From positions 496,001-560,000 of the forward strand of contig CP047919.1 in assembly GCA_010202465.1 (NCBI GenBank): a stretch of 64,000 nt of DNA, given 5' to 3'. Positions 1-64,000 of this stretch are shown in pieces. Origin of the DNA: Candidatus Saccharibacteria bacterium oral taxon 488 (GTDB lineage: Bacteria > Patescibacteriota > Saccharimonadia > Saccharimonadales > Saccharimonadaceae). Under the pieces are notes generated by a model that was not told the DNA's origin, ran no database searches, and saw only the letters and a list, made by a program, of their open reading frames with translations. How positions within the stretch are numbered: the stretch's first letter is position 1; every line of letters begins with the position of its first letter. Position numbers and translations under genes: made by a program.

Positions 1-666
1 ATTGGTGCAATCTCTGGCGCGCACATTAACCCAGCCGTGACGTTCGGTCTCTGGACGATGCGCAAGCTTCGAGCTATACTTGTGCCGTTCTACTGGGCAG
101 CACAATTCCTTGGCGCGATGGCTGCCGTTGTCTTGATGGGAGCAATTTCATCAGGCAGCTTCGTCATTAACTTTGACCAATTCACCACTTTCTCGTGGGC
201 GATCTTTGTCGTCGAGCTCGTCGGTATGGCGGTCTTTATGTTTGGCATCAGCGCAGCCCTATCGCGCACTGATCTCAAGAATACCAGTAAAGCCGTGGTC
301 ATTGGTATGTCATTGACACTTGGCTTGGTGGTTAGCGGTGCATTGCTACCACTCGCCCAAAATGCTGCTGTTCAAAAGTACCAAGAAGAGCAAGCAAATG
401 CGACTCGGCAAACTCAGCAGCTAAAGGATCAGCGCACCTACCCACGCGAAGTGTATATCAGCGGTGCAACACTGAACCCGGCAGTTGCTCTAGCGGTTAC
501 GGAAAAGACTAACTCACAGCTACAAAATGCTTCGGCACCAGCACAAAAAGCAGAGAAGCTGTATACCCGCCTCAGCCTTGAAGTAATCGCTGCGACGCTC
601 GTTGGTGCAGCACTCGGCGGTAACTTGTTCTTGCTCATCAACTACCGCAATAAGGAAGAAGAGTAA
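1..666 (+). CDS. Aquaporin/MIP-family channel (5' end outside window)
   Basis: Membrane channel for water or small neutral solutes. The frame is open from base 1, so only the C-terminal 221 residues are seen. Both signature NPA boxes are present: SGAHINPAV at the window edge (Asn at about residue 10) and GATLNPAVALA (about residues 155-165), with hydrophobic helices between and after them. Unusual is a hydrophilic, Gln/Glu/Lys-rich segment of about 25 residues just before the second NPA box, longer than the loop expected there. A strong terminator follows the stop codon. The family call is secure; water versus glycerol selectivity cannot be judged because the upstream helices are missing. Confidence 0.88.
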   Translation: MGAISGAHINPAVTFGLWTMRKLRAILVPFYWAAQFLGAMAAVVLMGAISSGSFVINFDQFTTFSWAIFVVELVGMAVFMFGISAALSRTDLKNTSKAVVIGMSLTLGLVVSGALLPLAQNAAVQKYQEEQANATRQTQQLKDQRTYPREVYISGATLNPAVALAVTEKTNSQLQNASAPAQKAEKLYTRLSLEVIAATLVGAALGGNLFLLINYRNKEEE

Positions 667-686
667 ATCATAGTTCTACCATAACG

Positions 687-717
687 ATATCCCGCCTCTT
701 TTGGCGGGATATTTTTT
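687..717 (+). terminator. Rho-independent terminator of the aquaporin gene
   Basis: A perfect 10-bp stem (687-696 with 703-712, ATATCCCGCC / GGCGGGATAT) has a 6-nt loop and is followed by a T-rich tail. It sits between the convergent aquaporin and rmuC genes. Confidence 0.85.
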
Positions 718-720
718 GCG

Positions 721-1791
721 TTAATCTTCCTGTGCCGGTCGATCGATTAATTCCGGCTGCGTTTGCTGCTCGCCGCCAGCGATTCGCACCACGTCTTTAT
801 CAATCTTACCCAGCTCTTTGTACGAATTATTATAGTGCCCAACTGTAGTACTGAGACTCTTGCCCATCTTGGTCAGTAGCTCATCAAACTTCTTAATATG
901 CACGCCCAGCTGACCGACACGCACTTGAATATCCTTGGCCTGCTCTTCAATTTGTAAACTCCTCAGGCCCTGCAGCACCGTCTGCAAATACGCCAAAAAG
1001 CTAGTCGGGCTGACGATAATCACGCGCTTGTCACGAAAGGCATATTCAATCAAATCGCGGCTCGAACTGCCCGTACCAACATTGTTGATGAGCAGGTCAT
1101 AATACAGCGACTCACTGGGGATAAACATAAAGGCGAAATCCATAGTGTTCTCCCGCGGGCGAATATATTTGCTAGTCTCGTCAATGCGCCCCTTCAGATC
1201 AGCCTTCACCTTATTCAGCCACAGCTCGCGCTCAGCCTTGGTCTCGGCGTTAATCATCCGGTTGTAATTTTCCAAGCTAAACTTACTGTCCACTGGCAAA
1301 ATCTGCCCCTTATCCAGAAAGATAACTGCATCAACAATTTCGCCGTCCTTGAATCGGTACTGCATCTGAAACTGCTTGGCGGGCAGCACGTTATCCAGCA
1401 CACTCTCCAGATAAAACTCGCCGAACACGCCGCGCTGCTTGGGGTTTTGCAGGACATTCTGCAGGGTTTTTAGGTCAGTCGCCACGTCAACCACCCGCTT
1501 GTTCGTCTCATCCAACTTCGCCAGCCGCTGTGTCACGTCCGCCACCAGCTTGGCACTTTCCGACAGCTGCTTTTGCACCGAGGTTTGTACCTGAGCGTTA
1601 CTGCGTTCGAGTTTGTCACTGACTGATTCATTTAGCTTGGCGATAGTCCGCCCCAGCTCCACTACGTCAGTTTTAATGAGCTCGACTGAGGATTGCTGCT
1701 TCAGCTCGCCTAGCTTTGATTGCAGCACAAACAACGTCGCGCCCAAACCCATAACAATAATAACTAAGAGAATAATGATAATGATTTCCAT
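721..1791 (-). CDS. rmuC: RmuC-family DNA recombination protein
   Basis: Predicted RmuC, a nuclease-related protein known to limit recombination at inverted repeats. The 356-aa protein has an N-terminal membrane anchor (residues 2-22), a long charged coiled coil (about 25-110) and the conserved RmuC domain (about 115-330) with GVFGEFYLESVL, VDSKFSLENY and FMFIPSE motifs. It has its own promoter: TTGTCT at 1821-1826, 17-bp spacer, TACACT at 1798-1803. The ATG lies only 6 nt after the -10 box, so the message is predicted to be leaderless. Length and domain order are typical. Confidence 0.92.
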   Translation of the reverse strand: MEIIIIILLVIIVMGLGATLFVLQSKLGELKQQSSVELIKTDVVELGRTIAKLNESVSDKLERSNAQVQTSVQKQLSESAKLVADVTQRLAKLDETNKRVVDVATDLKTLQNVLQNPKQRGVFGEFYLESVLDNVLPAKQFQMQYRFKDGEIVDAVIFLDKGQILPVDSKFSLENYNRMINAETKAERELWLNKVKADLKGRIDETSKYIRPRENTMDFAFMFIPSESLYYDLLINNVGTGSSSRDLIEYAFRDKRVIIVSPTSFLAYLQTVLQGLRSLQIEEQAKDIQVRVGQLGVHIKKFDELLTKMGKSLSTTVGHYNNSYKELGKIDKDVVRIAGGEQQTQPELIDRPAQED

Positions 1792-1797
1792 ACTCTT

Positions 1798-1826
1798 AGT
1801 GTACAGGGATTACAGAGACAAGACAA
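1798..1826 (-). promoter_or_regulatory. rmuC promoter, leaderless geometry
   Basis: Minus-strand TTGTCT (-35, 1826-1821), 17-bp spacer, TACACT (-10, 1803-1798). The start codon begins 6 nt downstream, leaving no room for a ribosome-binding site. Confidence 0.65.
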
Positions 1827-2304
1827 CTCGCGCCAGCAGGACGAATATAGCCAAAAAGATAATCGCCGCCACGTTGCCGCGGATCCGGTTCAGCCACATT
1901 GCGGTTGCGTATACGAAGCCAAACGCCACGGTTGTCACTATCAACGATAACCACCACGCCTCGGCAGTCGAGACGCCAACACCCCACAGTGCACCAACCG
2001 CCGCGAGCACCACGAGCAGCGGCCGCCGAACTCGATTGAGGGCGATAATTGGTACGAGCATAACGCTGACCAATACCAGCGCAACGTAGGCACCGATTTG
2101 CGCACTGTTTGTACACATTGACGGGTCGGCCGTCGGACCGCAAATAATCTGCTTTAGGATAAAGCGATCAAGCGCCAGGGCAATCAGCCATGTCACGACA
2201 CCGCCAACCATACCGCTGACGACAACTCGCCAGAACACCGCCGGCGTCACAGGAAACATATAGTCTGATTCTTCCTCGTGAAAAACTTTTTCAAACCACT
2301 TCAC
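1810..2304 (-). CDS. Small integral membrane protein, unknown function
   Basis: Family not recognised. From the GTG at 2304 it gives 164 residues with about five hydrophobic helices and a short charged N-terminus (KWFEKVFHEEESDY). A cysteine pair lies in a loop (ICGPTADPSMCTN), possibly a disulfide on the outer face. The GTG is chosen because an extended -10 (TGCTATAGT, hexamer 2315-2320) lies just upstream. An in-frame TTG at 2343 falls upstream of that promoter, and an ATG at 2259 would remove the charged N-terminus. It follows the PAP2 gene, and its promoter lies just upstream of its own start. Confidence 0.6.
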   Translation of the reverse strand: MKWFEKVFHEEESDYMFPVTPAVFWRVVVSGMVGGVVTWLIALALDRFILKQIICGPTADPSMCTNSAQIGAYVALVLVSVMLVPIIALNRVRRPLLVVLAAVGALWGVGVSTAEAWWLSLIVTTVAFGFVYATAMWLNRIRGNVAAIIFLAIFVLLARVVLSL

Positions 2305-2345
2305 AATAGATACAACTATAGCAGTAATTTGATAAAACCGCAACC

Positions 2346-2828
2346 CTATTTTGCAGTGCGTGACGCCCGTCGCAATGGCATGTACCAGAATATACCCACC
2401 CAGGCAATAATGAGCCCCCCAGCCACATCAAGCGGCGTATGCACCAGCGCCACCACCCGCCCTATACTGACCAGCAGCGTCATCACTAAACAGGCCACGG
2501 CCCACCCTCGACACTTCGCGCCGAACCACACCGCCAACGTGATGGCCATAGTGAATAGAGCATGATCAGACGGGAAGCCCGGATTATCCAAAAACGAGGC
2601 GCCGGCGCTCACGCCCGCTAGCTCAAACGGACGGAGACCTGATGGCTGATACAGTAACCCGATAATTTTCGCTGTCACAAATGCCGTCAATCCCGCCATC
2701 AACACTCGCATATACACTTGATAGCGCCGGCCTCGCGGTACATGTCGGATGAGCGTATACATCCCGATCAACACCACCGGGATCACCAGCCCGTCGGCAA
2801 TAATTTTCACCATCCATGAGATATCCAT
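2346..2828 (-). CDS. PAP2-family membrane phosphatase
   Basis: Likely a lipid or isoprenyl (undecaprenyl) pyrophosphate phosphatase of the PAP2 superfamily acting at the membrane surface. The three family motifs are visible in 160 residues: K-x(n)-RP (KIIGLLYQPSGLRPF), PSDHA (variant of PSGH) and SIGRVVALVHTPLDVAGG (variant of S-R-x5-H-x3-D). The ATG at 2828 is chosen because a strong promoter (TTGACG, 16 bp, TATAAT at 2836-2841) ends 7 nt before it; the longer frame starting at 2951 would run into the divergent tRNA-Gln gene. Substrate is inferred from the family only. Confidence 0.83.
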   Translation of the reverse strand: MDISWMVKIIADGLVIPVVLIGMYTLIRHVPRGRRYQVYMRVLMAGLTAFVTAKIIGLLYQPSGLRPFELAGVSAGASFLDNPGFPSDHALFTMAITLAVWFGAKCRGWAVACLVMTLLVSIGRVVALVHTPLDVAGGLIIAWVGIFWYMPLRRASRTAK

Positions 2829-2835
2829 AAGCCCC

Positions 2836-2863
2836 ATTATACCCTGCTGGGCGTCGGCGTCAA
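2836..2863 (-). promoter_or_regulatory. Promoter of the PAP2 gene
   Basis: Minus-strand TTGACG (2863-2858), 16-bp spacer, consensus TATAAT (2841-2836). The ATG at 2828 starts 7 nt after the -10 box. Position relative to the tRNA decides the start codon. Confidence 0.7.
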
Positions 2864-2885
2864 ACCCTGAGCTCAACCCGCCAGC

Positions 2886-2914
2886 TTGCGCCGCTTTACC
2901 ATTCGTAGTATAAT
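2886..2914 (+). promoter_or_regulatory. tRNA-Gln promoter
   Basis: TTGCGC (-35, 2886-2891), exactly 17 bp, TATAAT (-10, 2909-2914), followed 12 nt later by the mature tRNA 5' end. Confidence 0.7.
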
Positions 2915-2925
2915 CAGACACGCAT

Positions 2926-3000
2926 TGGGGATTCGCCAAGTGGTAAGGCACCGGGTTCTGGTCCCGGCATTCGGGGGTTCGAATCCCTCATCCCCAGCCA
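2926..3000 (+). tRNA. tRNA-Gln (anticodon CTG), CCA encoded
   Basis: Cloverleaf of 75 nt. The 7-bp acceptor stem TGGGGAT / ATCCCCA closes the molecule, the anticodon stem CCGGG/CCCGG holds loop TTCTGGT (anticodon CTG, reads CAG), the T arm contains GGTTCGAATCC, and the discriminator G is followed by an encoded CCA. It has its own promoter and terminator. Confidence 0.93.
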
Positions 3001-3008
3001 AGAAAAAG

Positions 3009-3036
3009 GATTGACGTTTTGTCAATCTTTTTTCTT
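3009..3036 (+). terminator. Terminator after tRNA-Gln (bidirectional)
   Basis: GATTGAC / GTCAATC stem (3009-3015 with 3021-3027), 5-nt loop, then TTTTTTCTT. A-rich sequence on the other side allows it to serve the convergent minus-strand membrane gene as well, whose stop codon lies inside the hairpin. Confidence 0.85.
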
Positions 3037-3522
3037 ACGCTTTGGTTTGGCATGAGCCTGGTGGTCAGCTGACTTTTTTTGAGGTTTTACCGCGGTTGTC
3101 GCGCCCTGGCCGAAACCGCTTGCCCATATCGCCAAAATCCACACGCCAGCTAGAAACAGGAGCGACCAGCTACCGCCCGGCAGGTCAAACGTCGCCCCAA
3201 ATATCATTGACACTCCGTGACAGAACGCCATGCTTTCTAGCAGCGTCAACAGTAGTAGCGCCACGATGCCCATCATGGCACTGACCTTTCTCAATCTAGC
3301 CGATATATCCATGGCCAGCAGGAACGGCAACGCCCCAATCTCTGCGACAACGAGAACGATGGCGCACACTGCCGCCATCACGCTCGGCAATCCAGCGAGC
3401 ATTGATGGAAACTTATCAAACGAAAATAGCTGGCTCAAGACGATGACGAGAATATATCCGGCAACGATTAACCGCACAATTTGCACGACTGATATTGGTC
3501 GTTTGGTTGATGTTTTCTTCAT
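3022..3522 (-). CDS. Membrane protein with basic C-terminal tail, unknown function
   Basis: Not assigned to a family. The 166-aa product has about four hydrophobic helices (roughly residues 14-32, 44-72, 79-97, 117-137) arranged somewhat like small DoxX/MauE-type proteins, but no redox motif is visible. The tail is rich in Lys, Arg and His (ending AKPKRKKKD) and is probably cytoplasmic. Promoter TTGAGC, 17 bp, TATACT (3529-3534) ends 6 nt before the ATG, so leaderless translation is predicted. Confidence 0.65.
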   Translation of the reverse strand: MKKTSTKRPISVVQIVRLIVAGYILVIVLSQLFSFDKFPSMLAGLPSVMAAVCAIVLVVAEIGALPFLLAMDISARLRKVSAMMGIVALLLLTLLESMAFCHGVSMIFGATFDLPGGSWSLLFLAGVWILAIWASGFGQGATTAVKPQKKSADHQAHAKPKRKKKD

Positions 3523-3769
3523 AGATATAGTATACCGCTCCGCTCTAAAAAGCTCAAGCTTGTTGTATTATTTACCAAAACGCTTGCTTTTTTTACTAAA
3601 AACACGTACAGTAACAACAAGCGAACGATACAAAAACAAACACTACTGACGTTTCTTTCGCTCTACGATATCCACCACAACAAAATACCGTTACGAGTAT
3701 GTAGCGGTATTTTCCGTTGTTGGATAAATCACAACGCTATATATAGCGTATACGTGCTATAGTAACAAT
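3523..3769. other. Intergenic region with promoters and inverted repeats
   Basis: No coding frame is convincing here. It holds the minus-strand promoter of the preceding membrane gene, a 9-bp inverted repeat AAAATACCG / CGGTATTTT (3682-3690 with 3705-3713) that could end a plus-strand transcript, and the palindrome plus extended -10 of the ParB-like gene. A looser GCTTGTTG / CAACAAGC pair flanks a T-rich stretch near 3555-3625; its meaning is unknown. Confidence 0.5.
3734..3749. promoter_or_regulatory. 16-bp perfect palindrome, probable operator
   Basis: ACGCTATATATAGCGT is perfectly self-complementary. It covers the -35 position of the ParB-like gene, whose extended -10 is TGCTATAGT (hexamer 3758-3763). 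Because that gene encodes a helix-turn-helix ParB relative, autoregulation is a reasonable inference. Half-site similarity to the -10 itself (GCTATA) may be coincidence. Confidence 0.5.
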
Positions 3770-4894
3770 ATGAAAGAACATTGTGAGTCGAGAGGGTTTG
3801 TTGAGTTTGGTCCAAAAAATACCGCACCCGTACCATTACCTGCTATTAACGAAATTGAGCAGATTCGTAAAACCTATGATCCAGGGGCAATCACTGAACT
3901 AGCGACTTCAATCGTTCACGAGGAAGACGGTAATACTTGGTTCGATATGTACAATCCTCTCCTAGCCGCCTGCCTCACACCAGAGGAGGCGGAGCAATAC
4001 CTCAAGGAACACGCTGCGTTTCATAAAGGATCTCAGTCAATCGATAATCTCACACCGGATGATGATGGTAACTACGTCATCCTAATCTCTGGGCATCGTC
4101 GTAAACGCGCTATCGAGCAGTTACTGAGCCAACATGGCATTGCGCCGGAGTGCACCCTAGTAAATGTCAATCTTCGCCGTGGCATTACCTTTGAGGAAGC
4201 ACTCGTTGCTCAAGTGCGCGAGAATACGCACGAGAAAGTGTCGCCTACTGAAACCGCCAAATATATCGAGCAACTACACGCCTACCTCGAGAATAAAGAA
4301 GGGGCACAGCCGACCTACAGGCGACTGTCTATGATGACCGGTATTAGCGAGGGTATCATTAGTACTGCGCTACGATTTCAACGCTTACCGGAAAGCATCC
4401 GATTACTTGCCACCACTCATGGCGATATCCTCCCTTACTCGACTCTCGTAAGGCTCGAGCCACTAATGCGCAAACGAGGTGAGCTGTATGATAAGTTACT
4501 CTCGCTCGGGCAAACGCTGGATGGAGAAGATCGTAAGACCTATGTCAAAAATCACCTTCATATCGTGGCGAATACCATTGTTGAAGGCCTCCTTGGCGCC
4601 AAGAAGCGCAATCACTATATTCAACAGCAGATTAGTGACATAGAACTACGAATTATCAATGCCCAGCCCAGCTTTGACCTTATAGCAGAAACCAGCTCTA
4701 GATCTCAGCGAAAGGCATCAGAGATCCGCCTCGGTAAGACAGCCGTATCGGCCTTACGTCATGCCTATGGAGACGATCCAAGAAATATGCCACCCGAACA
4801 GCTAGCTGACCTCGAGGAGTTCGTCGCAAAAGCCAATGCATTAGCAGCCCCTGCTGTCAATGACTACGAACAAGAGTCGCTGCTATCCGCCTAA
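3770..4894 (+). CDS. ParB/Spo0J-like DNA-binding protein (solitary)
   Basis: 374-aa ParB-superfamily protein. Visible are the ParB arginine box ISGHRRKRA (residues 107-114), the ENTHEKVSPTETA helix (151-163) corresponding to the ENLQR-type motif, and a helix-turn-helix around 183-206. An acidic insertion (about residues 50-100) makes the nuclease/CTPase-like N-domain longer than in canonical ParB. No parA or parS cluster is nearby, so chromosome segregation is unlikely to be its only role; a transcriptional or plasmid-derived role is possible. The ATG starts 6 nt after the -10 hexamer, predicting a leaderless message. The stop overlaps the convergent trmD stop by 4 bp. Confidence 0.8.
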   Translation: MKEHCESRGFVEFGPKNTAPVPLPAINEIEQIRKTYDPGAITELATSIVHEEDGNTWFDMYNPLLAACLTPEEAEQYLKEHAAFHKGSQSIDNLTPDDDGNYVILISGHRRKRAIEQLLSQHGIAPECTLVNVNLRRGITFEEALVAQVRENTHEKVSPTETAKYIEQLHAYLENKEGAQPTYRRLSMMTGISEGIISTALRFQRLPESIRLLATTHGDILPYSTLVRLEPLMRKRGELYDKLLSLGQTLDGEDRKTYVKNHLHIVANTIVEGLLGAKKRNHYIQQQISDIELRIINAQPSFDLIAETSSRSQRKASEIRLGKTAVSALRHAYGDDPRNMPPEQLADLEEFVAKANALAAPAVNDYEQESLLSA

Positions 4895-5550
4895 TCGACA
4901 GCCGCTTTTTGCGACTGCTGTTCGCGCCACTCGGCGATCTTGCCGTGATGCCCGCTCAGCAAGACTTCCGGCACCCACAGGCCATTAAATACCTCCGGCC
5001 GAGTGTACTGCGGATACTCTAGTGTTTCGCCGTCTGAGAAACTCTCAATCTCCGCTGATGTTTCACCGCCCAGTACACCTGGCAGCAGCCGCACGATCGA
5101 GTCAATGATGGTCATTGCCGGCAGCTCGCCACCAGTCAACACAAAATCACCGATGCTCCACTGCTCATCAACCAATTCCATAATGCGCTCATCAACGCCC
5201 TCATAGCGCCCACAGATTATAATGAGTCCCCGGCTATCATCCGCCGCCACACGCGCCATCGCCTGTCGCCAGCGTCGACCGCGCGGGCTCATCAAGACAA
5301 CCTTTGCGCTCTCATCTCGCGACCTCGCAAACTCCACCGCCCGCCACAACGGCTCAATCATTAGTAGCATCCCATCGCCACCGCCATATGGCGTATCATC
5401 GACTTGCTGCCGCGACCCCAGGCCAAATTCACGCAAGTTCACCGTCTCGAGCGAAACGATGCCGTCTTTTTGCGCCTTCCACATCATTGAATTTCCAAAG
5501 ACTTCAGAAAACATCTCGGGGAACAGGGTAATAACTTGAAATTTTCGCAT
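4891..5550 (-). CDS. trmD: tRNA (guanine37-N1)-methyltransferase TrmD
   Basis: Methylates G37 next to the anticodon of Leu, Pro and Arg tRNAs using S-adenosylmethionine, preventing frameshifting. The 219-aa protein has the trefoil-knot SAM motifs: VDDTPYGGGDGMLL, IICGRYEGVDERI and SIGDFVLTGGELPAM, then the C-terminal VPEVLLSGHHGKIAEWR tRNA-binding element. It is separated from rpsP, unlike the usual rpsP-rimM-trmD operon. TATAAT ends 7 nt before the ATG (leaderless prediction). Confidence 0.96.
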   Translation of the reverse strand: MRKFQVITLFPEMFSEVFGNSMMWKAQKDGIVSLETVNLREFGLGSRQQVDDTPYGGGDGMLLMIEPLWRAVEFARSRDESAKVVLMSPRGRRWRQAMARVAADDSRGLIIICGRYEGVDERIMELVDEQWSIGDFVLTGGELPAMTIIDSIVRLLPGVLGGETSAEIESFSDGETLEYPQYTRPEVFNGLWVPEVLLSGHHGKIAEWREQQSQKAAVD

Positions 5551-5585
5551 ATTCTTAATTATACCGCGCCCACATAGAAACCACC

Positions 5586-5616
5586 AAAAAACCGCCCTCT
5601 AGCCAGGCGGTTTTTT
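5586..5616. terminator. Bidirectional terminator between trmD and khpA
   Basis: AAAAAACCGCC (5586-5596) pairs with GGCGGTTTTTT (5606-5616) across a 9-nt loop. It ends the minus-strand khpA transcript; the trmD promoter lies just beyond it. The stretch 5617-5698 holds only the khpA 3' region, with a CTCGCATA direct repeat of unknown meaning. Confidence 0.85.
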
Positions 5617-5698
5617 AGCACAAATAAGGCTCTCAATGGTTACCCATTGCTCGCATAGAGCTGTTCTCGCATATTGTCTGTGCTTGAACTAGTTATGA

Positions 5699-6091
5699 TT
5701 ATATATCAAGGTCGTCCAGTTCTGCAAGCTCTTTTCGAGCATTTTCTGCATAAGAAGAGCTATTTTCCACAGTCTCATCTGTTGAGTTGTCCACAGTGTT
5801 ATCATCTGAAGCGGCAGTCGTAGCTTGCTTGGCGCTTGTAAAGCCATCATTATTGACGATTTTCAGGTTGTAGCGCGCATCATTTTTCGTCCCCAATGCC
5901 CTGAGCAGCGTCCGCAGACTTTGCGCTGTACCGCCACGCTTACCGATGACCCGACCGAGATCCTCTGGGTTGACCGTCAGCGTGAGTAACACCCCTTTTT
6001 CGTCAATCAAACGCTCGACGACGACATCTTCTGGATGCCCAACCAGCGCCTTTACTACGTATTCTACAAATTGCTGATCTATCGTTGACAT
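5699..6091 (-). CDS. khpA: KH-domain RNA-binding protein KhpA
   Basis: Small single-KH-domain RNA-binding protein (YlqC/KhpA family), which in other bacteria acts on cell envelope and division mRNAs. Residues 1-77 form the KH domain with the GxxG loop VIGKRGGTAQSLR; an acidic Ser/Asn/Thr-rich tail of about 50 residues follows and is longer than in the usual 75-80-aa KhpA. The start at 6091 is fixed by a strong Shine-Dalgarno AGGAGGGG; the open frame extends further upstream but lacks one there. An extended -10 TGCTATACT (6123-6128) supplies a leadered promoter, so it is separately expressed downstream of mltG. Confidence 0.88.
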   Translation of the reverse strand: MSTIDQQFVEYVVKALVGHPEDVVVERLIDEKGVLLTLTVNPEDLGRVIGKRGGTAQSLRTLLRALGTKNDARYNLKIVNNDGFTSAKQATTAASDDNTVDNSTDETVENSSSYAENARKELAELDDLDI

Positions 6092-6152
6092 ACTGCCCCT
6101 CCTTGGAATTAACTGTACTCCTAGTATAGCATAGGCGATTTGCCGAGGGCAA

Positions 6153-7241
6153 CTATGGCAACTGGCACTTTTTGGCGCAGTGGGCGGTAATGTTCGCTTT
6201 GTGCTCAGCCTCGGTCTTCGCAAAATAAGTTATGTTGTCGTCGCCGCTCAAGAAATAAAGGTAATCCTCCTGGGCTGGATCGGCCGCAGCATTCAGTGCC
6301 GCGAGACCAGGCGAAGCGATTGGCCCAGGCGGCAGCCCCTTGTGAATGCGCGTATTGTACGGTGAATTAAGCGTGTGCGAGCGAGCGACGCCAGCCTTAT
6401 CGGCGGCATAATGATAGGTCACGTCTGACCCGAGTGGCATATCCTTTTTCAGACGGTTATAAAACACGCTGGCAATCCGCCGCATATCCTCACAGGTCGC
6501 TTTACCCGGGCAGCCAATTGACTCGCGCTGAACAATCGAAGCCAGCGTCAAGCCCTGATACAGCGACAGCCCTCGCGCCGCAAATTTTTTCTCGAGATTA
6601 TTCTCAGCCACCACCCGGTCTAGCTCGCTGATGGCCCGCTGCAAGGCCTGCTGGGCGGTGGCGTCTGACGGCAAGAAGTACGTATCGCCATAGATATAGC
6701 CCTCGAGATCGGCGGTCGCTGGCTTGCTTTTCATGACCGCACCGGTATACGTAGCGGCGAAGGCGGCTGTAATTTGCTCATCGCTGTAGCCAGCGCGCTT
6801 GAGGGCGCTGGCTACATCGGTCTTTTGAGTAGCGGGAGTCGAGGTCTTGTCGCGTAGTGTTGCCCCTGGATAAAATAGTACCGAACGCCGATCCGGTTTG
6901 CCACCGAGTAAATGCTTAAGCACCGACGCCACATCTTGATCTTGTGTAAAGCTGTACACGCCCTTGTTGAAGGTGCCGGTAACGTTATTTAACTTGAGGT
7001 AAATCGTCATGGCAAAGGCGCTGCGAATAATTTTTTTATCTTCAAGTTTTTTGGCGATAACCTGTGCCGTGTCGCCACTGGCGATTTCGACACTAATTTT
7101 TTGCCGCGCCCCGGCGTTGACCGGACGAAGCATTTGTTTGTACCAAATGACGCTGCCAAGTATCACCACACCCGCCACCGCGACAACTGCCGATACGATA
7201 ATGAGCCACAACCGCCGTTTTTTGATCTTCATTTTCTTCAT
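6153..7241 (-). CDS. mltG: Endolytic murein transglycosylase MltG
   Basis: Cleaves nascent peptidoglycan glycan strands at the membrane and sets their length. 362 aa: basic N-terminus, transmembrane segment (about 11-33), LysM-like N-domain (50-110) and the YceG catalytic core with LASIVQRES (catalytic Glu in the E-S pair) and the closing SPYNTRIHKGLPPGPIASPG block. Two cysteine pairs (CPGKATC and CAKKC) could form extracytoplasmic disulfides. The start overlaps the ruvX stop by 4 bp, a usual RuvX-MltG pairing in bacteria. Confidence 0.93.
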   Translation of the reverse strand: MKKMKIKKRRLWLIIVSAVVAVAGVVILGSVIWYKQMLRPVNAGARQKISVEIASGDTAQVIAKKLEDKKIIRSAFAMTIYLKLNNVTGTFNKGVYSFTQDQDVASVLKHLLGGKPDRRSVLFYPGATLRDKTSTPATQKTDVASALKRAGYSDEQITAAFAATYTGAVMKSKPATADLEGYIYGDTYFLPSDATAQQALQRAISELDRVVAENNLEKKFAARGLSLYQGLTLASIVQRESIGCPGKATCEDMRRIASVFYNRLKKDMPLGSDVTYHYAADKAGVARSHTLNSPYNTRIHKGLPPGPIASPGLAALNAAADPAQEDYLYFLSGDDNITYFAKTEAEHKANITAHCAKKCQLP

Positions 7242-7642
7242 CCGTGCACCTCCAAATAATCTTGCAAAATAATACTCGCTGCCTCGGCATCGATGTCGCC
7301 TTTATCTTTGATCTTGCCAGCTAGGCGCTGTTCGGCCTGAACACTGGTTAGCGACTCATCCTGATAAGCGATCTCGGCATCAATGTCCAGCTGACCCAGC
7401 CGCCTAACAAAATCGACCACGAACTCTGTTTGTTGTGTTGGCTCGCCGGACTGATTACGCGGATAGCCGACCACTACCAGCGAGATATCGTGCCGCAACA
7501 TGATCTCTGCCAGCTCCTTCATGACCCGCTCGTCATTAGCCACCCAGCCAAACGGTACCGCGATCCGCACCTGTGAATCGGCCATAGCTAAACCAATCCG
7601 CTTCTCGCCCACATCTAGCGCTAGAAAGTTTTTAGCTTTCAT
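7238..7642 (-). CDS. ruvX: Putative Holliday-junction resolvase RuvX/YqgF
   Basis: RNase H-fold nuclease of the RuvX family, implicated in pre-16S rRNA 5'-end processing (YqgF) and junction resolution. 134 aa with LALDVGEKRIGLAMAD (first catalytic Asp), VVVGYPRNQSGEPT, YQDESLTSVQAEQRL and a C-terminal Asp-rich DAEAASIILQDYL. Overlaps both neighbours (11 bp with the upstream gene, 4 bp with mltG), so translation is probably coupled. Confidence 0.93.
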   Translation of the reverse strand: MKAKNFLALDVGEKRIGLAMADSQVRIAVPFGWVANDERVMKELAEIMLRHDISLVVVGYPRNQSGEPTQQTEFVVDFVRRLGQLDIDAEIAYQDESLTSVQAEQRLAGKIKDKGDIDAEAASIILQDYLEVHG

Positions 7643-9245
7643 TGAGCTTAAATTCGATGCTTATTCGTTTGGTATCATTTGGTACGGTGCGCACCCAGAA
7701 CGGAGAGAATTTCACATCAACATTTTCGATACCTTTGATGGCTTCGAGCGCCGACTGAATGTCGCCATAACTTTTACCGCGTGACTGCTCTTTGACCTTT
7801 TCTTCATCAATGGTTGGACCGACGACGGCATTGGCGGTGATATGAGCGATGAAGTTACCGCCCCGGCCACTGAACTGCGCAAACTGCGCGCTATCAACAC
7901 CATCTTTATAGATCTTTTGCGACTGCTTGCCCTCTAGCTCCTTGTTGGCGGTCGCCTTGAGGTAGGTGCTTAGCTCTGATTTTTCGATACCAACCATTGA
8001 GGCAGTCACCACCGTTTTGAGTGTCACCGCGCCGGTCGCTTCACTGTCAACAGCAACACTTGGAGTTGGCGTGCTACGCTGCTCCTGGTAGCTTCCCTTA
8101 ATAATGGTGGTTGATCCGCCAAATGACTGCTCGACCTTAGCGCGAAGAGAGTCGGCCTTTTTTTCGTTCAATAAATCACTGGCGCGCTTAACGTCATCGC
8201 TACTGACCACCGTCACCTCACGACTGCTGCCCCCTGAGGTTTCGCCAACGAGGGCAGCATTGACCCCTGATGGCATTCCCGATACCGAGCCGCTTTCACC
8301 GTTATATTCCGCCCCGATATTTGCAGCTGTCACCATGACCGTTGAGCCTGAGGCATTGGAGCGACTAAACGTCACCGCGCTATCGGTCGTAAAGGTCATC
8401 CCACCGCTCGTACGAATCGAGGTGCCAGCCGGAACGGTCTTGTCCAGCAGGCTGATCGAGTCGGTCGCGATACGCAACTTACCCTTAGCCCGCTCACCGA
8501 CTTTCTTCTTGCCAGTCGCCGAAAACTCAACGGATAGTTCTACTTTTTGCTCCTGCTGGCGCGCTTTAATCACGTCAGCGGTCGGGTCAGTCACCCCGTC
8601 AGTCCTGAGTGTTACTTTCTTATTTACCGTCACCGTTGTTGTCTTAGCTGTGATAATCACTCGCGCATGCGGCGCAAACCAAATCGCCCATACCAAAAAT
8701 CCAATAAGTAGCAGCGCACCGCCGCCGATCAGCAGAAACTTTTTACGAAATAGATTAAAGTTCGGGACTTTTGGCGCTGTCTTGCTCTTGTTGGCGTTAT
8801 CCGCCGGTTTTGAGGTCTCGTCGTCTTGCTTTTTGGATGAATCAGCGATGGCTGAATCAATCGCTTTATCCGTTTCATCAACAGGTTGCGCGCTCTTTTC
8901 TAGCTCGCCAACCGGTAGCTCGCGCCCGTCGATGACGTCATTTTCGTCGTCCACCTTCAGTACCGGTACCTCGGCCATTTCTGGCTTGCTCTGGAGCGTC
9001 TTGGCCACTGGAATTTTGGCCGCCGCCGCTAAGCCAGACAGAATCGTATCACCAGTAATCAGTACGACTCGCTTATTAACCGACGCGGCCGTCCGAGCGA
9101 TCAGCCGCATATTGACCGCGCTACGCAGCACGCCAACCCGCTTGGGTGGCACCAGTGCGATAATTCGCTCCTTTGACGCCTTTATCTTGCCAACAATGGC
9201 AGTGATATCATCTTCGACGTCAATGTAAATAACATCTTTATTCAT
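7632..9245 (-). CDS. One-pass membrane protein with baseplate-J-like extracellular domain
   Basis: 537 aa. Residues 1-85 form an alpha/beta domain (cytoplasmic), followed by an acidic linker, one transmembrane helix (about 170-190) and a large outer domain. The block around 255-320 (KLRIATD, VPAGTSIRTSGGMTFTTDSAVTF, ANIGAEYNGESG) resembles the baseplate J/gp47 fold, here without any other phage genes. It follows pilM with no gap and precedes ruvX, so a cell-surface or pilus-associated structural role is plausible. Function is not established. Confidence 0.72.
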   Translation of the reverse strand: MNKDVIYIDVEDDITAIVGKIKASKERIIALVPPKRVGVLRSAVNMRLIARTAASVNKRVVLITGDTILSGLAAAAKIPVAKTLQSKPEMAEVPVLKVDDENDVIDGRELPVGELEKSAQPVDETDKAIDSAIADSSKKQDDETSKPADNANKSKTAPKVPNFNLFRKKFLLIGGGALLLIGFLVWAIWFAPHARVIITAKTTTVTVNKKVTLRTDGVTDPTADVIKARQQEQKVELSVEFSATGKKKVGERAKGKLRIATDSISLLDKTVPAGTSIRTSGGMTFTTDSAVTFSRSNASGSTVMVTAANIGAEYNGESGSVSGMPSGVNAALVGETSGGSSREVTVVSSDDVKRASDLLNEKKADSLRAKVEQSFGGSTTIIKGSYQEQRSTPTPSVAVDSEATGAVTLKTVVTASMVGIEKSELSTYLKATANKELEGKQSQKIYKDGVDSAQFAQFSGRGGNFIAHITANAVVGPTIDEEKVKEQSRGKSYGDIQSALEAIKGIENVDVKFSPFWVRTVPNDTKRISIEFKLNES

Positions 9246-10508
9246 CTATATTTTAAGTAATCGGTTAACTTTATCCATCAAGCCATGAGCGTCTTGATTA
9301 CTTACCATTGTATCATACCCAACCCGCAGCAGGCCCATCACCGTGATAAATGTGTGATCCGTGATATCACCGGTCGTATCAGTGATACCGATGACATCAG
9401 AGGGCTTGATATGCTGAATGGTTGGCTTTTTCGTAAACGGCAGTTCCTTGTACCACGGCTGATTGGCGAGTGCATCAACCAGCTGCTGCAAGCTCGCGCC
9501 ACCGCCACACAGCAAAATTCGGTTCGGCAAATGATCAACGCTGTCAAAATCACCGAGTGCCAGCTCAACGCCCGACAGCCATACCTCAAGTGTTTTATCA
9601 ATTGCCTCGTCAAGTTTGCGCTTGAGGGTTGGTTTGATGTAACCATTATCAGTATTTACCTTCAACTTTTCCGCCTCTTTATAACCCAGATCAAGGTCCG
9701 TCGCAATCATCCGCGTAAAGCTCCGCCCACCGATGCCGAACATCTTGGTGCCCTCAACGCCGCCGTCATTGACGACCGCAATGTCAGTCGTGCCACCACC
9801 GCAGTCGATCAAGATCGCCGTAAAATTAGAATTCGCATCTGTACCGAGCACACTTCGGCTGACTGCAAACGGTTCGGCCGCCACGGCGATTAGCTCCAGC
9901 GCTAACTCGTCGGCCACCTTTTCCAGCGCCCCGATATGTACCATTGGTGCAAATGCCGTATAAATCTGTACCGCGACGTCCCGCCCCTGAAAACCGATCG
10001 GGTTTGACACCTTGTAGCCATCAATATGAATGCTGACCAGTGCTGAATTAACCAGCTTCACCTCGACGTCCTCGTTGCCAGTTTCCAGTGCAATCTGCGC
10101 CTGCGCCTTGCCCTGTGCTCGTTCCTGTACCTTCTCAATGATGAATTCCATCTCGGCAACATCCAGTGGTTTATCGGGCTGCGGCCGGCGATAGCGAATT
10201 GTGTTGGTCACGCCCTTGACCAGCTCACCGGCAATACCGATGATCACCCGCTTGGCCTGAACACCGGCCTTATCCTCAGCCTCGGTCAGTGCCGCCTCGC
10301 AATTGGTCACCACACCAGCGATATCAGCGATCGCGCCTTGGTGCATGTCGCCCAGATTCTGCTGCGCCCGACCAACTCCGATGATCTCGATATCATCATC
10401 CTTGATCTCGGCGATCAGCGCCTTAATATACTCCGTACCAATGTCGAGACCGACCAGGTACTGGTGTTCATCTTTGTATGTCTTCTTGAAAAGCCTATCT
10501 AACACCAT
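9246..10508 (-). CDS. pilM: PilM/FtsA-like actin-fold ATPase
   Basis: 420-aa member of the FtsA/PilM/SHS2 group, cytoplasmic actin-like proteins that link type IV pilus assembly or cell division to the membrane. Phosphate-1 motif VGLDIGTEYIKALIAE (19-34), phosphate-2 LIDCGGGTTDIAVV and adenosine motif ILLCGGGASL are all present. The N-terminus MVLDRLFKK is the type expected to contact PilN in PilM. No pilN/O/Q follow; a baseplate-J-like protein does. The symbol is tentative because FtsA and PilM cannot be separated with certainty here, although a prepilin gene lies at 56.2 kb. Confidence 0.72.
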   Translation of the reverse strand: MVLDRLFKKTYKDEHQYLVGLDIGTEYIKALIAEIKDDDIEIIGVGRAQQNLGDMHQGAIADIAGVVTNCEAALTEAEDKAGVQAKRVIIGIAGELVKGVTNTIRYRRPQPDKPLDVAEMEFIIEKVQERAQGKAQAQIALETGNEDVEVKLVNSALVSIHIDGYKVSNPIGFQGRDVAVQIYTAFAPMVHIGALEKVADELALELIAVAAEPFAVSRSVLGTDANSNFTAILIDCGGGTTDIAVVNDGGVEGTKMFGIGGRSFTRMIATDLDLGYKEAEKLKVNTDNGYIKPTLKRKLDEAIDKTLEVWLSGVELALGDFDSVDHLPNRILLCGGGASLQQLVDALANQPWYKELPFTKKPTIQHIKPSDVIGITDTTGDITDHTFITVMGLLRVGYDTMVSNQDAHGLMDKVNRLLKI

Positions 10509-10551
10509 AGTCTTTATGATTATATACCATTTGGGTGTGGATTGGCTAGTT

Positions 10552-10579
10552 TTGACAAAATATTATTTAGTTGTATAAT
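10552..10579 (+). promoter_or_regulatory. Consensus promoter of the orphan gene at 10587
   Basis: Perfect TTGACA (10552-10557), 16 bp, perfect TATAAT (10574-10579). Start codon begins 7 nt downstream, so initiation of RNA and protein nearly coincide. The divergent pilM -10 (TATAAT on minus, 10519-10524) lies close by. Confidence 0.8.
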
Positions 10580-10586
10580 ACATATT

Positions 10587-11429
10587 ATGTATTCTGCATT
10601 CCGTCATGATGGTGACACTTTATCATACACTGCGTCACGCAAACTGTCCGCCGAGCAGCGTGATACCTTAAAACGTGAAATTATCGGATTACATGCTGAT
10701 ACTGTTAACAATACCTGTACACCCAGTGCTGTACACATCACAGGCACATATCGCGAAAAGGATACGATACTGCACCTAGCTGCTCTGAGAGAACTTATCG
10801 CCAGCGGCCTAGCCTTTGCCGCTGACCTTGAGCTACGGGAAGGTCAATTCGGAAGACGGCTCGTTCGGCCAAAGCATACACCAACCTGGACAGGCCTCCT
10901 TAGTAATGAAGATATCGTGGCCGCCCTTGGCGGAGTCGACTCCATCCGCACAAGCGAATACTATACAAACCCCACACGTAAGGTTAGTGACAACACCATG
11001 TGGCAGTTGCTTGATGAAATCCCCATGATAGAGAAAGATCGTCTTACTCGTTTTTGTAGTGAATTTTTTGAACCAGCTGTTGGGCTTGGAATGACCGATG
11101 TGGTCGCGATTGATGCTATATATAAAAGGACGCGGTCAAAATCCACCTCAAAACCACGCACCAAAGAGCGATATGTACTGCGCAATAGTAAAATTCTAGG
11201 GGAAGTCGGACAGCAAGCAATCAAAGATACCCTCACCGTTGTCGTAAACCCGTATACCGGTGTAGTTGATGCCCAGACAATAATTAGTCCATCAACGACG
11301 CACGGACACCTTCTCCAGACTAATCCAGACACAATAACTGATCGCGCAGTTCAAGCCTGCAAACGGCTCAGCGAGACAATTCGTACAGACAACGACCCGT
11401 TTGCTATATTGGAGCAGCTTGATAGATAA
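10587..11429 (+). CDS. Orphan protein, unknown function
   Basis: 280 aa from the ATG at 10587; the frame is open from 10542, but that would precede the promoter. Soluble, mixed charge, no signal peptide or membrane helix. Features seen: an N-terminal basic/helical part, a central acidic segment, a Ser/Thr/Lys-rich basic stretch (KRTRSKSTSKPRTKER) and a C-terminal alpha/beta-looking part. I recognise no catalytic motif. It is a monocistronic plus-strand gene between minus-strand housekeeping operons, like the ParB-like and kinase-like genes, and has one of the best promoters in the window. Confidence 0.6.
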   Translation: MYSAFRHDGDTLSYTASRKLSAEQRDTLKREIIGLHADTVNNTCTPSAVHITGTYREKDTILHLAALRELIASGLAFAADLELREGQFGRRLVRPKHTPTWTGLLSNEDIVAALGGVDSIRTSEYYTNPTRKVSDNTMWQLLDEIPMIEKDRLTRFCSEFFEPAVGLGMTDVVAIDAIYKRTRSKSTSKPRTKERYVLRNSKILGEVGQQAIKDTLTVVVNPYTGVVDAQTIISPSTTHGHLLQTNPDTITDRAVQACKRLSETIRTDNDPFAILEQLDR

Positions 11430-11471
11430 CGCCTTTAGCCCACGATATCCTACCTCTATACAAAACTACAA

Positions 11472-13376
11472 TCAAGAAGCGTCTGCAGCGCCCTCACTAA
11501 GAACAGCCTTAATCCGCCGAATCCCAGCAGCACTCGCCTCTTCTTTAGTGATGGTGAAGCGCTTACCGCCCTCAGCCAAGACGCCAGTGTGTTCGACGTG
11601 TGGGCCGCCGCAAACTTCGAAACTAACGACATTATCGCCCTCGCCGATAGAATAAACTTTCACTTCATCACCGTAGCGCTCGCCAAAGGCGCCGATTGCG
11701 CCCATATTCAGCGCCTCGTCAGTCGGATAGACGGCAAAGCTGACTGGTAAATCAGCGTCGATCCAAGCATTGACTTGATCTTCTACTGCCTGTTTTTCCT
11801 CTGGCGTCAATTTATCGTGATTGAAATCAAAGCGTAGGCGCTCAGCAGTGATATTGCTGCCGTGCTGTTGCAAATCCGGTGCATCGAGGACTTTGCGTAG
11901 CGCTGCTCCCAACAAGTGCGTCGCCGTATGATATTTCAAATGAATCGGATCGTGACCCTCCAGGCCGCCGCTAAATTGCCCCTTGCGTGCTGTCTTGGAG
12001 CGTTGGCGCTGCTCAGCCATTCGCGCATCAAATTCAGCGCGCCAATTATCAGAAAGCTTGATGCCTTGTTTATAGGCCTCCTCGGTACTCAGCTCCACCG
12101 GAAAGCCAAACGTATCATATAGCGTAAATAGCTCTTCGCCAGTTAAGCCATCGTCGATATAATGCTGCATCTGCTTTAAGCCTTTGCGCAGCGTTTGGCG
12201 GAAGGCTTTTTCTTCCTTGACCAGCACAGCGATGATACTCTCGCGGTTTTCCTTAACCTCTGGGAAATCTGCTTCATACAAATCAGCAATCACCGGCACG
12301 ATTTCCTCGAGGAAATTCTGCTCAATTCCCAGATCGAAACTATAGCGAATCGCCCGGCGCAGTAAGCGGCGCATCACATAACCCTGCTCCTTATTGCTCG
12401 GCACGCAGCCATCGACCGCCATAAAGGTAGCAGCCCTCAGATGATCAGCGATCACCCGCATACTTTCGGTATGTGAAGCGTACTGTTTGCCGCTCAAATC
12501 CTGCAATTTCTCGATGATTGGCCATAGCAAGCTAATCTTGAAAACGTCCGGGTCGTTATTAGCCGCTGCCGCAATTCGCTCCAGGCCTGAGCCATGATCA
12601 ATGTTTGGCTTTTCTAGTGGCTCAAACACACCGTCCGCCACCTTTTTGTAAGCCATAAAGACATTGTTGCCAATCTCCATAAAACGACCACAATCGCAGT
12701 TCGGATGACAATACTCGCCAAACTTCGGATCATGCTCGATAAAGTCAAACTCATAAAACATCTCGCTATCCGGCCCACACGGATCACCAATCGGCGTAGT
12801 TTCCGGCCCACCATTACGACTCCACCAGTTCTTGCTGCTATCATAAAAGAAAATCCGCTCACCCGGATGAATACCGCGCGCTGCGCCCTGCTCCTCGCTA
12901 CCAATATCGGCTAGTCCAGCCTCGATGCCTTTTTCGACAAACTTCTGCTGCCATAACTCGGCCGCTTCAGTATCCCTGGCGATATTATATTCCGGCGCAC
13001 CAATGAAACATGTCACGTATAGCCGCTGCGGGTCGAGCCCAATTTCTTCGGTCAAGAACGTCCACATCCAATTGATCTGCTCTTTCTTGAAATAATCGCC
13101 CAAGCTCCAGTTGCCAAGCATTTCAAAAAATGTCGTGTGGCGGTTATCACCGATATCATCAATATCCTGCGCCCGTAAACATGTCTGCGAATCAGCGATT
13201 CGCTTGCCCTCAGGGTGTGGCTCACCCAGCAGGTACGGGATCATTGGCTGCATGCCCGCACCGGTAAATAGTGTTGTCGGGTCATCGGTTAGAATCAGCG
13301 GCGCGCGCCTAATGACTGCATGAGCCTGTTTGCTGTAAAAGTCGAGGTATTTGAGGCGAATTTCTTGAGCGTTCAT
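11472..13376 (-). CDS. alaS: Alanyl-tRNA synthetase, short form lacking the C-Ala domain
   Basis: Charges tRNA-Ala. 634 aa: class II core with IRLKYLDFY, TTLFTGAGMQPM, FFEMLGNWSLGDYFKKE and GLERIAAA; then the tRNA recognition region and the editing domain with zinc ligands HTATHLLG and CGGPHVEHTG. The protein stops about 30 residues after that block, so the coiled coil and C-terminal DHHA1/C-Ala domain of the usual 870-aa enzyme are absent. TATAAT (13384-13389), in the extended form TGCTATAAT, ends 7 nt before the ATG. Confidence 0.95.
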   Translation of the reverse strand: MNAQEIRLKYLDFYSKQAHAVIRRAPLILTDDPTTLFTGAGMQPMIPYLLGEPHPEGKRIADSQTCLRAQDIDDIGDNRHTTFFEMLGNWSLGDYFKKEQINWMWTFLTEEIGLDPQRLYVTCFIGAPEYNIARDTEAAELWQQKFVEKGIEAGLADIGSEEQGAARGIHPGERIFFYDSSKNWWSRNGGPETTPIGDPCGPDSEMFYEFDFIEHDPKFGEYCHPNCDCGRFMEIGNNVFMAYKKVADGVFEPLEKPNIDHGSGLERIAAAANNDPDVFKISLLWPIIEKLQDLSGKQYASHTESMRVIADHLRAATFMAVDGCVPSNKEQGYVMRRLLRRAIRYSFDLGIEQNFLEEIVPVIADLYEADFPEVKENRESIIAVLVKEEKAFRQTLRKGLKQMQHYIDDGLTGEELFTLYDTFGFPVELSTEEAYKQGIKLSDNWRAEFDARMAEQRQRSKTARKGQFSGGLEGHDPIHLKYHTATHLLGAALRKVLDAPDLQQHGSNITAERLRFDFNHDKLTPEEKQAVEDQVNAWIDADLPVSFAVYPTDEALNMGAIGAFGERYGDEVKVYSIGEGDNVVSFEVCGGPHVEHTGVLAEGGKRFTITKEEASAAGIRRIKAVLSEGAADAS

Positions 13377-13418
13377 AGGAGCAATTATAGCACAAGTCGC
13401 CTCAGATACTCTGGATCT

Positions 13419-14948
13419 TTATGAACGTTTTTTCCGCATCAGCAGCACTGCACCGCTGATGATGGCAGCAACACCAGCCCCGATCGCTACCAGCAAACTC
13501 GTACCAGTATCAGCTAGTTGACTGCCCGCTCGGCCTTGCGAAGCGCCCGGCTGCCCTGGTTGACTCGGCTGACCCGGCTGGCTAGGAGCACCTGGATTAC
13601 CCGGCGCCGTTGGCACAGCGTTCCACTTAGCGTATAGCGTGAAGTTAGAATTTGGCATCGTATGGACGTTAAAGTCCCACCGCATCAGATAAGTTGGATC
13701 AGCGTACCACCCAGCAAAGGTATAGCCAGCTCGCGTCGGATCAGCCGGCCGCACCGCTTTGGCAGTGTAGGCGACCGTTTGGGATGGTACCGGTGAGCCT
13801 GAGCCGGTATCAAACGTCAGCGTGTAGGTCGGGCACTGCTTGGCATCGCCATTGATCGTCCAGCCGTGACCACCATCGGCCACTGCCTTTTGCAGTGCTG
13901 CATGCGCCGCCTCCGCCGTACAATATTTCAGGCCAGCCGCACCCAGCGTCACTGGTGACTTGAGTACTGCATTATTCCAGGCAGTCAGTGTTGCATCGTA
14001 ATTTTGCACCGATAGCGCCGTATTATCAAGCATATTCGCCCCGCCAGCATACGGATTACCCGTAACATCCTGCAGCGAGGTCAGTTGCCAGCCAGCCAGC
14101 GACTGGTTGAATGCCCGCGCATTAGCCAACATCCGCACCATAGCATGTGCCTTCGTCATATTCCACAGCCCGATCGGCTGATTGAACGAATTTGCCCACT
14201 CGAACATGCTATCAGCGTATTCAAGTTTTGCAGTATTCCAGCTGGCAATCGACGAACTGCCACCGTTATTGAACGCCCCCGCATACGCAAACATATGGCC
14301 AGCACTCGTCACATTTCCCACATTCCACGAACCGATGTTTTGGTTAAACTGTCCGGCGCCATGGAACATATTAGCAGTTGTTGTCACATTTGATGTATTC
14401 CATTGCCAGTTGGCACCCTCACCCTTGAGCGAGTGAGCCGTGTCGAACATGCTCTGTAAGCTCGTTACGTTCGTGAGATTTGGCACATCAGTCGCCTTGA
14501 CGTCCATATTCTCAGCGCCCCGAAACGCCGAGTCCATGCTGCGCCACGCGCCCGTTCCCCACTGGTCAACTGACATAATTTTCAAACGATCACCGGCATT
14601 ATTTACATAAATCTGCGGGAATGTACCGCCGATACGAATCGTGTGACGACCCTCGTCGCTGTATGTACAGGTGTGACTACCTGTCACGCCCACAGCGTCA
14701 GGAATGCCGTCATTGTTACAGTCGACCGTATAATTGTATCCCCCACCCGTTACCGGTATGGTAAATTGATCGGTATTTGATACGCCCGGCTTCATGGTGT
14801 CAATCGTCACGACAAAATCAGTATTGTTAATTGGATCAGCTTTCGCTGGCTGCGTCATCGCCAGTAGCGTCGCGCCACCAACACCAAGCATCATAACCCC
14901 TGTTGTTAGCGTCGGCAGCAAGCGCCCGCGTCGTTGTAAATATTTCAT
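13419..14948 (-). CDS. BspA-like (DUF285) surface protein with InlB-type repeat and LADTG anchor
   Basis: 509-aa cell-surface protein. Signal peptide (cleavage near QPAKA-DP, residue 37), then DUF285/BspA-type repeats with the recurring pattern MF..A..FN..I..WN..NV (about 140-310), a Listeria-Bacteroides InlB_B repeat (TFDTGSGSPVPSQTV to YAKWN, about 375-445), a Pro/Gly/Gln/Ser-rich wall-spanning linker, and a C-terminal LADTG, hydrophobic helix and RKKRS tail resembling a sortase sorting signal. Such proteins mediate adhesion; for an epibiont, host attachment is an attractive inference. No sortase gene is in the window. Leadered, with SD AGGGGG. Confidence 0.85.
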   Translation of the reverse strand: MKYLQRRGRLLPTLTTGVMMLGVGGATLLAMTQPAKADPINNTDFVVTIDTMKPGVSNTDQFTIPVTGGGYNYTVDCNNDGIPDAVGVTGSHTCTYSDEGRHTIRIGGTFPQIYVNNAGDRLKIMSVDQWGTGAWRSMDSAFRGAENMDVKATDVPNLTNVTSLQSMFDTAHSLKGEGANWQWNTSNVTTTANMFHGAGQFNQNIGSWNVGNVTSAGHMFAYAGAFNNGGSSSIASWNTAKLEYADSMFEWANSFNQPIGLWNMTKAHAMVRMLANARAFNQSLAGWQLTSLQDVTGNPYAGGANMLDNTALSVQNYDATLTAWNNAVLKSPVTLGAAGLKYCTAEAAHAALQKAVADGGHGWTINGDAKQCPTYTLTFDTGSGSPVPSQTVAYTAKAVRPADPTRAGYTFAGWYADPTYLMRWDFNVHTMPNSNFTLYAKWNAVPTAPGNPGAPSQPGQPSQPGQPGASQGRAGSQLADTGTSLLVAIGAGVAAIISGAVLLMRKKRS

Positions 14949-14994
14949 AAACCCCCTATTATGTTCATGTTACTTCGTTGTACTATTACCTCAA

Positions 14995-15024
14995 ATAATA
15001 CGCGACTAAGCCCTCCATTGTCAA
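14995..15024 (-). promoter_or_regulatory. Promoter of the BspA-like surface protein
   Basis: TTGACA (15024-15019), 18 bp, TATTAT (15000-14995) on the minus strand. The -35 box lies in the T-rich tail of the rpsP terminator. The leader is about 45 nt, with AGGGGG just before the ATG. Confidence 0.65.
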
Positions 15025-15051
15025 GAAAATCCCGCCCTCATCGCGGGCGGG
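15020..15051 (-). terminator. rpsP terminator
   Basis: CCCGCCC / GGGCGGG stem (15045-15051 with 15031-15037), 7-nt loop, followed on the minus strand by ATTTTCTT. Confidence 0.8.
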
Positions 15052-15076
15052 AAATGTCTCAGTTTATCACGTCGTA

Positions 15077-15439
15077 TTATTCAGCGCCTGACTCATCAGT
15101 ATCTGACTGAACTGGCTCTTCTTTTGGCTGGTTTTTACGAAGCTTCTCTGGATTGCGGATGGCTTTGCGCCTATCAGCAGCTGGCTCTTTAACCCACTTT
15201 GGCAAGGCGACGCCAGCTTCTTTCAATAACTTAACAACACGCGGTGTTGGCTGGGCACCATTGTCCAAATATTTCTGTGCTAATTCAGCCTGAATATTTG
15301 CTGCTTTAGTGTGTGGATTGTAGCTGCCGACATACGCGACCACGCGACCGCTTGATGGATGGCGCTGCGCCTCTTGTACTGCCAGGCGGTACACCGGATA
15401 GCCCTTGCGACCCAACCGTTGCAAACGAATTGCTAGCAT
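15077..15439 (-). CDS. rpsP: 30S ribosomal protein bS16
   Basis: 120 aa; conserved N-terminal S16 fold (MLAIRLQRLGRKGYPVYRLAV, GRVVAYVGSYNP, YLDNGAQPTPRV) plus a Lys/Glu-rich tail of about 35 residues. Monocistronic: its own promoter, an untranslated leader of about 50 nt with AAGGAAG upstream of the ATG, and its own terminator. The usual partners rimM and trmD are not adjacent. Confidence 0.96.
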   Translation of the reverse strand: MLAIRLQRLGRKGYPVYRLAVQEAQRHPSSGRVVAYVGSYNPHTKAANIQAELAQKYLDNGAQPTPRVVKLLKEAGVALPKWVKEPAADRRKAIRNPEKLRKNQPKEEPVQSDTDESGAE

Positions 15440-15492
15440 GTGTGATTTCTTCCTTTTCTTACAACTCTTTGATTAATGTATTACTCCTAGAG

Positions 15493-15521
15493 AGTGTACA
15501 CTATTTCGCTATGTACGTCAA
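15493..15521 (-). promoter_or_regulatory. rpsP promoter
   Basis: Minus-strand TTGACG (15521-15516), 17 bp, TACACT (15498-15493). It is divergent from the promoter at 15541-15568; the two -35 boxes are about 20 bp apart. Confidence 0.75.
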
Positions 15522-15540
15522 TTCTGTCTTGAGTCTGCTA

Positions 15541-15568
15541 TTGACTTTTTATGTCTATCTGTTATAAT
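15541..15568 (+). promoter_or_regulatory. Promoter of the kinase-like orphan
   Basis: TTGACT (15541-15546), 16 bp, TATAAT (15563-15568); ATG 8 nt downstream. Leaderless geometry. Confidence 0.75.
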
Positions 15569-15576
15569 ATCCAAAT

Positions 15577-16290
15577 ATGCCACATGAACATATCCAACCA
15601 AGAGAAATCGATGATACAGATTTTATTATTTCGGGTCTGCTTGGCGAAGGCGGCTCAAAAACAGTATTTGACGCAATCATTAATGGAAAAAGAAGGGCGC
15701 TGGCGATACCGAATAGTATTGACGATCCCGATACACAGGCAGAGAAATGGAACAGTGTATTACAAGAACCCGAAAACGCGAAACTACTATCTGAATTAGG
15801 ACTTCTCACTGTTCCTGAATACGAAATAATAACCACTACTATAAACGGTCGGGAATTACCAGCACTAAGCATGACACCATTTTCTAACCTTCCTTTTAAG
15901 GTCTTTGGCGGCAAGGATGGAACACAGACATATACACACGGTCCACTTTCTCATATTGAACATTTTTCAGATATTTCTTCCTATATCACTGGTTTTGGCG
16001 CCGATATCGCCACGCTCACACAATCGGGAATCGTCCTGTCACGAGACAGCATATCGTTTGCCGCTTTGCCCGATGGATCAATGCGCTTATTCTTCTACGA
16101 TTTACAGGGTATGACAATTAATGATGACTCGGTTAATAAAGATGAGCTTAGAGAGGATTATTCAAAACTAGTCGTCTATATGTTAGACAACATATTCGAC
16201 TACCAGCAGTTGATGCGTTTTGAAGCGCAGGGCTACGATTTTCGTAAGCGCATGAATCTATCACAGAAACTTCAAGTAATCGCTAATTAA
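15577..16290 (+). CDS. Protein-kinase-fold-like orphan (possible pseudokinase)
   Basis: 237 aa, no membrane segment. The N-terminus has a glycine-rich loop (LLGEGGSKTVFDA, residues 21-33) followed by a beta strand where the kinase Lys would lie but Pro is found (RALAIPN). Later, SRDSISFAAL (about 155-164) resembles the RD catalytic loop and LFFYDLQGM (171-179) the DFG strand. This suggests a degenerate kinase fold; ATP binding or phosphotransfer is unproven, and the resemblance is by eye. Monocistronic, leaderless, divergent from rpsP. The 158 bp after it (to 16448) contain a TATAAT (16317-16322) but no gene I can support. Confidence 0.5.
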   Translation: MPHEHIQPREIDDTDFIISGLLGEGGSKTVFDAIINGKRRALAIPNSIDDPDTQAEKWNSVLQEPENAKLLSELGLLTVPEYEIITTTINGRELPALSMTPFSNLPFKVFGGKDGTQTYTHGPLSHIEHFSDISSYITGFGADIATLTQSGIVLSRDSISFAALPDGSMRLFFYDLQGMTINDDSVNKDELREDYSKLVVYMLDNIFDYQQLMRFEAQGYDFRKRMNLSQKLQVIAN

Positions 16291-16448
16291 CTTTTTATCA
16301 TTCTTGACGCAAAGTGTATAATTTACCCAACAAAAGCCGTAGCCAACAGAGCAGAAAAAGAGGAACGCCATCTTGAGGCACCCGGTATTAATTGCCATCA
16401 TGATCAATCCAGAGACGGAGCGATAGCAACAGTAATCTATTAAATGAC

Positions 16449-17612
16449 TTAGCAAATAATCCCGCCACCCAAACATTCCTCGCCGTCATATATTACGGCT
16501 GACTGACCTGGGGCGACGGCGCGCTGCGGTTCAGACAGGGCAATCGTTATTTTCTCGCCATCATTATTATTCACACGTGTAACTTCCGCCTTGATCAATG
16601 GCGCTCGGTGTCGCACTCGGATGTGGTAGGTGCCGTCTTTTGGCGGCTGGTTAATCCAGTGAACGTCAGCCAGTGTCAATCCTTTCCGCCACAAATTATC
16701 ATCATCAATTGAGCGGGACACGTAAACTTCATTCTTGGCCATATCTTTGCCGACGACATAGTACGGCAAGCCGCCACCAACATTCAGGCCATGCCGCTGC
16801 CCCAGGGTATAGAAAATTGCGCCATCATGCCGGCCGACAACCGCGCCCGTTGGCTGGTCGATGATATCGCCAGGGCTCGTCTCGACATATTCTGACAAAA
16901 ACTCACGAATTCCCACTTGCCCAACAAAGCAAATCCCCATCGACTCCTTTTTGCTGGCCGTCCACAAGCCCCGCTCTTTGGCCATCTCACGCACCTCAGC
17001 CTTGGTAAAATCACCCAGCGGAAACATGGTTTTTGCTAGCGCCTCGGACGTCACGCGGTACAGAAAATAGGTTTGGTCTTTATTGTCATCGTGAGCCCGG
17101 AATAGTCGACCCTCGCTCAAACAAGAATCTGCTCTGCGGGTGGCGCGAGGCGGGGTAGCGCCCGAAAATGTTTTCAGCTCACCCGAAAAATTTTCAGGGG
17201 CGGACCGAGCGACAGTACCCGCGGGAGAAAAAGTGCGTGCATAATGCCCCGTCGCAATATACTCCGCACCCGCTGCCAACGACGCTTCCAAAAATAACTT
17301 AAACTTCACCTCTTGATTACACATTACATCAGGGTTTGGCGTGCGACCCGCTTGGTATTCGCGGATCATATAGTCAACGACATTTTGCTTGTACTCTTTC
17401 TGAAAATCAAACACTTGAAAATCAATTCCCAGCCCCACTGCCACGCGCTTGGCATCAGCCACATCTTCCGCCCATGGACAGTGCATACCCGGCAAATCCT
17501 CTGACCAATTTTTCATATAGACGCCAGTGACGTCGTTACCTTGCTCGACCAATAGCGCTGCCGCTACCGACGAATCAACGCCGCCTGACATACCGACGAA
17601 TACCCGAGCCAT
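16449..17612 (-). CDS. mnmA: tRNA-specific 2-thiouridylase MnmA with an in-frame insertion
   Basis: Adenylates and thiolates U34 of Lys, Glu and Gln tRNAs; sulfur comes from a cysteine desulfurase, encoded two genes upstream. 387 aa from the ATG at 17612: PP-loop FVGMSGGVDSSVAA (6-19), catalytic Cys in DVMCNQEVKFK, GHYAR (122-126), DNKDQTYFL (176-184) and the second catalytic Cys in GICFVGQ. Between GHYAR and DNKDQ lie about 45 residues where most homologues have about 10; see findings. The ATG overlaps the ydcF stop (TGATG). Confidence 0.94.
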   Translation of the reverse strand: MARVFVGMSGGVDSSVAAALLVEQGNDVTGVYMKNWSEDLPGMHCPWAEDVADAKRVAVGLGIDFQVFDFQKEYKQNVVDYMIREYQAGRTPNPDVMCNQEVKFKLFLEASLAAGAEYIATGHYARTFSPAGTVARSAPENFSGELKTFSGATPPRATRRADSCLSEGRLFRAHDDNKDQTYFLYRVTSEALAKTMFPLGDFTKAEVREMAKERGLWTASKKESMGICFVGQVGIREFLSEYVETSPGDIIDQPTGAVVGRHDGAIFYTLGQRHGLNVGGGLPYYVVGKDMAKNEVYVSRSIDDDNLWRKGLTLADVHWINQPPKDGTYHIRVRHRAPLIKAEVTRVNNNDGEKITIALSEPQRAVAPGQSAVIYDGEECLGGGIIC

Positions 17613-18208
17613 CAGCGCGACACTCCTAAGGCAAATAAACCGATCCGCAGCAATTCGCCGACCGCCAGCCACCAGCCCCACGGTGTCAGCCACCACCATG
17701 CACTCCAATGCTTATCCTGCGCCGCCGGATGCGCCCGCAGTTCAACGTTCGGCAGTTGTGCTGAAAACTCGGCCAGTGCCCGCCGCATGTGATAGCCGCT
17801 GGTGACCAGAATGACACGCTTGATGCCACGCTGCGCTATGATGTTTGCCACTTCTTGGGCATTCTGCTTGGTGGTTTCTGAACGTTCATCCATCACCAAG
17901 GCCGCAGCTGACACACCCGCCGCTTCGGCTTGTTTTCTCATGGCGGCGGCGTTAGACGGGCCGGATTTATCGGCTGCAGCACCGGACAAGATAATAGTCG
18001 GCGCCCAGCCAGCTTGATATAATTTGACTGCCTCAGCCGTGCGCGCTTCCGTGTCACCGCCGCTGATGACAATGATGGCGCCCGCTTTTTGACATTGCCC
18101 CGAGCCCGGGCGTGGACAATCTTTCAAGTCATCCGGCGACAAATAATAGCTCAGGCCGACAATGACTGCGATCGCAATTAATACCAAGCCGATTAACCGA
18201 TGAATCAC
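17612..18208 (-). CDS. YdcF/DUF218-family membrane protein
   Basis: 198 aa from a GTG whose bases overlap the nifS stop (GTGA), so translational coupling is likely. One N-terminal transmembrane helix (about 4-22), then the DUF218 domain with the motifs AIIVISGGDTEARTAEAV, IILSGAAAD, MDERSETTKQNA and ILVTSGYHMRRA, and a C-terminal hydrophobic Trp-rich segment. The family includes ElyC/SanA proteins linked to envelope precursor homeostasis; the substrate is unknown. Its place between nifS and mnmA is probably positional. Confidence 0.82.
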   Translation of the reverse strand: MIHRLIGLVLIAIAVIVGLSYYLSPDDLKDCPRPGSGQCQKAGAIIVISGGDTEARTAEAVKLYQAGWAPTIILSGAAADKSGPSNAAAMRKQAEAAGVSAAALVMDERSETTKQNAQEVANIIAQRGIKRVILVTSGYHMRRALAEFSAQLPNVELRAHPAAQDKHWSAWWWLTPWGWWLAVGELLRIGLFALGVSR

Positions 18209-19359
18209 TGCATCCTCGCCTTCTCGCGCCGCACCGCCCCAATGATTAACTCTGCCGCCTGACACACATTAGTCTCATCGTTCAGCCGCCCCAACGTCAG
18301 CCGCAGACTACCATCAATCGCCGCATCACTTAGCCCAATCGCCGTCAAAACATGCGATTTCGTCCCCGAATTAGCCGCACAGGCACTACCTGTCGCCACC
18401 AGCACGCCACGCGCTTCCAATAAAAACACTAATCGCTCGGCGTCAACACCAGGAAACGAAATATTGAGGAAATTAACCAGCGATTTTTTCTGATCAGAGG
18501 AAATAATCATGTCAGGAAAAGCCGCTAATAGCTTTTTTACTAACGTATCACGCAGTTCTCGCAGCCGTTTTACTTCACCGCTGCGACGCTTGGCAGCTAA
18601 CTCCAGCGCCGTCGCAAAGCCGACCACGCCAGCCACATTTTCCGTGCCGCTGCGCAGACCCGCCTCCTGCCCGCCGCCAACAACGTTCGGCTGTAGCTTG
18701 ACGCCCGGCCGTATCCATAGCAAACCAACCTGTTTCGGCCCGTAAACTTTTGCCGCCGATAGCGTCAACAAATCAACACCCAGCCGTTTAATTTTCACAT
18801 CCATCAGCGCTGCGGTCTGCGAAGCGTCGGTATGAAATATAAGCGGCGTTGATTCGCCATGTTCTTGGCGCCGAATGCGCTCGAGCCTCACAACTTCCGC
18901 GATCTCTTCAACGGGCTGGATATACCCCAGCTCATGATTCGCCAGCGCGATGCTCATAAAACTAACATCTGGCGTTAACAGTTTTTTGACAGCCTGCGGA
19001 TCGATGCGTCCATTGTTCATCGGCGGGATAAGCCGAACGTCCGAGCGCGCTTTTGCAGAATTGATAACTGAACTATGTTCAATGGCCGAGATCAAACTCA
19101 CACCACCCGCCGCGGTAAACGCCAGATTGATTGACTCCGTAGCACCAGCCGTCATCACTAATTCATCCGCAGCCACACCCAGCACCCGCGCGATGCGCGA
19201 TTTTGCCTCACGGTAGTCACGCTTGACGGCGACCGCCGGTGCATATGGACTGGACGGATTAAAGAACTTCTCAGAAAAATACGGCCGCATTGCCTCAACC
19301 ACCAACGGATCCATCGGCGTAGCAGCAGCGTGATCAAGATATATCATAGAGGATTCCAC
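18205..19359 (-). CDS. Cysteine desulfurase (NifS/IscS family)
   Basis: PLP enzyme releasing sulfur from cysteine as persulfide, here most likely for MnmA thiolation. 384 aa: MIYLDHAAATP, PLP contacts AGATESINLAF and HTDASQTAA, the PLP lysine in LSAAKVYGPKQVG (Ala replaces the usual His before Lys), GGGQEAGLRSGTENVAG, and the catalytic loop TGSACAANSGTKSHVL. The start is ambiguous: a GTG at 19359 lies 7 nt after TATAAT (19367-19372), matching the leaderless pattern; an ATG four codons on (19347) would have only a weak GGA. Confidence 0.93.
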   Translation of the reverse strand: MESSMIYLDHAAATPMDPLVVEAMRPYFSEKFFNPSSPYAPAVAVKRDYREAKSRIARVLGVAADELVMTAGATESINLAFTAAGGVSLISAIEHSSVINSAKARSDVRLIPPMNNGRIDPQAVKKLLTPDVSFMSIALANHELGYIQPVEEIAEVVRLERIRRQEHGESTPLIFHTDASQTAALMDVKIKRLGVDLLTLSAAKVYGPKQVGLLWIRPGVKLQPNVVGGGQEAGLRSGTENVAGVVGFATALELAAKRRSGEVKRLRELRDTLVKKLLAAFPDMIISSDQKKSLVNFLNISFPGVDAERLVFLLEARGVLVATGSACAANSGTKSHVLTAIGLSDAAIDGSLRLTLGRLNDETNVCQAAELIIGAVRREKARMQ

Positions 19360-19392
19360 ACATACTATTATACCAAGCGGCCCAGATGGCGA

Positions 19393-19896
19393 CTACACCA
19401 ACTGTCCAGTTTTCGGATCGCGATTATATAACTGACGCGCTACCCGTTCATGATATTCATTGACTGCCAGCACAAAGTTTTGTAGCTCCTGGCCTTCGAG
19501 ATAGTTATACTGATAGTTAGGCTGGATTTTCAAGATACCCTTCGGCTGCACCTCATAGCGCGTCGTCAGCTCATGACGCTTGCCGTCCTTGCCCATCACT
19601 TCTTCGTGCCAAATCCACGTCGTTTTATCGAGGTTAAAGAACGTCCGCCGGACGACGTGGTCGGGCTTGTCACCGAAAATCGTTGCGCCAATTTCACTCT
19701 CCAGTTGAATTAGTTCGCGCTCAGTTAATTTCTTCAGTGGCCGATCTTTACGGGTAAGTCGCAGCAGCGAGCGTGTCGATTTCGGGACCTTTGGCGCTGA
19801 GGCAGTGTGGGCCGGCTTCGCTGGCTTAGATGAGCGCGAAAGGCGTGTGTTATCCGCCAAGACGAGACCAAGGGCTTTTTTGAGAATCGTTGGCAT
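19393..19896 (-). CDS. Conserved-looking hypothetical protein
   Basis: 167 aa, soluble, very basic N-terminal 60 residues rich in Ser, Lys, Pro and Arg, then a compact domain (about 60-150) with several Trp and Tyr residues (KTTWIWHEEVMGKDGK, QPNYQYNYLEGQEL). No family recognised; the basic arm suggests nucleic-acid or ribosome contact, which is only inference. It has a strong Shine-Dalgarno AAAGGAGGTG and follows the 120-aa gene by 14 bp, so it is probably the last gene of the metG-tatD operon. Confidence 0.62.
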   Translation of the reverse strand: MPTILKKALGLVLADNTRLSRSSKPAKPAHTASAPKVPKSTRSLLRLTRKDRPLKKLTERELIQLESEIGATIFGDKPDHVVRRTFFNLDKTTWIWHEEVMGKDGKRHELTTRYEVQPKGILKIQPNYQYNYLEGQELQNFVLAVNEYHERVARQLYNRDPKTGQLV

Positions 19897-19910
19897 GAAG
19901 CACCTCCTTT

Positions 19911-20273
19911 CTAGGCTGCTAAGGTATGATTATTTCTATGATTTTTTGGCATAGCGTCGGATGCATTGAATGTGCTTTCCGCGATTGTATTATAATCCGC
20001 TCGATATGTCTCGATGCGCCCACCAATTGCTTCAACAGTTCGCAAACATTCTTCAACTAATTCTTCTAGCTTGCGCCGTTCCGCTAGTGATATCATTACC
20101 GACTCGGCTGTACTATCAATCACCTCGGCACTACCACGCACCGCCGCTTCGGACAGACGCGGCGTTACTCGCTGCGATCGCTCTGGGTGTGCTTGCGTCG
20201 CCAAATCCAGCGCTTCGGCCCGCGCCTTTTGAATCGACATCATTTCTGTGATTGGTCTTGGCTGCTGATTCAT
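19911..20273 (-). CDS. Small hypothetical protein
   Basis: 120 aa from the ATG at 20273, which has GGAGATA directly upstream; the frame is open for 8 more codons inside tatD. Mostly helical and charged, with no membrane segment and a Thr/Asn-rich end. A Ser/Ala-rich stretch followed by LAERRKLEELVEECLRTVEA may form a coiled coil. No family recognised. It lies between tatD and the 167-aa gene in one operon. Confidence 0.58.
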   Translation of the reverse strand: MNQQPRPITEMMSIQKARAEALDLATQAHPERSQRVTPRLSEAAVRGSAEVIDSTAESVMISLAERRKLEELVEECLRTVEAIGGRIETYRADYNTIAESTFNASDAMPKNHRNNHTLAA

Positions 20274-20286
20274 TATCTCTCCACTG

Positions 20287-21105
20287 TTACAAGCCAAAAA
20301 GTGTTACCGTGTTATCGGTCGCTACTTTTTCGAGGTCGTGAAGCACTAGCTTGCGCTCCGCCGCCCAATACTTTGCCACCAACTCCACATATTCTGGCTT
20401 ATTCAGCTTACCACGAAATGGCTTTGGTGTCAAGAATGGTGCATCAGTTTCTAACAATAATCGTTCCAGTGGGATGGAAGCAAATAATTCTCGCTGCGCT
20501 TGGTCTTTAGTGAACGTGCTAATGCCATTTAAACCAACGTACAGTCCGCGAGCAAATCCCTTCTCTAAGTTGGCGCGTGTATCAGTAAAACTGTGTAGCA
20601 CACCGCGCAGACCATGAAAATTATCAAAAATCGGCCAAAAATCACCCCACACCGACGGCTGGTCAGGTGCACCATCACGCACATGAAAACTAACCGGCAG
20701 ACTATAATCCACCGCCAGCTGCAGCTGCGCCTCTAGTGCCTGAATTTGCACCTCGCGCGGGCTGTGATGGTAATAATAATCAAGGCCAATCTCACCAATC
20801 GCCACAATTGGTGAATCCTCCGCTCTGGCTTTCAGTAGCCGCTCAACGTCGCCCCAACCATCCTTGCTGTCATGCGGATGAACACCAACTGCTGCCCACA
20901 CGTGGTCGTGGTTCGCAGCAAATTCCACTGCCTGTTGGCTACTGCGCTCATCAGTGCCAACACAAATCATACCGATGCCCGCTGCAATTGACTGCTGGTA
21001 TAATTCCTCGCGATTATCCACGAAAAACTCGGTATCATGCAAATGACAATGCGAGTCAATCAAGCGTAAGTCTGCCGCCATACTATTCTCCGCCGTCAGA
21101 CTCAT
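20287..21105 (-). CDS. tatD: TatD-family metal-dependent hydrolase
   Basis: TIM-barrel metallohydrolase with 3'-5' exonuclease activity in characterised relatives. 272 aa with metal ligands in LIDSHCHLHD, the GEIGLDYYY strand, SFHVRD, VLHSFTD and the closing LLLETDAPFLTP. It starts 2 nt after the metG stop, the common MetRS-TatD arrangement. A second in-frame ATG (residue 9) is possible. Confidence 0.93.
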   Translation of the reverse strand: MSLTAENSMAADLRLIDSHCHLHDTEFFVDNREELYQQSIAAGIGMICVGTDERSSQQAVEFAANHDHVWAAVGVHPHDSKDGWGDVERLLKARAEDSPIVAIGEIGLDYYYHHSPREVQIQALEAQLQLAVDYSLPVSFHVRDGAPDQPSVWGDFWPIFDNFHGLRGVLHSFTDTRANLEKGFARGLYVGLNGISTFTKDQAQRELFASIPLERLLLETDAPFLTPKPFRGKLNKPEYVELVAKYWAAERKLVLHDLEKVATDNTVTLFGL

Positions 21106-21107
21106 TA

Positions 21108-22619
21108 TTATTTACCCTGGTTTTCTGCTTTTGGTGCACGTGGATCAGGCGTGTGGAGATATTTGCGTGGAAACAGTGGGGTCAGCTGTGATGGCACAAC
21201 GCCACTGGCAAACATGTCGTGAATTTTCTCAGCGGTTTGCGGCATAAATGGACGAAGCATATCAGAGACCTGCAGTAATGTGCCGCAAGCATGCGCCAAA
21301 ATCTCGCCCAAATGTGCTTCCGCCTCTGGATCCTTGGCGCGCTTTTTGGCAACTTGCCATGGTTGCACGCGCTCAATATATTGATTCAATGAACGGATAA
21401 TCTGCCAAATTTCATCAATTGCTAGATTAAAGTTCAAAGATTCCATATCAGCACGGTACGGCCCCATATCGTGTTCAGACTGCGGCGCATCGCCAATAAC
21501 GCCGGCTTGATAACTCTGCACCATCTTTGCCACCCGCTGCACCAAATTACCCAGGTCATTGCCCAGCTCGCCGTTGTAGGCCGCTTCAAATTTCTCCCAG
21601 GTAAAGTCACCGTCATCTTGCGTCGGCACATGACGCAGGAAATAATAGCGAAAGGCCTCAACGCCGTAGTGCGGGATGATGTCAGCTGGACCAATGCCAT
21701 TACCGAGACTCTTGCTCATTTTAGTGCCGCCAACGTTGATAAATCCGTGTACCAACAGCACCTTTGGCAGTGGCAAGTCCAGCGCCATTAACATCGCCGG
21801 CCAAATCCCGGCATGAAAACGAAGGATATCCTTGCCGATCACCTGTACATCTGCCGGCCAAAACGCCTGCCATTCCTCAGCTCGATCAGGATAGCCGATG
21901 ACCGTGATGTAATTGCTTAGCGCATCCAGCCAGACATACATCACCTGCGTGTCATCGCCTGGTACTGGCACACCCCAGCTCAGGTTCTTACGCGGACGCG
22001 AAACCGACACATCTTTCAGGCCATCCTTCATCAATTCCAAAAACTCTTTTTTGCGGAATTCTGGCACAATTTTCATCTTATTTGATTCAATGGCCTGGCG
22101 AATATTGTCCGAAAAAGCACTGGTTTTGAAATAATAATTTTCCTCACTCAACCGCTGGTATGGCGCCTGGTGATCGGGACAAACACCATTATTTTCAGCT
22201 GCTTCCTTGTCAGTGACGAACGCCTCACAACCCTGGCAGTACCAGCCCTCATACGTGTCTTTGTAAATATAGCCAGCCGCTGCCAGCCGCTGCCAAATAT
22301 ACTGCACCGCGCTAACGTGATGCGGATCAGTCGTGCGGATAAAATCCGTCGCCGAAATATTCAACTCGGCAATCATGTTCTGGAAGTTACCATGCATTTG
22401 ATCGACATAGGCCTGCGGTGTTTGGTTTTGGCTAGCAGCCTTGGCAGCAATTTTATTGCCATGCTCATCCACACCTGTCTGGAAACGCACCTCGCGGCCA
22501 TTTTGCCGCTGATAGCGCGTCCACACATCCGCCAACATATAGTCCATGGCGTGCCCAATGTGCGGCAAACCGTTGACATAAGGAATAGCAGTAGTGATGT
22601 AGGCGTGTTGTTTAGTCAT
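21108..22619 (-). CDS. metG: Methionyl-tRNA synthetase
   Basis: 503 aa. HIGH-type motif in IPYVNGLPHIGHAMDY, zinc knuckle WYCQGCEAF...GVCPDH in which the fourth ligand is His rather than Cys, KMSKS motif GGTKMSKSLG, and the anticodon-binding helical domain (WQVAKKRAKDP). The C-terminal EMAP/Trbp111-type domain is absent. The ATG at 22619 is preferred: TACAAT (22627-22632) with GTGAAA 17 bp upstream ends 7 nt before it, and the earlier ATGs fall in or before that promoter. Confidence 0.96.
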   Translation of the reverse strand: MTKQHAYITTAIPYVNGLPHIGHAMDYMLADVWTRYQRQNGREVRFQTGVDEHGNKIAAKAASQNQTPQAYVDQMHGNFQNMIAELNISATDFIRTTDPHHVSAVQYIWQRLAAAGYIYKDTYEGWYCQGCEAFVTDKEAAENNGVCPDHQAPYQRLSEENYYFKTSAFSDNIRQAIESNKMKIVPEFRKKEFLELMKDGLKDVSVSRPRKNLSWGVPVPGDDTQVMYVWLDALSNYITVIGYPDRAEEWQAFWPADVQVIGKDILRFHAGIWPAMLMALDLPLPKVLLVHGFINVGGTKMSKSLGNGIGPADIIPHYGVEAFRYYFLRHVPTQDDGDFTWEKFEAAYNGELGNDLGNLVQRVAKMVQSYQAGVIGDAPQSEHDMGPYRADMESLNFNLAIDEIWQIIRSLNQYIERVQPWQVAKKRAKDPEAEAHLGEILAHACGTLLQVSDMLRPFMPQTAEKIHDMFASGVVPSQLTPLFPRKYLHTPDPRAPKAENQGK

Positions 22620-22676
22620 GCTACTCATTGTATCATTATCTGGAACAATTTTCACCGATATGCGTTCGCCGAGGGC

Positions 22677-23417
22677 TCACCCGCGCATCATTGCTACTAC
22701 TGCAATTCGCCCCGCCGTATCACCCGATGAGTGCGAAAAATAATTTGGATTGTCCGCTGTATCAATTGGCGAAATGACAATATTATTAGCCGGAACGCCT
22801 GCCTGGACGGCCAACGAACGATTGAATCCTTGCATGTCCAGATAAATTCCGTCAGCCGTTTGACGGCAGAAATTTTGCCAATTCATATCATTTGTATGAT
22901 TAAAATAATCCATACGGTAATTTTTCTGGGTGATACTTGGCGACATCCAAATTTGCAAATCTTTTGCCTGACTACCACGCTCGGCAAAATACTGGACTGC
23001 CCTTGTCATCAACTGTGCGACCGTTGAATGTCGACCCAGATGCGCCAACATCAGCGCCCGACGTTTTGGGTCATAAATGACCGTAGCGATACAGTCCGCC
23101 ACTGGCAAAAATAAACCGACACCAGTCGCTTCGGTATATAATGCGTCAGCAAAAATCCCCTCGCTGTTATATTTGACCGTATCAGACTCAGCAACTTCGG
23201 CGATATTATCAAACGTTTGTCCTTGGTCATATGAAACCACTTGATAAACAACGTCGTCATACTTAACACCGATTTGATCGCAAAACCGCCGCCGATTTTC
23301 CAGCACCTCAGCTACGTGGCGACCGCGAATACGGTTGAGCATGGTGCCGTCGTCTTTCGATGAAACCGCAATGAGCAGATTAGAGGGAAAACACGTCGGC
23401 TGATCTGCTGTAATCAT
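22677..23417 (-). CDS. Laccase-domain (YfiH/YlmD, DUF152) protein, variant metal site
   Basis: 246 aa, beginning with an ATG that overlaps the rsmA stop (ATGA). Characterised relatives are purine nucleoside phosphorylases/adenosine deaminases or oxidases with a Cys/His metal site. The core GIFADALYTEATGVGLF, VADCIATVIYD and LMLAHLGRHS matches the family: the Cys and second His are present. The first His of the usual QVHG motif is replaced (YQVVSYDQG), and the HAGWRG loop is HLGRHST, so activity may differ. Confidence 0.75.
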   Translation of the reverse strand: MITADQPTCFPSNLLIAVSSKDDGTMLNRIRGRHVAEVLENRRRFCDQIGVKYDDVVYQVVSYDQGQTFDNIAEVAESDTVKYNSEGIFADALYTEATGVGLFLPVADCIATVIYDPKRRALMLAHLGRHSTVAQLMTRAVQYFAERGSQAKDLQIWMSPSITQKNYRMDYFNHTNDMNWQNFCRQTADGIYLDMQGFNRSLAVQAGVPANNIVISPIDTADNPNYFSHSSGDTAGRIAVVAMMRG

Positions 23418-24202
23418 TGCGTCCGCCACTCACTCAGTAGCCGCCGCCAATCGTCAATTGCCAAATCTTCGGCACGGACATCAGGTGAAATACTAGCCGT
23501 TTTCAGCAACTGTTCGGCGGTGTCTTTACTAACACCCAGTCCACCGCTCAGACTGGAACGTAGCTTCTTACGCTTGGCCGAAAAACCGGCTTTGACGATG
23601 CGGAAAAAATCTTTTTGGTCTTCAGAATCGACTAGTGGTTCGGTGCGGGTTCTCAATATCACCACCTGTGAATCAACTTTTGGCGGCGGCGTGAAAAATT
23701 GCCGCGGCACTTCAATGTCGAGTTCTGCCTCGGCAAAAATCTGGGCACTCACTGCCAAAATACTCATCTCACCAGGCTCCGCCGCGATGCGCTGGGCGAC
23801 TTCTTTCTGTACCAACAGTACCGCCAAACTTGGTTTATTTTCCGCCGTCATCAACTTCTCGACAATTTTACTAGTGATATAGTAGGGCACATTAGCGACC
23901 GCTTTATAACCAGCTGGTAGTTGGTTCAAATCAAATTGCAAAATATCTTCATTGATCACTTCCAGGTTTTTACCAGGAAATTGCCCCGGCAACTTGCGTG
24001 CCAAATCCGCGTCAAACTCCACCGCCACCACGCGCCCGGCTCGCGCTAACAATCGACTAGTCAACGTGCCAAGTCCCGGCCCAATTTCCAACACCACATC
24101 ATCCCCACCAAGTTCCGCCGCCTCGGCGATCTCCGCCAAAATCTCTGGGTCGCGCAGCCAATGCTGGCCTAATTCTTTTTTCGGCCCACGAGCTGACGCC
24201 AT
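23414..24202 (-). CDS. rsmA: 16S rRNA dimethyladenosine transferase RsmA/KsgA
   Basis: Dimethylates A1518 and A1519 of 16S rRNA late in 30S assembly. 262 aa: KKELGQHWLRD, SAM motif VLEIGPGLGTLT, acidic VAVEFDADL, NEDILQFD, and the catalytic NVPYYITSKIVEKL. The ATG follows the stop of the G5/3D gene directly (TAGATG), and its own stop overlaps the laccase-like gene. Confidence 0.96.
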   Translation of the reverse strand: MASARGPKKELGQHWLRDPEILAEIAEAAELGGDDVVLEIGPGLGTLTSRLLARAGRVVAVEFDADLARKLPGQFPGKNLEVINEDILQFDLNQLPAGYKAVANVPYYITSKIVEKLMTAENKPSLAVLLVQKEVAQRIAAEPGEMSILAVSAQIFAEAELDIEVPRQFFTPPPKVDSQVVILRTRTEPLVDSEDQKDFFRIVKAGFSAKRKKLRSSLSGGLGVSKDTAEQLLKTASISPDVRAEDLAIDDWRRLLSEWRTQ

Positions 24203-25264
24203 CTAACGTCCGTCCCCATTCGTCCAGTCAGTCGCCAAATCAAACCCATGCGGATGCCGCGTCGCAAAACCGCCAGTATCATACACTTTGCCAGGGCCCA
24301 TACTGGTTTCCACCACTGAACAACGCGGATAATTACCGTAATTTGCCGCCACCAAAATATAACCGTCCTTGTCCACCTTGGCACCGTCTGCTCGCACCGT
24401 GTAGCCACCACCGCCGCACGCATTAATGACGACGTTCATTGGTAGGTCATAGTAAGTTTCGCGGTGTGCCACGCCGCGTGAATCAGTAAAGATATGCGCA
24501 CCCTTCGACTTCGTTAGTGGATTTTTTGGCTTGGTGCCGATCACTTCGATTTGCTTTTTGGGCTGTTTGCTGATACGGCTACTTATTTCCTTACGGCTAA
24601 TCTCAACACCACGCTCGGCCTGGGCCTGGTAAGTCACGGTACGAATACCCTTTTCGCCCAGCTGCTTAATTTCCTTGAAACCAATCGGCTGATTCGCATC
24701 CTTGATCTGCTCCAGAGGGAAGTCAATATCAACCTCCTCGGTCACTGTTCGCAGTGGCGCGCGGGTAATGTTCATCAGCATGTTTGTCCCATCCAGCAGC
24801 ATATTATCGCTCGTCATAAATTCAACCTTATCCTCGACATACAGCGCGATCCCCGCCGCTTTGGCAATTCGCTGCGGCGTCTGCTCCGCTGTGGTAATAT
24901 GTGAGCGCCGCGAACCATCAATGACCGTCACCGGCCGAGCCCGAAAAATTGTCACCGTAAATGTTGTTCCTGTCAGCTCCATATCAATGTCTGGCTTAAC
25001 AACGTCACGCCGCTCATCAACCGTTACCCGTGCCAGCTGTAACGCCTGGCGTACGGTGCGTGCTCGGGTCATGATCGTCTGCTCGCGACCGCGGTCATGA
25101 ATCGTCACCAGCCGCTCCGCTGACGACTGGGCATGGTTATCTTGTGCCTGGACAGGCTGCGATAGCAGTAAGCCAACCGTACCAGCTATGAAAGCCATGA
25201 AGCAGCCCAGCAGAACAACCGGCCGCCAGCCTTTCTCTATGTGCCATTTCCACCATTTCATCAT
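24203..25264 (-). CDS. DUF348-G5-3D domain secreted cell-wall protein (Rpf/YabE-like)
   Basis: 353 aa. Membrane anchor or signal segment (about 15-40, ending SQPVQA-QDN), DUF348 (about 55-135), G5 domain (about 160-240, ending QPKKQIEVIGT) and a C-terminal 3D/double-psi beta-barrel-like domain (GPGKVYDTGGF, HPHGFDLATDW). Relatives such as YabE, YocH and the resuscitation factors remodel peptidoglycan. The adjacent gene shares the first half, pointing to duplication followed by a catalytic-domain swap. Leadered: TATAAT at 25293-25298. Confidence 0.85.
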   Translation of the reverse strand: MMKWWKWHIEKGWRPVVLLGCFMAFIAGTVGLLLSQPVQAQDNHAQSSAERLVTIHDRGREQTIMTRARTVRQALQLARVTVDERRDVVKPDIDMELTGTTFTVTIFRARPVTVIDGSRRSHITTAEQTPQRIAKAAGIALYVEDKVEFMTSDNMLLDGTNMLMNITRAPLRTVTEEVDIDFPLEQIKDANQPIGFKEIKQLGEKGIRTVTYQAQAERGVEISRKEISSRISKQPKKQIEVIGTKPKNPLTKSKGAHIFTDSRGVAHRETYYDLPMNVVINACGGGGYTVRADGAKVDKDGYILVAANYGNYPRCSVVETSMGPGKVYDTGGFATRHPHGFDLATDWTNGDGR

Positions 25265-25318
25265 TCTGCTCTAGTACCTAATTAACGGACGTATTATACC
25301 ATATTTATCTAATAATTA

Positions 25319-26518
25319 CTAGTACCACCCTCTGGCCTTGCTGTGCGCCACCGCTTTTTCCCATGAACCATATCGCCCCATGACGTAACCATGCATCCAA
25401 TTTAGCGAATCGACTGGGTTGAGCGGATTTCCTGGTACTTTACTACATGGCAACGCTTGTGCGAGACCGCAGGCACCGCTCTGGTTGCGAGCATTGGGAT
25501 TCCAGCCACTTTCTTTCTGCACCAGCCACTCGGCATAACCCCATTGGTCACGCGGGATATTTGACGAAGATAACCATTGATCTTTATTACCACCACCAGT
25601 ATACGGCATAGCCGCATTCTTTGTACCGATAATTTCAACTTGTTTTTTAGGCTGTTTTATTACTTGGCTAGCAATCTCCCGACGGCTCACCTCCTTGCCA
25701 TTTTGCACCTCAATCTCATAGGTCACGGTTCGCCGGCCCTTTTCGCCGGCCTCTTTCACCTCCTTGTGACCCGTCTCGCGATTGGCATCCCGCACTGTCT
25801 CAACCGGAAAAGCGACATCTTCATCAGTGGTAATTGTCTGCTTACCGTTACGCCAAACATCCAGCCGCATACCACTGGTAATCGGCGCCTCGAGCGGCAG
25901 TGATACGGTGTCGTTGCTGGCCAGCTGGACATGCTTTTCCTTGAGTAGCGCGCCGACGGTTTTCGCGTGGGTGCGCACTTCAGCCAGTGACCCGTAGAGA
26001 TTGAGCTGTAGTGGCGTGGCCCGCTTGATGGTCAAGACTGCATTCGTGCCGCTAGCAACCACGTTTTCGGCGGCATGAATATCGACGATGTCCTCGCTAT
26101 AGAGTTTGATCCCCGCTGCTTTGGCAATCGCCGCCGGGGTTTGCTCCGCCGTAGTTAGCCGAATACGCGCCCGGCCATCGACTACCGTTACCGGCCGAGC
26201 CCGAAAAATATTAACGTTATATGAACTAGCGACCAGCTCTTCATTAAGTGCCGGCTCTACTACATCTCGCCGCTCGTCAACCTCAATCCGCGCCGCCTTC
26301 AGTGCCTCGCGCACCGTTTTTGCCCGAGTGATAATTGTTTTCTCGACTCCCTTATCATAGACACTCATCAGACGCTGGCCGTCGCTCCGTGATGGACGCT
26401 CGGTACCCTGCGCCAGTGCAGCATCCGCCAGCTGGATCAATGTCACTCCAAGCACCAGCAAACCGATCAATAGAAAAATCTTCTTTGAATGGTAGCGAAT
26501 AGATAAACTCTTTTCCAT
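25319..26518 (-). CDS. DUF348-G5 protein with C-terminal lysozyme/SLT-like domain
   Basis: 399 aa from the ATG at 26518 (a GTG at 26542 is an alternative). N-terminal membrane segment (about 11-33), two DUF348 regions (about 45-215), G5 (about 220-300, ending QPKKQVEIIGT) and a lytic-transglycosylase/resuscitation-factor-like domain with catalytic Glu candidate in EWLVQKESGWNPNA, then QSGACGLAQALP. The wall-degrading domain on a G5 scaffold resembles Rpf proteins of Actinobacteria, the hosts of many Saccharibacteria. TATAAT (26555-26560) lies just after the uvrD stop. Confidence 0.85.
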   Translation of the reverse strand: MEKSLSIRYHSKKIFLLIGLLVLGVTLIQLADAALAQGTERPSRSDGQRLMSVYDKGVEKTIITRAKTVREALKAARIEVDERRDVVEPALNEELVASSYNVNIFRARPVTVVDGRARIRLTTAEQTPAAIAKAAGIKLYSEDIVDIHAAENVVASGTNAVLTIKRATPLQLNLYGSLAEVRTHAKTVGALLKEKHVQLASNDTVSLPLEAPITSGMRLDVWRNGKQTITTDEDVAFPVETVRDANRETGHKEVKEAGEKGRRTVTYEIEVQNGKEVSRREIASQVIKQPKKQVEIIGTKNAAMPYTGGGNKDQWLSSSNIPRDQWGYAEWLVQKESGWNPNARNQSGACGLAQALPCSKVPGNPLNPVDSLNWMHGYVMGRYGSWEKAVAHSKARGWY

Positions 26519-26560
26519 AATCTCGCTCGTGGGCAGTGCCACAAACTGCTATGTATTATA

Positions 26561-28660
26561 TCAAATTTTCTCTAATCTGGCGAATTCTACATTAAGCTTT
26601 TTCGTATTACCATCAGCAAATTGCACCGTCACCGCCATCCCGTCAACATCCACCACCTCACCCGCACCAAATTGTGGGCTTCGCACCCGCTCACCAACCT
26701 CGAGACCTATGTCATCAGTATAAAACACATCACCAGCTGGCGGCGCGGCAGGTGCATCCAGACCGCCGCTCATCAGCCCCATCTCATCGAGAAATCGCGA
26801 CGGCAGATTATAGCCGATCTGACCGAACTGCGTCCGTGAACTAGCACAAGTCACAAACAGCGCCTCTCGGGCCCGCGTAATCCCCACATAACAGAGGCGG
26901 CGCTCCTCCTCAACATCATCCGCTTTACCGCTGTCAAATACCCGTGCGTGCGGCAAGATTCCTTCCTCCAAGCCAGTCATAAACACCACCGGAAACTCCA
27001 GACCCTTTGCAGCGTGTAGCGTCATCAAGGTGACCTGCTGGTCTGCTTGGCTATCACTTGATGACATCAGCGCCATGTCTTCGAGGAATGTCGATACATC
27101 AGCATAGGCGTGCGCCTCGGCCACCAAAACACCGAGGTTTTCCAGCCGCTCTTCGGCCTGCACACTGCCGTCATTCACCGCTTCGCCGTAGCCGGTCTGC
27201 TCAATAATTTGTTCAATCGCCTCGGCCGGCGCCCTGTCAAGTAACTGTTGTAATTTTTGCATCAATTGACCGAACACCCGCAGCGGCTGCTTGACACGAG
27301 CGCTCAACCCTGTAGCCTCATCAACCGCCACCAGCCCCTCAATAATATTCCGACCCGATTGATCGGTCCAATCGAGAAATTTCGCCACGCTCACCGCGCC
27401 GATGCCACGCTTTGGTAGATTGACGATTCGCGTGAAGCTAACGCGGTCACTGGGTTGATATAATAACCGAAGATACGCCAGTACGTCCTTGACGACTGCT
27501 CGATCCAGAAACCGCAGGCCACCCACAATCTTGTAGGGGATGTGTCGTTGACGCAGCGCGCGCTCTATGGCGTAACTCTGGGCGTTGGTGCGGTACAGTA
27601 CCGCTATGTCGCTATAGGCTCGGCCCATCCTGGCCTGGCGATGAATTTCGTCAGCCACTGCCTGTGCCTCCTCGGCCTCGCTGTACAGTCGCCATAATTG
27701 CGGTGTCATCCCGCCAACTGCTTCTGTCCACAGGCTCTTGTCGGTGCGCTGGGTGTTATGTTGGATTAAGTTATTTGCCACCGTTAAAATCGCGCCCGTT
27801 GAACGGTAATTTTGCTCTAGTTTAATCACCGCTGCGCCCGGAAAGTCACGCTCAAAGTTAAGAATATTGGTATAATCTGCGCCACGAAAACTATAAATTG
27901 ACTGCGCATCATCACCGACCACACAGAGGTTGTGCTCTGGACCAACTAGCAGCTTGATCAGCGCATACTGCACCGCATTGGTATCTTGATACTCGTCGAC
28001 GAGAATGTGGCGAAATTGCTGCTGCCATTTGTGGCGGATGTCAGGCGAGGAGCGCAGTAGCTCCACCGCCTTAAGCAATAAATCATCAAAATCGAGCGCC
28101 CCAGCCCGGTGCATAGCGGCCTCGTACGCAGCAAATAATTCGGCCATTTGCTGTTTGACGGGGCCAACCGCCTGCATCATATACTCATCGGGGGAAAGCA
28201 TGTCATTTTTTGCCGCAGAAATAGCCGCAGCGATGCGGCGTGGCTTGATGTCGCGATCAGTCAGCCCGCGCGATTTCATCAACTGCTTAATGAGGCCCAG
28301 CCGATCATCTTCGTCATAAATAATAAAATTACGACCGAGACCAATTGACATCCCGTCTATCCTCAGTAGCCGCACACACATACTATGAAATGTCCCCATC
28401 CACGGCATGAAGCGTCGATCCGAGGCGTCTTCGCCCAGCATATCAGCCAAGCGCTGACGCATCTCTCGAGCAGCCTTGTTGGTGAAGGTCACCGCTAAGA
28501 TGCGGCTGGGAAAAATCCCTCGCTGGCTAATCAGATAGGCGATGCGATGCGTTAAGGTTTTTGTCTTACCACTCCCCGCTCCCGCTAAAATAAGCAGCGG
28601 CCCGCCATCATGCTGGACGGCTCGCCGCTGTTCGGGGTTGAGTTCAGATAGGATGTCCAT
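26561..28660 (-). CDS. UvrD/PcrA superfamily 1A DNA helicase
   Basis: 3'-5' DNA helicase for excision repair and replication-fork maintenance. 699 aa: LNPEQRRAVQ (Q motif), Walker A AGAGSGKTKTLTHR, TFTNKAAREM, TFHSMCVRLLR, Walker B VDEYQDTNAVQY, GDDAQSIYSFRGAD, NYRST, TLHAAKGLEFP and CYVGITRA. The C-terminal RVRSPQFGAGEVVDVDG is the Tudor-like tail typical of PcrA. The start codon overlaps the preceding stop (TAATG). Confidence 0.95.
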   Translation of the reverse strand: MDILSELNPEQRRAVQHDGGPLLILAGAGSGKTKTLTHRIAYLISQRGIFPSRILAVTFTNKAAREMRQRLADMLGEDASDRRFMPWMGTFHSMCVRLLRIDGMSIGLGRNFIIYDEDDRLGLIKQLMKSRGLTDRDIKPRRIAAAISAAKNDMLSPDEYMMQAVGPVKQQMAELFAAYEAAMHRAGALDFDDLLLKAVELLRSSPDIRHKWQQQFRHILVDEYQDTNAVQYALIKLLVGPEHNLCVVGDDAQSIYSFRGADYTNILNFERDFPGAAVIKLEQNYRSTGAILTVANNLIQHNTQRTDKSLWTEAVGGMTPQLWRLYSEAEEAQAVADEIHRQARMGRAYSDIAVLYRTNAQSYAIERALRQRHIPYKIVGGLRFLDRAVVKDVLAYLRLLYQPSDRVSFTRIVNLPKRGIGAVSVAKFLDWTDQSGRNIIEGLVAVDEATGLSARVKQPLRVFGQLMQKLQQLLDRAPAEAIEQIIEQTGYGEAVNDGSVQAEERLENLGVLVAEAHAYADVSTFLEDMALMSSSDSQADQQVTLMTLHAAKGLEFPVVFMTGLEEGILPHARVFDSGKADDVEEERRLCYVGITRAREALFVTCASSRTQFGQIGYNLPSRFLDEMGLMSGGLDAPAAPPAGDVFYTDDIGLEVGERVRSPQFGAGEVVDVDGMAVTVQFADGNTKKLNVEFARLEKI

Positions 28661-30795
28661 TACTTATAGTATAGCAGGAAAAAGTACGCTGCCGCACCGC
28701 CACCAACGCCGATAAGGGCAAAGAGAATGATCAATAGAATGGTACCGATGCCAGATTTTTTCTTATCAGGCTGGAGCGCTTCCCCGGTGGCTGGCTGGCT
28801 GGCTGCCGCATCAAACATCGGCTCTGGATCTGGTGCGATCTCGTCACCGGCCGTGTATTGCTGAGGAATATCGCCCGGAGTGTGCGGTCGACGTGGCGTC
28901 TCATCACCAGCTATCTCAGCGCCACTCTCATCCATCGACTCGATCGCCATGAGTTCACTGTCTAGTTCTGATGTATCAGCGGCGGGCTGCTTGGACGAAG
29001 CGCCTACCGATGTAGCATCTGCGTCGAGTTGCTCACTGACCTCGCTGGCTTCAATTTCATCAATGGTCGCTTCAAGGCTCGTACGATCAGCAGCAATGTC
29101 AGTATCAGCCGCCTCATCATGGTGTTCTACTACCTCGTCTCCAGCCGCCGCATCCGTCACCAGACGATCATCATCGGCCGTTAATTCATCCATGGTTAGT
29201 CCTTCACTATCAGCCGCCTTGGCCGGAGCGTCCTCTGCCAGCAAGCCCTCCTCGATAAAGGCGCTGTCGGTACTGGCCTCAGCTTCACTCGCCATCGACT
29301 CATAATCAGGCACGTCCTTGGTATTGAGCGACACATTGTCTGACGTCAGACCTTCAGCTACGTGCGATGGATCGGGCTGCAGAACGAGGCGTGGTGGTCG
29401 GCGCTTAATCTCGCGATCAGCTGCCGGTGAGTGAGCGGTGTTATCATCCGCCATCATATCGCTTGACGCGTCCTCGGCATCTTCAGTCATGTTAACGCCT
29501 TGCTGGCCGTTATTACCAGCCCGACCGGACAGATATGAGCCAGTCGGCTGAAGCGTCACGCCAGTGCGCGGCTGAGAAACGCTATGCCCGCGCATGACAG
29601 ACGATGGGTGCACAACGTCCATGAAACGGCCAGACGGTCGACGCGAAATAGCTGGTGATGGAGCAACGGCCGGCTCGTCATCATGTTTTGTATCTGAAGA
29701 ATCATCAGTTGGTTTCGCTGCTGACGTATCGGTCACTTTATCCTGCGGTGCGTCTGAGGCAGCCTGGTCATCCGCCTTTTTAGCTGGTGTTTTGATATCT
29801 GGAAATACCACGGCTGGTTTAGTCTCTGAGGCGGCGTGCGGAAATCCATTGGCTTCCGTCGACGGTGAAGCCGTCTCCCTGGTGGATGATTCTTGTAGTG
29901 AGGTCGGCGGCTCGCCCTGTGACTCACTGTGTGGCTCGTCATCACTAGACTCCGGGGTTGTTGACCGGGTCGGCGGTTCTGGTATCGAAGTAGGCGACGG
30001 CGGGACAGGCGACGAGGTTGTCTTGAACGACGGTATCGGCTCGAGCGTCAGCTTCGAGACAGGCTTTGGCGCTGGCTTTGTAACAGAAATCGGGACAGCA
30101 GTCGGCGCCGGTGTTGCTGCAGCCGCTGGCGGCGCACTTGGAGTGTTTGATGAGGCTGATGATTGTGTTGTCTTGGCCGGGGCTGGTGGCTTGCTCGTAT
30201 CGGTACTTGTTGACTCGGATGCGGGTACGGTTGCCATGGCTGAAGTTGGAGATACAGGCGCAGACACGGGCGTCGACAGCGGTGCTGGCGTCGCTGTCGG
30301 TGCAGTGGTCGGCAACGGAGGCGTTAGCGGCTTGATGGTCAATGGCGGAATCGGCGTTGATGGCGTGGTGGCAGGCGACGGTGGGGCTGACGGAGCAGGG
30401 GCTGCTGGTGCTACCGACGAAGACGGTGACGTAAGTGGCGACGGCGGCGTTGATGTTGGTTCAGACTTCTCAATCGGCTGCGGTGCGGTAGCCACTGGCG
30501 CGCTCGGTGGCGTTGATAATGACACCGCAGGTTGCGGCGCAACTGGCTTGGGTTGAGGGCTTAGCGGCGCGACCGGAGGTGTCGCTGGTTCAGGCTGAGA
30601 AGCGGGGGTGCTAGATTGAACAGATTCAGGCGACGACGCCTTCACCGTATTTTCAGCAGTACTAGCCGCGGGTGCCGTCGACGTCGCCACGTCCGTATCA
30701 ACACCGGCCGCCTGCTGAGCCGCTTCTTTCTCTGCCCGTTTCTGCATCAGTGACGTCACCGCCCGATCAAGTTCGTCAAAATCAATGTCTGACAT
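28660..30795 (-). CDS. Low-complexity Pro/Ser/Thr/Ala-rich tail-anchored protein
   Basis: 711 aa without a recognised domain. A short charged N-terminus (DFDELDRAVTSLMQKRAEKE) is followed by about 300 residues of Pro/Thr/Ser/Ala/Val low complexity, then about 330 acidic residues and one hydrophobic helix at the very end (682-709) preceded by KKK. No signal peptide, so the bulk is predicted cytoplasmic with a C-terminal anchor, although inverse topology cannot be excluded. The reverse strand is also open over about 1 kb because of this composition. SD AGGGGGG; gap of 8 bp from tpiA. Confidence 0.68.
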   Translation of the reverse strand: MSDIDFDELDRAVTSLMQKRAEKEAAQQAAGVDTDVATSTAPAASTAENTVKASSPESVQSSTPASQPEPATPPVAPLSPQPKPVAPQPAVSLSTPPSAPVATAPQPIEKSEPTSTPPSPLTSPSSSVAPAAPAPSAPPSPATTPSTPIPPLTIKPLTPPLPTTAPTATPAPLSTPVSAPVSPTSAMATVPASESTSTDTSKPPAPAKTTQSSASSNTPSAPPAAAATPAPTAVPISVTKPAPKPVSKLTLEPIPSFKTTSSPVPPSPTSIPEPPTRSTTPESSDDEPHSESQGEPPTSLQESSTRETASPSTEANGFPHAASETKPAVVFPDIKTPAKKADDQAASDAPQDKVTDTSAAKPTDDSSDTKHDDEPAVAPSPAISRRPSGRFMDVVHPSSVMRGHSVSQPRTGVTLQPTGSYLSGRAGNNGQQGVNMTEDAEDASSDMMADDNTAHSPAADREIKRRPPRLVLQPDPSHVAEGLTSDNVSLNTKDVPDYESMASEAEASTDSAFIEEGLLAEDAPAKAADSEGLTMDELTADDDRLVTDAAAGDEVVEHHDEAADTDIAADRTSLEATIDEIEASEVSEQLDADATSVGASSKQPAADTSELDSELMAIESMDESGAEIAGDETPRRPHTPGDIPQQYTAGDEIAPDPEPMFDAAASQPATGEALQPDKKKSGIGTILLIILFALIGVGGGAAAYFFLLYYK

Positions 30796-30803
30796 AAGCC
30801 CCC

Positions 30804-31565
30804 CTATTCTTTATGCGCCTTCTTTACTATCTCCGTAAATTGATATGCGTCCAGACTCGCTCCACCGATCAGCAGTCCATCAAGTCCCGCCACTGCGAGA
30901 TAATCACTAGCATTATCAACCGAGACACTGCCGCCATACACCACGCGTACCGCCTCGGCTGCTTCCTTGCCAAATAAATGCGTGATTTGCTGGCGAATCA
31001 CCTTGAGCACCTTGGCAAGGTCACTCGGCTGCGCATACTCGCCGCTACCGATTGCCCATACTGGCTCGTAGGCGATCACCACATGGTCTATCTCCTCGGC
31101 TGTGATATTTGCCAGGCCATTTACAATCTGATCCTGGAGCACCTCGCGCGTTTCGCCTAGCGTCCGCTCGTGTGCCGTTTCACCAATGCAGAGAATCGGC
31201 TGAAGTCGATTACGCAGTGCTGCCTGTACCTTGAAACGAATATCCTTGTCGCTCTCCATAAATATATGTCGCCGCTCGGAGTGACCAATGATGACATAGT
31301 CAACCATACCATGTAGATGCGACGCCGGCACCTCGCCGGTGTATGGACCGTGGTCGCGCCAGTAACAATTCTGGGCGGCGAGCTTGACGATCCGACGCTT
31401 GATTTGCAAGCTCAAACTCTGCAAGGTCAACATTGTTGGCGCCACCACCACCTCGACGTCACGACGCACCGGCAGCTGCTCCATGAGCTTATGTAAATAC
31501 AAACTGGCCTCATGCATAGTGAGGTTCATCTTCCAGTTGCCGATAATGAGTGTTTTTCGCGTCAT
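30804..31565 (-). CDS. tpiA: Triosephosphate isomerase
   Basis: Interconverts dihydroxyacetone phosphate and glyceraldehyde 3-phosphate. 253 aa with IGNWKMN (catalytic Lys), YVIIGHSERR (His), VIAYEPVWAIGSGE (catalytic Glu) and VVYGGSV, DGLLIGGASLDA phosphate loops. Part of the pyk-pgk-tpiA run. A TACACT box lies 13 nt before the ATG and may give an extra promoter with a very short leader. Confidence 0.97.
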   Translation of the reverse strand: MTRKTLIIGNWKMNLTMHEASLYLHKLMEQLPVRRDVEVVVAPTMLTLQSLSLQIKRRIVKLAAQNCYWRDHGPYTGEVPASHLHGMVDYVIIGHSERRHIFMESDKDIRFKVQAALRNRLQPILCIGETAHERTLGETREVLQDQIVNGLANITAEEIDHVVIAYEPVWAIGSGEYAQPSDLAKVLKVIRQQITHLFGKEAAEAVRVVYGGSVSVDNASDYLAVAGLDGLLIGGASLDAYQFTEIVKKAHKE

Positions 31566-31584
31566 AATGCTTATGTTTAGTGTA

Positions 31585-32820
31585 TCATTTTAGTCCGTGT
31601 GCGTCTAGTAAACTTTCCACACCTGGTAATTTTTTGCCGCTCATCAGCTCGAGGCTAGCCCCGCCACCGGTAGAAATATGCGAAAATTGCTTGCCGTCAT
31701 GCCCATCCCACCTAAGGACAAACTCTGCCGTATCGCCGCCGCCAATGATTGAGGTGACGCCGTGGTTTTGTACGATGGCTTCAGCGATCCGAGCCGACCC
31801 TCGAGCAAACAACGGGTTAGTCGAGTACCCCAGCGGCCCATTCCAAATGACTGTTTTGGCCGAGGCAATCACTGAGGCAAATTGTGCCATCGTCTGAGCA
31901 CCAATATCTAGCGCCATCTCATGCTCACCGATCCCATCAACCGACACTTCATGACGATCACCCGATGCTTCTGGTGACAACGCCACCGCTACGTCGCTAG
32001 GTAGCCGCAAGAACTGATCGACCTGTTCATCACCAACCTTCCCGGCAGCACGGTGGTAGATGGCCGCGAGCACTTGCTCTTGATCCGGCTCAACTGTGCT
32101 GTGACCCATCCTGTGGCCGCGGTAGGCGAGGAAGGTATTGGCCATCGCCCCACCAATCAAAATTGTGTCAGCTTTATCAATCAGCCGCTCAATCAGCGCA
32201 ATCTTATCAGCAATTTTCACACCACCAATAATCGCCACTACTGGTCGCGCTGGACGTGACATCGCTGCGGTTAGCGCGGTATATTCGTGCACCAACAGGT
32301 CACCGGCTAGCCCCGGCACGTATAGCGTAATCGCATGGGTACTGGCGTGAGCTCGATGTACCACCGCAAAACCATCCTGCACAAAATAATCCGGCCGCAC
32401 CGCCCGAGCAATTGCCTTGGCAAACACCGTATCATCACGCGACTCCTCGTCATAAAACCGCAAATTTTCTAGCATCAGTATGTCGCCGGCTGCCATATGC
32501 CGCGCTGCTTGACGAAGTTTATCACCGACACAGCCATCAATAAACTGCACTGGCCGCCCGAGCAGCTCAGCCAGTCGGCGCGCCACTGGACGCAGGCTAT
32601 ACGTCGGATCGGCCCCCTTTGGCCGCCCGAGGTGACTCATCAAAACAATCTTGCAGCGTTGCTCTAATAGATAGCGCAGAGTCGGCAAACTAGCGCGAAT
32701 TCGTAAGTCGCTGGCAATCCCACCAGTCGCAGTCAAGGGCACATTATAATCAACCCGCACCAGGACGGTCAGCCCGCGGAGATTAACGTCATGAATTGTT
32801 TGCTTGAAAAATCTGCCCAC
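31585..32820 (-). CDS. pgk: Phosphoglycerate kinase
   Basis: Transfers phosphate from 1,3-bisphosphoglycerate to ADP. 411 aa: RVDYNVPL substrate loop, LMSHLGRPKG, GGVKIADKI, VIWNGPLGY and nucleotide loop GGGDTAEFVLR. The start is GTG at 32820 preceded by GAAAAGG; it follows the pyruvate kinase stop by 12 nt, indicating one transcript. Confidence 0.97.
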   Translation of the reverse strand: MGRFFKQTIHDVNLRGLTVLVRVDYNVPLTATGGIASDLRIRASLPTLRYLLEQRCKIVLMSHLGRPKGADPTYSLRPVARRLAELLGRPVQFIDGCVGDKLRQAARHMAAGDILMLENLRFYDEESRDDTVFAKAIARAVRPDYFVQDGFAVVHRAHASTHAITLYVPGLAGDLLVHEYTALTAAMSRPARPVVAIIGGVKIADKIALIERLIDKADTILIGGAMANTFLAYRGHRMGHSTVEPDQEQVLAAIYHRAAGKVGDEQVDQFLRLPSDVAVALSPEASGDRHEVSVDGIGEHEMALDIGAQTMAQFASVIASAKTVIWNGPLGYSTNPLFARGSARIAEAIVQNHGVTSIIGGGDTAEFVLRWDGHDGKQFSHISTGGGASLELMSGKKLPGVESLLDAHGLK

Positions 32821-32832
32821 CCTTTTCTCGTC

Positions 32833-34256
32833 CTACTCCATTGTCCGGATCTGGATATTGTCAGTCTTGCCCGGCCGGCCTGGTTGATGGCCGCTGACCA
32901 ATACCAACGTCACTGGATCCTCGCCAAAGTAACCTTCGGCCTTTAATTCCTCCGCTAACTTATTCGCCGAACCGAGACCACTTGGGCGAACGTACGAGCG
33001 CGTGGCGTAACTTAACGCTAATTTCTGGGCCGTTTTTTGGCTATCAGTAACGCTAATAATCGGCATATTCGGTCGAAAGGCACCGACATTCACCGCGGTT
33101 ACACCGGTGCTAGTCTCAGCAATGATTGCTCCCGCCTTAAGTTCAGTAGCCAACCGCGCCGCCGTGTAACTGAGCAGCGCGTCATGCTTGCGGCGCTTCT
33201 CACTCGACTCAACCGCCATGACATCACTGTGCTCCTGAGTGTACATAATCGTCCGGCGCATTGCCTGCACTGTCTCGATCGGATATTTACCGTTGGCCGT
33301 TTCATCCGACAACATCACCGTGTCGGCACCCTGGATGACCGCATTGGCAACGTCGCTCACTTCAGCGCGAGATGGCTCAGGATTGTCAACCATGCTGCCC
33401 ATCATCTGCGTGGCGACGATGCTGAGCTTAGAATATTTACGACAAAGAGCGATAATACGCCGCTGAATAACTGGCACGATCTCTGCCCCGGCCTCAACCG
33501 CTAGGTCGCCGCGCGCCACCATGATACCGTCACTTGCCTTGACAATCTCCTCCAGATGCTCATCGGCAATTGCTGATTTCGTTTCGATCTTAGCAATGAT
33601 ATACGCATCCGATCCCAGCGCTGTCAGCCGCGAGCGTAAATCAATAATGTCGTCCTCTGTCTGCACAAAACTGAGCGCCACATAATCAAAATCTTGACCA
33701 GCCGCCCACTCGATATCGGCGATATCTTTTGGCGTCAAGATATCACCACCAAAATCGGTATCTGGCAGATTCAGACCCTTGCGGCTCATCAAAAATCCGT
33801 CATTCTGTACCTCCACCTTGATGGCTGTTGGACCAGCAATTTCACGAACGATCGACTTGATCTTGCCATCAAACATATACAGCGGCTCGCCAACTTTCAT
33901 TTTCTCGGCGAGATTATACTGGACGGGTAGATTGAAACTTCCATCGTGTTCCGCAATCGACGAATCAAGCGTCAGCATATCACCAGCCCGCACCGTCAGC
34001 ATGTTGTCTTTGAGAACGCCGAGGCGGATTTTGGACCTTGAAGGTCTTGGAGAATGGCAACTGGTTTACCCTGCTCATGACTGGCCGTGCGAATCCAGTC
34101 GATTTGCTCACGCCGCTCATCATAACTACCGTGGCTGAAATTCAGACGAAAGCCATTGACACCGGCCTGCATAAGTTGACTAATTTTATCCTGACTCATC
34201 GTTGCCGGACCGATAGTCGCTAGGATCTTGGTACGTTTAAAAATTGTGTTACTCAT
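32833..34256 (-). pseudogene. pyk: Pyruvate kinase, interrupted by a single-base frameshift
   Basis: Two adjacent frames together encode one full pyruvate kinase. The first (34256 down to 33996, 86 aa) carries TKILATIGPAT, GFRLNFSHGSYDERR and AILQDLQGPK. It then shifts to nonsense, while the second frame continues with KIRLGVLKDNMLTVRAG and runs to 32833 with KGLNLPD, IIAKIETKSA, GIMVARGDLAVE and ATQMMGSM. The break is at an A4 run (plus-strand tttt at 34029-34032); one extra A would restore the frame. Either a sequencing or assembly error or a real disruption. TATAAT (34264-34269) ends 7 nt before the ATG. Confidence 0.88.
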
Positions 34257-34299
34257 CCTTTTGATTATAACACCGGTTAGGCGCTGAGAAAAGATATAA

Positions 34300-35019
34300 T
34301 CACTGTTCAGAATTAGCTGCCCGATATCGAGCGATCGCTTGGCGGGCGGCTTGCTGTTGAGCCACCTGCTTGGACGGACCCACGCCGCGTCCCATCAGCG
34401 TTTCACCGACGAACACCCCAAGCGTGAAAACCTTATCATGATCTGGACCTTCCTCGCCCAAAACTTTGTACACCGGCGTCTGACCATCAACGCGCTGAGA
34501 AATTTCCTGCAAATACGACTTCGGATCGCGCCAGCTGCCTGATTCCAAAATTCCGTCCAACTTAACGATGATATGTTTATGAATAAAATCGCGCGCATCG
34601 TCAAAGCCACGCTCCAGATAAATCGCGCCAATGACTGCTTCAAAGGCATTGGCCAAAATCTGCAAATGCGCCCGATCCGAACCATTTTTCTCACCCTTGG
34701 ACATGCGAATCAGCGACCCGTAGCCCAAGGTATCACCCGCATCGCCGATACTTTCCGTCCGCACCAGTGCCGCCCGCCACGCTGTCAAAATACCTTCTGG
34801 CTCAGAAAAATTCGTAAACAAATATTCCGTGACTGCTAGCTCCAACACCGCATCACCGAGGAATTCCAACCGCTCGTTATGCTCGTGGACTGATTTTCGG
34901 TGTTCATTAACGTAGCTACGATGCGTCAAAGCCGTAATCAACAGATCCAAATTATTAAACTCAAACCCCAACTTCTCACGCGCAAACTCCTGATACGGCG
35001 CCGTATTCATCCCGCTCAT
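34300..35019 (-). CDS. rnc: Ribonuclease III
   Basis: Double-strand-specific endoribonuclease for rRNA processing. 239 aa: RNase III signature NERLEFLGDAVLELAVTEYLF and downstream Glu/Asp ligands in ANAFEAVIGAIYLERG; C-terminal double-stranded RNA-binding domain (SYLQEISQRVDGQTPVYKVL, QVAQQQAARQAI). The ATG follows the NUDIX stop directly, with AGGAG 9 nt upstream. Confidence 0.96.
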   Translation of the reverse strand: MSGMNTAPYQEFAREKLGFEFNNLDLLITALTHRSYVNEHRKSVHEHNERLEFLGDAVLELAVTEYLFTNFSEPEGILTAWRAALVRTESIGDAGDTLGYGSLIRMSKGEKNGSDRAHLQILANAFEAVIGAIYLERGFDDARDFIHKHIIVKLDGILESGSWRDPKSYLQEISQRVDGQTPVYKVLGEEGPDHDKVFTLGVFVGETLMGRGVGPSKQVAQQQAARQAIARYRAANSEQ

Positions 35020-35517
35020 CTATAGATTCTCCTGCCTGATTCGTTTCATAGCGAGCAGAATCAGCTTGCCAATATCCTCATACTCGATCTCATCCAGCGC
35101 CTCATGAAAGGTAAACCACGCCAGGCCATTCATCCAGTCTTCTTTTTGCAGTTTTTCGTCCGGATCAAGCGCCTTCATCAGGTACACTTGCTGCGAAATC
35201 AGCACTAACTTATCAAGCCGGCGATAGCGAAAATTAATCTTGCCCAGCCAGCCACATACCTCGATATTCTTGAGGCCAGCCTCTTCACCAACCTCACGCT
35301 TGGCGGCAGCCTGTGCCGTCTCGCCCGGCTCAACGTGGCCCTTGGGAATTGTCCAGCGATCCCGCGCGTCTTGGTAGAGTAGAAACTCAACATCACCTTT
35401 TTTATTGCGTCGAAACACCACACCACCGGCGGTTGGCTCGCGAACTATTTCTTGGATCGACGGTTTTTTGCGACCGCCAAAATATTTCTTAATATGATCA
35501 AAGCTGCTTGTCTTCAT
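35020..35517 (-). CDS. NUDIX hydrolase
   Basis: 165 aa with a complete Nudix box (GHVEPGETAQAAAKREVGEEAGL pattern, G-x5-E-x7-REVGEEAGL) for Mg-dependent hydrolysis of nucleoside diphosphate derivatives. A hydrophobic/basic 30-residue N-terminal extension precedes it. The start at 35517 lies inside the end of nusB (overlap 20 bp) and is chosen because AGAGG sits 6 nt upstream. Substrate unknown; such enzymes hydrolyse oxidised nucleotides, diadenosine polyphosphates or mRNA caps. Confidence 0.9.
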   Translation of the reverse strand: MKTSSFDHIKKYFGGRKKPSIQEIVREPTAGGVVFRRNKKGDVEFLLYQDARDRWTIPKGHVEPGETAQAAAKREVGEEAGLKNIEVCGWLGKINFRYRRLDKLVLISQQVYLMKALDPDEKLQKEDWMNGLAWFTFHEALDEIEYEDIGKLILLAMKRIRQENL

Positions 35518-35953
35518 CGGCATCCTCTTGAAGGGAGCGATACGCTGTGCCGAGCACACCGTTCACAAATTTCCCTGAGTTATCCGAACCAAACGTTTTT
35601 GCCAGTTCCACTGCCTCGTTGATAGCCACTTTTGGTGGCACTGCTGCCCGAGAAAACAATAATTCATACAGCCCGAGCCGCAATACCGTCCGGTCAATTC
35701 GCGATATCTGCTCAATCGGCCATTCTGGCGCCAGCGGACGAAGTTTATCATCAAGCTCTGCTTTATGCGTGGTGACGCCATTGATCAGACCCCGCACAAA
35801 CTCAACATCATCGACTGACGATTTGTATTTCTCAAGATTGCGCGTCAAGATATCGGCGACATTAACCCCGCTGTCGCCAACTTCCTGGCGAAACTCAATC
35901 TCGTATAAGGTCTGCAACGCGACGATTCGTCCCAAATGACGGTTTGAAGCCAT
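35498..35953 (-). CDS. nusB: Transcription antitermination factor NusB
   Basis: Binds boxA of rRNA leaders with NusE (S10). 151 aa, all-helical; conserved GRIVALQTLYEIEF, LIDRTVLRLGLYELLF-type segment (ISRIDRTVLRLGLYEL), KVAINEAVELAKTFG and KFVNGVLGTAYR. It lies between rpmF and the NUDIX gene in one operon. Confidence 0.95.
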   Translation of the reverse strand: MASNRHLGRIVALQTLYEIEFRQEVGDSGVNVADILTRNLEKYKSSVDDVEFVRGLINGVTTHKAELDDKLRPLAPEWPIEQISRIDRTVLRLGLYELLFSRAAVPPKVAINEAVELAKTFGSDNSGKFVNGVLGTAYRSLQEDADEDKQL

Positions 35954-35980
35954 GACAAAAACGTTCCTGTTCGTGTTAGT

Positions 35981-36130
35981 TTATTTTATACTCTTATTAC
36001 CAGTCTCGCGTTTGGTCGTCTTGACTTTCACTGGTGACGTCCCGTTGACGCGGCGTGCTAATTTCAGTACCAAGTGGCTGCGACGCAGACCAGTCTTGCG
36101 CGGGCTGCTCTGCTTTTTTGGTTGTGCCAT
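35981..36130 (-). CDS. rpmF: 50S ribosomal protein bL32 (zinc-free form)
   Basis: Short 49-aa gene. It starts MAQPKKQSSPRKTGLRRSH and continues LVLKLARRVNGTSPVKVKTTKRE before the stop at 35981. The N-terminus and the RRSH motif match bL32, but the second half has no cysteines, so the zinc ribbon is replaced by a basic strand. GGAGAT lies 6 nt before the ATG. First gene of rpmF-nusB-NUDIX-rnc. Confidence 0.85.
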   Translation of the reverse strand: MAQPKKQSSPRKTGLRRSHLVLKLARRVNGTSPVKVKTTKRETGNKSIK

Positions 36131-36326
36131 AGAAAAATCTCCTTTATTTCAGTTTATCGTAACACTTGGGCTTCATTATACCGGTTTTTGATAGATTTCT
36201 CAAGGGGATGCAGAGATGATGCAGAGCGATGGCGATACGCTGTCAGGGGGTATTATTGACTTTATATAATATTTATGGTAATATCGTAAACATCACTTAC
36301 AATAGAAAGGATACATCCTACTAATT
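36131..36326. other. Intergenic region with divergent promoters
   Basis: Contains the rpmF promoter on the minus strand and, on the plus strand, TTGACT (36256-36261), 17 bp, TAATAT (36279-36284) for the gene at 36327. A GATGCAGAG direct repeat lies near 36207-36225. No gene is supported. Confidence 0.5.
36175..36203 (-). promoter_or_regulatory. rpmF-nusB-NUDIX-rnc operon promoter
   Basis: Minus-strand TTGAGA (36203-36198), 17 bp, TATAAT (36180-36175). The leader is about 40 nt and carries the GGAGAT ribosome-binding site. Confidence 0.75.
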
Positions 36327-36725
36327 ATGGATAAGAAAAACTTACCCCCTCAATCTGGGGAAACACTAAGTCGACTAGGTGAGCTGAAACTGGCCATCGG
36401 ATCAGGAGCGATGCTAGCGGTAATGGGGGCGGGTCTCGGCATCGGCATTAACGGTATCGCCAACGCCGATAAAGAACCGGCGGAATCACCTCTAGTTGGC
36501 TCTTATATGATGCATTATGACCCCACGGAAGCTAATGCCACAAATGATTCAGATGTATGTGCAGCAGCACATTCCGTTGTAAGGGATGCCAATACTACTA
36601 CCCAAATTGATATAGTGGGTTGTGCTACGGAATCCAAAAAGCTCGCTGGTCTTCCACAGGGAACACGCGTACGAGTCGAGGTACACCGGGATGGCTCGGT
36701 GACGACTAAGCCCCTCGGCAACTAA
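36327..36725 (+). CDS. Small membrane-anchored or secreted hypothetical protein
   Basis: 132 aa, family unknown. A hydrophobic glycine-rich segment (about residues 22-46, ending GIANA-DKE) could be a signal peptide or anchor. The outer part has two cysteines (DVCAAAHSV and IVGCATES) that could form a disulfide, and a basic strand GTRVRVEVHRDGS. Leadered: AGAAAGGA lies 15 nt before the ATG, a rather long spacing. The lower GC content than neighbouring genes and the monocistronic setting suggest a species-specific or acquired gene. Confidence 0.55.
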   Translation: MDKKNLPPQSGETLSRLGELKLAIGSGAMLAVMGAGLGIGINGIANADKEPAESPLVGSYMMHYDPTEANATNDSDVCAAAHSVVRDANTTTQIDIVGCATESKKLAGLPQGTRVRVEVHRDGSVTTKPLGN

Positions 36726-36726
36726 C

Positions 36727-39246
36727 CTAGACAACAATATTCACCAACTTCCCCGGCACATAAATCACCTTTTTCGGTGTCCGGGCGTCGAGATAGGCGC
36801 GAACCTTCTCGTCATCCAGCGCTCGTTGCTCAATCGTCTCTTTATCAGCGTCAGCCGGCAGCTCCAGCCGTGATCGAAGCTTACCATTGACCTGAACGAT
36901 GATGGTCATCACATCGCTCACCAGATATTTTTCATCCCATTTCGGCCAGTGATCGACATGAATAGTGTCACTATGGCCCAATTCTTGCCACAATTCTTCG
37001 GTGATGTGCGGTGCAAATGGTGCTAAAATTTGCAGCAAACTCTCCAAGGCAAACTGCCACGTTTCTGTTGCTTGCATGCCGTGTGTTTCTTTGAGCTTGT
37101 ATAGGCCGTTCACCATCTCCATCATCGCCGCCACTGCCGTGTTGAACTTTTCATCCTCAATGTCGCGAGTGACTTTCTTGATAGTGAGGTGAGTGAGGCG
37201 CAATAATTCAGAAGAATCAGTCGATGACGATGGGTCGCTCAAGGAAGGGTTAGTGGATGGTGATGTATCCGCAACCACAAACTCCTGCACTAAATTCCAC
37301 ACTCGGTTTAAGAACCGATACGTCCCCGGCACTCCGCGCGGATCCCACGGCGCATCCATATCGTACGGCGCGATAAACATCTCATAGACGCGCAGCGCAT
37401 CAGCGCCATAACCGCTGTCCATGATTTCCATTGGATCGATAACATTGCCCTTAGATTTGGACATTTTTTGACCGTCCGGCGCCATGATGTAGGCGTTATA
37501 CATCATCCGCTTGAACGGCTCCGGCGTCGGCACCAAGCCCAGTTTATAGAAAAATCGCATCCAAAAACGACTGTACAACAGATGCGCCACCGCATGGTCG
37601 GCACCGTTGTAATAATCGACCGGCATCCAATGACTAATGCGCGCTGGATCCCACGCCTCGGCATTATTGTGCGGGTCAAGATAGCGTAGGAAATACCAGC
37701 TGGAACAGGCATAGCCGTCCAGTGTGTCAGTTTCGCGCCGCCCTTCATACCAATTATCGCCCGCTGGTTTTGGCTCGGTGATCGGCACCGTTTTACCCGT
37801 CTCAACATCAACCCACACGCGCACCCAATCATCAACTTGCGCTAGGACCGAGGTGTTACCGCCCGTCGGCTTGAAGTTCTCGACTTCTGGCAAAATCACC
37901 GGCAAGCACTCATCCGCCACGGCAATTGGCTCATAACCATCAACATGAACCATCGGAATCGGCGCACCCCAGTACCGCTGGCGAGAAATCAACCAATCGC
38001 GCATTTTATAGGTAGTCTTACTCCGGCCCAAGCCCTGTTGCTCCAGCCAGGCTACCACCTGTTCGCGAGCCTCTTCGCTGCGCAGGCCGTCAAAATCGCC
38101 CGAGTTAATCAATTCGCCTTCGCCCGTGTAGCAGCCAGCATCCGCCGAGTTTTCTGGCTTTTCAATCACTTGCACTACTGGCAAATCAAATTTTTCGGCA
38201 AACTCCAAATCGCGCTCATCATGCGCCGGCACCGCCATAATCGCGCCAGTACCGTAACCGCCGAGTATGTAGTCCGCCACCCAAATTGGTAGCTTCTGGC
38301 CGTTGACCGGGTTGATGGCATAGCTGCCAGTAAAGACGCCAGTTTTGTCTTTATTTTCCTGGCGTTCAACGTCGGATTTTTTCTGTGCTGCTTGAATGTA
38401 TGCTTCAACCTTGGCACGCGTGTCGGCATTGACTAGCTGAGAAACCAATGGATGTTCTGGCGCCAGCGCCACATACGTCGCGCCAAACAGCGTGTCAGGA
38501 CGCGTGGTGAAAACAGTTATGACGTCGTCGCGGCCTTCAACTACAAACTCAACCTCCGCGCCAACCGACCGGCCAATCCAATTTTTCTGCATGGTCTTGA
38601 CCATGTCCGTCCAGTCTAGGTCGTCAGTCGCCTCTAGAATTTCATCAGCATAGGCGGTGATGCGGAAAAACCACTGTTTGAGGTTGCGCTTGGTGACGGG
38701 GTTACCGCAACGCCAACATTTGCCGCCCTCAACTTGCTCGTTAGCTAGCACCGTATTGTCGGTATCGCACCACCACTGCGGCTGCTCCTTCTGGTACGCC
38801 AAATCGTGTTTGTACAGCTGCGTAAAAATCCACTGGGTCCATTTGTAGTACTCGGGGTCGGCGGTGGAAATCTCCTTTGACCAATCGTAGCTAAAGCCGA
38901 GGCGCTTCAGCTGAGCGATGAAATGCGCCTTGGCTTCGTCGTGCGCCACTCGCGGCGTTTTACCGACCTTGATGGCGTAATTTTCTACGGGGAGGCCAAA
39001 GCTATCCCAGCCAATTGGATGATAAGTATTATAGCCCTGCTGACGCTTGAGGCGCGCTTTAATATCGGCAAACTGAAACGTCCGACCGTGACCGATGTGA
39101 ATACCCGCGCCAGTAATACCAGGAAGCATGCTTAGACTATAGTACTTAGGGCGCGTCGTATCACCAAGGTCAGTGACATAGGTACCATCAGCCTCCCACT
39201 TATCTTGCCATTTTTTCTCAATTTCCGTCGGATTGTAGCGTTTCAT
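36727..39246 (-). CDS. leuS: Leucyl-tRNA synthetase
   Basis: 839 aa. Class I core with HIGH variant GAGIHIGHGRTFQ, PIGWDSFGLPVENYA, zinc module GGKCWRCG, CP1 editing domain with TTRPDTLFGATY, and KMSKS in GQKMSKSKGNVIDP; C-terminal anticodon and tRNA-binding helices follow. The ATG at 39246 is preceded by TATACT (39254-39259) at 7 nt. AAGGAG also sits 1 nt before it, too close for normal Shine-Dalgarno use. The upstream frame starting at 39294 would overlap the neighbouring gene. Confidence 0.96.
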   Translation of the reverse strand: MKRYNPTEIEKKWQDKWEADGTYVTDLGDTTRPKYYSLSMLPGITGAGIHIGHGRTFQFADIKARLKRQQGYNTYHPIGWDSFGLPVENYAIKVGKTPRVAHDEAKAHFIAQLKRLGFSYDWSKEISTADPEYYKWTQWIFTQLYKHDLAYQKEQPQWWCDTDNTVLANEQVEGGKCWRCGNPVTKRNLKQWFFRITAYADEILEATDDLDWTDMVKTMQKNWIGRSVGAEVEFVVEGRDDVITVFTTRPDTLFGATYVALAPEHPLVSQLVNADTRAKVEAYIQAAQKKSDVERQENKDKTGVFTGSYAINPVNGQKLPIWVADYILGGYGTGAIMAVPAHDERDLEFAEKFDLPVVQVIEKPENSADAGCYTGEGELINSGDFDGLRSEEAREQVVAWLEQQGLGRSKTTYKMRDWLISRQRYWGAPIPMVHVDGYEPIAVADECLPVILPEVENFKPTGGNTSVLAQVDDWVRVWVDVETGKTVPITEPKPAGDNWYEGRRETDTLDGYACSSWYFLRYLDPHNNAEAWDPARISHWMPVDYYNGADHAVAHLLYSRFWMRFFYKLGLVPTPEPFKRMMYNAYIMAPDGQKMSKSKGNVIDPMEIMDSGYGADALRVYEMFIAPYDMDAPWDPRGVPGTYRFLNRVWNLVQEFVVADTSPSTNPSLSDPSSSTDSSELLRLTHLTIKKVTRDIEDEKFNTAVAAMMEMVNGLYKLKETHGMQATETWQFALESLLQILAPFAPHITEELWQELGHSDTIHVDHWPKWDEKYLVSDVMTIIVQVNGKLRSRLELPADADKETIEQRALDDEKVRAYLDARTPKKVIYVPGKLVNIVV

Positions 39247-39259
39247 ACTCCTTAGTATA

Positions 39260-40570
39260 TCATCTCTCGACGCTAACGTTCGTGTCTTCGTCATTCTCGT
39301 CTACAGACACACCACCCCTAGCAAACGGCGGCGGTATTGGCGATGAGCCGGCAAAATCCTGAAGCACCGACTTAAGATTATCGGCATTTGATGGTATGTC
39401 AATCTGTTCTGACTTGCTGTAATCAAATGTCATATCCATAGTGATATTCCGATCCTTGTCGTCATCTGAACTGTGTGCCTTAATCTCAATCGCTTTCAGT
39501 TGATGCGACCACGGATTGACCCAGATGCGTATAGTAGGCAATTTCTTTGATGACGTAGTTTTATTTGCTGTATTGAATACTTTGTCGCCATAGCACTCTT
39601 TAATTTTCTTGCCAAGTTTCGTATCCCCCAGAGAATCGACAAATGCGCGTAGTTTGTCTGACATTTTACCATCCGAAGCTAGATCAATTTCAAAGCCAGG
39701 CACACCATCACGCGGCTCGACCTTAGCGTCCTTTTTGACCGTCACAAAGCTGTTTTTGCGATACGCATTGATCAGTTCGCTACGCACCTGCTGGTCAGCA
39801 TTGATCAAATCAAAGATTTCTTGGGAACATGTATCTTTATCCGCATATGACGCGCCAAGCTCATCAAATGACACCTTAAGCCACTTGCCTTCAATCTTGT
39901 TAAGTTTCTCATCAAGCTGTTTGAGGATCTGGTCACGTATACGTATAACTGTCGGCTGCGCGTCCGGTAGTGCTCCCTGGCCCCGATCCTTAATGATCGT
40001 CTCTGCCATCTGGCGTACGATATCTTTTAAGTGTTCACCCTTAATATAAACCGCGCCCTTACCGTCAGCCACCACCGTAAGCACGATATCCTGTTGGGTT
40101 TCTATGCCATTGATCGCCAATGTAATGGTGGCCTCGGTTTTTGATTTTGGTGAGTCAGCAACGGCTTTAATCTTAATGTCAGCCCGATTGCCGCTACCAA
40201 GATCCATGACGAGCTTACCTGAGGAAACCACCTTTTTAGTCTGGAACGAACTGACCATCGCATCAGTTACCATCCTCTGCGGATCTTGCCACCAGAAAAA
40301 GTACAACAGTACCGCAGCGATAGCTAGCAGCAATACAACCGAGCCGGTAATAATACCGATGATGAGGCCAGTTTTCTTTTTTGGCGGCATAACCGAATTC
40401 ATGATCGGCGGGCGCAAGGACGACGATGCCGGCTGATCAGCCTGTGTAGGCGGAGTCGTTGTCGACTGTGATGAGCTTGATGTGACCGTCGACTGCGACG
40501 CTGCCGGCGATGTTGACGCAGCGGCTTTATCTGCTGGTGTTTTCTTGCTATTCGTACCCTTGTCGTCCAT
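39260..40570 (-). CDS. Membrane-anchored protein of unknown function
   Basis: 436 aa. A cytoplasmic Ser/Thr/Ala/Pro-rich N-terminus (1-63), one transmembrane helix (about 67-93) and a large soluble outer domain with alternating beta strands and long helices; two cysteines (DTCSQE and IKECYGD) may pair. The outer domain vaguely resembles LppX/LprG-type lipid carriers, but I cannot support that. A strong SD GAGGAGGAAT and a TACAAT box (40592-40597) give a leadered promoter. The stop is 13 nt before the leuS start. Confidence 0.62.
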   Translation of the reverse strand: MDDKGTNSKKTPADKAAASTSPAASQSTVTSSSSQSTTTPPTQADQPASSSLRPPIMNSVMPPKKKTGLIIGIITGSVVLLLAIAAVLLYFFWWQDPQRMVTDAMVSSFQTKKVVSSGKLVMDLGSGNRADIKIKAVADSPKSKTEATITLAINGIETQQDIVLTVVADGKGAVYIKGEHLKDIVRQMAETIIKDRGQGALPDAQPTVIRIRDQILKQLDEKLNKIEGKWLKVSFDELGASYADKDTCSQEIFDLINADQQVRSELINAYRKNSFVTVKKDAKVEPRDGVPGFEIDLASDGKMSDKLRAFVDSLGDTKLGKKIKECYGDKVFNTANKTTSSKKLPTIRIWVNPWSHQLKAIEIKAHSSDDDKDRNITMDMTFDYSKSEQIDIPSNADNLKSVLQDFAGSSPIPPPFARGGVSVDENDEDTNVSVER

Positions 40571-40600
40571 ATTCCTCCTCGTTATACTTTCATTGTATCA

Positions 40601-41902
40601 CTATCCGCGAAAGCGCGAGAAAAATTCATTTTTTCGCTTAATCCAGTCAGGCGACTGGCGCACCAATTTTTTCTCATCCTCGGCGCTGTGTAGGTTAATT
40701 TTAATCGCTTCCTCGAGCCAAACACCGCCGCTCGAACCTTTGAAGAGAGCCACGCCGCCCGCATGAAGTTTTTCGCGCACAAATCCGCCGGCCATCAGCG
40801 CATCACGACACTCCTTGACCTGACAGCCGCGACGACGTGCTACTGGCGCTAGGTATTGATTAGCCATCTCACCGACGGTCACTACCCAATCCAGCTCGTC
40901 TGGTGAACACTGAGCGCCGAGCTTCGCATGACCGGCCTGTGTATCCTTGCGTAGCCCATTCATGTTACCAAACACCACGATACGCTGCGGCACCTCAAGA
41001 CTGTACAGCGTTTGTAGTGCTGACAATGCCGTCAGTGGTGATGAGCTATAGCTATCGTCAATCAAAATCGTCTGATCCGCACCGCGAAGCACTTGCATCC
41101 GACCCGGCAGCGGGCCTAACTGGCTCAAGCCCTTTTCAATCAATTCTTTCGTCATACCCATCCGCACCCCAGCGAGCATCGCCACGACGGCTGGCCGCAG
41201 ATTATGTTCACCAAGCAGCGGCAGCGTCACCGCGATGCCATCAGGGTATTCCGGGCCGATAATCTTGCCGACATAACCGTGCTCCAGCGAGAAATCATGC
41301 TGCTCAAAATAATACTCAGCGACCTCGCTAGTGCCATATGTCGTCATCTGGGGATTTGTCAAAAACGCGGCAAATCGACCGTCAATATCATCGCGGTTAA
41401 TGGCCGCAAAGCGAGCATTATTCGCCAATGTTAGCATCTCGCCAGCCACCTCTTCGACGGTATGTTCAACCCGCATGCGGCCAGAGGTTACCGACGTCAC
41501 AACGGCCATGTCCGGCAAAATAACCTGCTGAAACCACGCGTTAAAACCAGGCTGCATCGGGCTGAATTCTTGGACGATGACATGAGCTTCAGGATGCTCA
41601 GCGCGAGCACGCTTTTTGACAGCTCGCATCATCTTGCGGCGGTGCCAAAATCCCCACTTCTCCTCCGGACGATTCTCAGGATAGCGCACACCCATAATCT
41701 GTAGAAGGGTTTGCAAGTGCGACATTGGCTCAGCAGCGTGCATGGCGACAGCAAATTGCTGCGATAGCACAGTGGCGATCGCCGTTTTGGCACTCGTTTT
41801 ACCGGCGCTCCCGGTCACTGCGATCAACTTGACGTCAGCATGGTCGGCAAAAAATTGCCGGACATAGCGTATCATTTTTTTCTCAAACGACTTCTTGAAC
41901 AT
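40601..41902 (-). CDS. Mur ligase family protein (MurF-like)
   Basis: 433 aa ATP-dependent ligase of the MurC-F/FolC superfamily, probably MurF, which adds D-Ala-D-Ala to the UDP-MurNAc peptide. P-loop IAVTGSAGKTSAKTA, VQEFSPMQPG, TSVTSGRMRVEH, nucleotide and carbamate-Lys region, LLGEHNLRPAVVAM, LPGRMQVL and IDDSYSSSPLTALSAL are present. The classical MurF N-terminal UMAG-binding domain is short or missing, so another amino-acid ligase is possible. The ATG at 41902 lies 7 nt after an extended -10 (TGGTATGAT, hexamer 41910-41915). Confidence 0.8.
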   Translation of the reverse strand: MFKKSFEKKMIRYVRQFFADHADVKLIAVTGSAGKTSAKTAIATVLSQQFAVAMHAAEPMSHLQTLLQIMGVRYPENRPEEKWGFWHRRKMMRAVKKRARAEHPEAHVIVQEFSPMQPGFNAWFQQVILPDMAVVTSVTSGRMRVEHTVEEVAGEMLTLANNARFAAINRDDIDGRFAAFLTNPQMTTYGTSEVAEYYFEQHDFSLEHGYVGKIIGPEYPDGIAVTLPLLGEHNLRPAVVAMLAGVRMGMTKELIEKGLSQLGPLPGRMQVLRGADQTILIDDSYSSSPLTALSALQTLYSLEVPQRIVVFGNMNGLRKDTQAGHAKLGAQCSPDELDWVVTVGEMANQYLAPVARRRGCQVKECRDALMAGGFVREKLHAGGVALFKGSSGGVWLEEAIKINLHSAEDEKKLVRQSPDWIKRKNEFFSRFRG

Positions 41903-41947
41903 CCCCTTTATCATACCATAAGCGCCGTCAAACGCGCCACTTGACGA

Positions 41948-42039
41948 ACAAAAAAGAGCTGTTACGCGCCCACCCGGGGCAATTTCATGTGTTTGTTTTG
42001 GATGGCAGCATAGGAAACGCCCCTATGCGTACCAGCTCT
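41948..42039 (-). ncRNA. Stand-alone structured small RNA, novel candidate
   Basis: About 92 nt on the minus strand with its own promoter and intrinsic terminator. The outermost stem AGAGCTG (42039-42033) / CAGCTCT (41961-41955) runs directly into a U6 tract. Inside are a 7-bp hairpin GCATAGG/CCTATGC with loop GGCGTTT and a second stem GCCATCC/GGGTGGGC with one bulge. GGGGC in the first hairpin can also pair with GCCCC further on, suggesting a pseudoknot or switch. Conserved SRP, 6S, tmRNA, RNase P and common riboswitch motifs are not seen. Confidence 0.6.
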
Positions 42040-42045
42040 AATGAT

Positions 42046-42074
42046 ATTATGCGCTTTTTTATTAAAAAGCACAA
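42046..42074 (-). promoter_or_regulatory. Promoter of the small RNA
   Basis: Minus-strand TTGTGC (42074-42069), exactly 17 bp, CATAAT (42051-42046). The predicted start, 7 nt on, coincides with the first base of the RNA's closing stem. Confidence 0.6.
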
Positions 42075-42094
42075 GGGGTTTGCCTGATATTTAT

Positions 42095-42532
42095 CTACAA
42101 TTCCTTAGCAAAAGCGTTAGTGCTACGTACGACTGCGCCCTTTTTCAAGTAGAATTGCTGCGCCGCTTCACGTTCTGGGCGTGATGTGAATTCTAATTTC
42201 AAAGCGCCCTGCTCGCGACCCCAGTCGATGATAGCGTCCCAGAGTTGAGAGCCGACGCCCCTGCCCTGGATAGTCGGATCAGCAACGAAATCGTCGAGGT
42301 AGATCTTACGCCCAGCAGCTGGCCCCAGTAATAACGCCACCGTTGCCATGCCAACGACTTTGCCTGATAACCGTGCCAACAGCAACACATGACTCGGCGA
42401 GTCGATAATCTGCTGCAACAGCTTGGTGTCAGCTGGATGCGGCTTGCTGGTAAGCGCCGCGATAAGGTTGGTAATGTCTGCCACATCAGATTCAGTGATG
42501 TGGGATGCTCGTTCAATTGTCAATTCGTCCAT
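42095..42532 (-). CDS. GNAT-family acetyltransferase
   Basis: 145 aa with the GNAT acetyl-CoA fold: LLARLSGKVVGMATVALL, IYLDDFVADPTIQGRGVGSQLW (motif A, Q/RxxGxG/A) and KLEFTSRPEREAAQQFYLKKGAV. Substrate unknown. TATAAT (42539-42544) ends 6 nt before the ATG. Divergent from pta with only 20 bp between the two start codons. Confidence 0.9.
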   Translation of the reverse strand: MDELTIERASHITESDVADITNLIAALTSKPHPADTKLLQQIIDSPSHVLLLARLSGKVVGMATVALLLGPAAGRKIYLDDFVADPTIQGRGVGSQLWDAIIDWGREQGALKLEFTSRPEREAAQQFYLKKGAVVRSTNAFAKEL

Positions 42533-42546
42533 GCTTCCATTATACT
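42517..42546. promoter_or_regulatory. Overlapping divergent promoters of GNAT gene and pta
   Basis: Plus strand: TTGTCA (42517-42522), 18 bp, TATACT (42541-42546), pta ATG 6 nt later. Minus strand: TATAAT (42544-42539), GNAT ATG 6 nt later. The two -10 boxes share four base pairs, and the pta -35 lies inside the GNAT coding sequence. Confidence 0.65.
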
Positions 42547-42552
42547 ATACCC

Positions 42553-43395
42553 ATGAATCAGCACATACGAGACCTAGCAAAAATTTTAGCTTCAAATCCG
42601 CCACGCGTGGTATTTCCTGAGGGCGATAATCACATCATCCAGCAGGCAGCACGCGTACTAGAAGAAAGCGGCGCAGCGCAGCCAGTGTTGCTTGATGGGG
42701 AAGAGAACGCCATCAGTCGCGGTGCAACGATGCTAACGAGCGGCGAGGCTGACGTTATGGTGGCTGGGATTGATCACCCAACGAAAGACGTGCTGCGGGC
42801 TGGGCTGAAAATTGTTGGACTGGCGCCCGATGTTCGATATGCATCCAGCTTTTTCGTGATAGACGTCCCACAGTTTCAGGGCGGCGAACAAGGTTTATTG
42901 CTCTTTGCCGACTGCGGTATGAATATTCAGCCAAACGCCGAGCAGCTGGCGGCGATTGCCATGTCCTCAGCGAATAGTGCGGCGTCGCTTGGCTGGGAGC
43001 CACGCGTGGCTATGCTGTCATATTCAACGAAAGGCAGCGCTGGCGGTGATAGTGTCGAGCTCGTCACCCAGGCACTACAACTCGTCAAGACAGGGCGACC
43101 CGATATACTCATTGACGGTGAACTACAATTAGACGCGGCAATCGTCCCCGCTATCGGCCAGAAAAAGTCACCGGACAGTCCGGTTGCCGGCATGGCTAAT
43201 ATCCTTGTGTTTCCTGATCTTGGTTCTGGTAATATCGCGTATAAGTTAGCCGAACATCTGGCTGGCGGTCATGCGTACGGGCCGATCTTGCAGGGTTTTG
43301 CTCGGCCAATCAGCGACCTATCGCGCGGCTCTAGCGTTGATGATGTGATCGGCGCCACACTCGTTACTGCTAGTATGGCGCAAGCGCACTCATAG
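42553..43395 (+). CDS. pta: Phosphate acetyltransferase
   Basis: Converts acetyl-CoA and phosphate to acetyl phosphate, which acetate kinase can use to make ATP. 280 aa, one catalytic domain without the N-terminal regulatory parts of long Pta: PPRVVFPEGDN, ADVMVAGIDHPTKDVLRAGLKIVG, FADCGMNIQPNAEQLAAIA, MLSYSTKGSAGG, and LVFPDLGSGNIAYKLAEHLAGGHAYGPILQGF. No ackA in view. Leaderless geometry; the longer open frame from 42505 lies upstream of the -10. Confidence 0.92.
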   Translation: MNQHIRDLAKILASNPPRVVFPEGDNHIIQQAARVLEESGAAQPVLLDGEENAISRGATMLTSGEADVMVAGIDHPTKDVLRAGLKIVGLAPDVRYASSFFVIDVPQFQGGEQGLLLFADCGMNIQPNAEQLAAIAMSSANSAASLGWEPRVAMLSYSTKGSAGGDSVELVTQALQLVKTGRPDILIDGELQLDAAIVPAIGQKKSPDSPVAGMANILVFPDLGSGNIAYKLAEHLAGGHAYGPILQGFARPISDLSRGSSVDDVIGATLVTASMAQAHS

Positions 43396-43407
43396 CAACG
43401 AGCGACA

Positions 43408-43977
43408 CTACTGCATGATATACCACTGCGCAAATTGATGCCATTGCTGCAGCGTATCAGTCTCAACCGCCAAGCCTTGATCGCGCCGATCAAACACCTC
43501 GGATATCGTCAGGCCGTTACTACCATCCATCGTAATAATCTTGTTGACCGATGCGCCACTCTTGCCACGTGGCGGAGCCACAAACTTCCCCGGCTGATCA
43601 AAGATAAACGTCTGTAGATTATGCCCGTCGTAATAGGCGACAATGTCATGGAGAATAATCTGCCAATCATCTTTGTCGCGTAGCAAAGCCAAAAAATCCT
43701 CGGGCGCCAACCAGTGCGCAACATCCTTCATGTAACCACCGGGAAAGCCGCCGAGCGCGGGCACTTCCCAATTACTATCATTAACAACAACCGGCTTGCC
43801 AACCTTCTCGTACGCCGTCCGAACCTTAGCCTCGGTAATTTTCAATGGATCACGGTGCTGGATCTCATCAATATCGAGATTAATAATCTCCACCGCTATG
43901 TCGTATTGGCTCAGCGTAGCCGTTGCCTCCTCAATTTTACGCGGATTACCAGTGACGAGATTGATGTGTTTTGTCAT
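43408..43977 (-). CDS. Ham1/RdgB-like nucleoside triphosphate pyrophosphatase (divergent)
   Basis: 189 aa from the ATG at 43977, 7 nt after extended -10 TGCTATAAT (43985-43990). Matches the ITPase/Ham1 fold: INLVTGNPRKIEEATATL, EIQHRDPLKITEAKV, VVVNDSNWEVPALGGFPGGYMK. The usual catalytic Glu-Asp-Ser/T loop is changed to NDSNWEV and the C-terminal H-R-x-A motif is weak, so substrate range may differ from the second copy at 44.4 kb. Confidence 0.8.
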   Translation of the reverse strand: MTKHINLVTGNPRKIEEATATLSQYDIAVEIINLDIDEIQHRDPLKITEAKVRTAYEKVGKPVVVNDSNWEVPALGGFPGGYMKDVAHWLAPEDFLALLRDKDDWQIILHDIVAYYDGHNLQTFIFDQPGKFVAPPRGKSGASVNKIITMDGSNGLTISEVFDRRDQGLAVETDTLQQWHQFAQWYIMQ

Positions 43978-44045
43978 GGGGCCGATTATAGCACCTCTCA
44001 TTTTAGTGTGGCTGTAGCACTGGTTTTACCATAGGGGATCCTTCG

Positions 44046-44396
44046 TCAACCAACCTCACTCGGCGCCTTTATAATATCCTCATCCCGTGAGACCGCATGA
44101 ATATTTGACAGTTGTAGAAACCATTTTGGGGTATCATGAACAACGACCACTGGTTTACCAAGCGCTATCGCCATGCCAACTTCGTAGCGCGCACTCTCCT
44201 GGTCGGATTCCCATAGATATACCAAAACATCGGCAGAACGGACAGCCTGAACTTCATCTTCTGGACTGAAATTTGTCTCGTCGTCTTTGTAATTATAGTA
44301 CCAATTACACGGAATACTATAGCCGGAATCCTCTAGGATTTTTGCCACGCGATTCGCCCTGTCGAGATTTTTGCCAGCTAGGTAGATCACTTTCAT
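44046..44396 (-). CDS. Nucleoside 2-deoxyribosyltransferase-like protein
   Basis: 116 aa with the short Rossmann-like NDT fold: VIYLAGKNLDRANRVAKILEDSG, ADVLVYLWESDQESARYEVGMAIALGKPVVVV. The Glu in the RYEVGMA helix corresponds to the family's nucleophile region. Such enzymes cleave or exchange bases on deoxynucleosides or hydrolyse damaged or modified nucleotides. Own promoter: TGCTATTAT (hexamer 44403-44408), 6 nt before the ATG. Confidence 0.68.
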   Translation of the reverse strand: MKVIYLAGKNLDRANRVAKILEDSGYSIPCNWYYNYKDDETNFSPEDEVQAVRSADVLVYLWESDQESARYEVGMAIALGKPVVVVHDTPKWFLQLSNIHAVSRDEDIIKAPSEVG

Positions 44397-44416
44397 ATAT
44401 AAATAATAGCATATGT

Positions 44417-44971
44417 TTATTCAAGTGTGGTGAGAAATTGACGGACGGCATCGATTGGCTTGAATAAGCGGTACGTCTCAGCGTCCTCATCTGGCGTTAA
44501 TTCGGCGCGCGTTTTGCCCCCGTAGCCATCTGGGCAAAATATTTTATCCCAGCCAAAGCCGCCATCGCCTATGGGATACTCAGAGATAGCGCCATGAAGT
44601 TCAGCGCGAAACAACCTGACCCGCTGGCCGTCATAGTAGCCAAACACGCATGCCGCCACCGCCGATCGATCGTCAAAGCCATCAAGCATCCGGCAGAGAT
44701 TCTCTAAGCCGTTTGGCGCCTCCACAAAAAACTTGATAAACGGACCCGGCAGTCCACCGAGCGCCGTAAACTCAAGCGCCACATCCTCAACCAAAACTGG
44801 ACGCTTAGCAACTGCATACGCCTGACGTACCTTATGCTCAACAATCTCTTCCAAGCTCGTTGATTGAATTTCCGTTAAATCAACCGCCCGATGCTTCAGT
44901 GGTAAACCCAGCATGCGCGATAAGTAATCTGCCTTGTGCTGATTGCCGGTGATAAACGTAATCGTCTTCAT
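44417..44971 (-). CDS. Ham1/RdgB-family inosine/xanthosine triphosphate pyrophosphatase
   Basis: 184 aa. Removes non-canonical purine NTPs (ITP, XTP) in relatives. ITFITGNQHKADYLSRML, VEDVALEFTALGGLPGPFIKFFVE (catalytic Glu-Asp), GDGGFGWDKIFCPDGYG and TYRLFKPIDAVRQFL fit the family. GTG at 44974 is an alternative start; AGGTG precedes the ATG. Two bp follow the stop of the MazG-like/DUF1653 gene, so the two are co-translated. Confidence 0.86.
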   Translation of the reverse strand: MKTITFITGNQHKADYLSRMLGLPLKHRAVDLTEIQSTSLEEIVEHKVRQAYAVAKRPVLVEDVALEFTALGGLPGPFIKFFVEAPNGLENLCRMLDGFDDRSAVAACVFGYYDGQRVRLFRAELHGAISEYPIGDGGFGWDKIFCPDGYGGKTRAELTPDEDAETYRLFKPIDAVRQFLTTLE

Positions 44972-44976
44972 CACGC

Positions 44977-45633
44977 TTACACCTGAGTTTCAGAGTTTAC
45001 TTTCTCAAATCGCGACACAGATTTCCCATCCAGTACTACCGTTTCCGTAAACATGTTGGCGGGGCGAGCAAATAACTCATATTCATTTTCATAGAGAGGT
45101 CGGTAAATTACTAGGAAGTCTTCTGCCTCAGTTTCTAACGCTAGACCGATCACCTCGTATAGCTTGCCTGACTTGCTATGCTTGTACACACCCTTGCTTA
45201 TTTTCGCGCAACGACTCTGCTCTTTACTATCCGCAGCTTCTTCGCGATACTTCTCTGGCTGAGCGCGGAAGATTCCTACCCATTTACTATCATCATCCAG
45301 GTCATGATATTTAATGTAATGTCGTTTGTCAAAGCCACCCTTGCTCTGTTTCTTGCACGCCATTTCCGCCTGGACTTGCTCGACAGAAAAACCAAAATCT
45401 TGGCGCAGCACGTCAACAACTTCCTGTAAATCAGCCAGCTCTTTGAGAGATTCGCCGCGTTGATCATCGTCCAGCGGGATTTCGTCCGCTTCCTCATGAA
45501 TCTTACGAAGCAGCTCCCGGCGAAATTCTTGCTTGTTTAGTTCGCGGTACTCTGTATGTAAAACTTCTTCGTCATCCAAACACTTTTTCACAACTTTGTC
45601 GCGAACTAGTTTTTGTAAATAAAATCGAATCAT
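44977..45633 (-). CDS. MazG-like pyrophosphohydrolase fused to DUF1653
   Basis: 218 aa in two parts. Residues 1-95: all-alpha NTP-pyrophosphatase-like domain (FYLQKLVRDKVVKK, KIHEEADEIPLDD, ESLKELADLQEVVDVLRQ). Residues 145-212: DUF1653, normally a free-standing small protein (GVYKHSKSGKLYEVIGLALETE, VIYRPLYENEYELFARPANMF, RFEKV). A charged linker with a KRHYIKYHDLDDD patch joins them. The start has GGAGG 7 nt upstream. It lies between the NDT-like and Ham1 genes with 0-5 bp spacing. Confidence 0.78.
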   Translation of the reverse strand: MIRFYLQKLVRDKVVKKCLDDEEVLHTEYRELNKQEFRRELLRKIHEEADEIPLDDDQRGESLKELADLQEVVDVLRQDFGFSVEQVQAEMACKKQSKGGFDKRHYIKYHDLDDDSKWVGIFRAQPEKYREEAADSKEQSRCAKISKGVYKHSKSGKLYEVIGLALETEAEDFLVIYRPLYENEYELFARPANMFTETVVLDGKSVSRFEKVNSETQV

Positions 45634-46041
45634 CTAATTACCTCCGCTGGTTAATGCTTCAACGCCATCTTCATACACCAAGTCGCCAAGCTCAACTTCG
45701 TAAATGTGCTTATCATTACGAAACGCAAAAAATCGGACGGTTTTATGCTGCTGCCAGGCTTGAGCTATTTCCGCCCGCACGCCATCAGCGATGTCGCCAA
45801 ATACCCACAGCTCATCAGCGCGCGCCACCAGCGTATTATTGGCGCGCCGTACCGTATCGCGCTCCACCGCGTCAAGCGAGAAATAATCAAAACTGGTAAA
45901 TGGGTTAATCGGCACAACGCCTTGATCAAGCGCAAATTTCGTTACAAAAAATCTCATGTAAAAATATTTCTTGGACATCGCCGTAAACACAACTGTGTCG
46001 GCAGGTTTGATAGCGAGGGCGCGATGTGATTGCTGAGTCAT
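45634..46041 (-). CDS. Nucleoside 2-deoxyribosyltransferase-like/unknown Rossmann protein
   Basis: 135 aa. VVFTAMSKKYFYMRFFVTKFALDQGVVPINPF and ADELWVFGDIADGVRAEIAQAW resemble NDT-superfamily proteins more distantly than the 116-aa gene. The Glu of GVRAEI is in the expected position. SD GGAGG; the start is 13 bp after the ligA stop. Likely same polycistron as ligA, the MazG-like fusion and Ham1. Confidence 0.6.
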   Translation of the reverse strand: MTQQSHRALAIKPADTVVFTAMSKKYFYMRFFVTKFALDQGVVPINPFTSFDYFSLDAVERDTVRRANNTLVARADELWVFGDIADGVRAEIAQAWQQHKTVRFFAFRNDKHIYEVELGDLVYEDGVEALTSGGN

Positions 46042-46054
46042 GATTATTACCTCC

Positions 46055-48085
46055 TTATTGTATAAGCTCTAACAATGTTTGTTCATCAATAATTTTAGTG
46101 CCGTATTGTTCAGCTTTTTTTAGCTTGCTGGCGCCGACTTTACCACCCGCTACCAGATATGTTGTATCTTTTGCAACAGCGGTTTGAAAGACACCACCTA
46201 GATTGCGGATTTTTTCCGCGGCGGCATCACGGCCCATCGACTGCAGCGTGCCAGTAATGACGAAACTTTGGCCAGCCAGGCGATCAGATTTTCGACTAAA
46301 CTGCGGCGCCACACCCAAGTCAGCAAATTTTTCGAGCAGCGTCACATTATCTTCATCAGCAAACCATGCCACGATTGACTCGGCAACAATTTCACCGACG
46401 CCGTCCACTTCGCGTAGCTCATCGATAGTCGCTTGGCTGAGTTTCTCAACACTTTCAAAGTGATTCGCAAGATCAATCGCCGTCTGCGCGCCAACATGCC
46501 GAATACCGAGACCAAACAAAAATCGCTCCAAGGCTGGCTGCTTCTTGGCAGCAATGGCATCAATGAGCTTTTGCGCGGAAATATCAGCGAAACGCTCTAA
46601 CTGCAGCAAATCGTCTTTCGTCAGACGGTAGATATCTGCCAAATCATTAACCAGCCCAGCTTCTACCAGCGCCTCGACATTTTTCTCGCCCAATGTGTCG
46701 ATGTCCAGCGCGCCTTTGGAGGCAAAGTGTGCCAGGGACCGCTTCAAAATCAGCGGGCCACTCAAACCTTTAACGCGGTAGACTGCCTCGCCCTCTGGCC
46801 GCACAAATGCTAGTTCTGGATATTGGCGCGCCAGTTCTGCTGGATAATCAATTGGCTTAGTATCTGCCGGTCGCAATTCTTTTAGCACAGTTTGCACCTG
46901 CGGGATGATGTCGCCGGCCTTGAAAATCACCACCGTATCGCCGCGGCGCACATCTAGCCGGGCAATTTCATCAGCATTATGCAGACTGGCGTGCTGCACC
47001 GTCGTACCAGCCACCACCACTGGGTCAAACACCGCTACTGGCGTGGCCGCACCGGTTCGACCGATGGAAATAACGATATCACGGACGATGGTCGTAGCTT
47101 CTTCGGCGGCAAATTTATAGGCCACTGCCGCTCGTGGTGTCTTGCCAACGATGCCCAGCTCGGCAAACTGTCGCCGGTCATTGAGCTTGATGACCGCTCC
47201 GTCAGTATTAAACTGCAGCGACTGACGCAGCTCATCAAGGTGATTGATATAGCTCATCACTTCGTCCAGGCCATAGACAATTTGTGTCTGCCGACTGGTG
47301 GTGATGCCCAACTCGTTCATCATCTGATAGCCAAAGGCAATTGTCGGCGTATCCTCGAGGTTATCGCGAATGATGTCATAACCAACGAAGTGCAATGGAC
47401 GCTCTGCCACCAGTTTTGGGTCAAGCTGACGAATCGTCCCGGCTGCTAAATTACGCGGATTGGCAAATTCTGGCTGACCGGCCGCTCGCCGACGCTGATT
47501 TAAGGCTGCAAAGTCCTCTTTGTGCATCACGATTTCACCACGAATCTCCGTCCGACCACGCAAAAAATGAGCAAATCGCTGGTTGGCGCGCAGTGTCAGC
47601 GGCACATTCTGAATCGTCCGCACATTCATGGTCACATCTTCACCAACCAATCCGTCGCCGCGCGTCACGGCCCGCGTCAGCACACCGTCTTCATAAATCA
47701 GCGCACAGGCCAGGCCATCCATCTTGATATCACACAAAAATTCTTCAGTGATGTCCCGGCGCACTTTTTTCATGCGCTGTATCCACGCCGCAACTTCTTC
47801 TCGGTCAAACACGTCCTGCAGTGAAATCATCCGCGTTTGATGCTGGACCTTGGTAAATTTACCGAGCGCTTTTCCTGCCACCCGCTGGGTCGGGCTGTCT
47901 GGTGTGACGAGTTCAGGAAACTGCTCTTCTAGCTGCGACAATTCATGTTTCAGGCTATCAGCCGCCGCCTCACTCATGATCGATTCATCAAACACATGGT
48001 AATGATAGCGATAATCATTGATCAGATCTCGCAGTTTGACAATTCGTTGCTCGGCCGCCTGCCGATCAAGCTGGCGCGCTGTCAT
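46055..48085 (-). CDS. ligA: NAD-dependent DNA ligase lacking zinc-finger cysteines
   Basis: Seals DNA nicks using NAD. 676 aa from the ATG at 48085, in the end of the preceding gene. Domain Ia (YHYHVFDESIMSE), adenylation site CDIKMDGLA with nucleophile Lys about 121, TRGDGLVGEDVT, RGEIVM, FNTDGAVIKLND, OB fold GRTGAATPVAVFDPV, helix-hairpin-helix repeats and BRCT end (SFVITGTLQSMGRDAAAEKI). Between the OB fold and HhH, the four zinc Cys of typical LigA are absent (about residues 413-449). Confidence 0.96.
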   Translation of the reverse strand: MTARQLDRQAAEQRIVKLRDLINDYRYHYHVFDESIMSEAAADSLKHELSQLEEQFPELVTPDSPTQRVAGKALGKFTKVQHQTRMISLQDVFDREEVAAWIQRMKKVRRDITEEFLCDIKMDGLACALIYEDGVLTRAVTRGDGLVGEDVTMNVRTIQNVPLTLRANQRFAHFLRGRTEIRGEIVMHKEDFAALNQRRRAAGQPEFANPRNLAAGTIRQLDPKLVAERPLHFVGYDIIRDNLEDTPTIAFGYQMMNELGITTSRQTQIVYGLDEVMSYINHLDELRQSLQFNTDGAVIKLNDRRQFAELGIVGKTPRAAVAYKFAAEEATTIVRDIVISIGRTGAATPVAVFDPVVVAGTTVQHASLHNADEIARLDVRRGDTVVIFKAGDIIPQVQTVLKELRPADTKPIDYPAELARQYPELAFVRPEGEAVYRVKGLSGPLILKRSLAHFASKGALDIDTLGEKNVEALVEAGLVNDLADIYRLTKDDLLQLERFADISAQKLIDAIAAKKQPALERFLFGLGIRHVGAQTAIDLANHFESVEKLSQATIDELREVDGVGEIVAESIVAWFADEDNVTLLEKFADLGVAPQFSRKSDRLAGQSFVITGTLQSMGRDAAAEKIRNLGGVFQTAVAKDTTYLVAGGKVGASKLKKAEQYGTKIIDEQTLLELIQ

Positions 48086-49181
48086 CGGCGACGACCTTTC
48101 GGTAGAATAGATAAATGTAGCACGCCGAGGCAACAATCGAGAACGCCACCAACATCAACGCCACGAGCGGCACCAGCGGCAGCCAGTTCAACGCCGGTAT
48201 CACCGTTTTGAGTGCACCATCAATCGTAATGACCGGAATAAGCACCGCCGCCCAAACCACGGCGAGCACCACCAGCAGCCACATCAATCGCAGCAAGATT
48301 CGTATCCGCCGTCCTAGTACAACGTCCGAAGCCAGTCGCGCTGCTTCTAGTGGATACATTCCCGGTAGAGTGACGATCACCATAGCAAACAACGTACTCG
48401 TTAGCCAGTATATCGACAAGGTAACGATTAATATGGTGGCACCGGCCGCCAACATCAGCACCACCGTCTGTTGTAACATGCCTGACGTATCCGCCGCTCC
48501 GTAGATGATAGCCGCTATCGCCGCTGGTAATAATTGAATGAGCGCAATAAACACCAGAACCGCCAGGGCAATGACTGGTGCACCCGCGTTATACAGCCCA
48601 TCACGAATCTTTAGGCGCTTATCAGCGGTCACGCCACGAATCAGCCAGATTGTCGTCAGCCATATATATAGCCCAATTAACGCACCAACTAGCTGCTGGG
48701 ATGATCCCACACCACCCGTCGAACCGCCAAGCTGATTGGTAACCACGCCGGCAAATAGCGCCAGTGTCGGCATCACAGCACCCAGGGCTCCTTCTTGGTT
48801 CGCTTCATTAATTGTATCTTTGAGTTGCTGGTACGTATCTTGTGACATTAACCCCGATAACAATACGCCCAATACCGCATATATTGCCGCCAATCCAACG
48901 AAGATCCGCCAGTGCTTTCGCATCAGTTGCCATGCTTGTTTGGTCAGCGCAAAGTAGCCTGGCAACTTGAGCGAACGACGATAGTCACGTCGCTTGGTCA
49001 CTCGAAAACTACGGTGCGGCCGACGGCGGAGAAAGGCTTGGCGGCGCTGCGTTAGTCGCCGCCAAGCCTTATTAAGCCTCTCTTTTAACGATACTGTTTT
49101 CTTTGCCGCGGCGCGACTATCTGCTTTTGAAGTTGCTCGTTTACGCCGCGTGGCGTGTTGTTTTTTGGTTGACTTCGTCAT
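48066..49181 (-). CDS. Multi-pass membrane protein with basic N-terminus
   Basis: 371 aa. The first 75 residues are extremely Lys/Arg-rich (RRLTQRRQAFLRRRPHR), followed by about six transmembrane helices with two long hydrophobic pairs in the second half. The overall look is like YciC/DUF975 or glycerophosphodiester-phosphodiesterase membrane domains, but no motif is decisive. It starts 2 nt after the htpX stop and overlaps ligA by 20 bp, so it is in the htpX-ligA polycistron. Confidence 0.65.
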   Translation of the reverse strand: MTKSTKKQHATRRKRATSKADSRAAAKKTVSLKERLNKAWRRLTQRRQAFLRRRPHRSFRVTKRRDYRRSLKLPGYFALTKQAWQLMRKHWRIFVGLAAIYAVLGVLLSGLMSQDTYQQLKDTINEANQEGALGAVMPTLALFAGVVTNQLGGSTGGVGSSQQLVGALIGLYIWLTTIWLIRGVTADKRLKIRDGLYNAGAPVIALAVLVFIALIQLLPAAIAAIIYGAADTSGMLQQTVVLMLAAGATILIVTLSIYWLTSTLFAMVIVTLPGMYPLEAARLASDVVLGRRIRILLRLMWLLVVLAVVWAAVLIPVITIDGALKTVIPALNWLPLVPLVALMLVAFSIVASACYIYLFYRKVVADDSAPA

Positions 49182-49183
49182 GA

Positions 49184-50059
49184 TTACATCTTTGTTGCAT
49201 TACTTCGCAGACGTGCGATTCGATCTTCTAGCGGCGGATGGGTGCTAAATAACTTTGAGAAAAAGCCAGGGCGCAGCGGATTGTTCATAAACAAGTTCGC
49301 TGTTGAAGTACTCTGCCTGCGCATTGGCCGACCATAACTTTGTAACTTCTCCAGTGCCATCGCCAGCCCCTCCGAGTCGCGAGTCAAGAGCGCACCCGAG
49401 GCGTCCGCGAGATACTCGCGCTGGCGGCTGACTGCCAGTTGCGTAATCGTTGCTAAAATCGGTGCCAAGATTACTACTATAATACCCACGACGTAGACAA
49501 TCGGGCTGGTATCCCCGTCATCATCATCGCCATATATCATCATCCGGAGTGCGATATCAGCAAGCAACCCAATAGCACTCACCAACCCAAAGGCAATCAT
49601 ACTAACGCGAATATCGTAATTACGCACATGACTCATCTCGTGCGCCATCACCGCCTCGAGTTCGCGCTTGTCCATAATTTCCAACAGCCCAGTAGTCGCA
49701 CCAACGATAGCGTGCTTTGGATCGCGGCCGGTTGCAAAGGCATTTGGTGCCGGGTCGTCAATGATATAGACTTTTGGCATCGGCATACCAGAAGCGATCG
49801 CGAGGTTTTCTACTACTCGCCACAGCTCCGGCGCATCCTTTTTTTCAATCTGCTGCGCACCGCTCATCGCCATGGCCAATTTACCAGCAATATAATATTG
49901 TAACCACGCATAAAGCAGTGCACAACCGACAATGATCAACGACAATGAATAGTTCCGTAGATACATACCGACCAGTACACCAATCACGCCGATAATCGCC
50001 ACAAACACTGCCATGATCAGCACAGTGTTTCGCTTATTATGAGAAATTGCACTATACAT
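49184..50059 (-). CDS. htpX: Membrane zinc metalloprotease HtpX
   Basis: Degrades damaged membrane proteins. 291 aa: two N-terminal transmembrane helices, zinc motif VMAHEMSHVRNYD (HExxH), two further helices (about 160-215), third zinc ligand region SRQREYLADASGAL, and FSTHPPLEDRIARLR near the end. TATAAT (50067-50072) ends 7 nt before the ATG, just after the lemA terminator; lemA and htpX are often neighbours. Confidence 0.95.
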   Translation of the reverse strand: MYSAISHNKRNTVLIMAVFVAIIGVIGVLVGMYLRNYSLSLIIVGCALLYAWLQYYIAGKLAMAMSGAQQIEKKDAPELWRVVENLAIASGMPMPKVYIIDDPAPNAFATGRDPKHAIVGATTGLLEIMDKRELEAVMAHEMSHVRNYDIRVSMIAFGLVSAIGLLADIALRMMIYGDDDDGDTSPIVYVVGIIVVILAPILATITQLAVSRQREYLADASGALLTRDSEGLAMALEKLQSYGRPMRRQSTSTANLFMNNPLRPGFFSKLFSTHPPLEDRIARLRSNATKM

Positions 50060-50079
50060 ATTAGATATTATACCAAAAA

Positions 50080-50104
50080 CCGCCCGCCGAAAATAGGCGA
50101 GCGG
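50080..50104 (-). terminator. lemA terminator
   Basis: Minus-strand CCGCTCGCC / GGCGGGCGG stem with a TATTTTC loop, followed by TTTTTGG. Lies between lemA and the htpX -10 box. Confidence 0.8.
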
Positions 50105-50131
50105 CTTAGTTCAGGCAAAGATTATCCTGCC

Positions 50132-50701
50132 TTAGAATTTCACCTCGACTGGATTCTCAACACTTGCTCGATCAGCAACCTCAAAGAACTCCTTGGCCTG
50201 GAAGCCGAACATACCGGCAACCATGTTAGCTGGGAACCTTTGAATCCTTGTGTTCAGATCGCGAACGCCGCCATTGTAAAAGCGACGCGATGCCTGGATC
50301 TTATCCTCAGTATCAACCAGCTCTTGCTGTAGCTGCAAGAAGTTCTCATTAGCCTTCAATTCCGGATACGCCTCAGCGACAGCGAACAGGCTCTTTAGGG
50401 CACCCTCTAACATATTCTCTGCCTGAGCCGTATCGGCCACGCCTTTGGCACCCATAATGGCCGATCGCGCTTCAGTAACCTTTTCAAATACTTCTTTCTC
50501 GTGCGTGGCGTAGCCCTTGACTGAGTTAACCAGGTTTGGAATCAAGTCAGTCCGGCGTTTGAGCTGGACAGTGATATCACTCCATGCTTCCTCGACGCGG
50601 TTACGCAGTGTTACCAGTCCGTTGTACGTACCGATCAAAAACGCCACGATCAGAACGATAACGACACCAACGATAATTAAGGTTATTATTACTGCATCCA
50701 T
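50132..50701 (-). CDS. lemA: LemA-family protein
   Basis: 189 aa: N-terminal membrane anchor (about 4-24), then the coiled-coil LemA domain with VEEAWSDITVQLKRRTDLIPNLVNSVKGYATHE (in parts), LKANENFLQLQQELVDTEDKIQASRRFYN, and a C-terminal FGFQAKEFFEV. Molecular role unknown; often beside HtpX. Leadered: TGGTATAAT (50739-50744), SD AAGGAGAAT. Confidence 0.94.
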   Translation of the reverse strand: MDAVIITLIIVGVVIVLIVAFLIGTYNGLVTLRNRVEEAWSDITVQLKRRTDLIPNLVNSVKGYATHEKEVFEKVTEARSAIMGAKGVADTAQAENMLEGALKSLFAVAEAYPELKANENFLQLQQELVDTEDKIQASRRFYNGGVRDLNTRIQRFPANMVAGMFGFQAKEFFEVADRASVENPVEVKF

Positions 50702-50789
50702 GTTCTATTCTCCTTATGGTTAGTACCTTATACACATAATTATACCATACACACGAGTCGTATAGTGGCAAAATCATGCCAACTCATTG

Positions 50790-50819
50790 TTGACACGCAG
50801 CTCATCATAGTCGTATACT
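50790..50819 (+). promoter_or_regulatory. Promoter of the AbrB-ABC exporter operon
   Basis: TTGACA (50790-50795), 18 bp, TATACT (50814-50819). Transcription would start inside the palindrome at 50822-50846. Confidence 0.75.
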
Positions 50820-50821
50820 TA

Positions 50822-50846
50822 TTCATATAAATCATATTTATATGAA
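50822..50846. promoter_or_regulatory. 25-bp inverted repeat, probable AbrB-family operator
   Basis: TTCATATAAAT, CAT, ATTTATATGAA: two perfect 11-bp arms with a 3-bp centre, placed on the transcription start of the operon whose first gene encodes an AbrB-fold DNA-binding protein. Autorepression is inferred. Confidence 0.65.
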
Positions 50847-50859
50847 AGAAAGGAATTAT

Positions 50860-51075
50860 ATGACAAAACCAAAGAGTAGACATGCTTGGACAGTCAAGGT
50901 TGGCGAACGCGGGCAAATTGTGATACCCAAAGAGGCACGAGATATTTTTAATATCAAGCCTGGCGATACACTTATCATGCTCGGCGACAAGCAGCAAGGA
51001 ATTGCTATTCCGACTAAGAATAAAGTCATTGATACAATCACCGCCGTACTCAATGATACGGAGATGAAATCATGA
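50860..51075 (+). CDS. AbrB/SpoVT-type swapped-hairpin transcriptional regulator
   Basis: 71 aa. The N-terminal 48 residues form a SpoVT-AbrB domain (WTVKVGERGQIVIPKEARDIF, IKPGDTLIML), which dimerises and binds AT-rich DNA. A short polar tail follows. AAAGGA lies 5 nt before the ATG at 50860; an upstream in-frame ATG (50842) sits in the operator. Stop overlaps the ATPase start (ATGA). Confidence 0.88.
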   Translation: MTKPKSRHAWTVKVGERGQIVIPKEARDIFNIKPGDTLIMLGDKQQGIAIPTKNKVIDTITAVLNDTEMKS

Positions 51076-51797
51076 ATGCAATCACTGCGACCAACTTAAC
51101 AAAACGCTACGGTGACTTTGTCGCAGTCGACAGCCTTAATCTATCAATTGAAAAGGGTGAGTTATTTTCACTACTCGGTGTCAATGGTGCGGGTAAGACG
51201 ACACTGATTAAAATGTTATCTTGCTTAAGCCAGCCAACACAAGGTGATGCTATTTTACTCGGCAATAGTATTACCGAAAAATCTCAGGCAGTCAAACAGA
51301 TGATCAACGTTTCACCGCAAGAAACTGCTGTAGCTGGTAATTTATCAGTCCGCGAGAATCTCGAACTGATCGCTGGACTCTACGGACAATCTGCTCATAA
51401 CGCCAGTGAGAGCGCCTCGCGTATGGCAAGCCAATTCAAGCTCGAAACTGTCGAACATAAAAAAGCTAAGCATTTGTCTGGCGGCATGCAGCGACGCCTG
51501 TCGATCGCCATGGCACTCATCTCAAATCCAAAAATATTATTCATTGACGAACCAACGCTAGGTCTTGATATTTTTTCGCGCCGTGAGTTATGGGAGGCGA
51601 TCCAGTTGCTCAAAGGTACAGTGACGACGCTGCTCACAACTCACTATCTCGAGGAAATTGAAGCATTGTCTGATCGTGTCGGCGTTATGGCGCGCGGCAA
51701 GCTCGTGGCAATCGGTACAGTAGCAGAACTGCAAAAACAAACCAATACGCGCACTCTCGAGGATGCGTTTGTAGCACTTGTAGGAGGTATTCGATGA
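51072..51797 (+). CDS. ABC transporter ATP-binding protein (DrrA/CcmA-type exporter)
   Basis: 241 aa: Walker A GVNGAGKTTLIKML, Q-loop region NVSPQET, signature LSGGMQRRLSIAMAL, Walker B ILFIDEPTLGLD and H-loop TTHYLEE. Pairs with the following ABC-2 permease to export an unknown drug, lipid or peptide. Four-bp overlaps on both sides. Confidence 0.95.
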   Translation: MNAITATNLTKRYGDFVAVDSLNLSIEKGELFSLLGVNGAGKTTLIKMLSCLSQPTQGDAILLGNSITEKSQAVKQMINVSPQETAVAGNLSVRENLELIAGLYGQSAHNASESASRMASQFKLETVEHKKAKHLSGGMQRRLSIAMALISNPKILFIDEPTLGLDIFSRRELWEAIQLLKGTVTTLLTTHYLEEIEALSDRVGVMARGKLVAIGTVAELQKQTNTRTLEDAFVALVGGIR

Positions 51798-52543
51798 GAT
51801 CATTACTATTTGCTAAACGCTGTACAAAAGAAGTTGTACGCGATCCGATCAATCTATTCTTTGGATTAGTCTTTCCACTCGTTTTGCTTGGACTGCTCTC
51901 TATTATAAATGCCAGCATTCCCGCCGAAGCCAATAATACTATGTTTGCCATCAAAAATTTGGCACCAGGTATCGCAATGTTCGGTACGGCATTCCTAGCA
52001 CTATTCTCAGGTATGCTCCTAGCAAAAGACCGAACCTCATCATTCCTGATGCGTCTGTTTACCTCGCCTATGACAGCCCGAGATTTTATCATTGGATACA
52101 CAATTCCGATGATTATCATTGCTATCATGCAGGCAGTGATTACCCTCGTTATCGCCTGCTTTATCGGGCTCGACTTTTCAGTGCATATTATTGGGGCAAT
52201 CGTTATTACAACGGTAACGTCGCTTCTATTTGTTGGATGTGGGTTATTCTTCGGCAGTCTCATTAACGAGCGAGCAGTTGGCGGTATATGTGGCGCCCTG
52301 CTCACCAATGTCGCTGGCTGGCTGTCGGGCGTATTTGTCCCGGTTGATCTCATCGGCGGTGGTTTTAAAATGGTTGCGGAAGCACTGCCATTTTACCACA
52401 GTGTTGCCGCCATTAAAGGCAGCATTGAGGGGAATTGGCAAGTCATCACACCACATCTACTGATTGTTTTGTGTTATACCACCGTTATCTTTACACTCGC
52501 TATCTATATCTTTCGGCGAAAGATGACCGGGCGAAACACCTGA
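51794..52543 (+). CDS. ABC-2 type transporter permease
   Basis: 249 aa with six transmembrane helices and the ABC-2 membrane fold: amphipathic N-terminus KRCTKEVVRDPINLFFGLVFP, FLALFSGMLLAKDR, FLMRLFTSPM, and PVDLIGGGFKMVAEALPFYHSV near the end. Partner of the preceding ATPase. The stop is followed by a strong terminator. Confidence 0.9.
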   Translation: MRSLLFAKRCTKEVVRDPINLFFGLVFPLVLLGLLSIINASIPAEANNTMFAIKNLAPGIAMFGTAFLALFSGMLLAKDRTSSFLMRLFTSPMTARDFIIGYTIPMIIIAIMQAVITLVIACFIGLDFSVHIIGAIVITTVTSLLFVGCGLFFGSLINERAVGGICGALLTNVAGWLSGVFVPVDLIGGGFKMVAEALPFYHSVAAIKGSIEGNWQVITPHLLIVLCYTTVIFTLAIYIFRRKMTGRNT

Positions 52544-52579
52544 TTTACCTGGCACACTAGAACTCAACTATCCATCGCG

Positions 52580-52606
52580 AAAGCCGCCTCTTACCGGCGG
52601 CTTTTG
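52580..52606. terminator. Terminator between the ABC operon and tRNA-Leu
   Basis: AAAGCCGCC (52580-52588), 7-nt loop, GGCGGCTTT (52596-52604) then TTG. It can end both the exporter operon and the converging tRNA-Leu transcript. Confidence 0.8.
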
Positions 52607-52615
52607 TAACGATTA

Positions 52616-52701
52616 TGGTGCGCGAGGCGGGAATCGAACCCGCACGACTTTTGGTCAAGGGATTTTAAGTCCCTCGCGTCTACCAATTCCGCCACTCGCG
52701 C
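52616..52701 (-). tRNA. tRNA-Leu (anticodon TAA), CCA encoded
   Basis: Class II tRNA of 86 nt: acceptor GCGCGAG/CTCGCGC, discriminator A, encoded CCA. Anticodon loop CTTAAAA on a GGGA/TCCC stem; long variable arm; T arm GGGTTCGATTCCC. Confidence 0.92.
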
Positions 52702-52702
52702 A

Positions 52703-53102
52703 TACCTCCATAGTATACTATATTTATAAAGTAAAATGTACACCCTACGCGCCAATATGGTGTAGATAGTTGGCCTAAGAACGAGATGACACTGGCATCT
52801 TGCTGCCCAGTATACCAAACGAAAAGTCTGCCAAAGAAATTCACCTACTACATAATAAAGACGACTGTACTTTTTTACTTTATTGACGCTTTTATTTTGA
52901 AAACTAAGCAAGAAAAACAGTAAACTTTTCTCGATTTACTATCTCAAAAATTGTTCTATTCAATGAAGCAATCTGTTATGTTTCATCATCTTTGTGCCTC
53001 CTGTATCCATCAATACCACAATAATATCATTGACAATCATTTATATAAATGTTGCTGTCAAATTCCAGTGTGACGCGCTGTAGCTTACCCTCATTTTACA
53101 TA
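52703..53102. other. AT-rich intergenic stretch, possibly decayed foreign DNA
   Basis: No convincing gene. It contains the tRNA-Leu promoter region (TATACT near 52714), a perfect 14-bp palindrome CATTTATATAAATG (53038-53051) sharing a half-site with the AbrB operator, and on the minus strand a perfect AGGAGG (52997-53002) before a 9-codon frame (52960-52989). Composition resembles the adjacent 124-aa gene rather than the rest of the window. Confidence 0.45.
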
Positions 53103-53477
53103 CTACATCTGAAATGCCGTTATCCAAAAACATATTCCGGCTATAAGTGAGATCGGAGTCATAACATATTTTTCTTTCTTACTTTTTGAAATCATGTTCA
53201 TAATCGTATTCAAAGTTAGGTAAGCGGCGAAGAAGAGACAAATATATTTGGTAACCGTAAAAGGCAACCATAAGGAAATAAAACCCCCGGCTTGCAAAAT
53301 AATGATCATTGCAAAAATTTGGATAACCACCGAAATGACTGCCATAACTCTAAATTTCTTAGGTAAGATTTTATGTTGTCCACCCATGGTAAATTCGCCC
53401 AAAGGCAAGCCGCAAGCAACAAGAACGGTCATAGTTGCTATAATTCCAAATAATACTGCACCTGATATTGAAAACAT
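53103..53477 (-). CDS. Four-helix membrane protein, probably acquired
   Basis: 124 aa with four hydrophobic helices (about 1-24, 43-65, 72-93, 104-122), a short loop GEFTMGGQHKILPKKFR after the first, and a basic loop SKSKKEK before the last. It looks like a small integral membrane protein of low-GC Gram-positives, but I cannot name the family. Markedly more A/T-rich than every neighbour and located between tRNA genes, a common integration setting. SD GGGAG 11 nt before the ATG; TATAAT near 53555-53560 next to an AGCTCTC/GAGAGCT hairpin. Confidence 0.62.
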   Translation of the reverse strand: MFSISGAVLFGIIATMTVLVACGLPLGEFTMGGQHKILPKKFRVMAVISVVIQIFAMIIILQAGGFISLWLPFTVTKYICLFFAAYLTLNTIMNMISKSKKEKYVMTPISLIAGICFWITAFQM

Positions 53478-53592
53478 AACTCAATATTCTCCCTTCGCAA
53501 AATACAAAAATTCAGTTACAAATTCAACTTTATTTCACTCAATATTTTTATTTATAATTATAGCTCTCCAAGAGAGCTTTTATCGACAATCC

Positions 53593-53666
53593 TGGAGGCA
53601 CGTACGAGAGTCGAACTCGTCTAAAAGGTTTTGCAGACCTCTGCGTAACCGCTCCGCCAACGCGCC
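53593..53666 (-). tRNA. tRNA-Cys (anticodon GCA), CCA encoded
   Basis: 74 nt. Acceptor GGCGCGT / ACGTGCC with one G-U pair, discriminator U as required for Cys, encoded CCA. Anticodon loop CTGCAAA on an AGGT/ACCT stem. Confidence 0.92.
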
Positions 53667-53679
53667 GCTCTGTTACATT

Positions 53680-53767
53680 TGGTGCGAGCGAGAAGACTTG
53701 AACTTCCACGAGCGTAATGCTCACTAGCCCCTCAAGCTAGCGCGTCTACCAATTCCGCCACGCCCGC
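53680..53767 (-). tRNA. tRNA-Leu (anticodon GAG), CCA encoded
   Basis: 88 nt, class II. Acceptor GCGGGCG/CGCTCGC with one G-U pair, discriminator A, encoded CCA; anticodon stem CTAGC/GCTAG with loop TTGAGGG. Only 13 bp from tRNA-Cys, probably one transcript. Confidence 0.92.
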
Positions 53768-53791
53768 ATGACCACCTACCATTATACCTGA

Positions 53792-55585
53792 TTACGGTGT
53801 TTTGTAAACGGATTCGCGGCGAACTGTCCAGTAGATCACGTCAGCAAACCGATCGGTGGGATATACCAACCGCATTGACTTATCAAGCGCCGACACGGAA
53901 CGCAAGTGAATGTAGTCCAGTTGCACTTGATATAGTGCGAGGGCCGGCACATCGGACTGCCAATGCTTGGTAAACGCTTGGTATTTGCTAACTCGCTGCT
54001 TAGCACTCCGTTTGGCACGACCAGCTGCGAGGGCATCATCAGCTACGGCGCTATTATAATTAGCAAAATTGAGACCGCCTTGATTGGCCTGTGACGAATG
54101 CCAATAGGCAAAGACATCGGCGTCACCGCCCAGCACCAACTCATACAATAGCACATCAAAACCGCGCGGCCGCAGGACCGACTGCAAAACGTTCTGCGAG
54201 GCATCATTTGGATCAACCACCCGTAAATCAACGGTGATATGCAGCGTTTCCTGCCAGACTTTTACGAGTTCACGCGCAATAGTTTCAAAATCAGAGCCCT
54301 TGAGCGTCACGAACGACAATTGCAAAACCTGCTCACCCTTTTTACGCTGATTACCGACCACCTTCCATCCTTCTTCGTCCAGTAATTTTTTCGCTGCTTC
54401 TGTGTCATACGGCAAACGACCGGCCAGCTGCCCGTCCACTTGGTCGTCAAAAATTGGGCCATGTAGTGGCTTCCTCGCAAAGGCAAACTTCTCGCGCAGC
54501 GCCTGGGTATTAATCGACTGGACCAGCGCTTGTCGAACTTTGCGCGAACTCACCACTTCGCTCTGGGTGTTAAATAATGCGTAGACACCATCGTTAATAG
54601 CGTACGACCGCGAGGCATACATATGACGGATCTGGTCTGACTGAGCCATGTATGATAACTCCGGTGTCGCCATAATTTCACTCGTCTTGAGACCTTTGGT
54701 GATCTCGTCCCGCGTCGGATATACATACAGCTGAAAGCGATCCAGCTTCGGCGCACCATGATGATACTGCGAGTTCGCCACGAGATGAAGCACTTTTTTC
54801 GACCCATCAGCATTAGCATTCTGTAAAATCCGCATGGCAAACGGCCCAGAGGTTACGGGCGACTTACCATAACCATGCTCGCGTAGCTCAGCCGGATTAA
54901 CTTCACTGAGGCTGTGCTGAGGTAAAATCGGAAAGGTGAGAGCGTGCATGAATGGTGCATACGGGGCTGGCAGAGTAAATTGTACTGTCCGCTCGTCAAC
55001 CTGCTTGACGTTGATCGACTGCCAGCCAGTAATTGACGATTGTGTCCGTGCATCCTTGAGTAGATTAACAGTAAACACCACGTCGCGAGCATCCAGCGGC
55101 GCTCCGTCTGACCACTTGAGATTACGGCGCAATTTGACCATGTACTCAGTCTCGGCCTCATTGACTGTGACCGACTCAGCGAGGTCGCCCTTGATGTGCC
55201 CGGTTGTATCATAATTATAAAGACTCGCAAACATCAGTCGGGCCGCTGACTTTTCGGCACTACTACGAGCAAAGATTGGGTTCAGTGTCTCTAATGGCCC
55301 CAGCACGCCCTCTGAGTACGACCCACCCCTGGCTGGTGCATTATGAGCGTACAATTCACGAAATGACAGCCACTGCACCATGCTGACCGTAATTAACAAA
55401 ATAACCAGAAAGATCCACCCCAGGACATGGCGCTTGACTCCAGCCAAATGTTCGAGGCGCGAAGAGATAAACATATGCGTGTGACGCAAGGTCGTTTTAG
55501 TCAGTTTTTGCGCTTGCCCATCAAGATCTTTTGTTGCGAAGTCCAGCCGCAGAAATTTTTTCCAAGATGATTTTTTTGTGTCCAA
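53792..55585 (-). CDS. Peptide/nickel ABC transporter substrate-binding protein (SBP family 5), membrane-anchored
   Basis: 597 aa, OppA/DppA-type. A cytoplasmic basic N-terminus and one transmembrane helix (about 55-75) replace the usual lipoprotein signal. The binding domain includes LETLNPIFARSSAEK, LRRNLKWSDGAPLDARDVVFTV, SGPFAMRIL, and KVRQALVQSINTQAL. Import of peptides is expected for an auxotrophic epibiont. No permease or ATPase is adjacent. The start is TTG with AGGAG 7 nt upstream, 9 nt after the secG stop. Confidence 0.9.
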   Translation of the reverse strand: MDTKKSSWKKFLRLDFATKDLDGQAQKLTKTTLRHTHMFISSRLEHLAGVKRHVLGWIFLVILLITVSMVQWLSFRELYAHNAPARGGSYSEGVLGPLETLNPIFARSSAEKSAARLMFASLYNYDTTGHIKGDLAESVTVNEAETEYMVKLRRNLKWSDGAPLDARDVVFTVNLLKDARTQSSITGWQSINVKQVDERTVQFTLPAPYAPFMHALTFPILPQHSLSEVNPAELREHGYGKSPVTSGPFAMRILQNANADGSKKVLHLVANSQYHHGAPKLDRFQLYVYPTRDEITKGLKTSEIMATPELSYMAQSDQIRHMYASRSYAINDGVYALFNTQSEVVSSRKVRQALVQSINTQALREKFAFARKPLHGPIFDDQVDGQLAGRLPYDTEAAKKLLDEEGWKVVGNQRKKGEQVLQLSFVTLKGSDFETIARELVKVWQETLHITVDLRVVDPNDASQNVLQSVLRPRGFDVLLYELVLGGDADVFAYWHSSQANQGGLNFANYNSAVADDALAAGRAKRSAKQRVSKYQAFTKHWQSDVPALALYQVQLDYIHLRSVSALDKSMRLVYPTDRFADVIYWTVRRESVYKTP

Positions 55586-55594
55586 GGCGCGCTC

Positions 55595-55831
55595 CTAGCC
55601 CTTCAGACTCGGCAGCACCAAACTCGCCAAGATCGACAGTACGAACACAACAGCAAACACGATAGTCACATCAAACAAGTTCTTGTCAAAACCTCGCCGC
55701 GTGGTGAACAGTTCGCCCGACGAGCCAAAGCCTGCACCTAGGCTCGCGCCACGCTGCTGCAACAATATGGCAATGATCATCAAAATGGCTGATCCTAATG
55801 TGACATACGGCAAAATAGTATCAAGTAACAT
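55595..55831 (-). CDS. secG: Preprotein translocase subunit SecG
   Basis: 78 aa with two transmembrane helices and the SecG signature ILLQQRGASLGAGFGSSGELFTTRRG between them. Stabilises the SecYEG channel. SD AAGGAG before the ATG; upstream of the peptide-binding protein. Confidence 0.93.
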   Translation of the reverse strand: MLLDTILPYVTLGSAILMIIAILLQQRGASLGAGFGSSGELFTTRRGFDKNLFDVTIVFAVVFVLSILASLVLPSLKG

Positions 55832-55840
55832 GCTTTCTCC

Positions 55841-56212
55841 TTATTCTGGCGCCGGCTTGATAACGAAGGCGCTACTTACTATATAGTTTACCAGACTGAG
55901 TATGATTCCGGCAAGAATCGACGAGCCAAAACTCATGGATAATCCCGGCGCCAGCGCCAATGATATGTAAACCATGATGCCATTCACCACCAGCGTAAAT
56001 AAACCGAGTGTGAGCAAGATCGCCGGTAGTGATAAAATGACAACGATTGGTTTTAAGATAGAGTTGACGATCGAAAAGATTAGGCCAGCGAGGACAAACG
56101 TTGCCGTCGTCTCGACCACTGGCTCACTCGTCCCGAGAAGCCGCACCGCCACCCAGATGCCAACAGAATTAAGTATCCACCTGACAAAAAATATTGCAAA
56201 TTGTCGTCTCAT
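55841..56212 (-). CDS. Phage-holin-4 superfamily (four-helix) membrane protein
   Basis: 123 aa with four hydrophobic helices and the family pattern IVNSILKPIVVILSLPAILLTLGLF, VNGIMVYISLALAPG. Common in non-phage bacteria with unknown role; no other phage gene nearby. A TATAAT box precedes the ATG by 11 nt. Confidence 0.82.
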   Translation of the reverse strand: MRRQFAIFFVRWILNSVGIWVAVRLLGTSEPVVETTATFVLAGLIFSIVNSILKPIVVILSLPAILLTLGLFTLVVNGIMVYISLALAPGLSMSFGSSILAGIILSLVNYIVSSAFVIKPAPE

Positions 56213-56237
56213 GACTACATTTCATTATATCATAACG

Positions 56238-56606
56238 CTAACAGGCGCCGTCGACTACCTTGCGCTCAGTGTTCTTGATGTGCAGCTGGAGCTGCTGGCG
56301 ACTACTCGTCCCCTCAATGCAGATCGCGGCTGGCGTCGAACCAGACGGTGGGATTGTTCGTACAGTGATTACGATGTCTGGCGAGCCACTCTTGAACGAC
56401 TGCGGCAATGTCGTTGGGTATGACCCTTTGAAGTTTTTCTCCTGCTCCGCCGCTGATAGCGCATTCTGTAGATCTGACGTTATAGCCTTACGCACCGTCT
56501 CTTTGCGCCACCCGTTATAGCTGACGAGACCGATACCCGCCAAGATGCCGATAACCACAACGACAATTAGTATTTCTATGACGGTAAATCCATACTTGCG
56601 ACTCAT
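56238..56606 (-). CDS. Type IV prepilin-like protein
   Basis: 122 aa. Class III signal MSRKYG-FTVIEILIVVVVIGILAGIG with Glu5 of the mature pilin, then a small globular head with two cysteines (AAICIEG and DGAC, possible D-loop disulfide). The substrate for a prepilin peptidase that is not in the window. Extended -10 TGCTATCAT ends 7 nt before the ATG. Confidence 0.9.
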   Translation of the reverse strand: MSRKYGFTVIEILIVVVVIGILAGIGLVSYNGWRKETVRKAITSDLQNALSAAEQEKNFKGSYPTTLPQSFKSGSPDIVITVRTIPPSGSTPAAICIEGTSSRQQLQLHIKNTERKVVDGAC

Positions 56607-56608
56607 AC

Positions 56609-58192
56609 TTATGATGATAGCATAAGCATAATCTTTTTCGCTAGCTCTTTATCCACGATTTTTTCCAGGTCGGTGAGTGAGGCATTCCGTATACGGCTGA
56701 TGCTACCAAATTTTTTCAGCAATTTGGCGCGGGTTTTTGGCCCAATGCCAGGAATTTCCTCCAGCTGGTTTTTCGTTTGCTGCTGACGTTTGAGCGCGGT
56801 GTGATAGCTTACGGCAAAGCGATGTGACTCGTCGCGGATGCGCTGGAACAGTTTGACGATGTCGGTTGTCGCAAGGGTATTCTCGTCCGCCGTCGGACGT
56901 TCGTTGCGAGTTTGCTCCATGCTAGCTCGTAAGTTTTTTGAATGCGAACTGGCGTTGCGCCGACTCGGATGTAAATTCACTATATAAACATCGCCGTCTT
57001 CATGGATGGCAATATCTACCCGCAACTGCAGCCGAACCTGCTCAATGAACGCTATGTCAATTTGCGAACCAGTCTTATGCACCAATAATTCTTCCTCGCG
57101 CTTGGCGATGCTGACAATCGGCACGGTGACGCCACGCTCATCACGCGCTCTAATGGCTGCCGCTAGTTGACCTTTGCCGCCGTCAATCAGTAGCAGATCA
57201 GGACGACCCCAACTTTTCAGATGACGCTCACTCAGCCGGCGAAAAATCGTCTGATAGATATTGCCGGTGTCATCATTTTTCTCACTGACTTTGAACTTGC
57301 GGTACTCCGCCCGGTCGCTCACGCCATTGGTAAATACCACCATGCTGGAGACAACTTGCCGGCCGCTCATGTGTGAAATGTCATAGCCCTCGATGCGCAC
57401 TGGGATATCTTTTAGACCCAACAATTTCGCCAAATCAGCCAGCGCCTTGTCTTTAGAAATATCCAAGAATTCTTTGTCGCCAAAACAAACCCGCCGCTGT
57501 AACTCCCGCATGGCGCTGAGCTTATTGCGAAGATCAGCCGCCCGCTCAAAATCATGCAGTCCAGCCGCCGTTTTCATGTCGCGTTCCAGCTCGGCAGCGA
57601 TGGCTTTACGATTGCCCTTGATGTAGCTGATGAGTTTGCGTAAATTAGCTTTATAGGCAGCTGATCCATCACTCAGCCGCGGGCTCAAGCCCAAATCTTC
57701 ATCCAACTTCGACTGCCCTGGTCGCCTCTGCCTGGTCAAATACGGAAACACTCGCCGCAAATATCGCAGGGCTTTTTTCAAGGCAAAGCCATTATAAAAC
57801 GGGCCAACATATTCTGCGCCGTCATCGGCTGGATTGCGCGTAAAACTGACGGTCGGCCACTCACTTTTCATGTCGATTCGCACATACATCTGCGATTTAT
57901 CGTCGCGCAGCAGTACGTTGTAGCGCGGCATATAACGCTTGACCATCTCGCTTTCCAGAAACAAAGCATCAACCTCGCTCTCGGTCTCAATCCAATCAGT
58001 ATCAGCAATTTCCGCCACCAGCGCCATGGTTTTATTGTCCCGACCGCGCGAATCCTGAAAATACTGACGCACGCGGTTTTTCAGCACCGCCGCCTTGCCC
58101 ACATAAATAATCTCGCCGCTGGCTGACTTATGAAAATAGACACCGGGAGTGCAGGGTAAGGTTTTGAGTTTTTGCTGCAACCGTTGATTCAC
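56609..58192 (-). CDS. uvrC: Excinuclease ABC subunit C
   Basis: Makes both incisions in nucleotide excision repair. 527 aa: GIY-YIG domain (GVYFHKSASGEIIYVGKAA), UVR helices (ERAADLRNKLSAMRELQR), RNase H-like second nuclease (IEGYDISHMSGRQVVSSMVV, LLIDGGKGQLAAA) and tandem HhH (LEEIPGIGPKTRAKLLKKFG). The start is taken as GTG at 58192: TATAAT (58200-58205) ends 7 nt upstream, while the ATG at 58201 overlaps that -10 box. Confidence 0.95.
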   Translation of the reverse strand: MNQRLQQKLKTLPCTPGVYFHKSASGEIIYVGKAAVLKNRVRQYFQDSRGRDNKTMALVAEIADTDWIETESEVDALFLESEMVKRYMPRYNVLLRDDKSQMYVRIDMKSEWPTVSFTRNPADDGAEYVGPFYNGFALKKALRYLRRVFPYLTRQRRPGQSKLDEDLGLSPRLSDGSAAYKANLRKLISYIKGNRKAIAAELERDMKTAAGLHDFERAADLRNKLSAMRELQRRVCFGDKEFLDISKDKALADLAKLLGLKDIPVRIEGYDISHMSGRQVVSSMVVFTNGVSDRAEYRKFKVSEKNDDTGNIYQTIFRRLSERHLKSWGRPDLLLIDGGKGQLAAAIRARDERGVTVPIVSIAKREEELLVHKTGSQIDIAFIEQVRLQLRVDIAIHEDGDVYIVNLHPSRRNASSHSKNLRASMEQTRNERPTADENTLATTDIVKLFQRIRDESHRFAVSYHTALKRQQQTKNQLEEIPGIGPKTRAKLLKKFGSISRIRNASLTDLEKIVDKELAKKIMLMLSS

Positions 58193-58213
58193 AGCTACCA
58201 TTATATCAAGCGA

Positions 58214-59017
58214 TCACGTCTTGCCGACAAAACCACTGAGCACACCATCCAGCTCGCCCTGAGCAAGTCGTACCGCCCACTCTTGGCGCTCAAGGAATGA
58301 CAATAATCCGGCCTTTAGCCCAAACCAGCCTAACTTTTGTCTAGCTTCGGCAACTTTTCTCGATTGTTCTCTAAATGTATAATACTGGTCGCGACAATCT
58401 TGCGGAATGTCTGAAATTTTGCGGTTTGGCATTATAACTTTTATTAGTTCCTCGACTTTTTCTGTGTCTTTTGGACGCCAGCCGGTAATTGAACGACATC
58501 CGTACGCTCCTAATTGAGCAATTGGATTAAGGATAGCGCATACTGTCTCGCCATCTCTCTTCACAAGCCACTGATCAAGACTAGCTGGGGGAATTTCCGT
58601 CTCAATACCGCCGAGGCGCCAGTATAAACGACCTTCATCATCAACATAACGATCGCCGACGAAATCAAATATACCACGACGATTTTTTTCGTATGGATTA
58701 AGTCCAAATGCCGAAACTACCAACTTATCACCGATAGCATCGGTAATTTCCTGCCGACAACTCTTCACAACAGTCTTATCTGTGCTTTGCACTAATGTAT
58801 CAAGGTCTCGCACCGTACCGTTTTTACGTAGACGCGGTAAATCCACACCATTGGGCAGACAAACAACACGATTACCCCAATCAATTTCGGCAGCATTGGT
58901 AACTGCATGCAGACCTAGCCCGCCAACAACGTTATACGGAACTTCGCGATCTTTCATTCTGTCATGAATGCTGCGTTCTGCAAGCAGCGAGTACATATTT
59001 CCTGAAACTTCACTCAT
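58214..59017 (-). CDS. Nucleotidyltransferase-fold-like protein
   Basis: 267 aa. VVGGLGLHAV (30-39) and NGTVRDLDTLV (66-76) match the GG and R-x-D-x-D pattern of minimal nucleotidyltransferases such as AbiEii/MNT. The middle is rich in charged strands, and a C-terminal helical segment ends WAVRLAQGELDGVLSGF. Substrate unknown. AAGGA lies 7 nt before the ATG at 59017; a second ATG at 58996 has AGGAAA. It follows the HD gene by 18 bp, probably one operon. Confidence 0.6.
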   Translation of the reverse strand: MSEVSGNMYSLLAERSIHDRMKDREVPYNVVGGLGLHAVTNAAEIDWGNRVVCLPNGVDLPRLRKNGTVRDLDTLVQSTDKTVVKSCRQEITDAIGDKLVVSAFGLNPYEKNRRGIFDFVGDRYVDDEGRLYWRLGGIETEIPPASLDQWLVKRDGETVCAILNPIAQLGAYGCRSITGWRPKDTEKVEELIKVIMPNRKISDIPQDCRDQYYTFREQSRKVAEARQKLGWFGLKAGLLSFLERQEWAVRLAQGELDGVLSGFVGKT

Positions 59018-59035
59018 ACTATAGTCCTTGTCCGC

Positions 59036-59773
59036 CTATTGTAAATCATTTGTCTTAGTTATATCAAGTAAATACCCTTCCAAAAACTGACTCCACTCCG
59101 GCACATTCTTTTCGCGGAAATAGGCATGAAGGAAATCAACCATAACGTGCTGACGCTTCCTCGCTTCTATTCGCCCCGGCTCCGTCAGCATCAAGCCTTT
59201 CAATTTCAGCAACTTCTCAAAAAAGTGATTAATAAAGCCGTCGGTATCATGCGTGTTGCCGTTAATGTCGTATTCTTCCGCCGCTAGATCAACATTTGGC
59301 CAAACCGCGGGGTCAAAAATCCGCCCACCGTGATGGCAGGCATACATCAATCCTCGCTCAATCCCAACCGCGCCAATAGCATCGCACATGTCAGCGTCAG
59401 ACACTAGCTGCCCTGCCAACCGCTGCGGCTGCTGCCCGTCCAGCCGTTTGCCATAACCAATCGCCGCAATATTTTCTAATACCGCCTGGCATAAGTCAGC
59501 GGCCACTCCCGCCTCCGCCATACTATTGACCGCGTTCGTCAATTTCTCCGCCTGCGCTTTGCCGACTAATTTGTAATCGTCAATGTCATGCAACCAAGCC
59601 GTCAATAGCACTTCGTACAGGTCTACCGGCTCATTACATTCGCTCGCAAAACGTTCCGCCAGCAGTGCCACCCGCTCAACGTGATCATCAGCATGGCCTG
59701 ATGGGTCGCCGCCTAATATATCACGCACTTTATTTTTTATTGTCTCAAGTTGAGCTATCTGCCGTTCGTCCAT
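59036..59773 (-). CDS. HD-domain phosphohydrolase
   Basis: 245 aa with the HD metal site: HADDHVERVALLAERFA, WLHDIDDYKLVG (HD pair) and LVSDADMCDAIG. HD proteins hydrolyse nucleotides or phosphomonoesters; substrate not predictable. TACAAT (59780-59785) ends 6 nt before the ATG. Divergent from the ThrE gene. Confidence 0.88.
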   Translation of the reverse strand: MDERQIAQLETIKNKVRDILGGDPSGHADDHVERVALLAERFASECNEPVDLYEVLLTAWLHDIDDYKLVGKAQAEKLTNAVNSMAEAGVAADLCQAVLENIAAIGYGKRLDGQQPQRLAGQLVSDADMCDAIGAVGIERGLMYACHHGGRIFDPAVWPNVDLAAEEYDINGNTHDTDGFINHFFEKLLKLKGLMLTEPGRIEARKRQHVMVDFLHAYFREKNVPEWSQFLEGYLLDITKTNDLQ

Positions 59774-59851
59774 AAGCTTATTGTATCACCCATGCAGGTC
59801 TCGACCCACTAAACTATTTTCATTTTAGCCAAGAGGCGCTATAGTAGTGAT

Positions 59852-61270
59852 GTGAAAACAGCTGTGAAAAGAAAAGTACCTGAATTTATCAAGCGATCAT
59901 TAGGGCGCATACCACGACTGCCAGTGCCAGCACCCGTTTGGCAATTAGATAAAATCGACGAAAGCCTGACACCAAATATGCGAGCGCTACGGATGACGAT
60001 GACAATCGCCGAGGAGCTACTGGCGATGGGGGTGGCTGCTCGGGACGTGGTACATATGGCGCTGGGGATCACTGGCACATACTGCAGGCGACGAGTTCAC
60101 ATTGATGTTAGCTCGACACTCATTACCATGTCCCAAGACCGCGGTACCGAACGTGAACCACTCACCTTAGTGCGGACGATTACCTTAAAATACGTTAATT
60201 ACCAGACAATTCAGGCATTGCAAAACCTCGCCCTCACAATCCGTGACCATCATTTACCACTGGCCGAAGCTGAAAAACGCACTGAGGAATTATTAGCAGG
60301 CCCACGAGAGCACTCGCGCTGGATCGTCTGCCTAGCAGGCGGTAGCGTGTCGATGGGCGTGGTGATTTTATTTAACGGCTCGATCCTGATGAGCGGACTA
60401 GCGTTTGTGATGGGCTTCGTGGCGACGGCGACAATGAGGATTCTGGACAAATGGGGTCTCGCAACATTTTACCTGCAAATCATTACCGCACTCCTAATCA
60501 CCCTGGCGGCGGGCGCTGCCCAGTGGCTAAATGGCTGGCTGGGCTGGCAGGTTGATACAACAATGCTGGTGATCAGCGGTATCGTGTTGTTGGTGGCAGG
60601 ACTGATGATCGTCGGTGCTTTTCAGGATGCGATTGATGAATATTATGTAACAGCAAATGCCCGACTGCTGCGGGTAACTATGGCGACGATGGGTATTGTT
60701 GTCGGTGTAATGACCGGGCTATATATTATTCAGCGATTTGGGATTAGCTTTCCGGCTACACCAGATCGGCTGGGGCTAGCAGCAGACATACGAGCGCAAT
60801 ACTTAGGGGCGCTGATCATTGCTGCAGGTTTCGCGGCCGGCAATCACGCGCGTTTGTTCGGAATGCTGATTGCCGGCGGTGTCGGTGTGTTGGGATGGTG
60901 GGTGTCAAGTACGCTAATTGGGTCACTCGGAGTTGTCATCGCCAGCGGTGCCGCAGCAACAGTAGTCGGATTGACAGCGGTACTGGCATCCCGGCTGTGG
61001 CGCTTTCCTTCAGTAGCCATTATCGCTGCTGGCATCGTACCGCTGGTGCCGGGCTTGTCGCTCTACAACGGCTTGATGGGTGTGATAGAAAATCCACCAA
61101 CTGACCCCGAATTTTTATTGTCACTGGCCGTCCTCGCACGAGCCATCATGATCGGCGTGGCCATCGCCATCGGCGCATCGCTTGGTAATATGATCGGCCG
61201 ACCAGTACGGCGCGGTATGATTCGCTGGTATAATAAGCTCCTGCGACGACGAGAGATAAAAGTTCAATAA
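59852..61270 (+). CDS. Threonine/serine exporter ThrE family
   Basis: 472 aa. An N-terminal ThrE domain (about 40-225: MTMTIAEELLAMGVAARDVVHMA, SSTLITMSQDRGTEREP, LTLVRTI), then ten or so transmembrane helices including a second ThrE/DUF3815 block (FPSVAIIAAGIVPLVPGLSLYNGLMG). Exports amino acids in Actinobacteria; here it could also act in reverse or on other solutes. GTG start, 6 nt after TATAGT (59840-59845), leaderless prediction. Confidence 0.9.
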   Translation: MKTAVKRKVPEFIKRSLGRIPRLPVPAPVWQLDKIDESLTPNMRALRMTMTIAEELLAMGVAARDVVHMALGITGTYCRRRVHIDVSSTLITMSQDRGTEREPLTLVRTITLKYVNYQTIQALQNLALTIRDHHLPLAEAEKRTEELLAGPREHSRWIVCLAGGSVSMGVVILFNGSILMSGLAFVMGFVATATMRILDKWGLATFYLQIITALLITLAAGAAQWLNGWLGWQVDTTMLVISGIVLLVAGLMIVGAFQDAIDEYYVTANARLLRVTMATMGIVVGVMTGLYIIQRFGISFPATPDRLGLAADIRAQYLGALIIAAGFAAGNHARLFGMLIAGGVGVLGWWVSSTLIGSLGVVIASGAAATVVGLTAVLASRLWRFPSVAIIAAGIVPLVPGLSLYNGLMGVIENPPTDPEFLLSLAVLARAIMIGVAIAIGASLGNMIGRPVRRGMIRWYNKLLRRREIKVQ

Positions 61271-61284
61271 AGTACGCTCAAATT

Positions 61285-64000
61285 TTATTTCAAGACTACA
61301 CACTCGTCGCCCAGTGCCTGACGCAGCTGACTCATGAGCTGGTCGCCAGCCTCAACACGAAACGGCATGCGCATGGCAGATTTATTGGCCTCACCCAGCA
61401 CCAACACCACATCAGTCACACCAGTGTATTCGGAGCAGAGTGACTTGAGTGCTACTAGTTTATCATGGTCACTCGGGTTTTTGATATGAAGAAATAGCTT
61501 TTCTGTCTCGGGCACGGCGTGCGTGGCTGCTGGACGCGGTGGCGTGTTTGTCGCGTCGGCCGGTGTTGACTTCATGTTCGTCTCTTTCGCTGTCGATACT
61601 CGGGCCGTGCCTGCTCGCTGAGTCGTTTGAGTTCGGAACGCTGTACGCCGCTCTTGCTTGACTTTATTACTCATTCTTGGCGCTTCCATTTTACGGCCAG
61701 TTGACTGATACTGCCGGAGGTCATCGTCAGAAATCAGTTCAATTTCATCAGCAATCATCTTGCTCTCTGAGCCCAAATTACCATCCCGATCACGGGCTGA
61801 GTTTTTGCCGGTCACCCGAATGACAGCGTCCTGGACGAGCTTGGCGCCGACTTGCTCATACAAATTCGGAAAAACGATCACTTCGCCCTCACCAAACTTA
61901 TCTTCGATCCCGACGAATGCCATCTTGCTGCCTGACTTGGTAACGATGGTGCGCACCGTCGTGATAATACCGCCGATCGTCATCAGGCGACCGTCGTATT
62001 CTGGCACCAGCTGCGTTAGTGGCTGGGCCTGCTCACTGAGGTATGTTTCATACGCATCGAGCGGGTGCGCCGAAATATACAGCCCCATCAGCTCGCGCTC
62101 CCACATCAGCCGCTCTTTGTTGGTGTGTTTGGCCGGCGCCGGCTGTAGCTGCATCGTTGGCTGAACATCAGCCGACTCATCACCAAGCATACCAAACAGG
62201 TCAGTCTGCCCCGACGCGGCCTCTTTCTGAGTCTTTTGAGCAAAGGCGACAATGGTATCAAGATTAAATAATAAATCAGACCGATCACCAAAGCTATCAA
62301 AGGCACCAGTTTTGATCAGCGACTCCCAAGCCTTGCGGTTAAACTTGCTGGTCGACACTCGCTTGGCAAAATCTTCGACCGACTTGAACGGGCCATCAGC
62401 CTCGCGAGCACGAATAATTTCTTCCACCGCGCCGACACCGACGCCCTTGACCGCTGCCATACCAAAACGAATCTTCTTTTCACCAGGCACCACCGCGAAC
62501 TCGACAAATGACTCATTAACATCCGGGTTAAGCACTTCAATGCCCATGTGCTTACACTCGGTCATCTCGATGGCCAGGCGCTCGGTGTCGTCCTGATCAC
62601 TGGTCATCAGCGCCGCCATGAAAGCGTCAGGGTAATGCGCCTTGAGATACGCCGTCCAATAGGCGATCAAGCCATAACACGCCGCGTGACTCTTATTGAA
62701 ACAGTAGTTAGCAAATTCTTCCAATGCATCCCAAAACTGCTCAGCGATTTCCTTAGTCGCACCACCAACCTTGACCGCGCCTTCGACAAACTCTGGCTTG
62801 ACCTTTTTCATCAGGTCAATTTTCTTTTTACCGACTGCCTTACGCAGGGTGTCGGCTTGGCCACCGGTAAAGCCACACCACTCTTTGGAAATCTGCATAA
62901 ACTGCTCCTGATAGACCAAGATGCCGTACGTATTCTTCAGCGAGTTTTCCATACCGGGGTGCAAGTAGGTGATTTCTTCTTCGCCGTGCTTGCGCTTGAT
63001 GAATGAGTCGATAAACTGCATCGGCCCCGGGCGGTACAACGCCACCATGGCGATGATGTCTTCAAAGACACTCGGCTTGAGATCGCGCAGGTACCGCTTC
63101 ATGCCAGCCGATTCCAACTGGAACACGCCAGTGGTGTCGCCGCGCTGGAATAATTTGTAGGTTTCTTCATCATCCAGCGGCAGTGTTGATAAATCAATAT
63201 CCGTTTTGTAGACTTTACGAATAATACGCAGGGCGTTGTTGATGATGGACAAGTTAGACAGACCCAAAAAGTCCATCTTCAGCAGCCCAAGCTCTTCCAC
63301 CGGGCCCATCGGATACTGCGTTGCCACCACGCCCTTTTGCGCCATCTCGAGCGGCACGTATTTCACCAAATCATCCGGCGCAATCACCACGCCGGCGGCA
63401 TGCACACCGTGCGAACGAATCGTTCCTTCCAGCTGCGACGCAAAGTCATAAACCGTTTTGGCAGTCGGGTTGGTTTCGTATTCTTTTTTAAGGTCAGGAT
63501 CTTCCTCGAGCGACTTTTTGATAGGCACATGCCGGCCCTGAACGGGCGGTGGAATGAGCTTGGCCAGCCGGTCCGACTCGCCATATGGTACCTGCAGCAC
63601 CCGCGCCACGTCACGCACCGAAGCACGCGCCGCCATGGTACCAAAGGTACAGATGTTAGCCACTCGTTCTGGGCCATATTTCTTGGCACAATATTCAATC
63701 ACCTCACCGCGGCGGGTGTCTTGAATGTCGATATCGATGTCGGGCATGGAAATACGATCCGGGTTAAGGAAGCGCTCAAACAGCAGGTCATAATGCAGCG
63801 GATCAAGGTCGGTGATGTTTAGAGCATAGGCGATGATAGAGCCAGCTGCTGAGCCACGCCCCGGGCCAAAAATAATTCCTTGAGATTTGCCCCAGTTGAT
63901 AAAGTCCTGGACGATCAAAAAGTAGCCGTTATAGCCCATGTTGTCGAGCACGCCGAATTCCATATCTAGTCGCTCTAGCTGCGCCTCTGATAACTTGGCT
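61285..64000 (-). CDS. dnaE: DNA polymerase III alpha subunit (5' end outside window)
   Basis: Replicative polymerase. The frame is open to the right edge, so the N-terminal PHP domain is not seen. Visible: GYNGYFLIVQDFINWGKSQ, GPGRGSAAGS, palm Asp residues in PDIDIDIQDTRRGEVIEY, VPIKKSLEED, MVALYRPGPMQFIDSF, NKSHAACYGLIAYWTAYLKA, and a C-terminal OB domain (IGGIITTVRTI). After the OB fold comes a Thr/Ala/Arg-rich linker and a terminal fragment resembling the tau-binding end. DnaE1-type layout. Confidence 0.95.
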   Translation of the reverse strand, partial: AKLSEAQLERLDMEFGVLDNMGYNGYFLIVQDFINWGKSQGIIFGPGRGSAAGSIIAYALNITDLDPLHYDLLFERFLNPDRISMPDIDIDIQDTRRGEVIEYCAKKYGPERVANICTFGTMAARASVRDVARVLQVPYGESDRLAKLIPPPVQGRHVPIKKSLEEDPDLKKEYETNPTAKTVYDFASQLEGTIRSHGVHAAGVVIAPDDLVKYVPLEMAQKGVVATQYPMGPVEELGLLKMDFLGLSNLSIINNALRIIRKVYKTDIDLSTLPLDDEETYKLFQRGDTTGVFQLESAGMKRYLRDLKPSVFEDIIAMVALYRPGPMQFIDSFIKRKHGEEEITYLHPGMENSLKNTYGILVYQEQFMQISKEWCGFTGGQADTLRKAVGKKKIDLMKKVKPEFVEGAVKVGGATKEIAEQFWDALEEFANYCFNKSHAACYGLIAYWTAYLKAHYPDAFMAALMTSDQDDTERLAIEMTECKHMGIEVLNPDVNESFVEFAVVPGEKKIRFGMAAVKGVGVGAVEEIIRAREADGPFKSVEDFAKRVSTSKFNRKAWESLIKTGAFDSFGDRSDLLFNLDTIVAFAQKTQKEAASGQTDLFGMLGDESADVQPTMQLQPAPAKHTNKERLMWERELMGLYISAHPLDAYETYLSEQAQPLTQLVPEYDGRLMTIGGIITTVRTIVTKSGSKMAFVGIEDKFGEGEVIVFPNLYEQVGAKLVQDAVIRVTGKNSARDRDGNLGSESKMIADEIELISDDDLRQYQSTGRKMEAPRMSNKVKQERRTAFRTQTTQRAGTARVSTAKETNMKSTPADATNTPPRPAATHAVPETEKLFLHIKNPSDHDKLVALKSLCSEYTGVTDVVLVLGEANKSAMRMPFRVEAGDQLMSQLRQALGDECVVLK

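Follow-up and report, generated by a model that had tools for sequence, protein, structure and literature searches.

The stretch of DNA analysed here (the window) comprises 64,000 nucleotides of contig CP047919.1 of Candidatus Saccharibacteria bacterium oral taxon 488. In this window, 23 genes have a -10-like hexamer lying 6-8 nt from their start codon. The hexamers are listed below with the gene concerned, its Pfam family and, where available, the counterpart in a sister genome (G001).

1798..1803, minus strand: TACACT (4/6 match), 6 nt from ATG 1791 of rmuC (PF02646); identical hexamer and spacing in the sister
2836..2841, minus strand: TATAAT, 7 nt from ATG 2828 of PAP2 (PF01569); sister TATACT at 6
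3529..3534, minus strand: TATACT, 6 nt from ATG 3522 of the gene earlier called the 3522 membrane gene (no Pfam family); sister TATACT at 6
3758..3763, plus strand: TGC-TATAGT, 6 nt from ATG 3770 of a gene earlier called "ParB-like" (no Pfam match)
5558..5563, minus strand: TATAAT, 7 nt from ATG 5550 of trmD (PF01746); sister TACACT (4/6) at 7
10574..10579, plus strand: TATAAT, 7 nt from ATG 10587 of an orphan (no Pfam match)
13384..13389, minus strand: TGC-TATAAT, 7 nt from ATG 13376 of alaS (PF01411); sister TGG-TATAAT at 7
15563..15568, plus strand: TGT-TATAAT, 8 nt from ATG 15577 of a gene earlier called "kinase-like orphan" (no Pfam match)
19367..19372, minus strand: TGG-TATAAT, 7 nt from GTG 19359 of a class-V aminotransferase gene (nifS-like, PF00266); sister TGA-TATAAT at 6, also with a GTG start
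22627..22632, minus strand: TGA-TACAAT, 7 nt from ATG 22619 of metG (PF09334); sister TGC-TATAAT at 6
28668..28673, minus strand: TGC-TATACT, 7 nt from ATG 28660 of a UvrD-family helicase gene (PF00580), absent from the earlier list
34264..34269, minus strand: TGT-TATAAT, 7 nt from ATG 34256 of pyk (PF00224)
39254..39259, minus strand: TGA-TATACT, 7 nt from ATG 39246 of leuS (PF13603); sister TGC-TATAAT at 7
41910..41915, minus strand: TGG-TATGAT, 7 nt from ATG 41902 of a Mur ligase gene (murF-like, PF08245); sister TGG-TATGAT at 6
42539..42544, minus strand: TATAAT, 6 nt from ATG 42532 of GNAT (PF00583); 4 bp shared with the pta -10
42541..42546, plus strand: TATACT, 6 nt from ATG 42553 of pta (PF01515); start 20 nt from the GNAT start
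43985..43990, minus strand: TGC-TATAAT, 7 nt from ATG 43977 of a Ham1-like gene (PF01725)
44403..44408, minus strand: TGC-TATTAT, 6 nt from ATG 44396 of an NDT-like gene (PF05014 just under the cut-off)
50067..50072, minus strand: TGG-TATAAT, 7 nt from ATG 50059 of an htpX-like gene (PF01435); sister TGG-TATAAT at 6
56614..56619, minus strand: TGC-TATCAT, 7 nt from ATG 56606 of a prepilin-like gene (PF07963)
58200..58205, minus strand: TGA-TATAAT, 7 nt from GTG 58192 of uvrC (PF08459); sister TGTAAT at 7, where the aligned start codon is ATG
59780..59785, minus strand: TGA-TACAAT, 6 nt from ATG 59773 of HD (PF01966 under the cut-off); sister TATAAT at 6
59840..59845, plus strand: TATAGT, 6 nt from GTG 59852 of thrE (PF06738)

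A preliminary description of this DNA had claimed about 22 genes with a -10 box at 6-8 nt, and on re-reading both hexamer and spacing agreed in 22/22. Its statement that the hexamers are TATAAT or one-mismatch variants is correct for 21 of the 22, which match at 5/6 or better and in which A2 and T6 are invariant, and fails for rmuC, whose TACACT matches at 4/6 only; hexamers of this grade (rmuC; trmD in the sister) are weak when taken alone. For scoring we assumed TATAAT, TTGACA and the Shine-Dalgarno (SD) core as consensus strings. The UvrD-family -10 (28668..28673) falls within the terminal part of ORF 28660-30795, which lies upstream.

Counts in the window refer to 60 genes hand-picked from 148 ORFs, with starts chosen independently of the motif, after removal of 5 ORFs from 65 (two from the window ends, two of doubtful status and the downstream frame of pyk). 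The list was curated by hand because our self-written gene finder overlooked genes there; genes of the other genomes come from this finder, which adds noise. With all candidate starts close to the 5' end allowed, a -10 at spacing 6-8 was found in 24/60 genes, against a mean of 4.6 (sd 2.3, maximum 12) in 300 dinucleotide shuffles. By spacing, 11 genes fall at 6 and 14 at 7, whereas each other position has about 2.1 on average (Poisson p = 5.6e-12). ORFs 31585-32820 and 46055-48136 match only at codons deep inside the gene, and discounting them reduces the 24 to 22, so that about one third of the window genes (22/60) have a promoter box adjoining the start codon. Exact TGnTATAAT followed by ATG at spacing 5-7, the strictest pattern, occurs only four times in the window, against once at 15-17 and once reversed; GTG starts and hexamers with one mismatch also carry part of the window case. 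A PWM trained on three other genomes (G005, G433 and G402) gave excesses over other spacings, hence lower bounds, of 22-28% of the 60 window genes at thresholds 4-8 (16% at 9), 9-11% of 355 genes in G001, 1-9% of 82 in the weak-signal genome G377 and -4 to 0% in both Firmicutes controls. It is scarcely credible that these matches reflect chance, or start codons picked to suit the motif: the preliminary description did pick starts by eye, and 2 of the 24 scored genes are clearly such matches, but the shuffle, spacing, longest-ORF-start and other-genome controls oppose this explanation together with the conservation in the sister. As a full explanation it is ruled out by 24/60 against 4.6 +/- 2.3 in the shuffles.

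The hexamers are accompanied by further promoter elements. TGn stands directly 5' of the hexamer in 15/22 window sites (binomial against 1/16, p=1e-13) and in 33/68 motif sites of G001, compared with 6/126 in-gene control hexamers. TTGACA at 5/6 or better was found at 1/15 window sites and 1/10 controls; in G001 the figures are 9/68 and 1/126, and therefore some -35s seem to be used. The base just before the start codon is T in 16/23 window sites and in 43/67 of those in G001 (114/288 at other starts there), with no significant excess in G433 (p=0.36) or G377 (p=0.2). Spacings of 7 prevail in the window, whereas the sister mostly has 6 (8:14 vs 48:20, p=0.0056), so that in many genes the exact +1 may precede the start codon by one base.

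The same arrangement extends beyond the window. In G001, the spacing at first genes peaks at 6 (24/157 first genes at the longest-ORF start, against 2/127 internal ones). Across 195 genomes of the class there are 8144 matches at spacing 5-7, 1231 at 15-17 and 379 of the reversed pattern; 190/195 genomes have more sites at 5-7 than at 15-17, 128 of them individually at p<0.01. The counts are uneven, with fewer than 10 exact sites in 35/195 genomes and no excess at 5-7 in 5/195. The peak is absent in Bacillaceae (1/189 first genes at spacing 6) and Paenibacillus (1/80). A translational signal could be imagined in place of a promoter, either an AT-rich unstructured stretch for non-SD initiation or a site for S1 binding, and Nakagawa 2017 (PMC5397173) indeed describes the AT-rich bias around -20 to -10 as ambiguous between a Pribnow box and an S1 site. 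We regard this as very unlikely, given the strand-specific extended -10 consensus with its TGn, the fixed 6-7 nt, the rarity of the reversed pattern in the class and the presence of a sigma70-type factor in each of G001 and G433. The elements are better read as putative sigma70-type vegetative promoters, mostly of the extended -10 form (TGnTATAAT), sited next to start codons and presumably used in the cell.

In the sister genome, a -10-like hexamer at 6-7 nt is kept in 12/12 orthologues with a readable start region, in a comparison registered on the hexamer and thus biased toward hexamer agreement. Of the 12 evaluable genes, 9 have a start at the same residue in the sister; the two starts of the 3522 gene differ by 7 residues, and in metG and murF the sister's reading frame is interrupted. 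The sister genome backs the start corrections proposed earlier for PAP2 and uvrC, and also those for metG and murF, the latter through regions where its frame is broken. For PAP2, the longest ORF form (to 2951) overruns tRNA-Gln 2926-3000, which favours the start at 2828 too.

The anti-SD is intact in G001, whose 16S ends ATTACCTCCTTT, and SD starts serve many other genes of the same genome. The SD core was found in 0/23 motif genes and 16/37 others of the window, and in 0/133 and 196/401, respectively, in 20 relatives picked for strong motif signal; part of this absence at motif genes follows from the motif itself, as the -10 occupies the SD space. A looser 4-mer test was positive in 2/23 motif genes of the window, and shuffled expectations were 0-0.05 in motif groups of at least 11 and 0.17 in one group of 6. 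Motif genes are concentrated among first genes in the 20 strong-signal relatives (86/256 first vs 22/183 internal, p=1.6e-7) and in G001 (31/157 vs 6/127, p=1.5e-4). Within the window alone the contrast is not significant (first/internal 13/10 for motif genes, 16/21 for others, p=0.43), in a test where the starts of non-motif genes were picked by SD score and gaps are rough. With only 13/29 first genes of the window and 86/256 of those in the relatives carrying the motif, the proposal that this is the main mode for first genes goes too far. Nor do operon-internal genes uniformly carry SD sites instead, as had been stated: many other genes are SD-led, but 10/23 motif sites lie at most 60 nt behind a same-strand gene.

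Divergent pairs were seen whose -10s overlap and whose start codons are separated by 14-20 nt. In GNAT/pta the opposite -10s share 4 bp (42541-42544), with a predicted TSS distance of 21 bp. Some genomes hold a 20-nt cassette, CATGnTATAATTATAnCATG, which contains both start codons and both predicted promoters of divergent genes, the TG of each extended -10 being part of the opposite gene's start codon; the predicted TSS distance is 15 bp, and the 14 nt between the start codons leave no room for a leader or another promoter outside coding sequence. Pairs bearing the cassette presumably correspond to tdk/ung and glyS/ABC transporter, which they resemble. The exact palindrome CAT N6 ATTATAAT N6 ATG is rare (4 places, 3/51 genomes). 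The motif occurs on both sides of the one divergent pair called in the window (1/1) and of 4/29 pairs in G001, 1/9 in G005, 1/6 in G433, 0/8 in G402 and 2/7 in G377, compared with 0/33 in Bacillaceae and 0/14 in Paenibacillus. In bidirectional promoters two opposite -10s overlap, with starts 7-25 bp apart and most commonly 18 (Warman 2021, as described in PMC10268837). The overlap of opposite hexamers is shared here; the difference is that both predicted start sites coincide with start codons, the TSS distances being derived from the motif.

These pairs bear on the possibility that the adjoining -10s, though genuine, play a secondary role, while the main transcripts begin upstream and are leadered or derived from operon read-through. 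Read-through is conceivable at the ten sites close behind a same-strand gene, and a further -10-like hexamer stands 9-44 nt upstream of the start in 5/23 sites. A leadered transcript would nevertheless lack the usual SD site, divergent cassettes whose start codons are 14 nt apart can hold no other promoter outside coding sequence, and the sister keeps the adjoining hexamer while its upstream 36 nt are 41% identical; we therefore consider upstream initiation improbable. Leaderless mRNA from extended -10 promoters, its 5' end coinciding with the start codon or lying immediately ahead of it, is very probably the correct reading. The RNA would open with the start codon itself or with 1-2 nt in front of it; such an mRNA would have no SD site, and the ribosome would presumably bind the 5'-terminal AUG or GUG, as in other bacteria. 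Pervasive leaderless transcription, as first proposed, is thus well supported by sequence (the spacing peak, TGn, the sister, the class and the absence in Firmicutes), apart from the main-mode claim. We lean, by a small measure, towards a broader reading in which extended -10s fused to start codons drive at least about a quarter of the transcription units in Saccharibacteria and, patchily, in other Patescibacteria, while in some genomes divergent genes share CATGnTATAATTATAnCATG, where opening of one promoter should exclude the other and the pairs would be expressed by turns, both mRNAs being without a leader.

The leaderless mechanism is known in other bacteria. Actinobacteria (19.2% on average) and Deinococcus-Thermus (39.4%) are among the rich groups in a 2011 survey (PMC3160421). 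The survey's leaderless genes likewise have a -10 at fixed short spacing and no SD, next to SD-led genes in the same genome; the terms TM7 and candidate are absent from its main text. In Deinococcus-Thermus the -10 region adjoins ORFs (Zhong et al., 2025, PMC12340547), and a promoter right before the ORF gives a leaderless mRNA, as is predicted here; the -35 is optional there, and the motif corrects start annotation in both cases. The promoters were reporter-tested there and are sequence-predicted here. The bacterial scan in that work excluded unclassified and symbiotic species, and its main text names neither Saccharibacteria nor Patescibacteria. In Mycobacterium tuberculosis, leaderless genes make up 26% of those with a primary TSS, and 7/14 of the tRNA synthetase genes so mapped (Cortes et al., 2013, PMC3898074); here the motif is present at alaS, metG and leuS, with TSSs predicted rather than measured as in that species. 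Among the matches listed from the open literature (5.39 million papers, no preprints), none deals with leaderless genes or TSS data for Saccharibacteria, so the occurrence in this group appears unreported within those matches.

The divergent cassettes lend themselves to a clean test, since the space between both start codons admits neither a further promoter nor a leader. If the reading is true, a large, mostly uncultured, host-dependent group would initiate many of its essential genes with no ribosome-binding site, and start-codon annotation would change across many genomes. It would also explain how promoters fit the 0-60 nt gaps of reduced genomes, and Saccharibacteria would offer a new system in which to test leaderless translation.

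The window has a GC content of 0.51, and since the closest relative of its leuS (85% identity) is found in OX335598.1, a Candidatus Saccharibacteria chromosome (the sister genome, G001), it was assigned to Saccharibacteria. The upstream sequences of 65 hand-picked ORFs were read. Pfam matches were obtained for 25 of the 30 window proteins scanned and confirmed most gene names of the preliminary description; ParB-like, kinase-like, 3522 and 10587 have no Pfam family, and the NDT and HD proteins scored slightly under the cut-offs. Two overlapping frames (33996-34256 and 32833-34002), each with a match to the PK family, together make up pyk (32833-34256); the split is a frame change, either an error or real.

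Using a rule of at least 5/6 matches to TATAAT, with A2 and T6 fixed and a spacing of 6-8 nt, and trying all candidate starts near the 5' end, we found a -10-like hexamer in 24 of 60 window genes, versus 4.6 ± 2.3 (maximum 12) in 300 dinucleotide shuffles. Across the 60 genes, hexamers lie at 6 nt in 11 and at 7 nt in 14, against about 2.1 genes at each other position. The earlier proposal of a -10 box 6-8 nt before the start is thus borne out, with 21 of the 22 genes then listed passing the rule; rmuC has a box, TACACT, which at 4/6 falls short of it. Two of the 24 scoring genes were discounted because their matches lie only deep inside genes. The 22 retained are those 21 plus a UvrD-family gene at 28660, and counting rmuC gives 23 sites (motif genes). 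TGn, which played no part in choosing the 22 sites, directly precedes the hexamer in 15 of them (p=1e-13 versus 1/16). A T stands immediately before the start codon at 16 of the 23 sites, and the start codon is ATG in 20 and GTG in three (nifS-like, uvrC and thrE). The strict pattern, exact TGnTATAAT with ATG at a spacing of 5-7, occurs four times in the window, versus once at the control spacing of 15-17 and once reversed.

Three genes (10508, 14948 and 56212) have a -10-like hexamer 9-11 nt upstream of their likely start, a distance that would leave room for a very short leader; in the pilM-like gene (10508) it is 10 nt in the window and 9 nt in the sister. The 5' end of the longest PAP2 ORF form is overlapped by a tRNA-Gln on the opposite strand (2926-3000), an independent sign that PAP2 starts further in, as at 2828.

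In the sister genome, a -10-like hexamer 6-7 nt before the start is kept in all 12 window genes with a readable start region: rmuC, PAP2, the 3522 gene, trmD, alaS, nifS-like, leuS, htpX-like, uvrC, HD, metG and murF, the last two counted although the sister frame is broken there. Under the strict rule (at least 5/6, A2, T6) 7 of 10 sister sites pass, metG and murF being outside the ten; rmuC, trmD and uvrC fail. The hexamers of these 10 window/sister pairs share an identity of 0.90, against 0.41 for the 36 nt upstream of them, a contrast partly built in because the pairs were aligned in register on the hexamer. GTG is the start of the nifS-like gene in both genomes. Within the examined half of the sister genome, 11 of the 23 window sites have no orthologue, and the sole match to Ham1 (32%) does not reach the gene start. 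The spacing is mostly 7 in the window and mostly 6 in the sister (8:14 versus 48:20, p=0.0056). Frame changes were seen in the sister near the C-terminus of rpoD (locus L138) and at the metG and murF starts; these are probably assembly indels.

With longest-ORF starts, 340 kb of the sister displayed a peak at 6 nt, in 24/157 genes at first operon positions versus 2/127 internal ones. No 6-nt peak was found in Bacillaceae (367 kb, 1/189), where hexamers rise at more than 24 nt instead, or in Paenibacillus (201 kb, 1/80). Across 195 genomes of the class, the strict pattern was matched 8144 times, versus 1231 at spacing 15-17 and 379 reversed; 190 genomes had more matches at 5-7, two had equal numbers and three fewer, and 128 reached p<0.01 alone. 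Exact sites ranged from 0 to 154 per genome, with fewer than 10 in 35 genomes and at least 80 in 43. Tolerating one mismatch leaves a small peak visible even in the relative G377, which has 20 exact sites. In 704 kb from 20 genomes selected for high counts, a PWM whose training set came from other genomes was positive for 99/256 first genes (28.8 expected), 29/95 intermediate genes (13.0) and 23/183 internal genes (9.5).

Matches in 11 genomes outside the class draw (strict pattern; reversed pattern)
Four Bacillaceae, 5.2-5.7 Mb: 17-23; 9-15
Paenibacillus: 5; 4
Enterococcus: 11; 3
Spirochaetia: 7; 2
Bdellovibrio: 5; 3
Chloroflexi MAG, 0.9 Mb: 10; 1
Two Patescibacteria of other groups: 10 and 14; 0 and 1

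The counts for the Chloroflexi MAG and the other Patescibacteria indicate that a weaker signal exists beyond the class. Fifty genomes from a phylum draw of 286, absent from the class draw although some may still be class members, gave 417 versus 136 matches (34 with more at 5-7, nine equal, seven fewer), and from these counts a putative leaderless mode looks patchy outside the class.

GNAT (42532, minus strand) and pta (42553, plus strand) are divergent genes whose start codons are separated by 20 nt; the two -10 hexamers, one on each strand, share 4 bp. In relatives, a palindrome-like 20-nt cassette, CATGnTATAATTATAnCATG, has divergent start codons at both ends and two opposed extended -10s; 14 of 195 genomes contain it, at 18 places in all, versus 0 for the reversed control. 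Sixteen places (L119-L134) were inspected, and 14 have long frames (at least 144 aa) from both ATGs, L119 and L122 from one only. These 14 are not independent, representing five kinds of gene pair, which from the likeness of their translations we take to be thymidine kinase/uracil-DNA glycosylase (5), glycyl-tRNA synthetase/ABC transporter (5), galE/sugar transferase (2), one with smpB and one with dnaG. Among 60 divergent pairs from the 20 high-count genomes, the motif is on both sides in 18, on one side in 24 and on neither in 18; under a similar, not identical, rule it is on both sides in 0/47 pairs of Firmicutes controls.

Leaderless genes of this kind have already been described elsewhere (Zheng 2011, PMC3160421; Cortes 2013, PMC3898074; Zhong 2025, PMC12340547). 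Saccharibacteria are absent from the portions of these texts examined, and Zhong 2025 (PMC12340547) excluded symbiotic and unclassified species. Our literature search found no report of leaderless genes in Saccharibacteria, Patescibacteria, the candidate phyla radiation or TM7, and in the candidate papers examined the term was confined to bibliographies or to a comment about YchF; an entry is possible in supplements outside its scope (the Zhong phylum figure and the GeneMarkS-2 tables).

The sister and the relative G433 each have one sigma70-type factor, and G377 has a second, shorter one. The stretch after sigma region 2, IPVHMVET, is identical in all three; in E. coli sigma70, the H and E at the matching positions make contact with the extended -10. 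A -35 was found at some sister sites (9/68 versus 1/126). It is likely that the RpoD holoenzyme would bind TGnTATAAT, mostly without a strong -35; we infer that RNA would then begin at the start-codon purine or one base before it, and that the ribosome would bind the 5'-terminal AUG or GUG.

The sister anti-SD is intact, as its 16S rRNA ends in ATTACCTCCTTT. SD cores precede 16/37 other genes versus 0/23 motif genes in the window, 104/291 versus 0/48 in the sister and 196/401 versus 0/133 in the 20 high-count genomes, an absence that is partly mechanical because the -10 occupies that space. They make up a larger share of first than of internal genes, both in these relatives (86/256 versus 22/183) and in the sister (31/157 versus 6/127), if motif genes alone are counted. 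Ten of the 23 window motif genes lie at most 60 nt from a same-strand gene, and we take their sites to be promoters fitted into narrow gaps or into the ends of genes. The earlier view of leaderless transcription as the main mode for first genes therefore went too far: since SD starts coexist with it and these ten sites lie near same-strand genes, leaderless starts would be one of two main modes.
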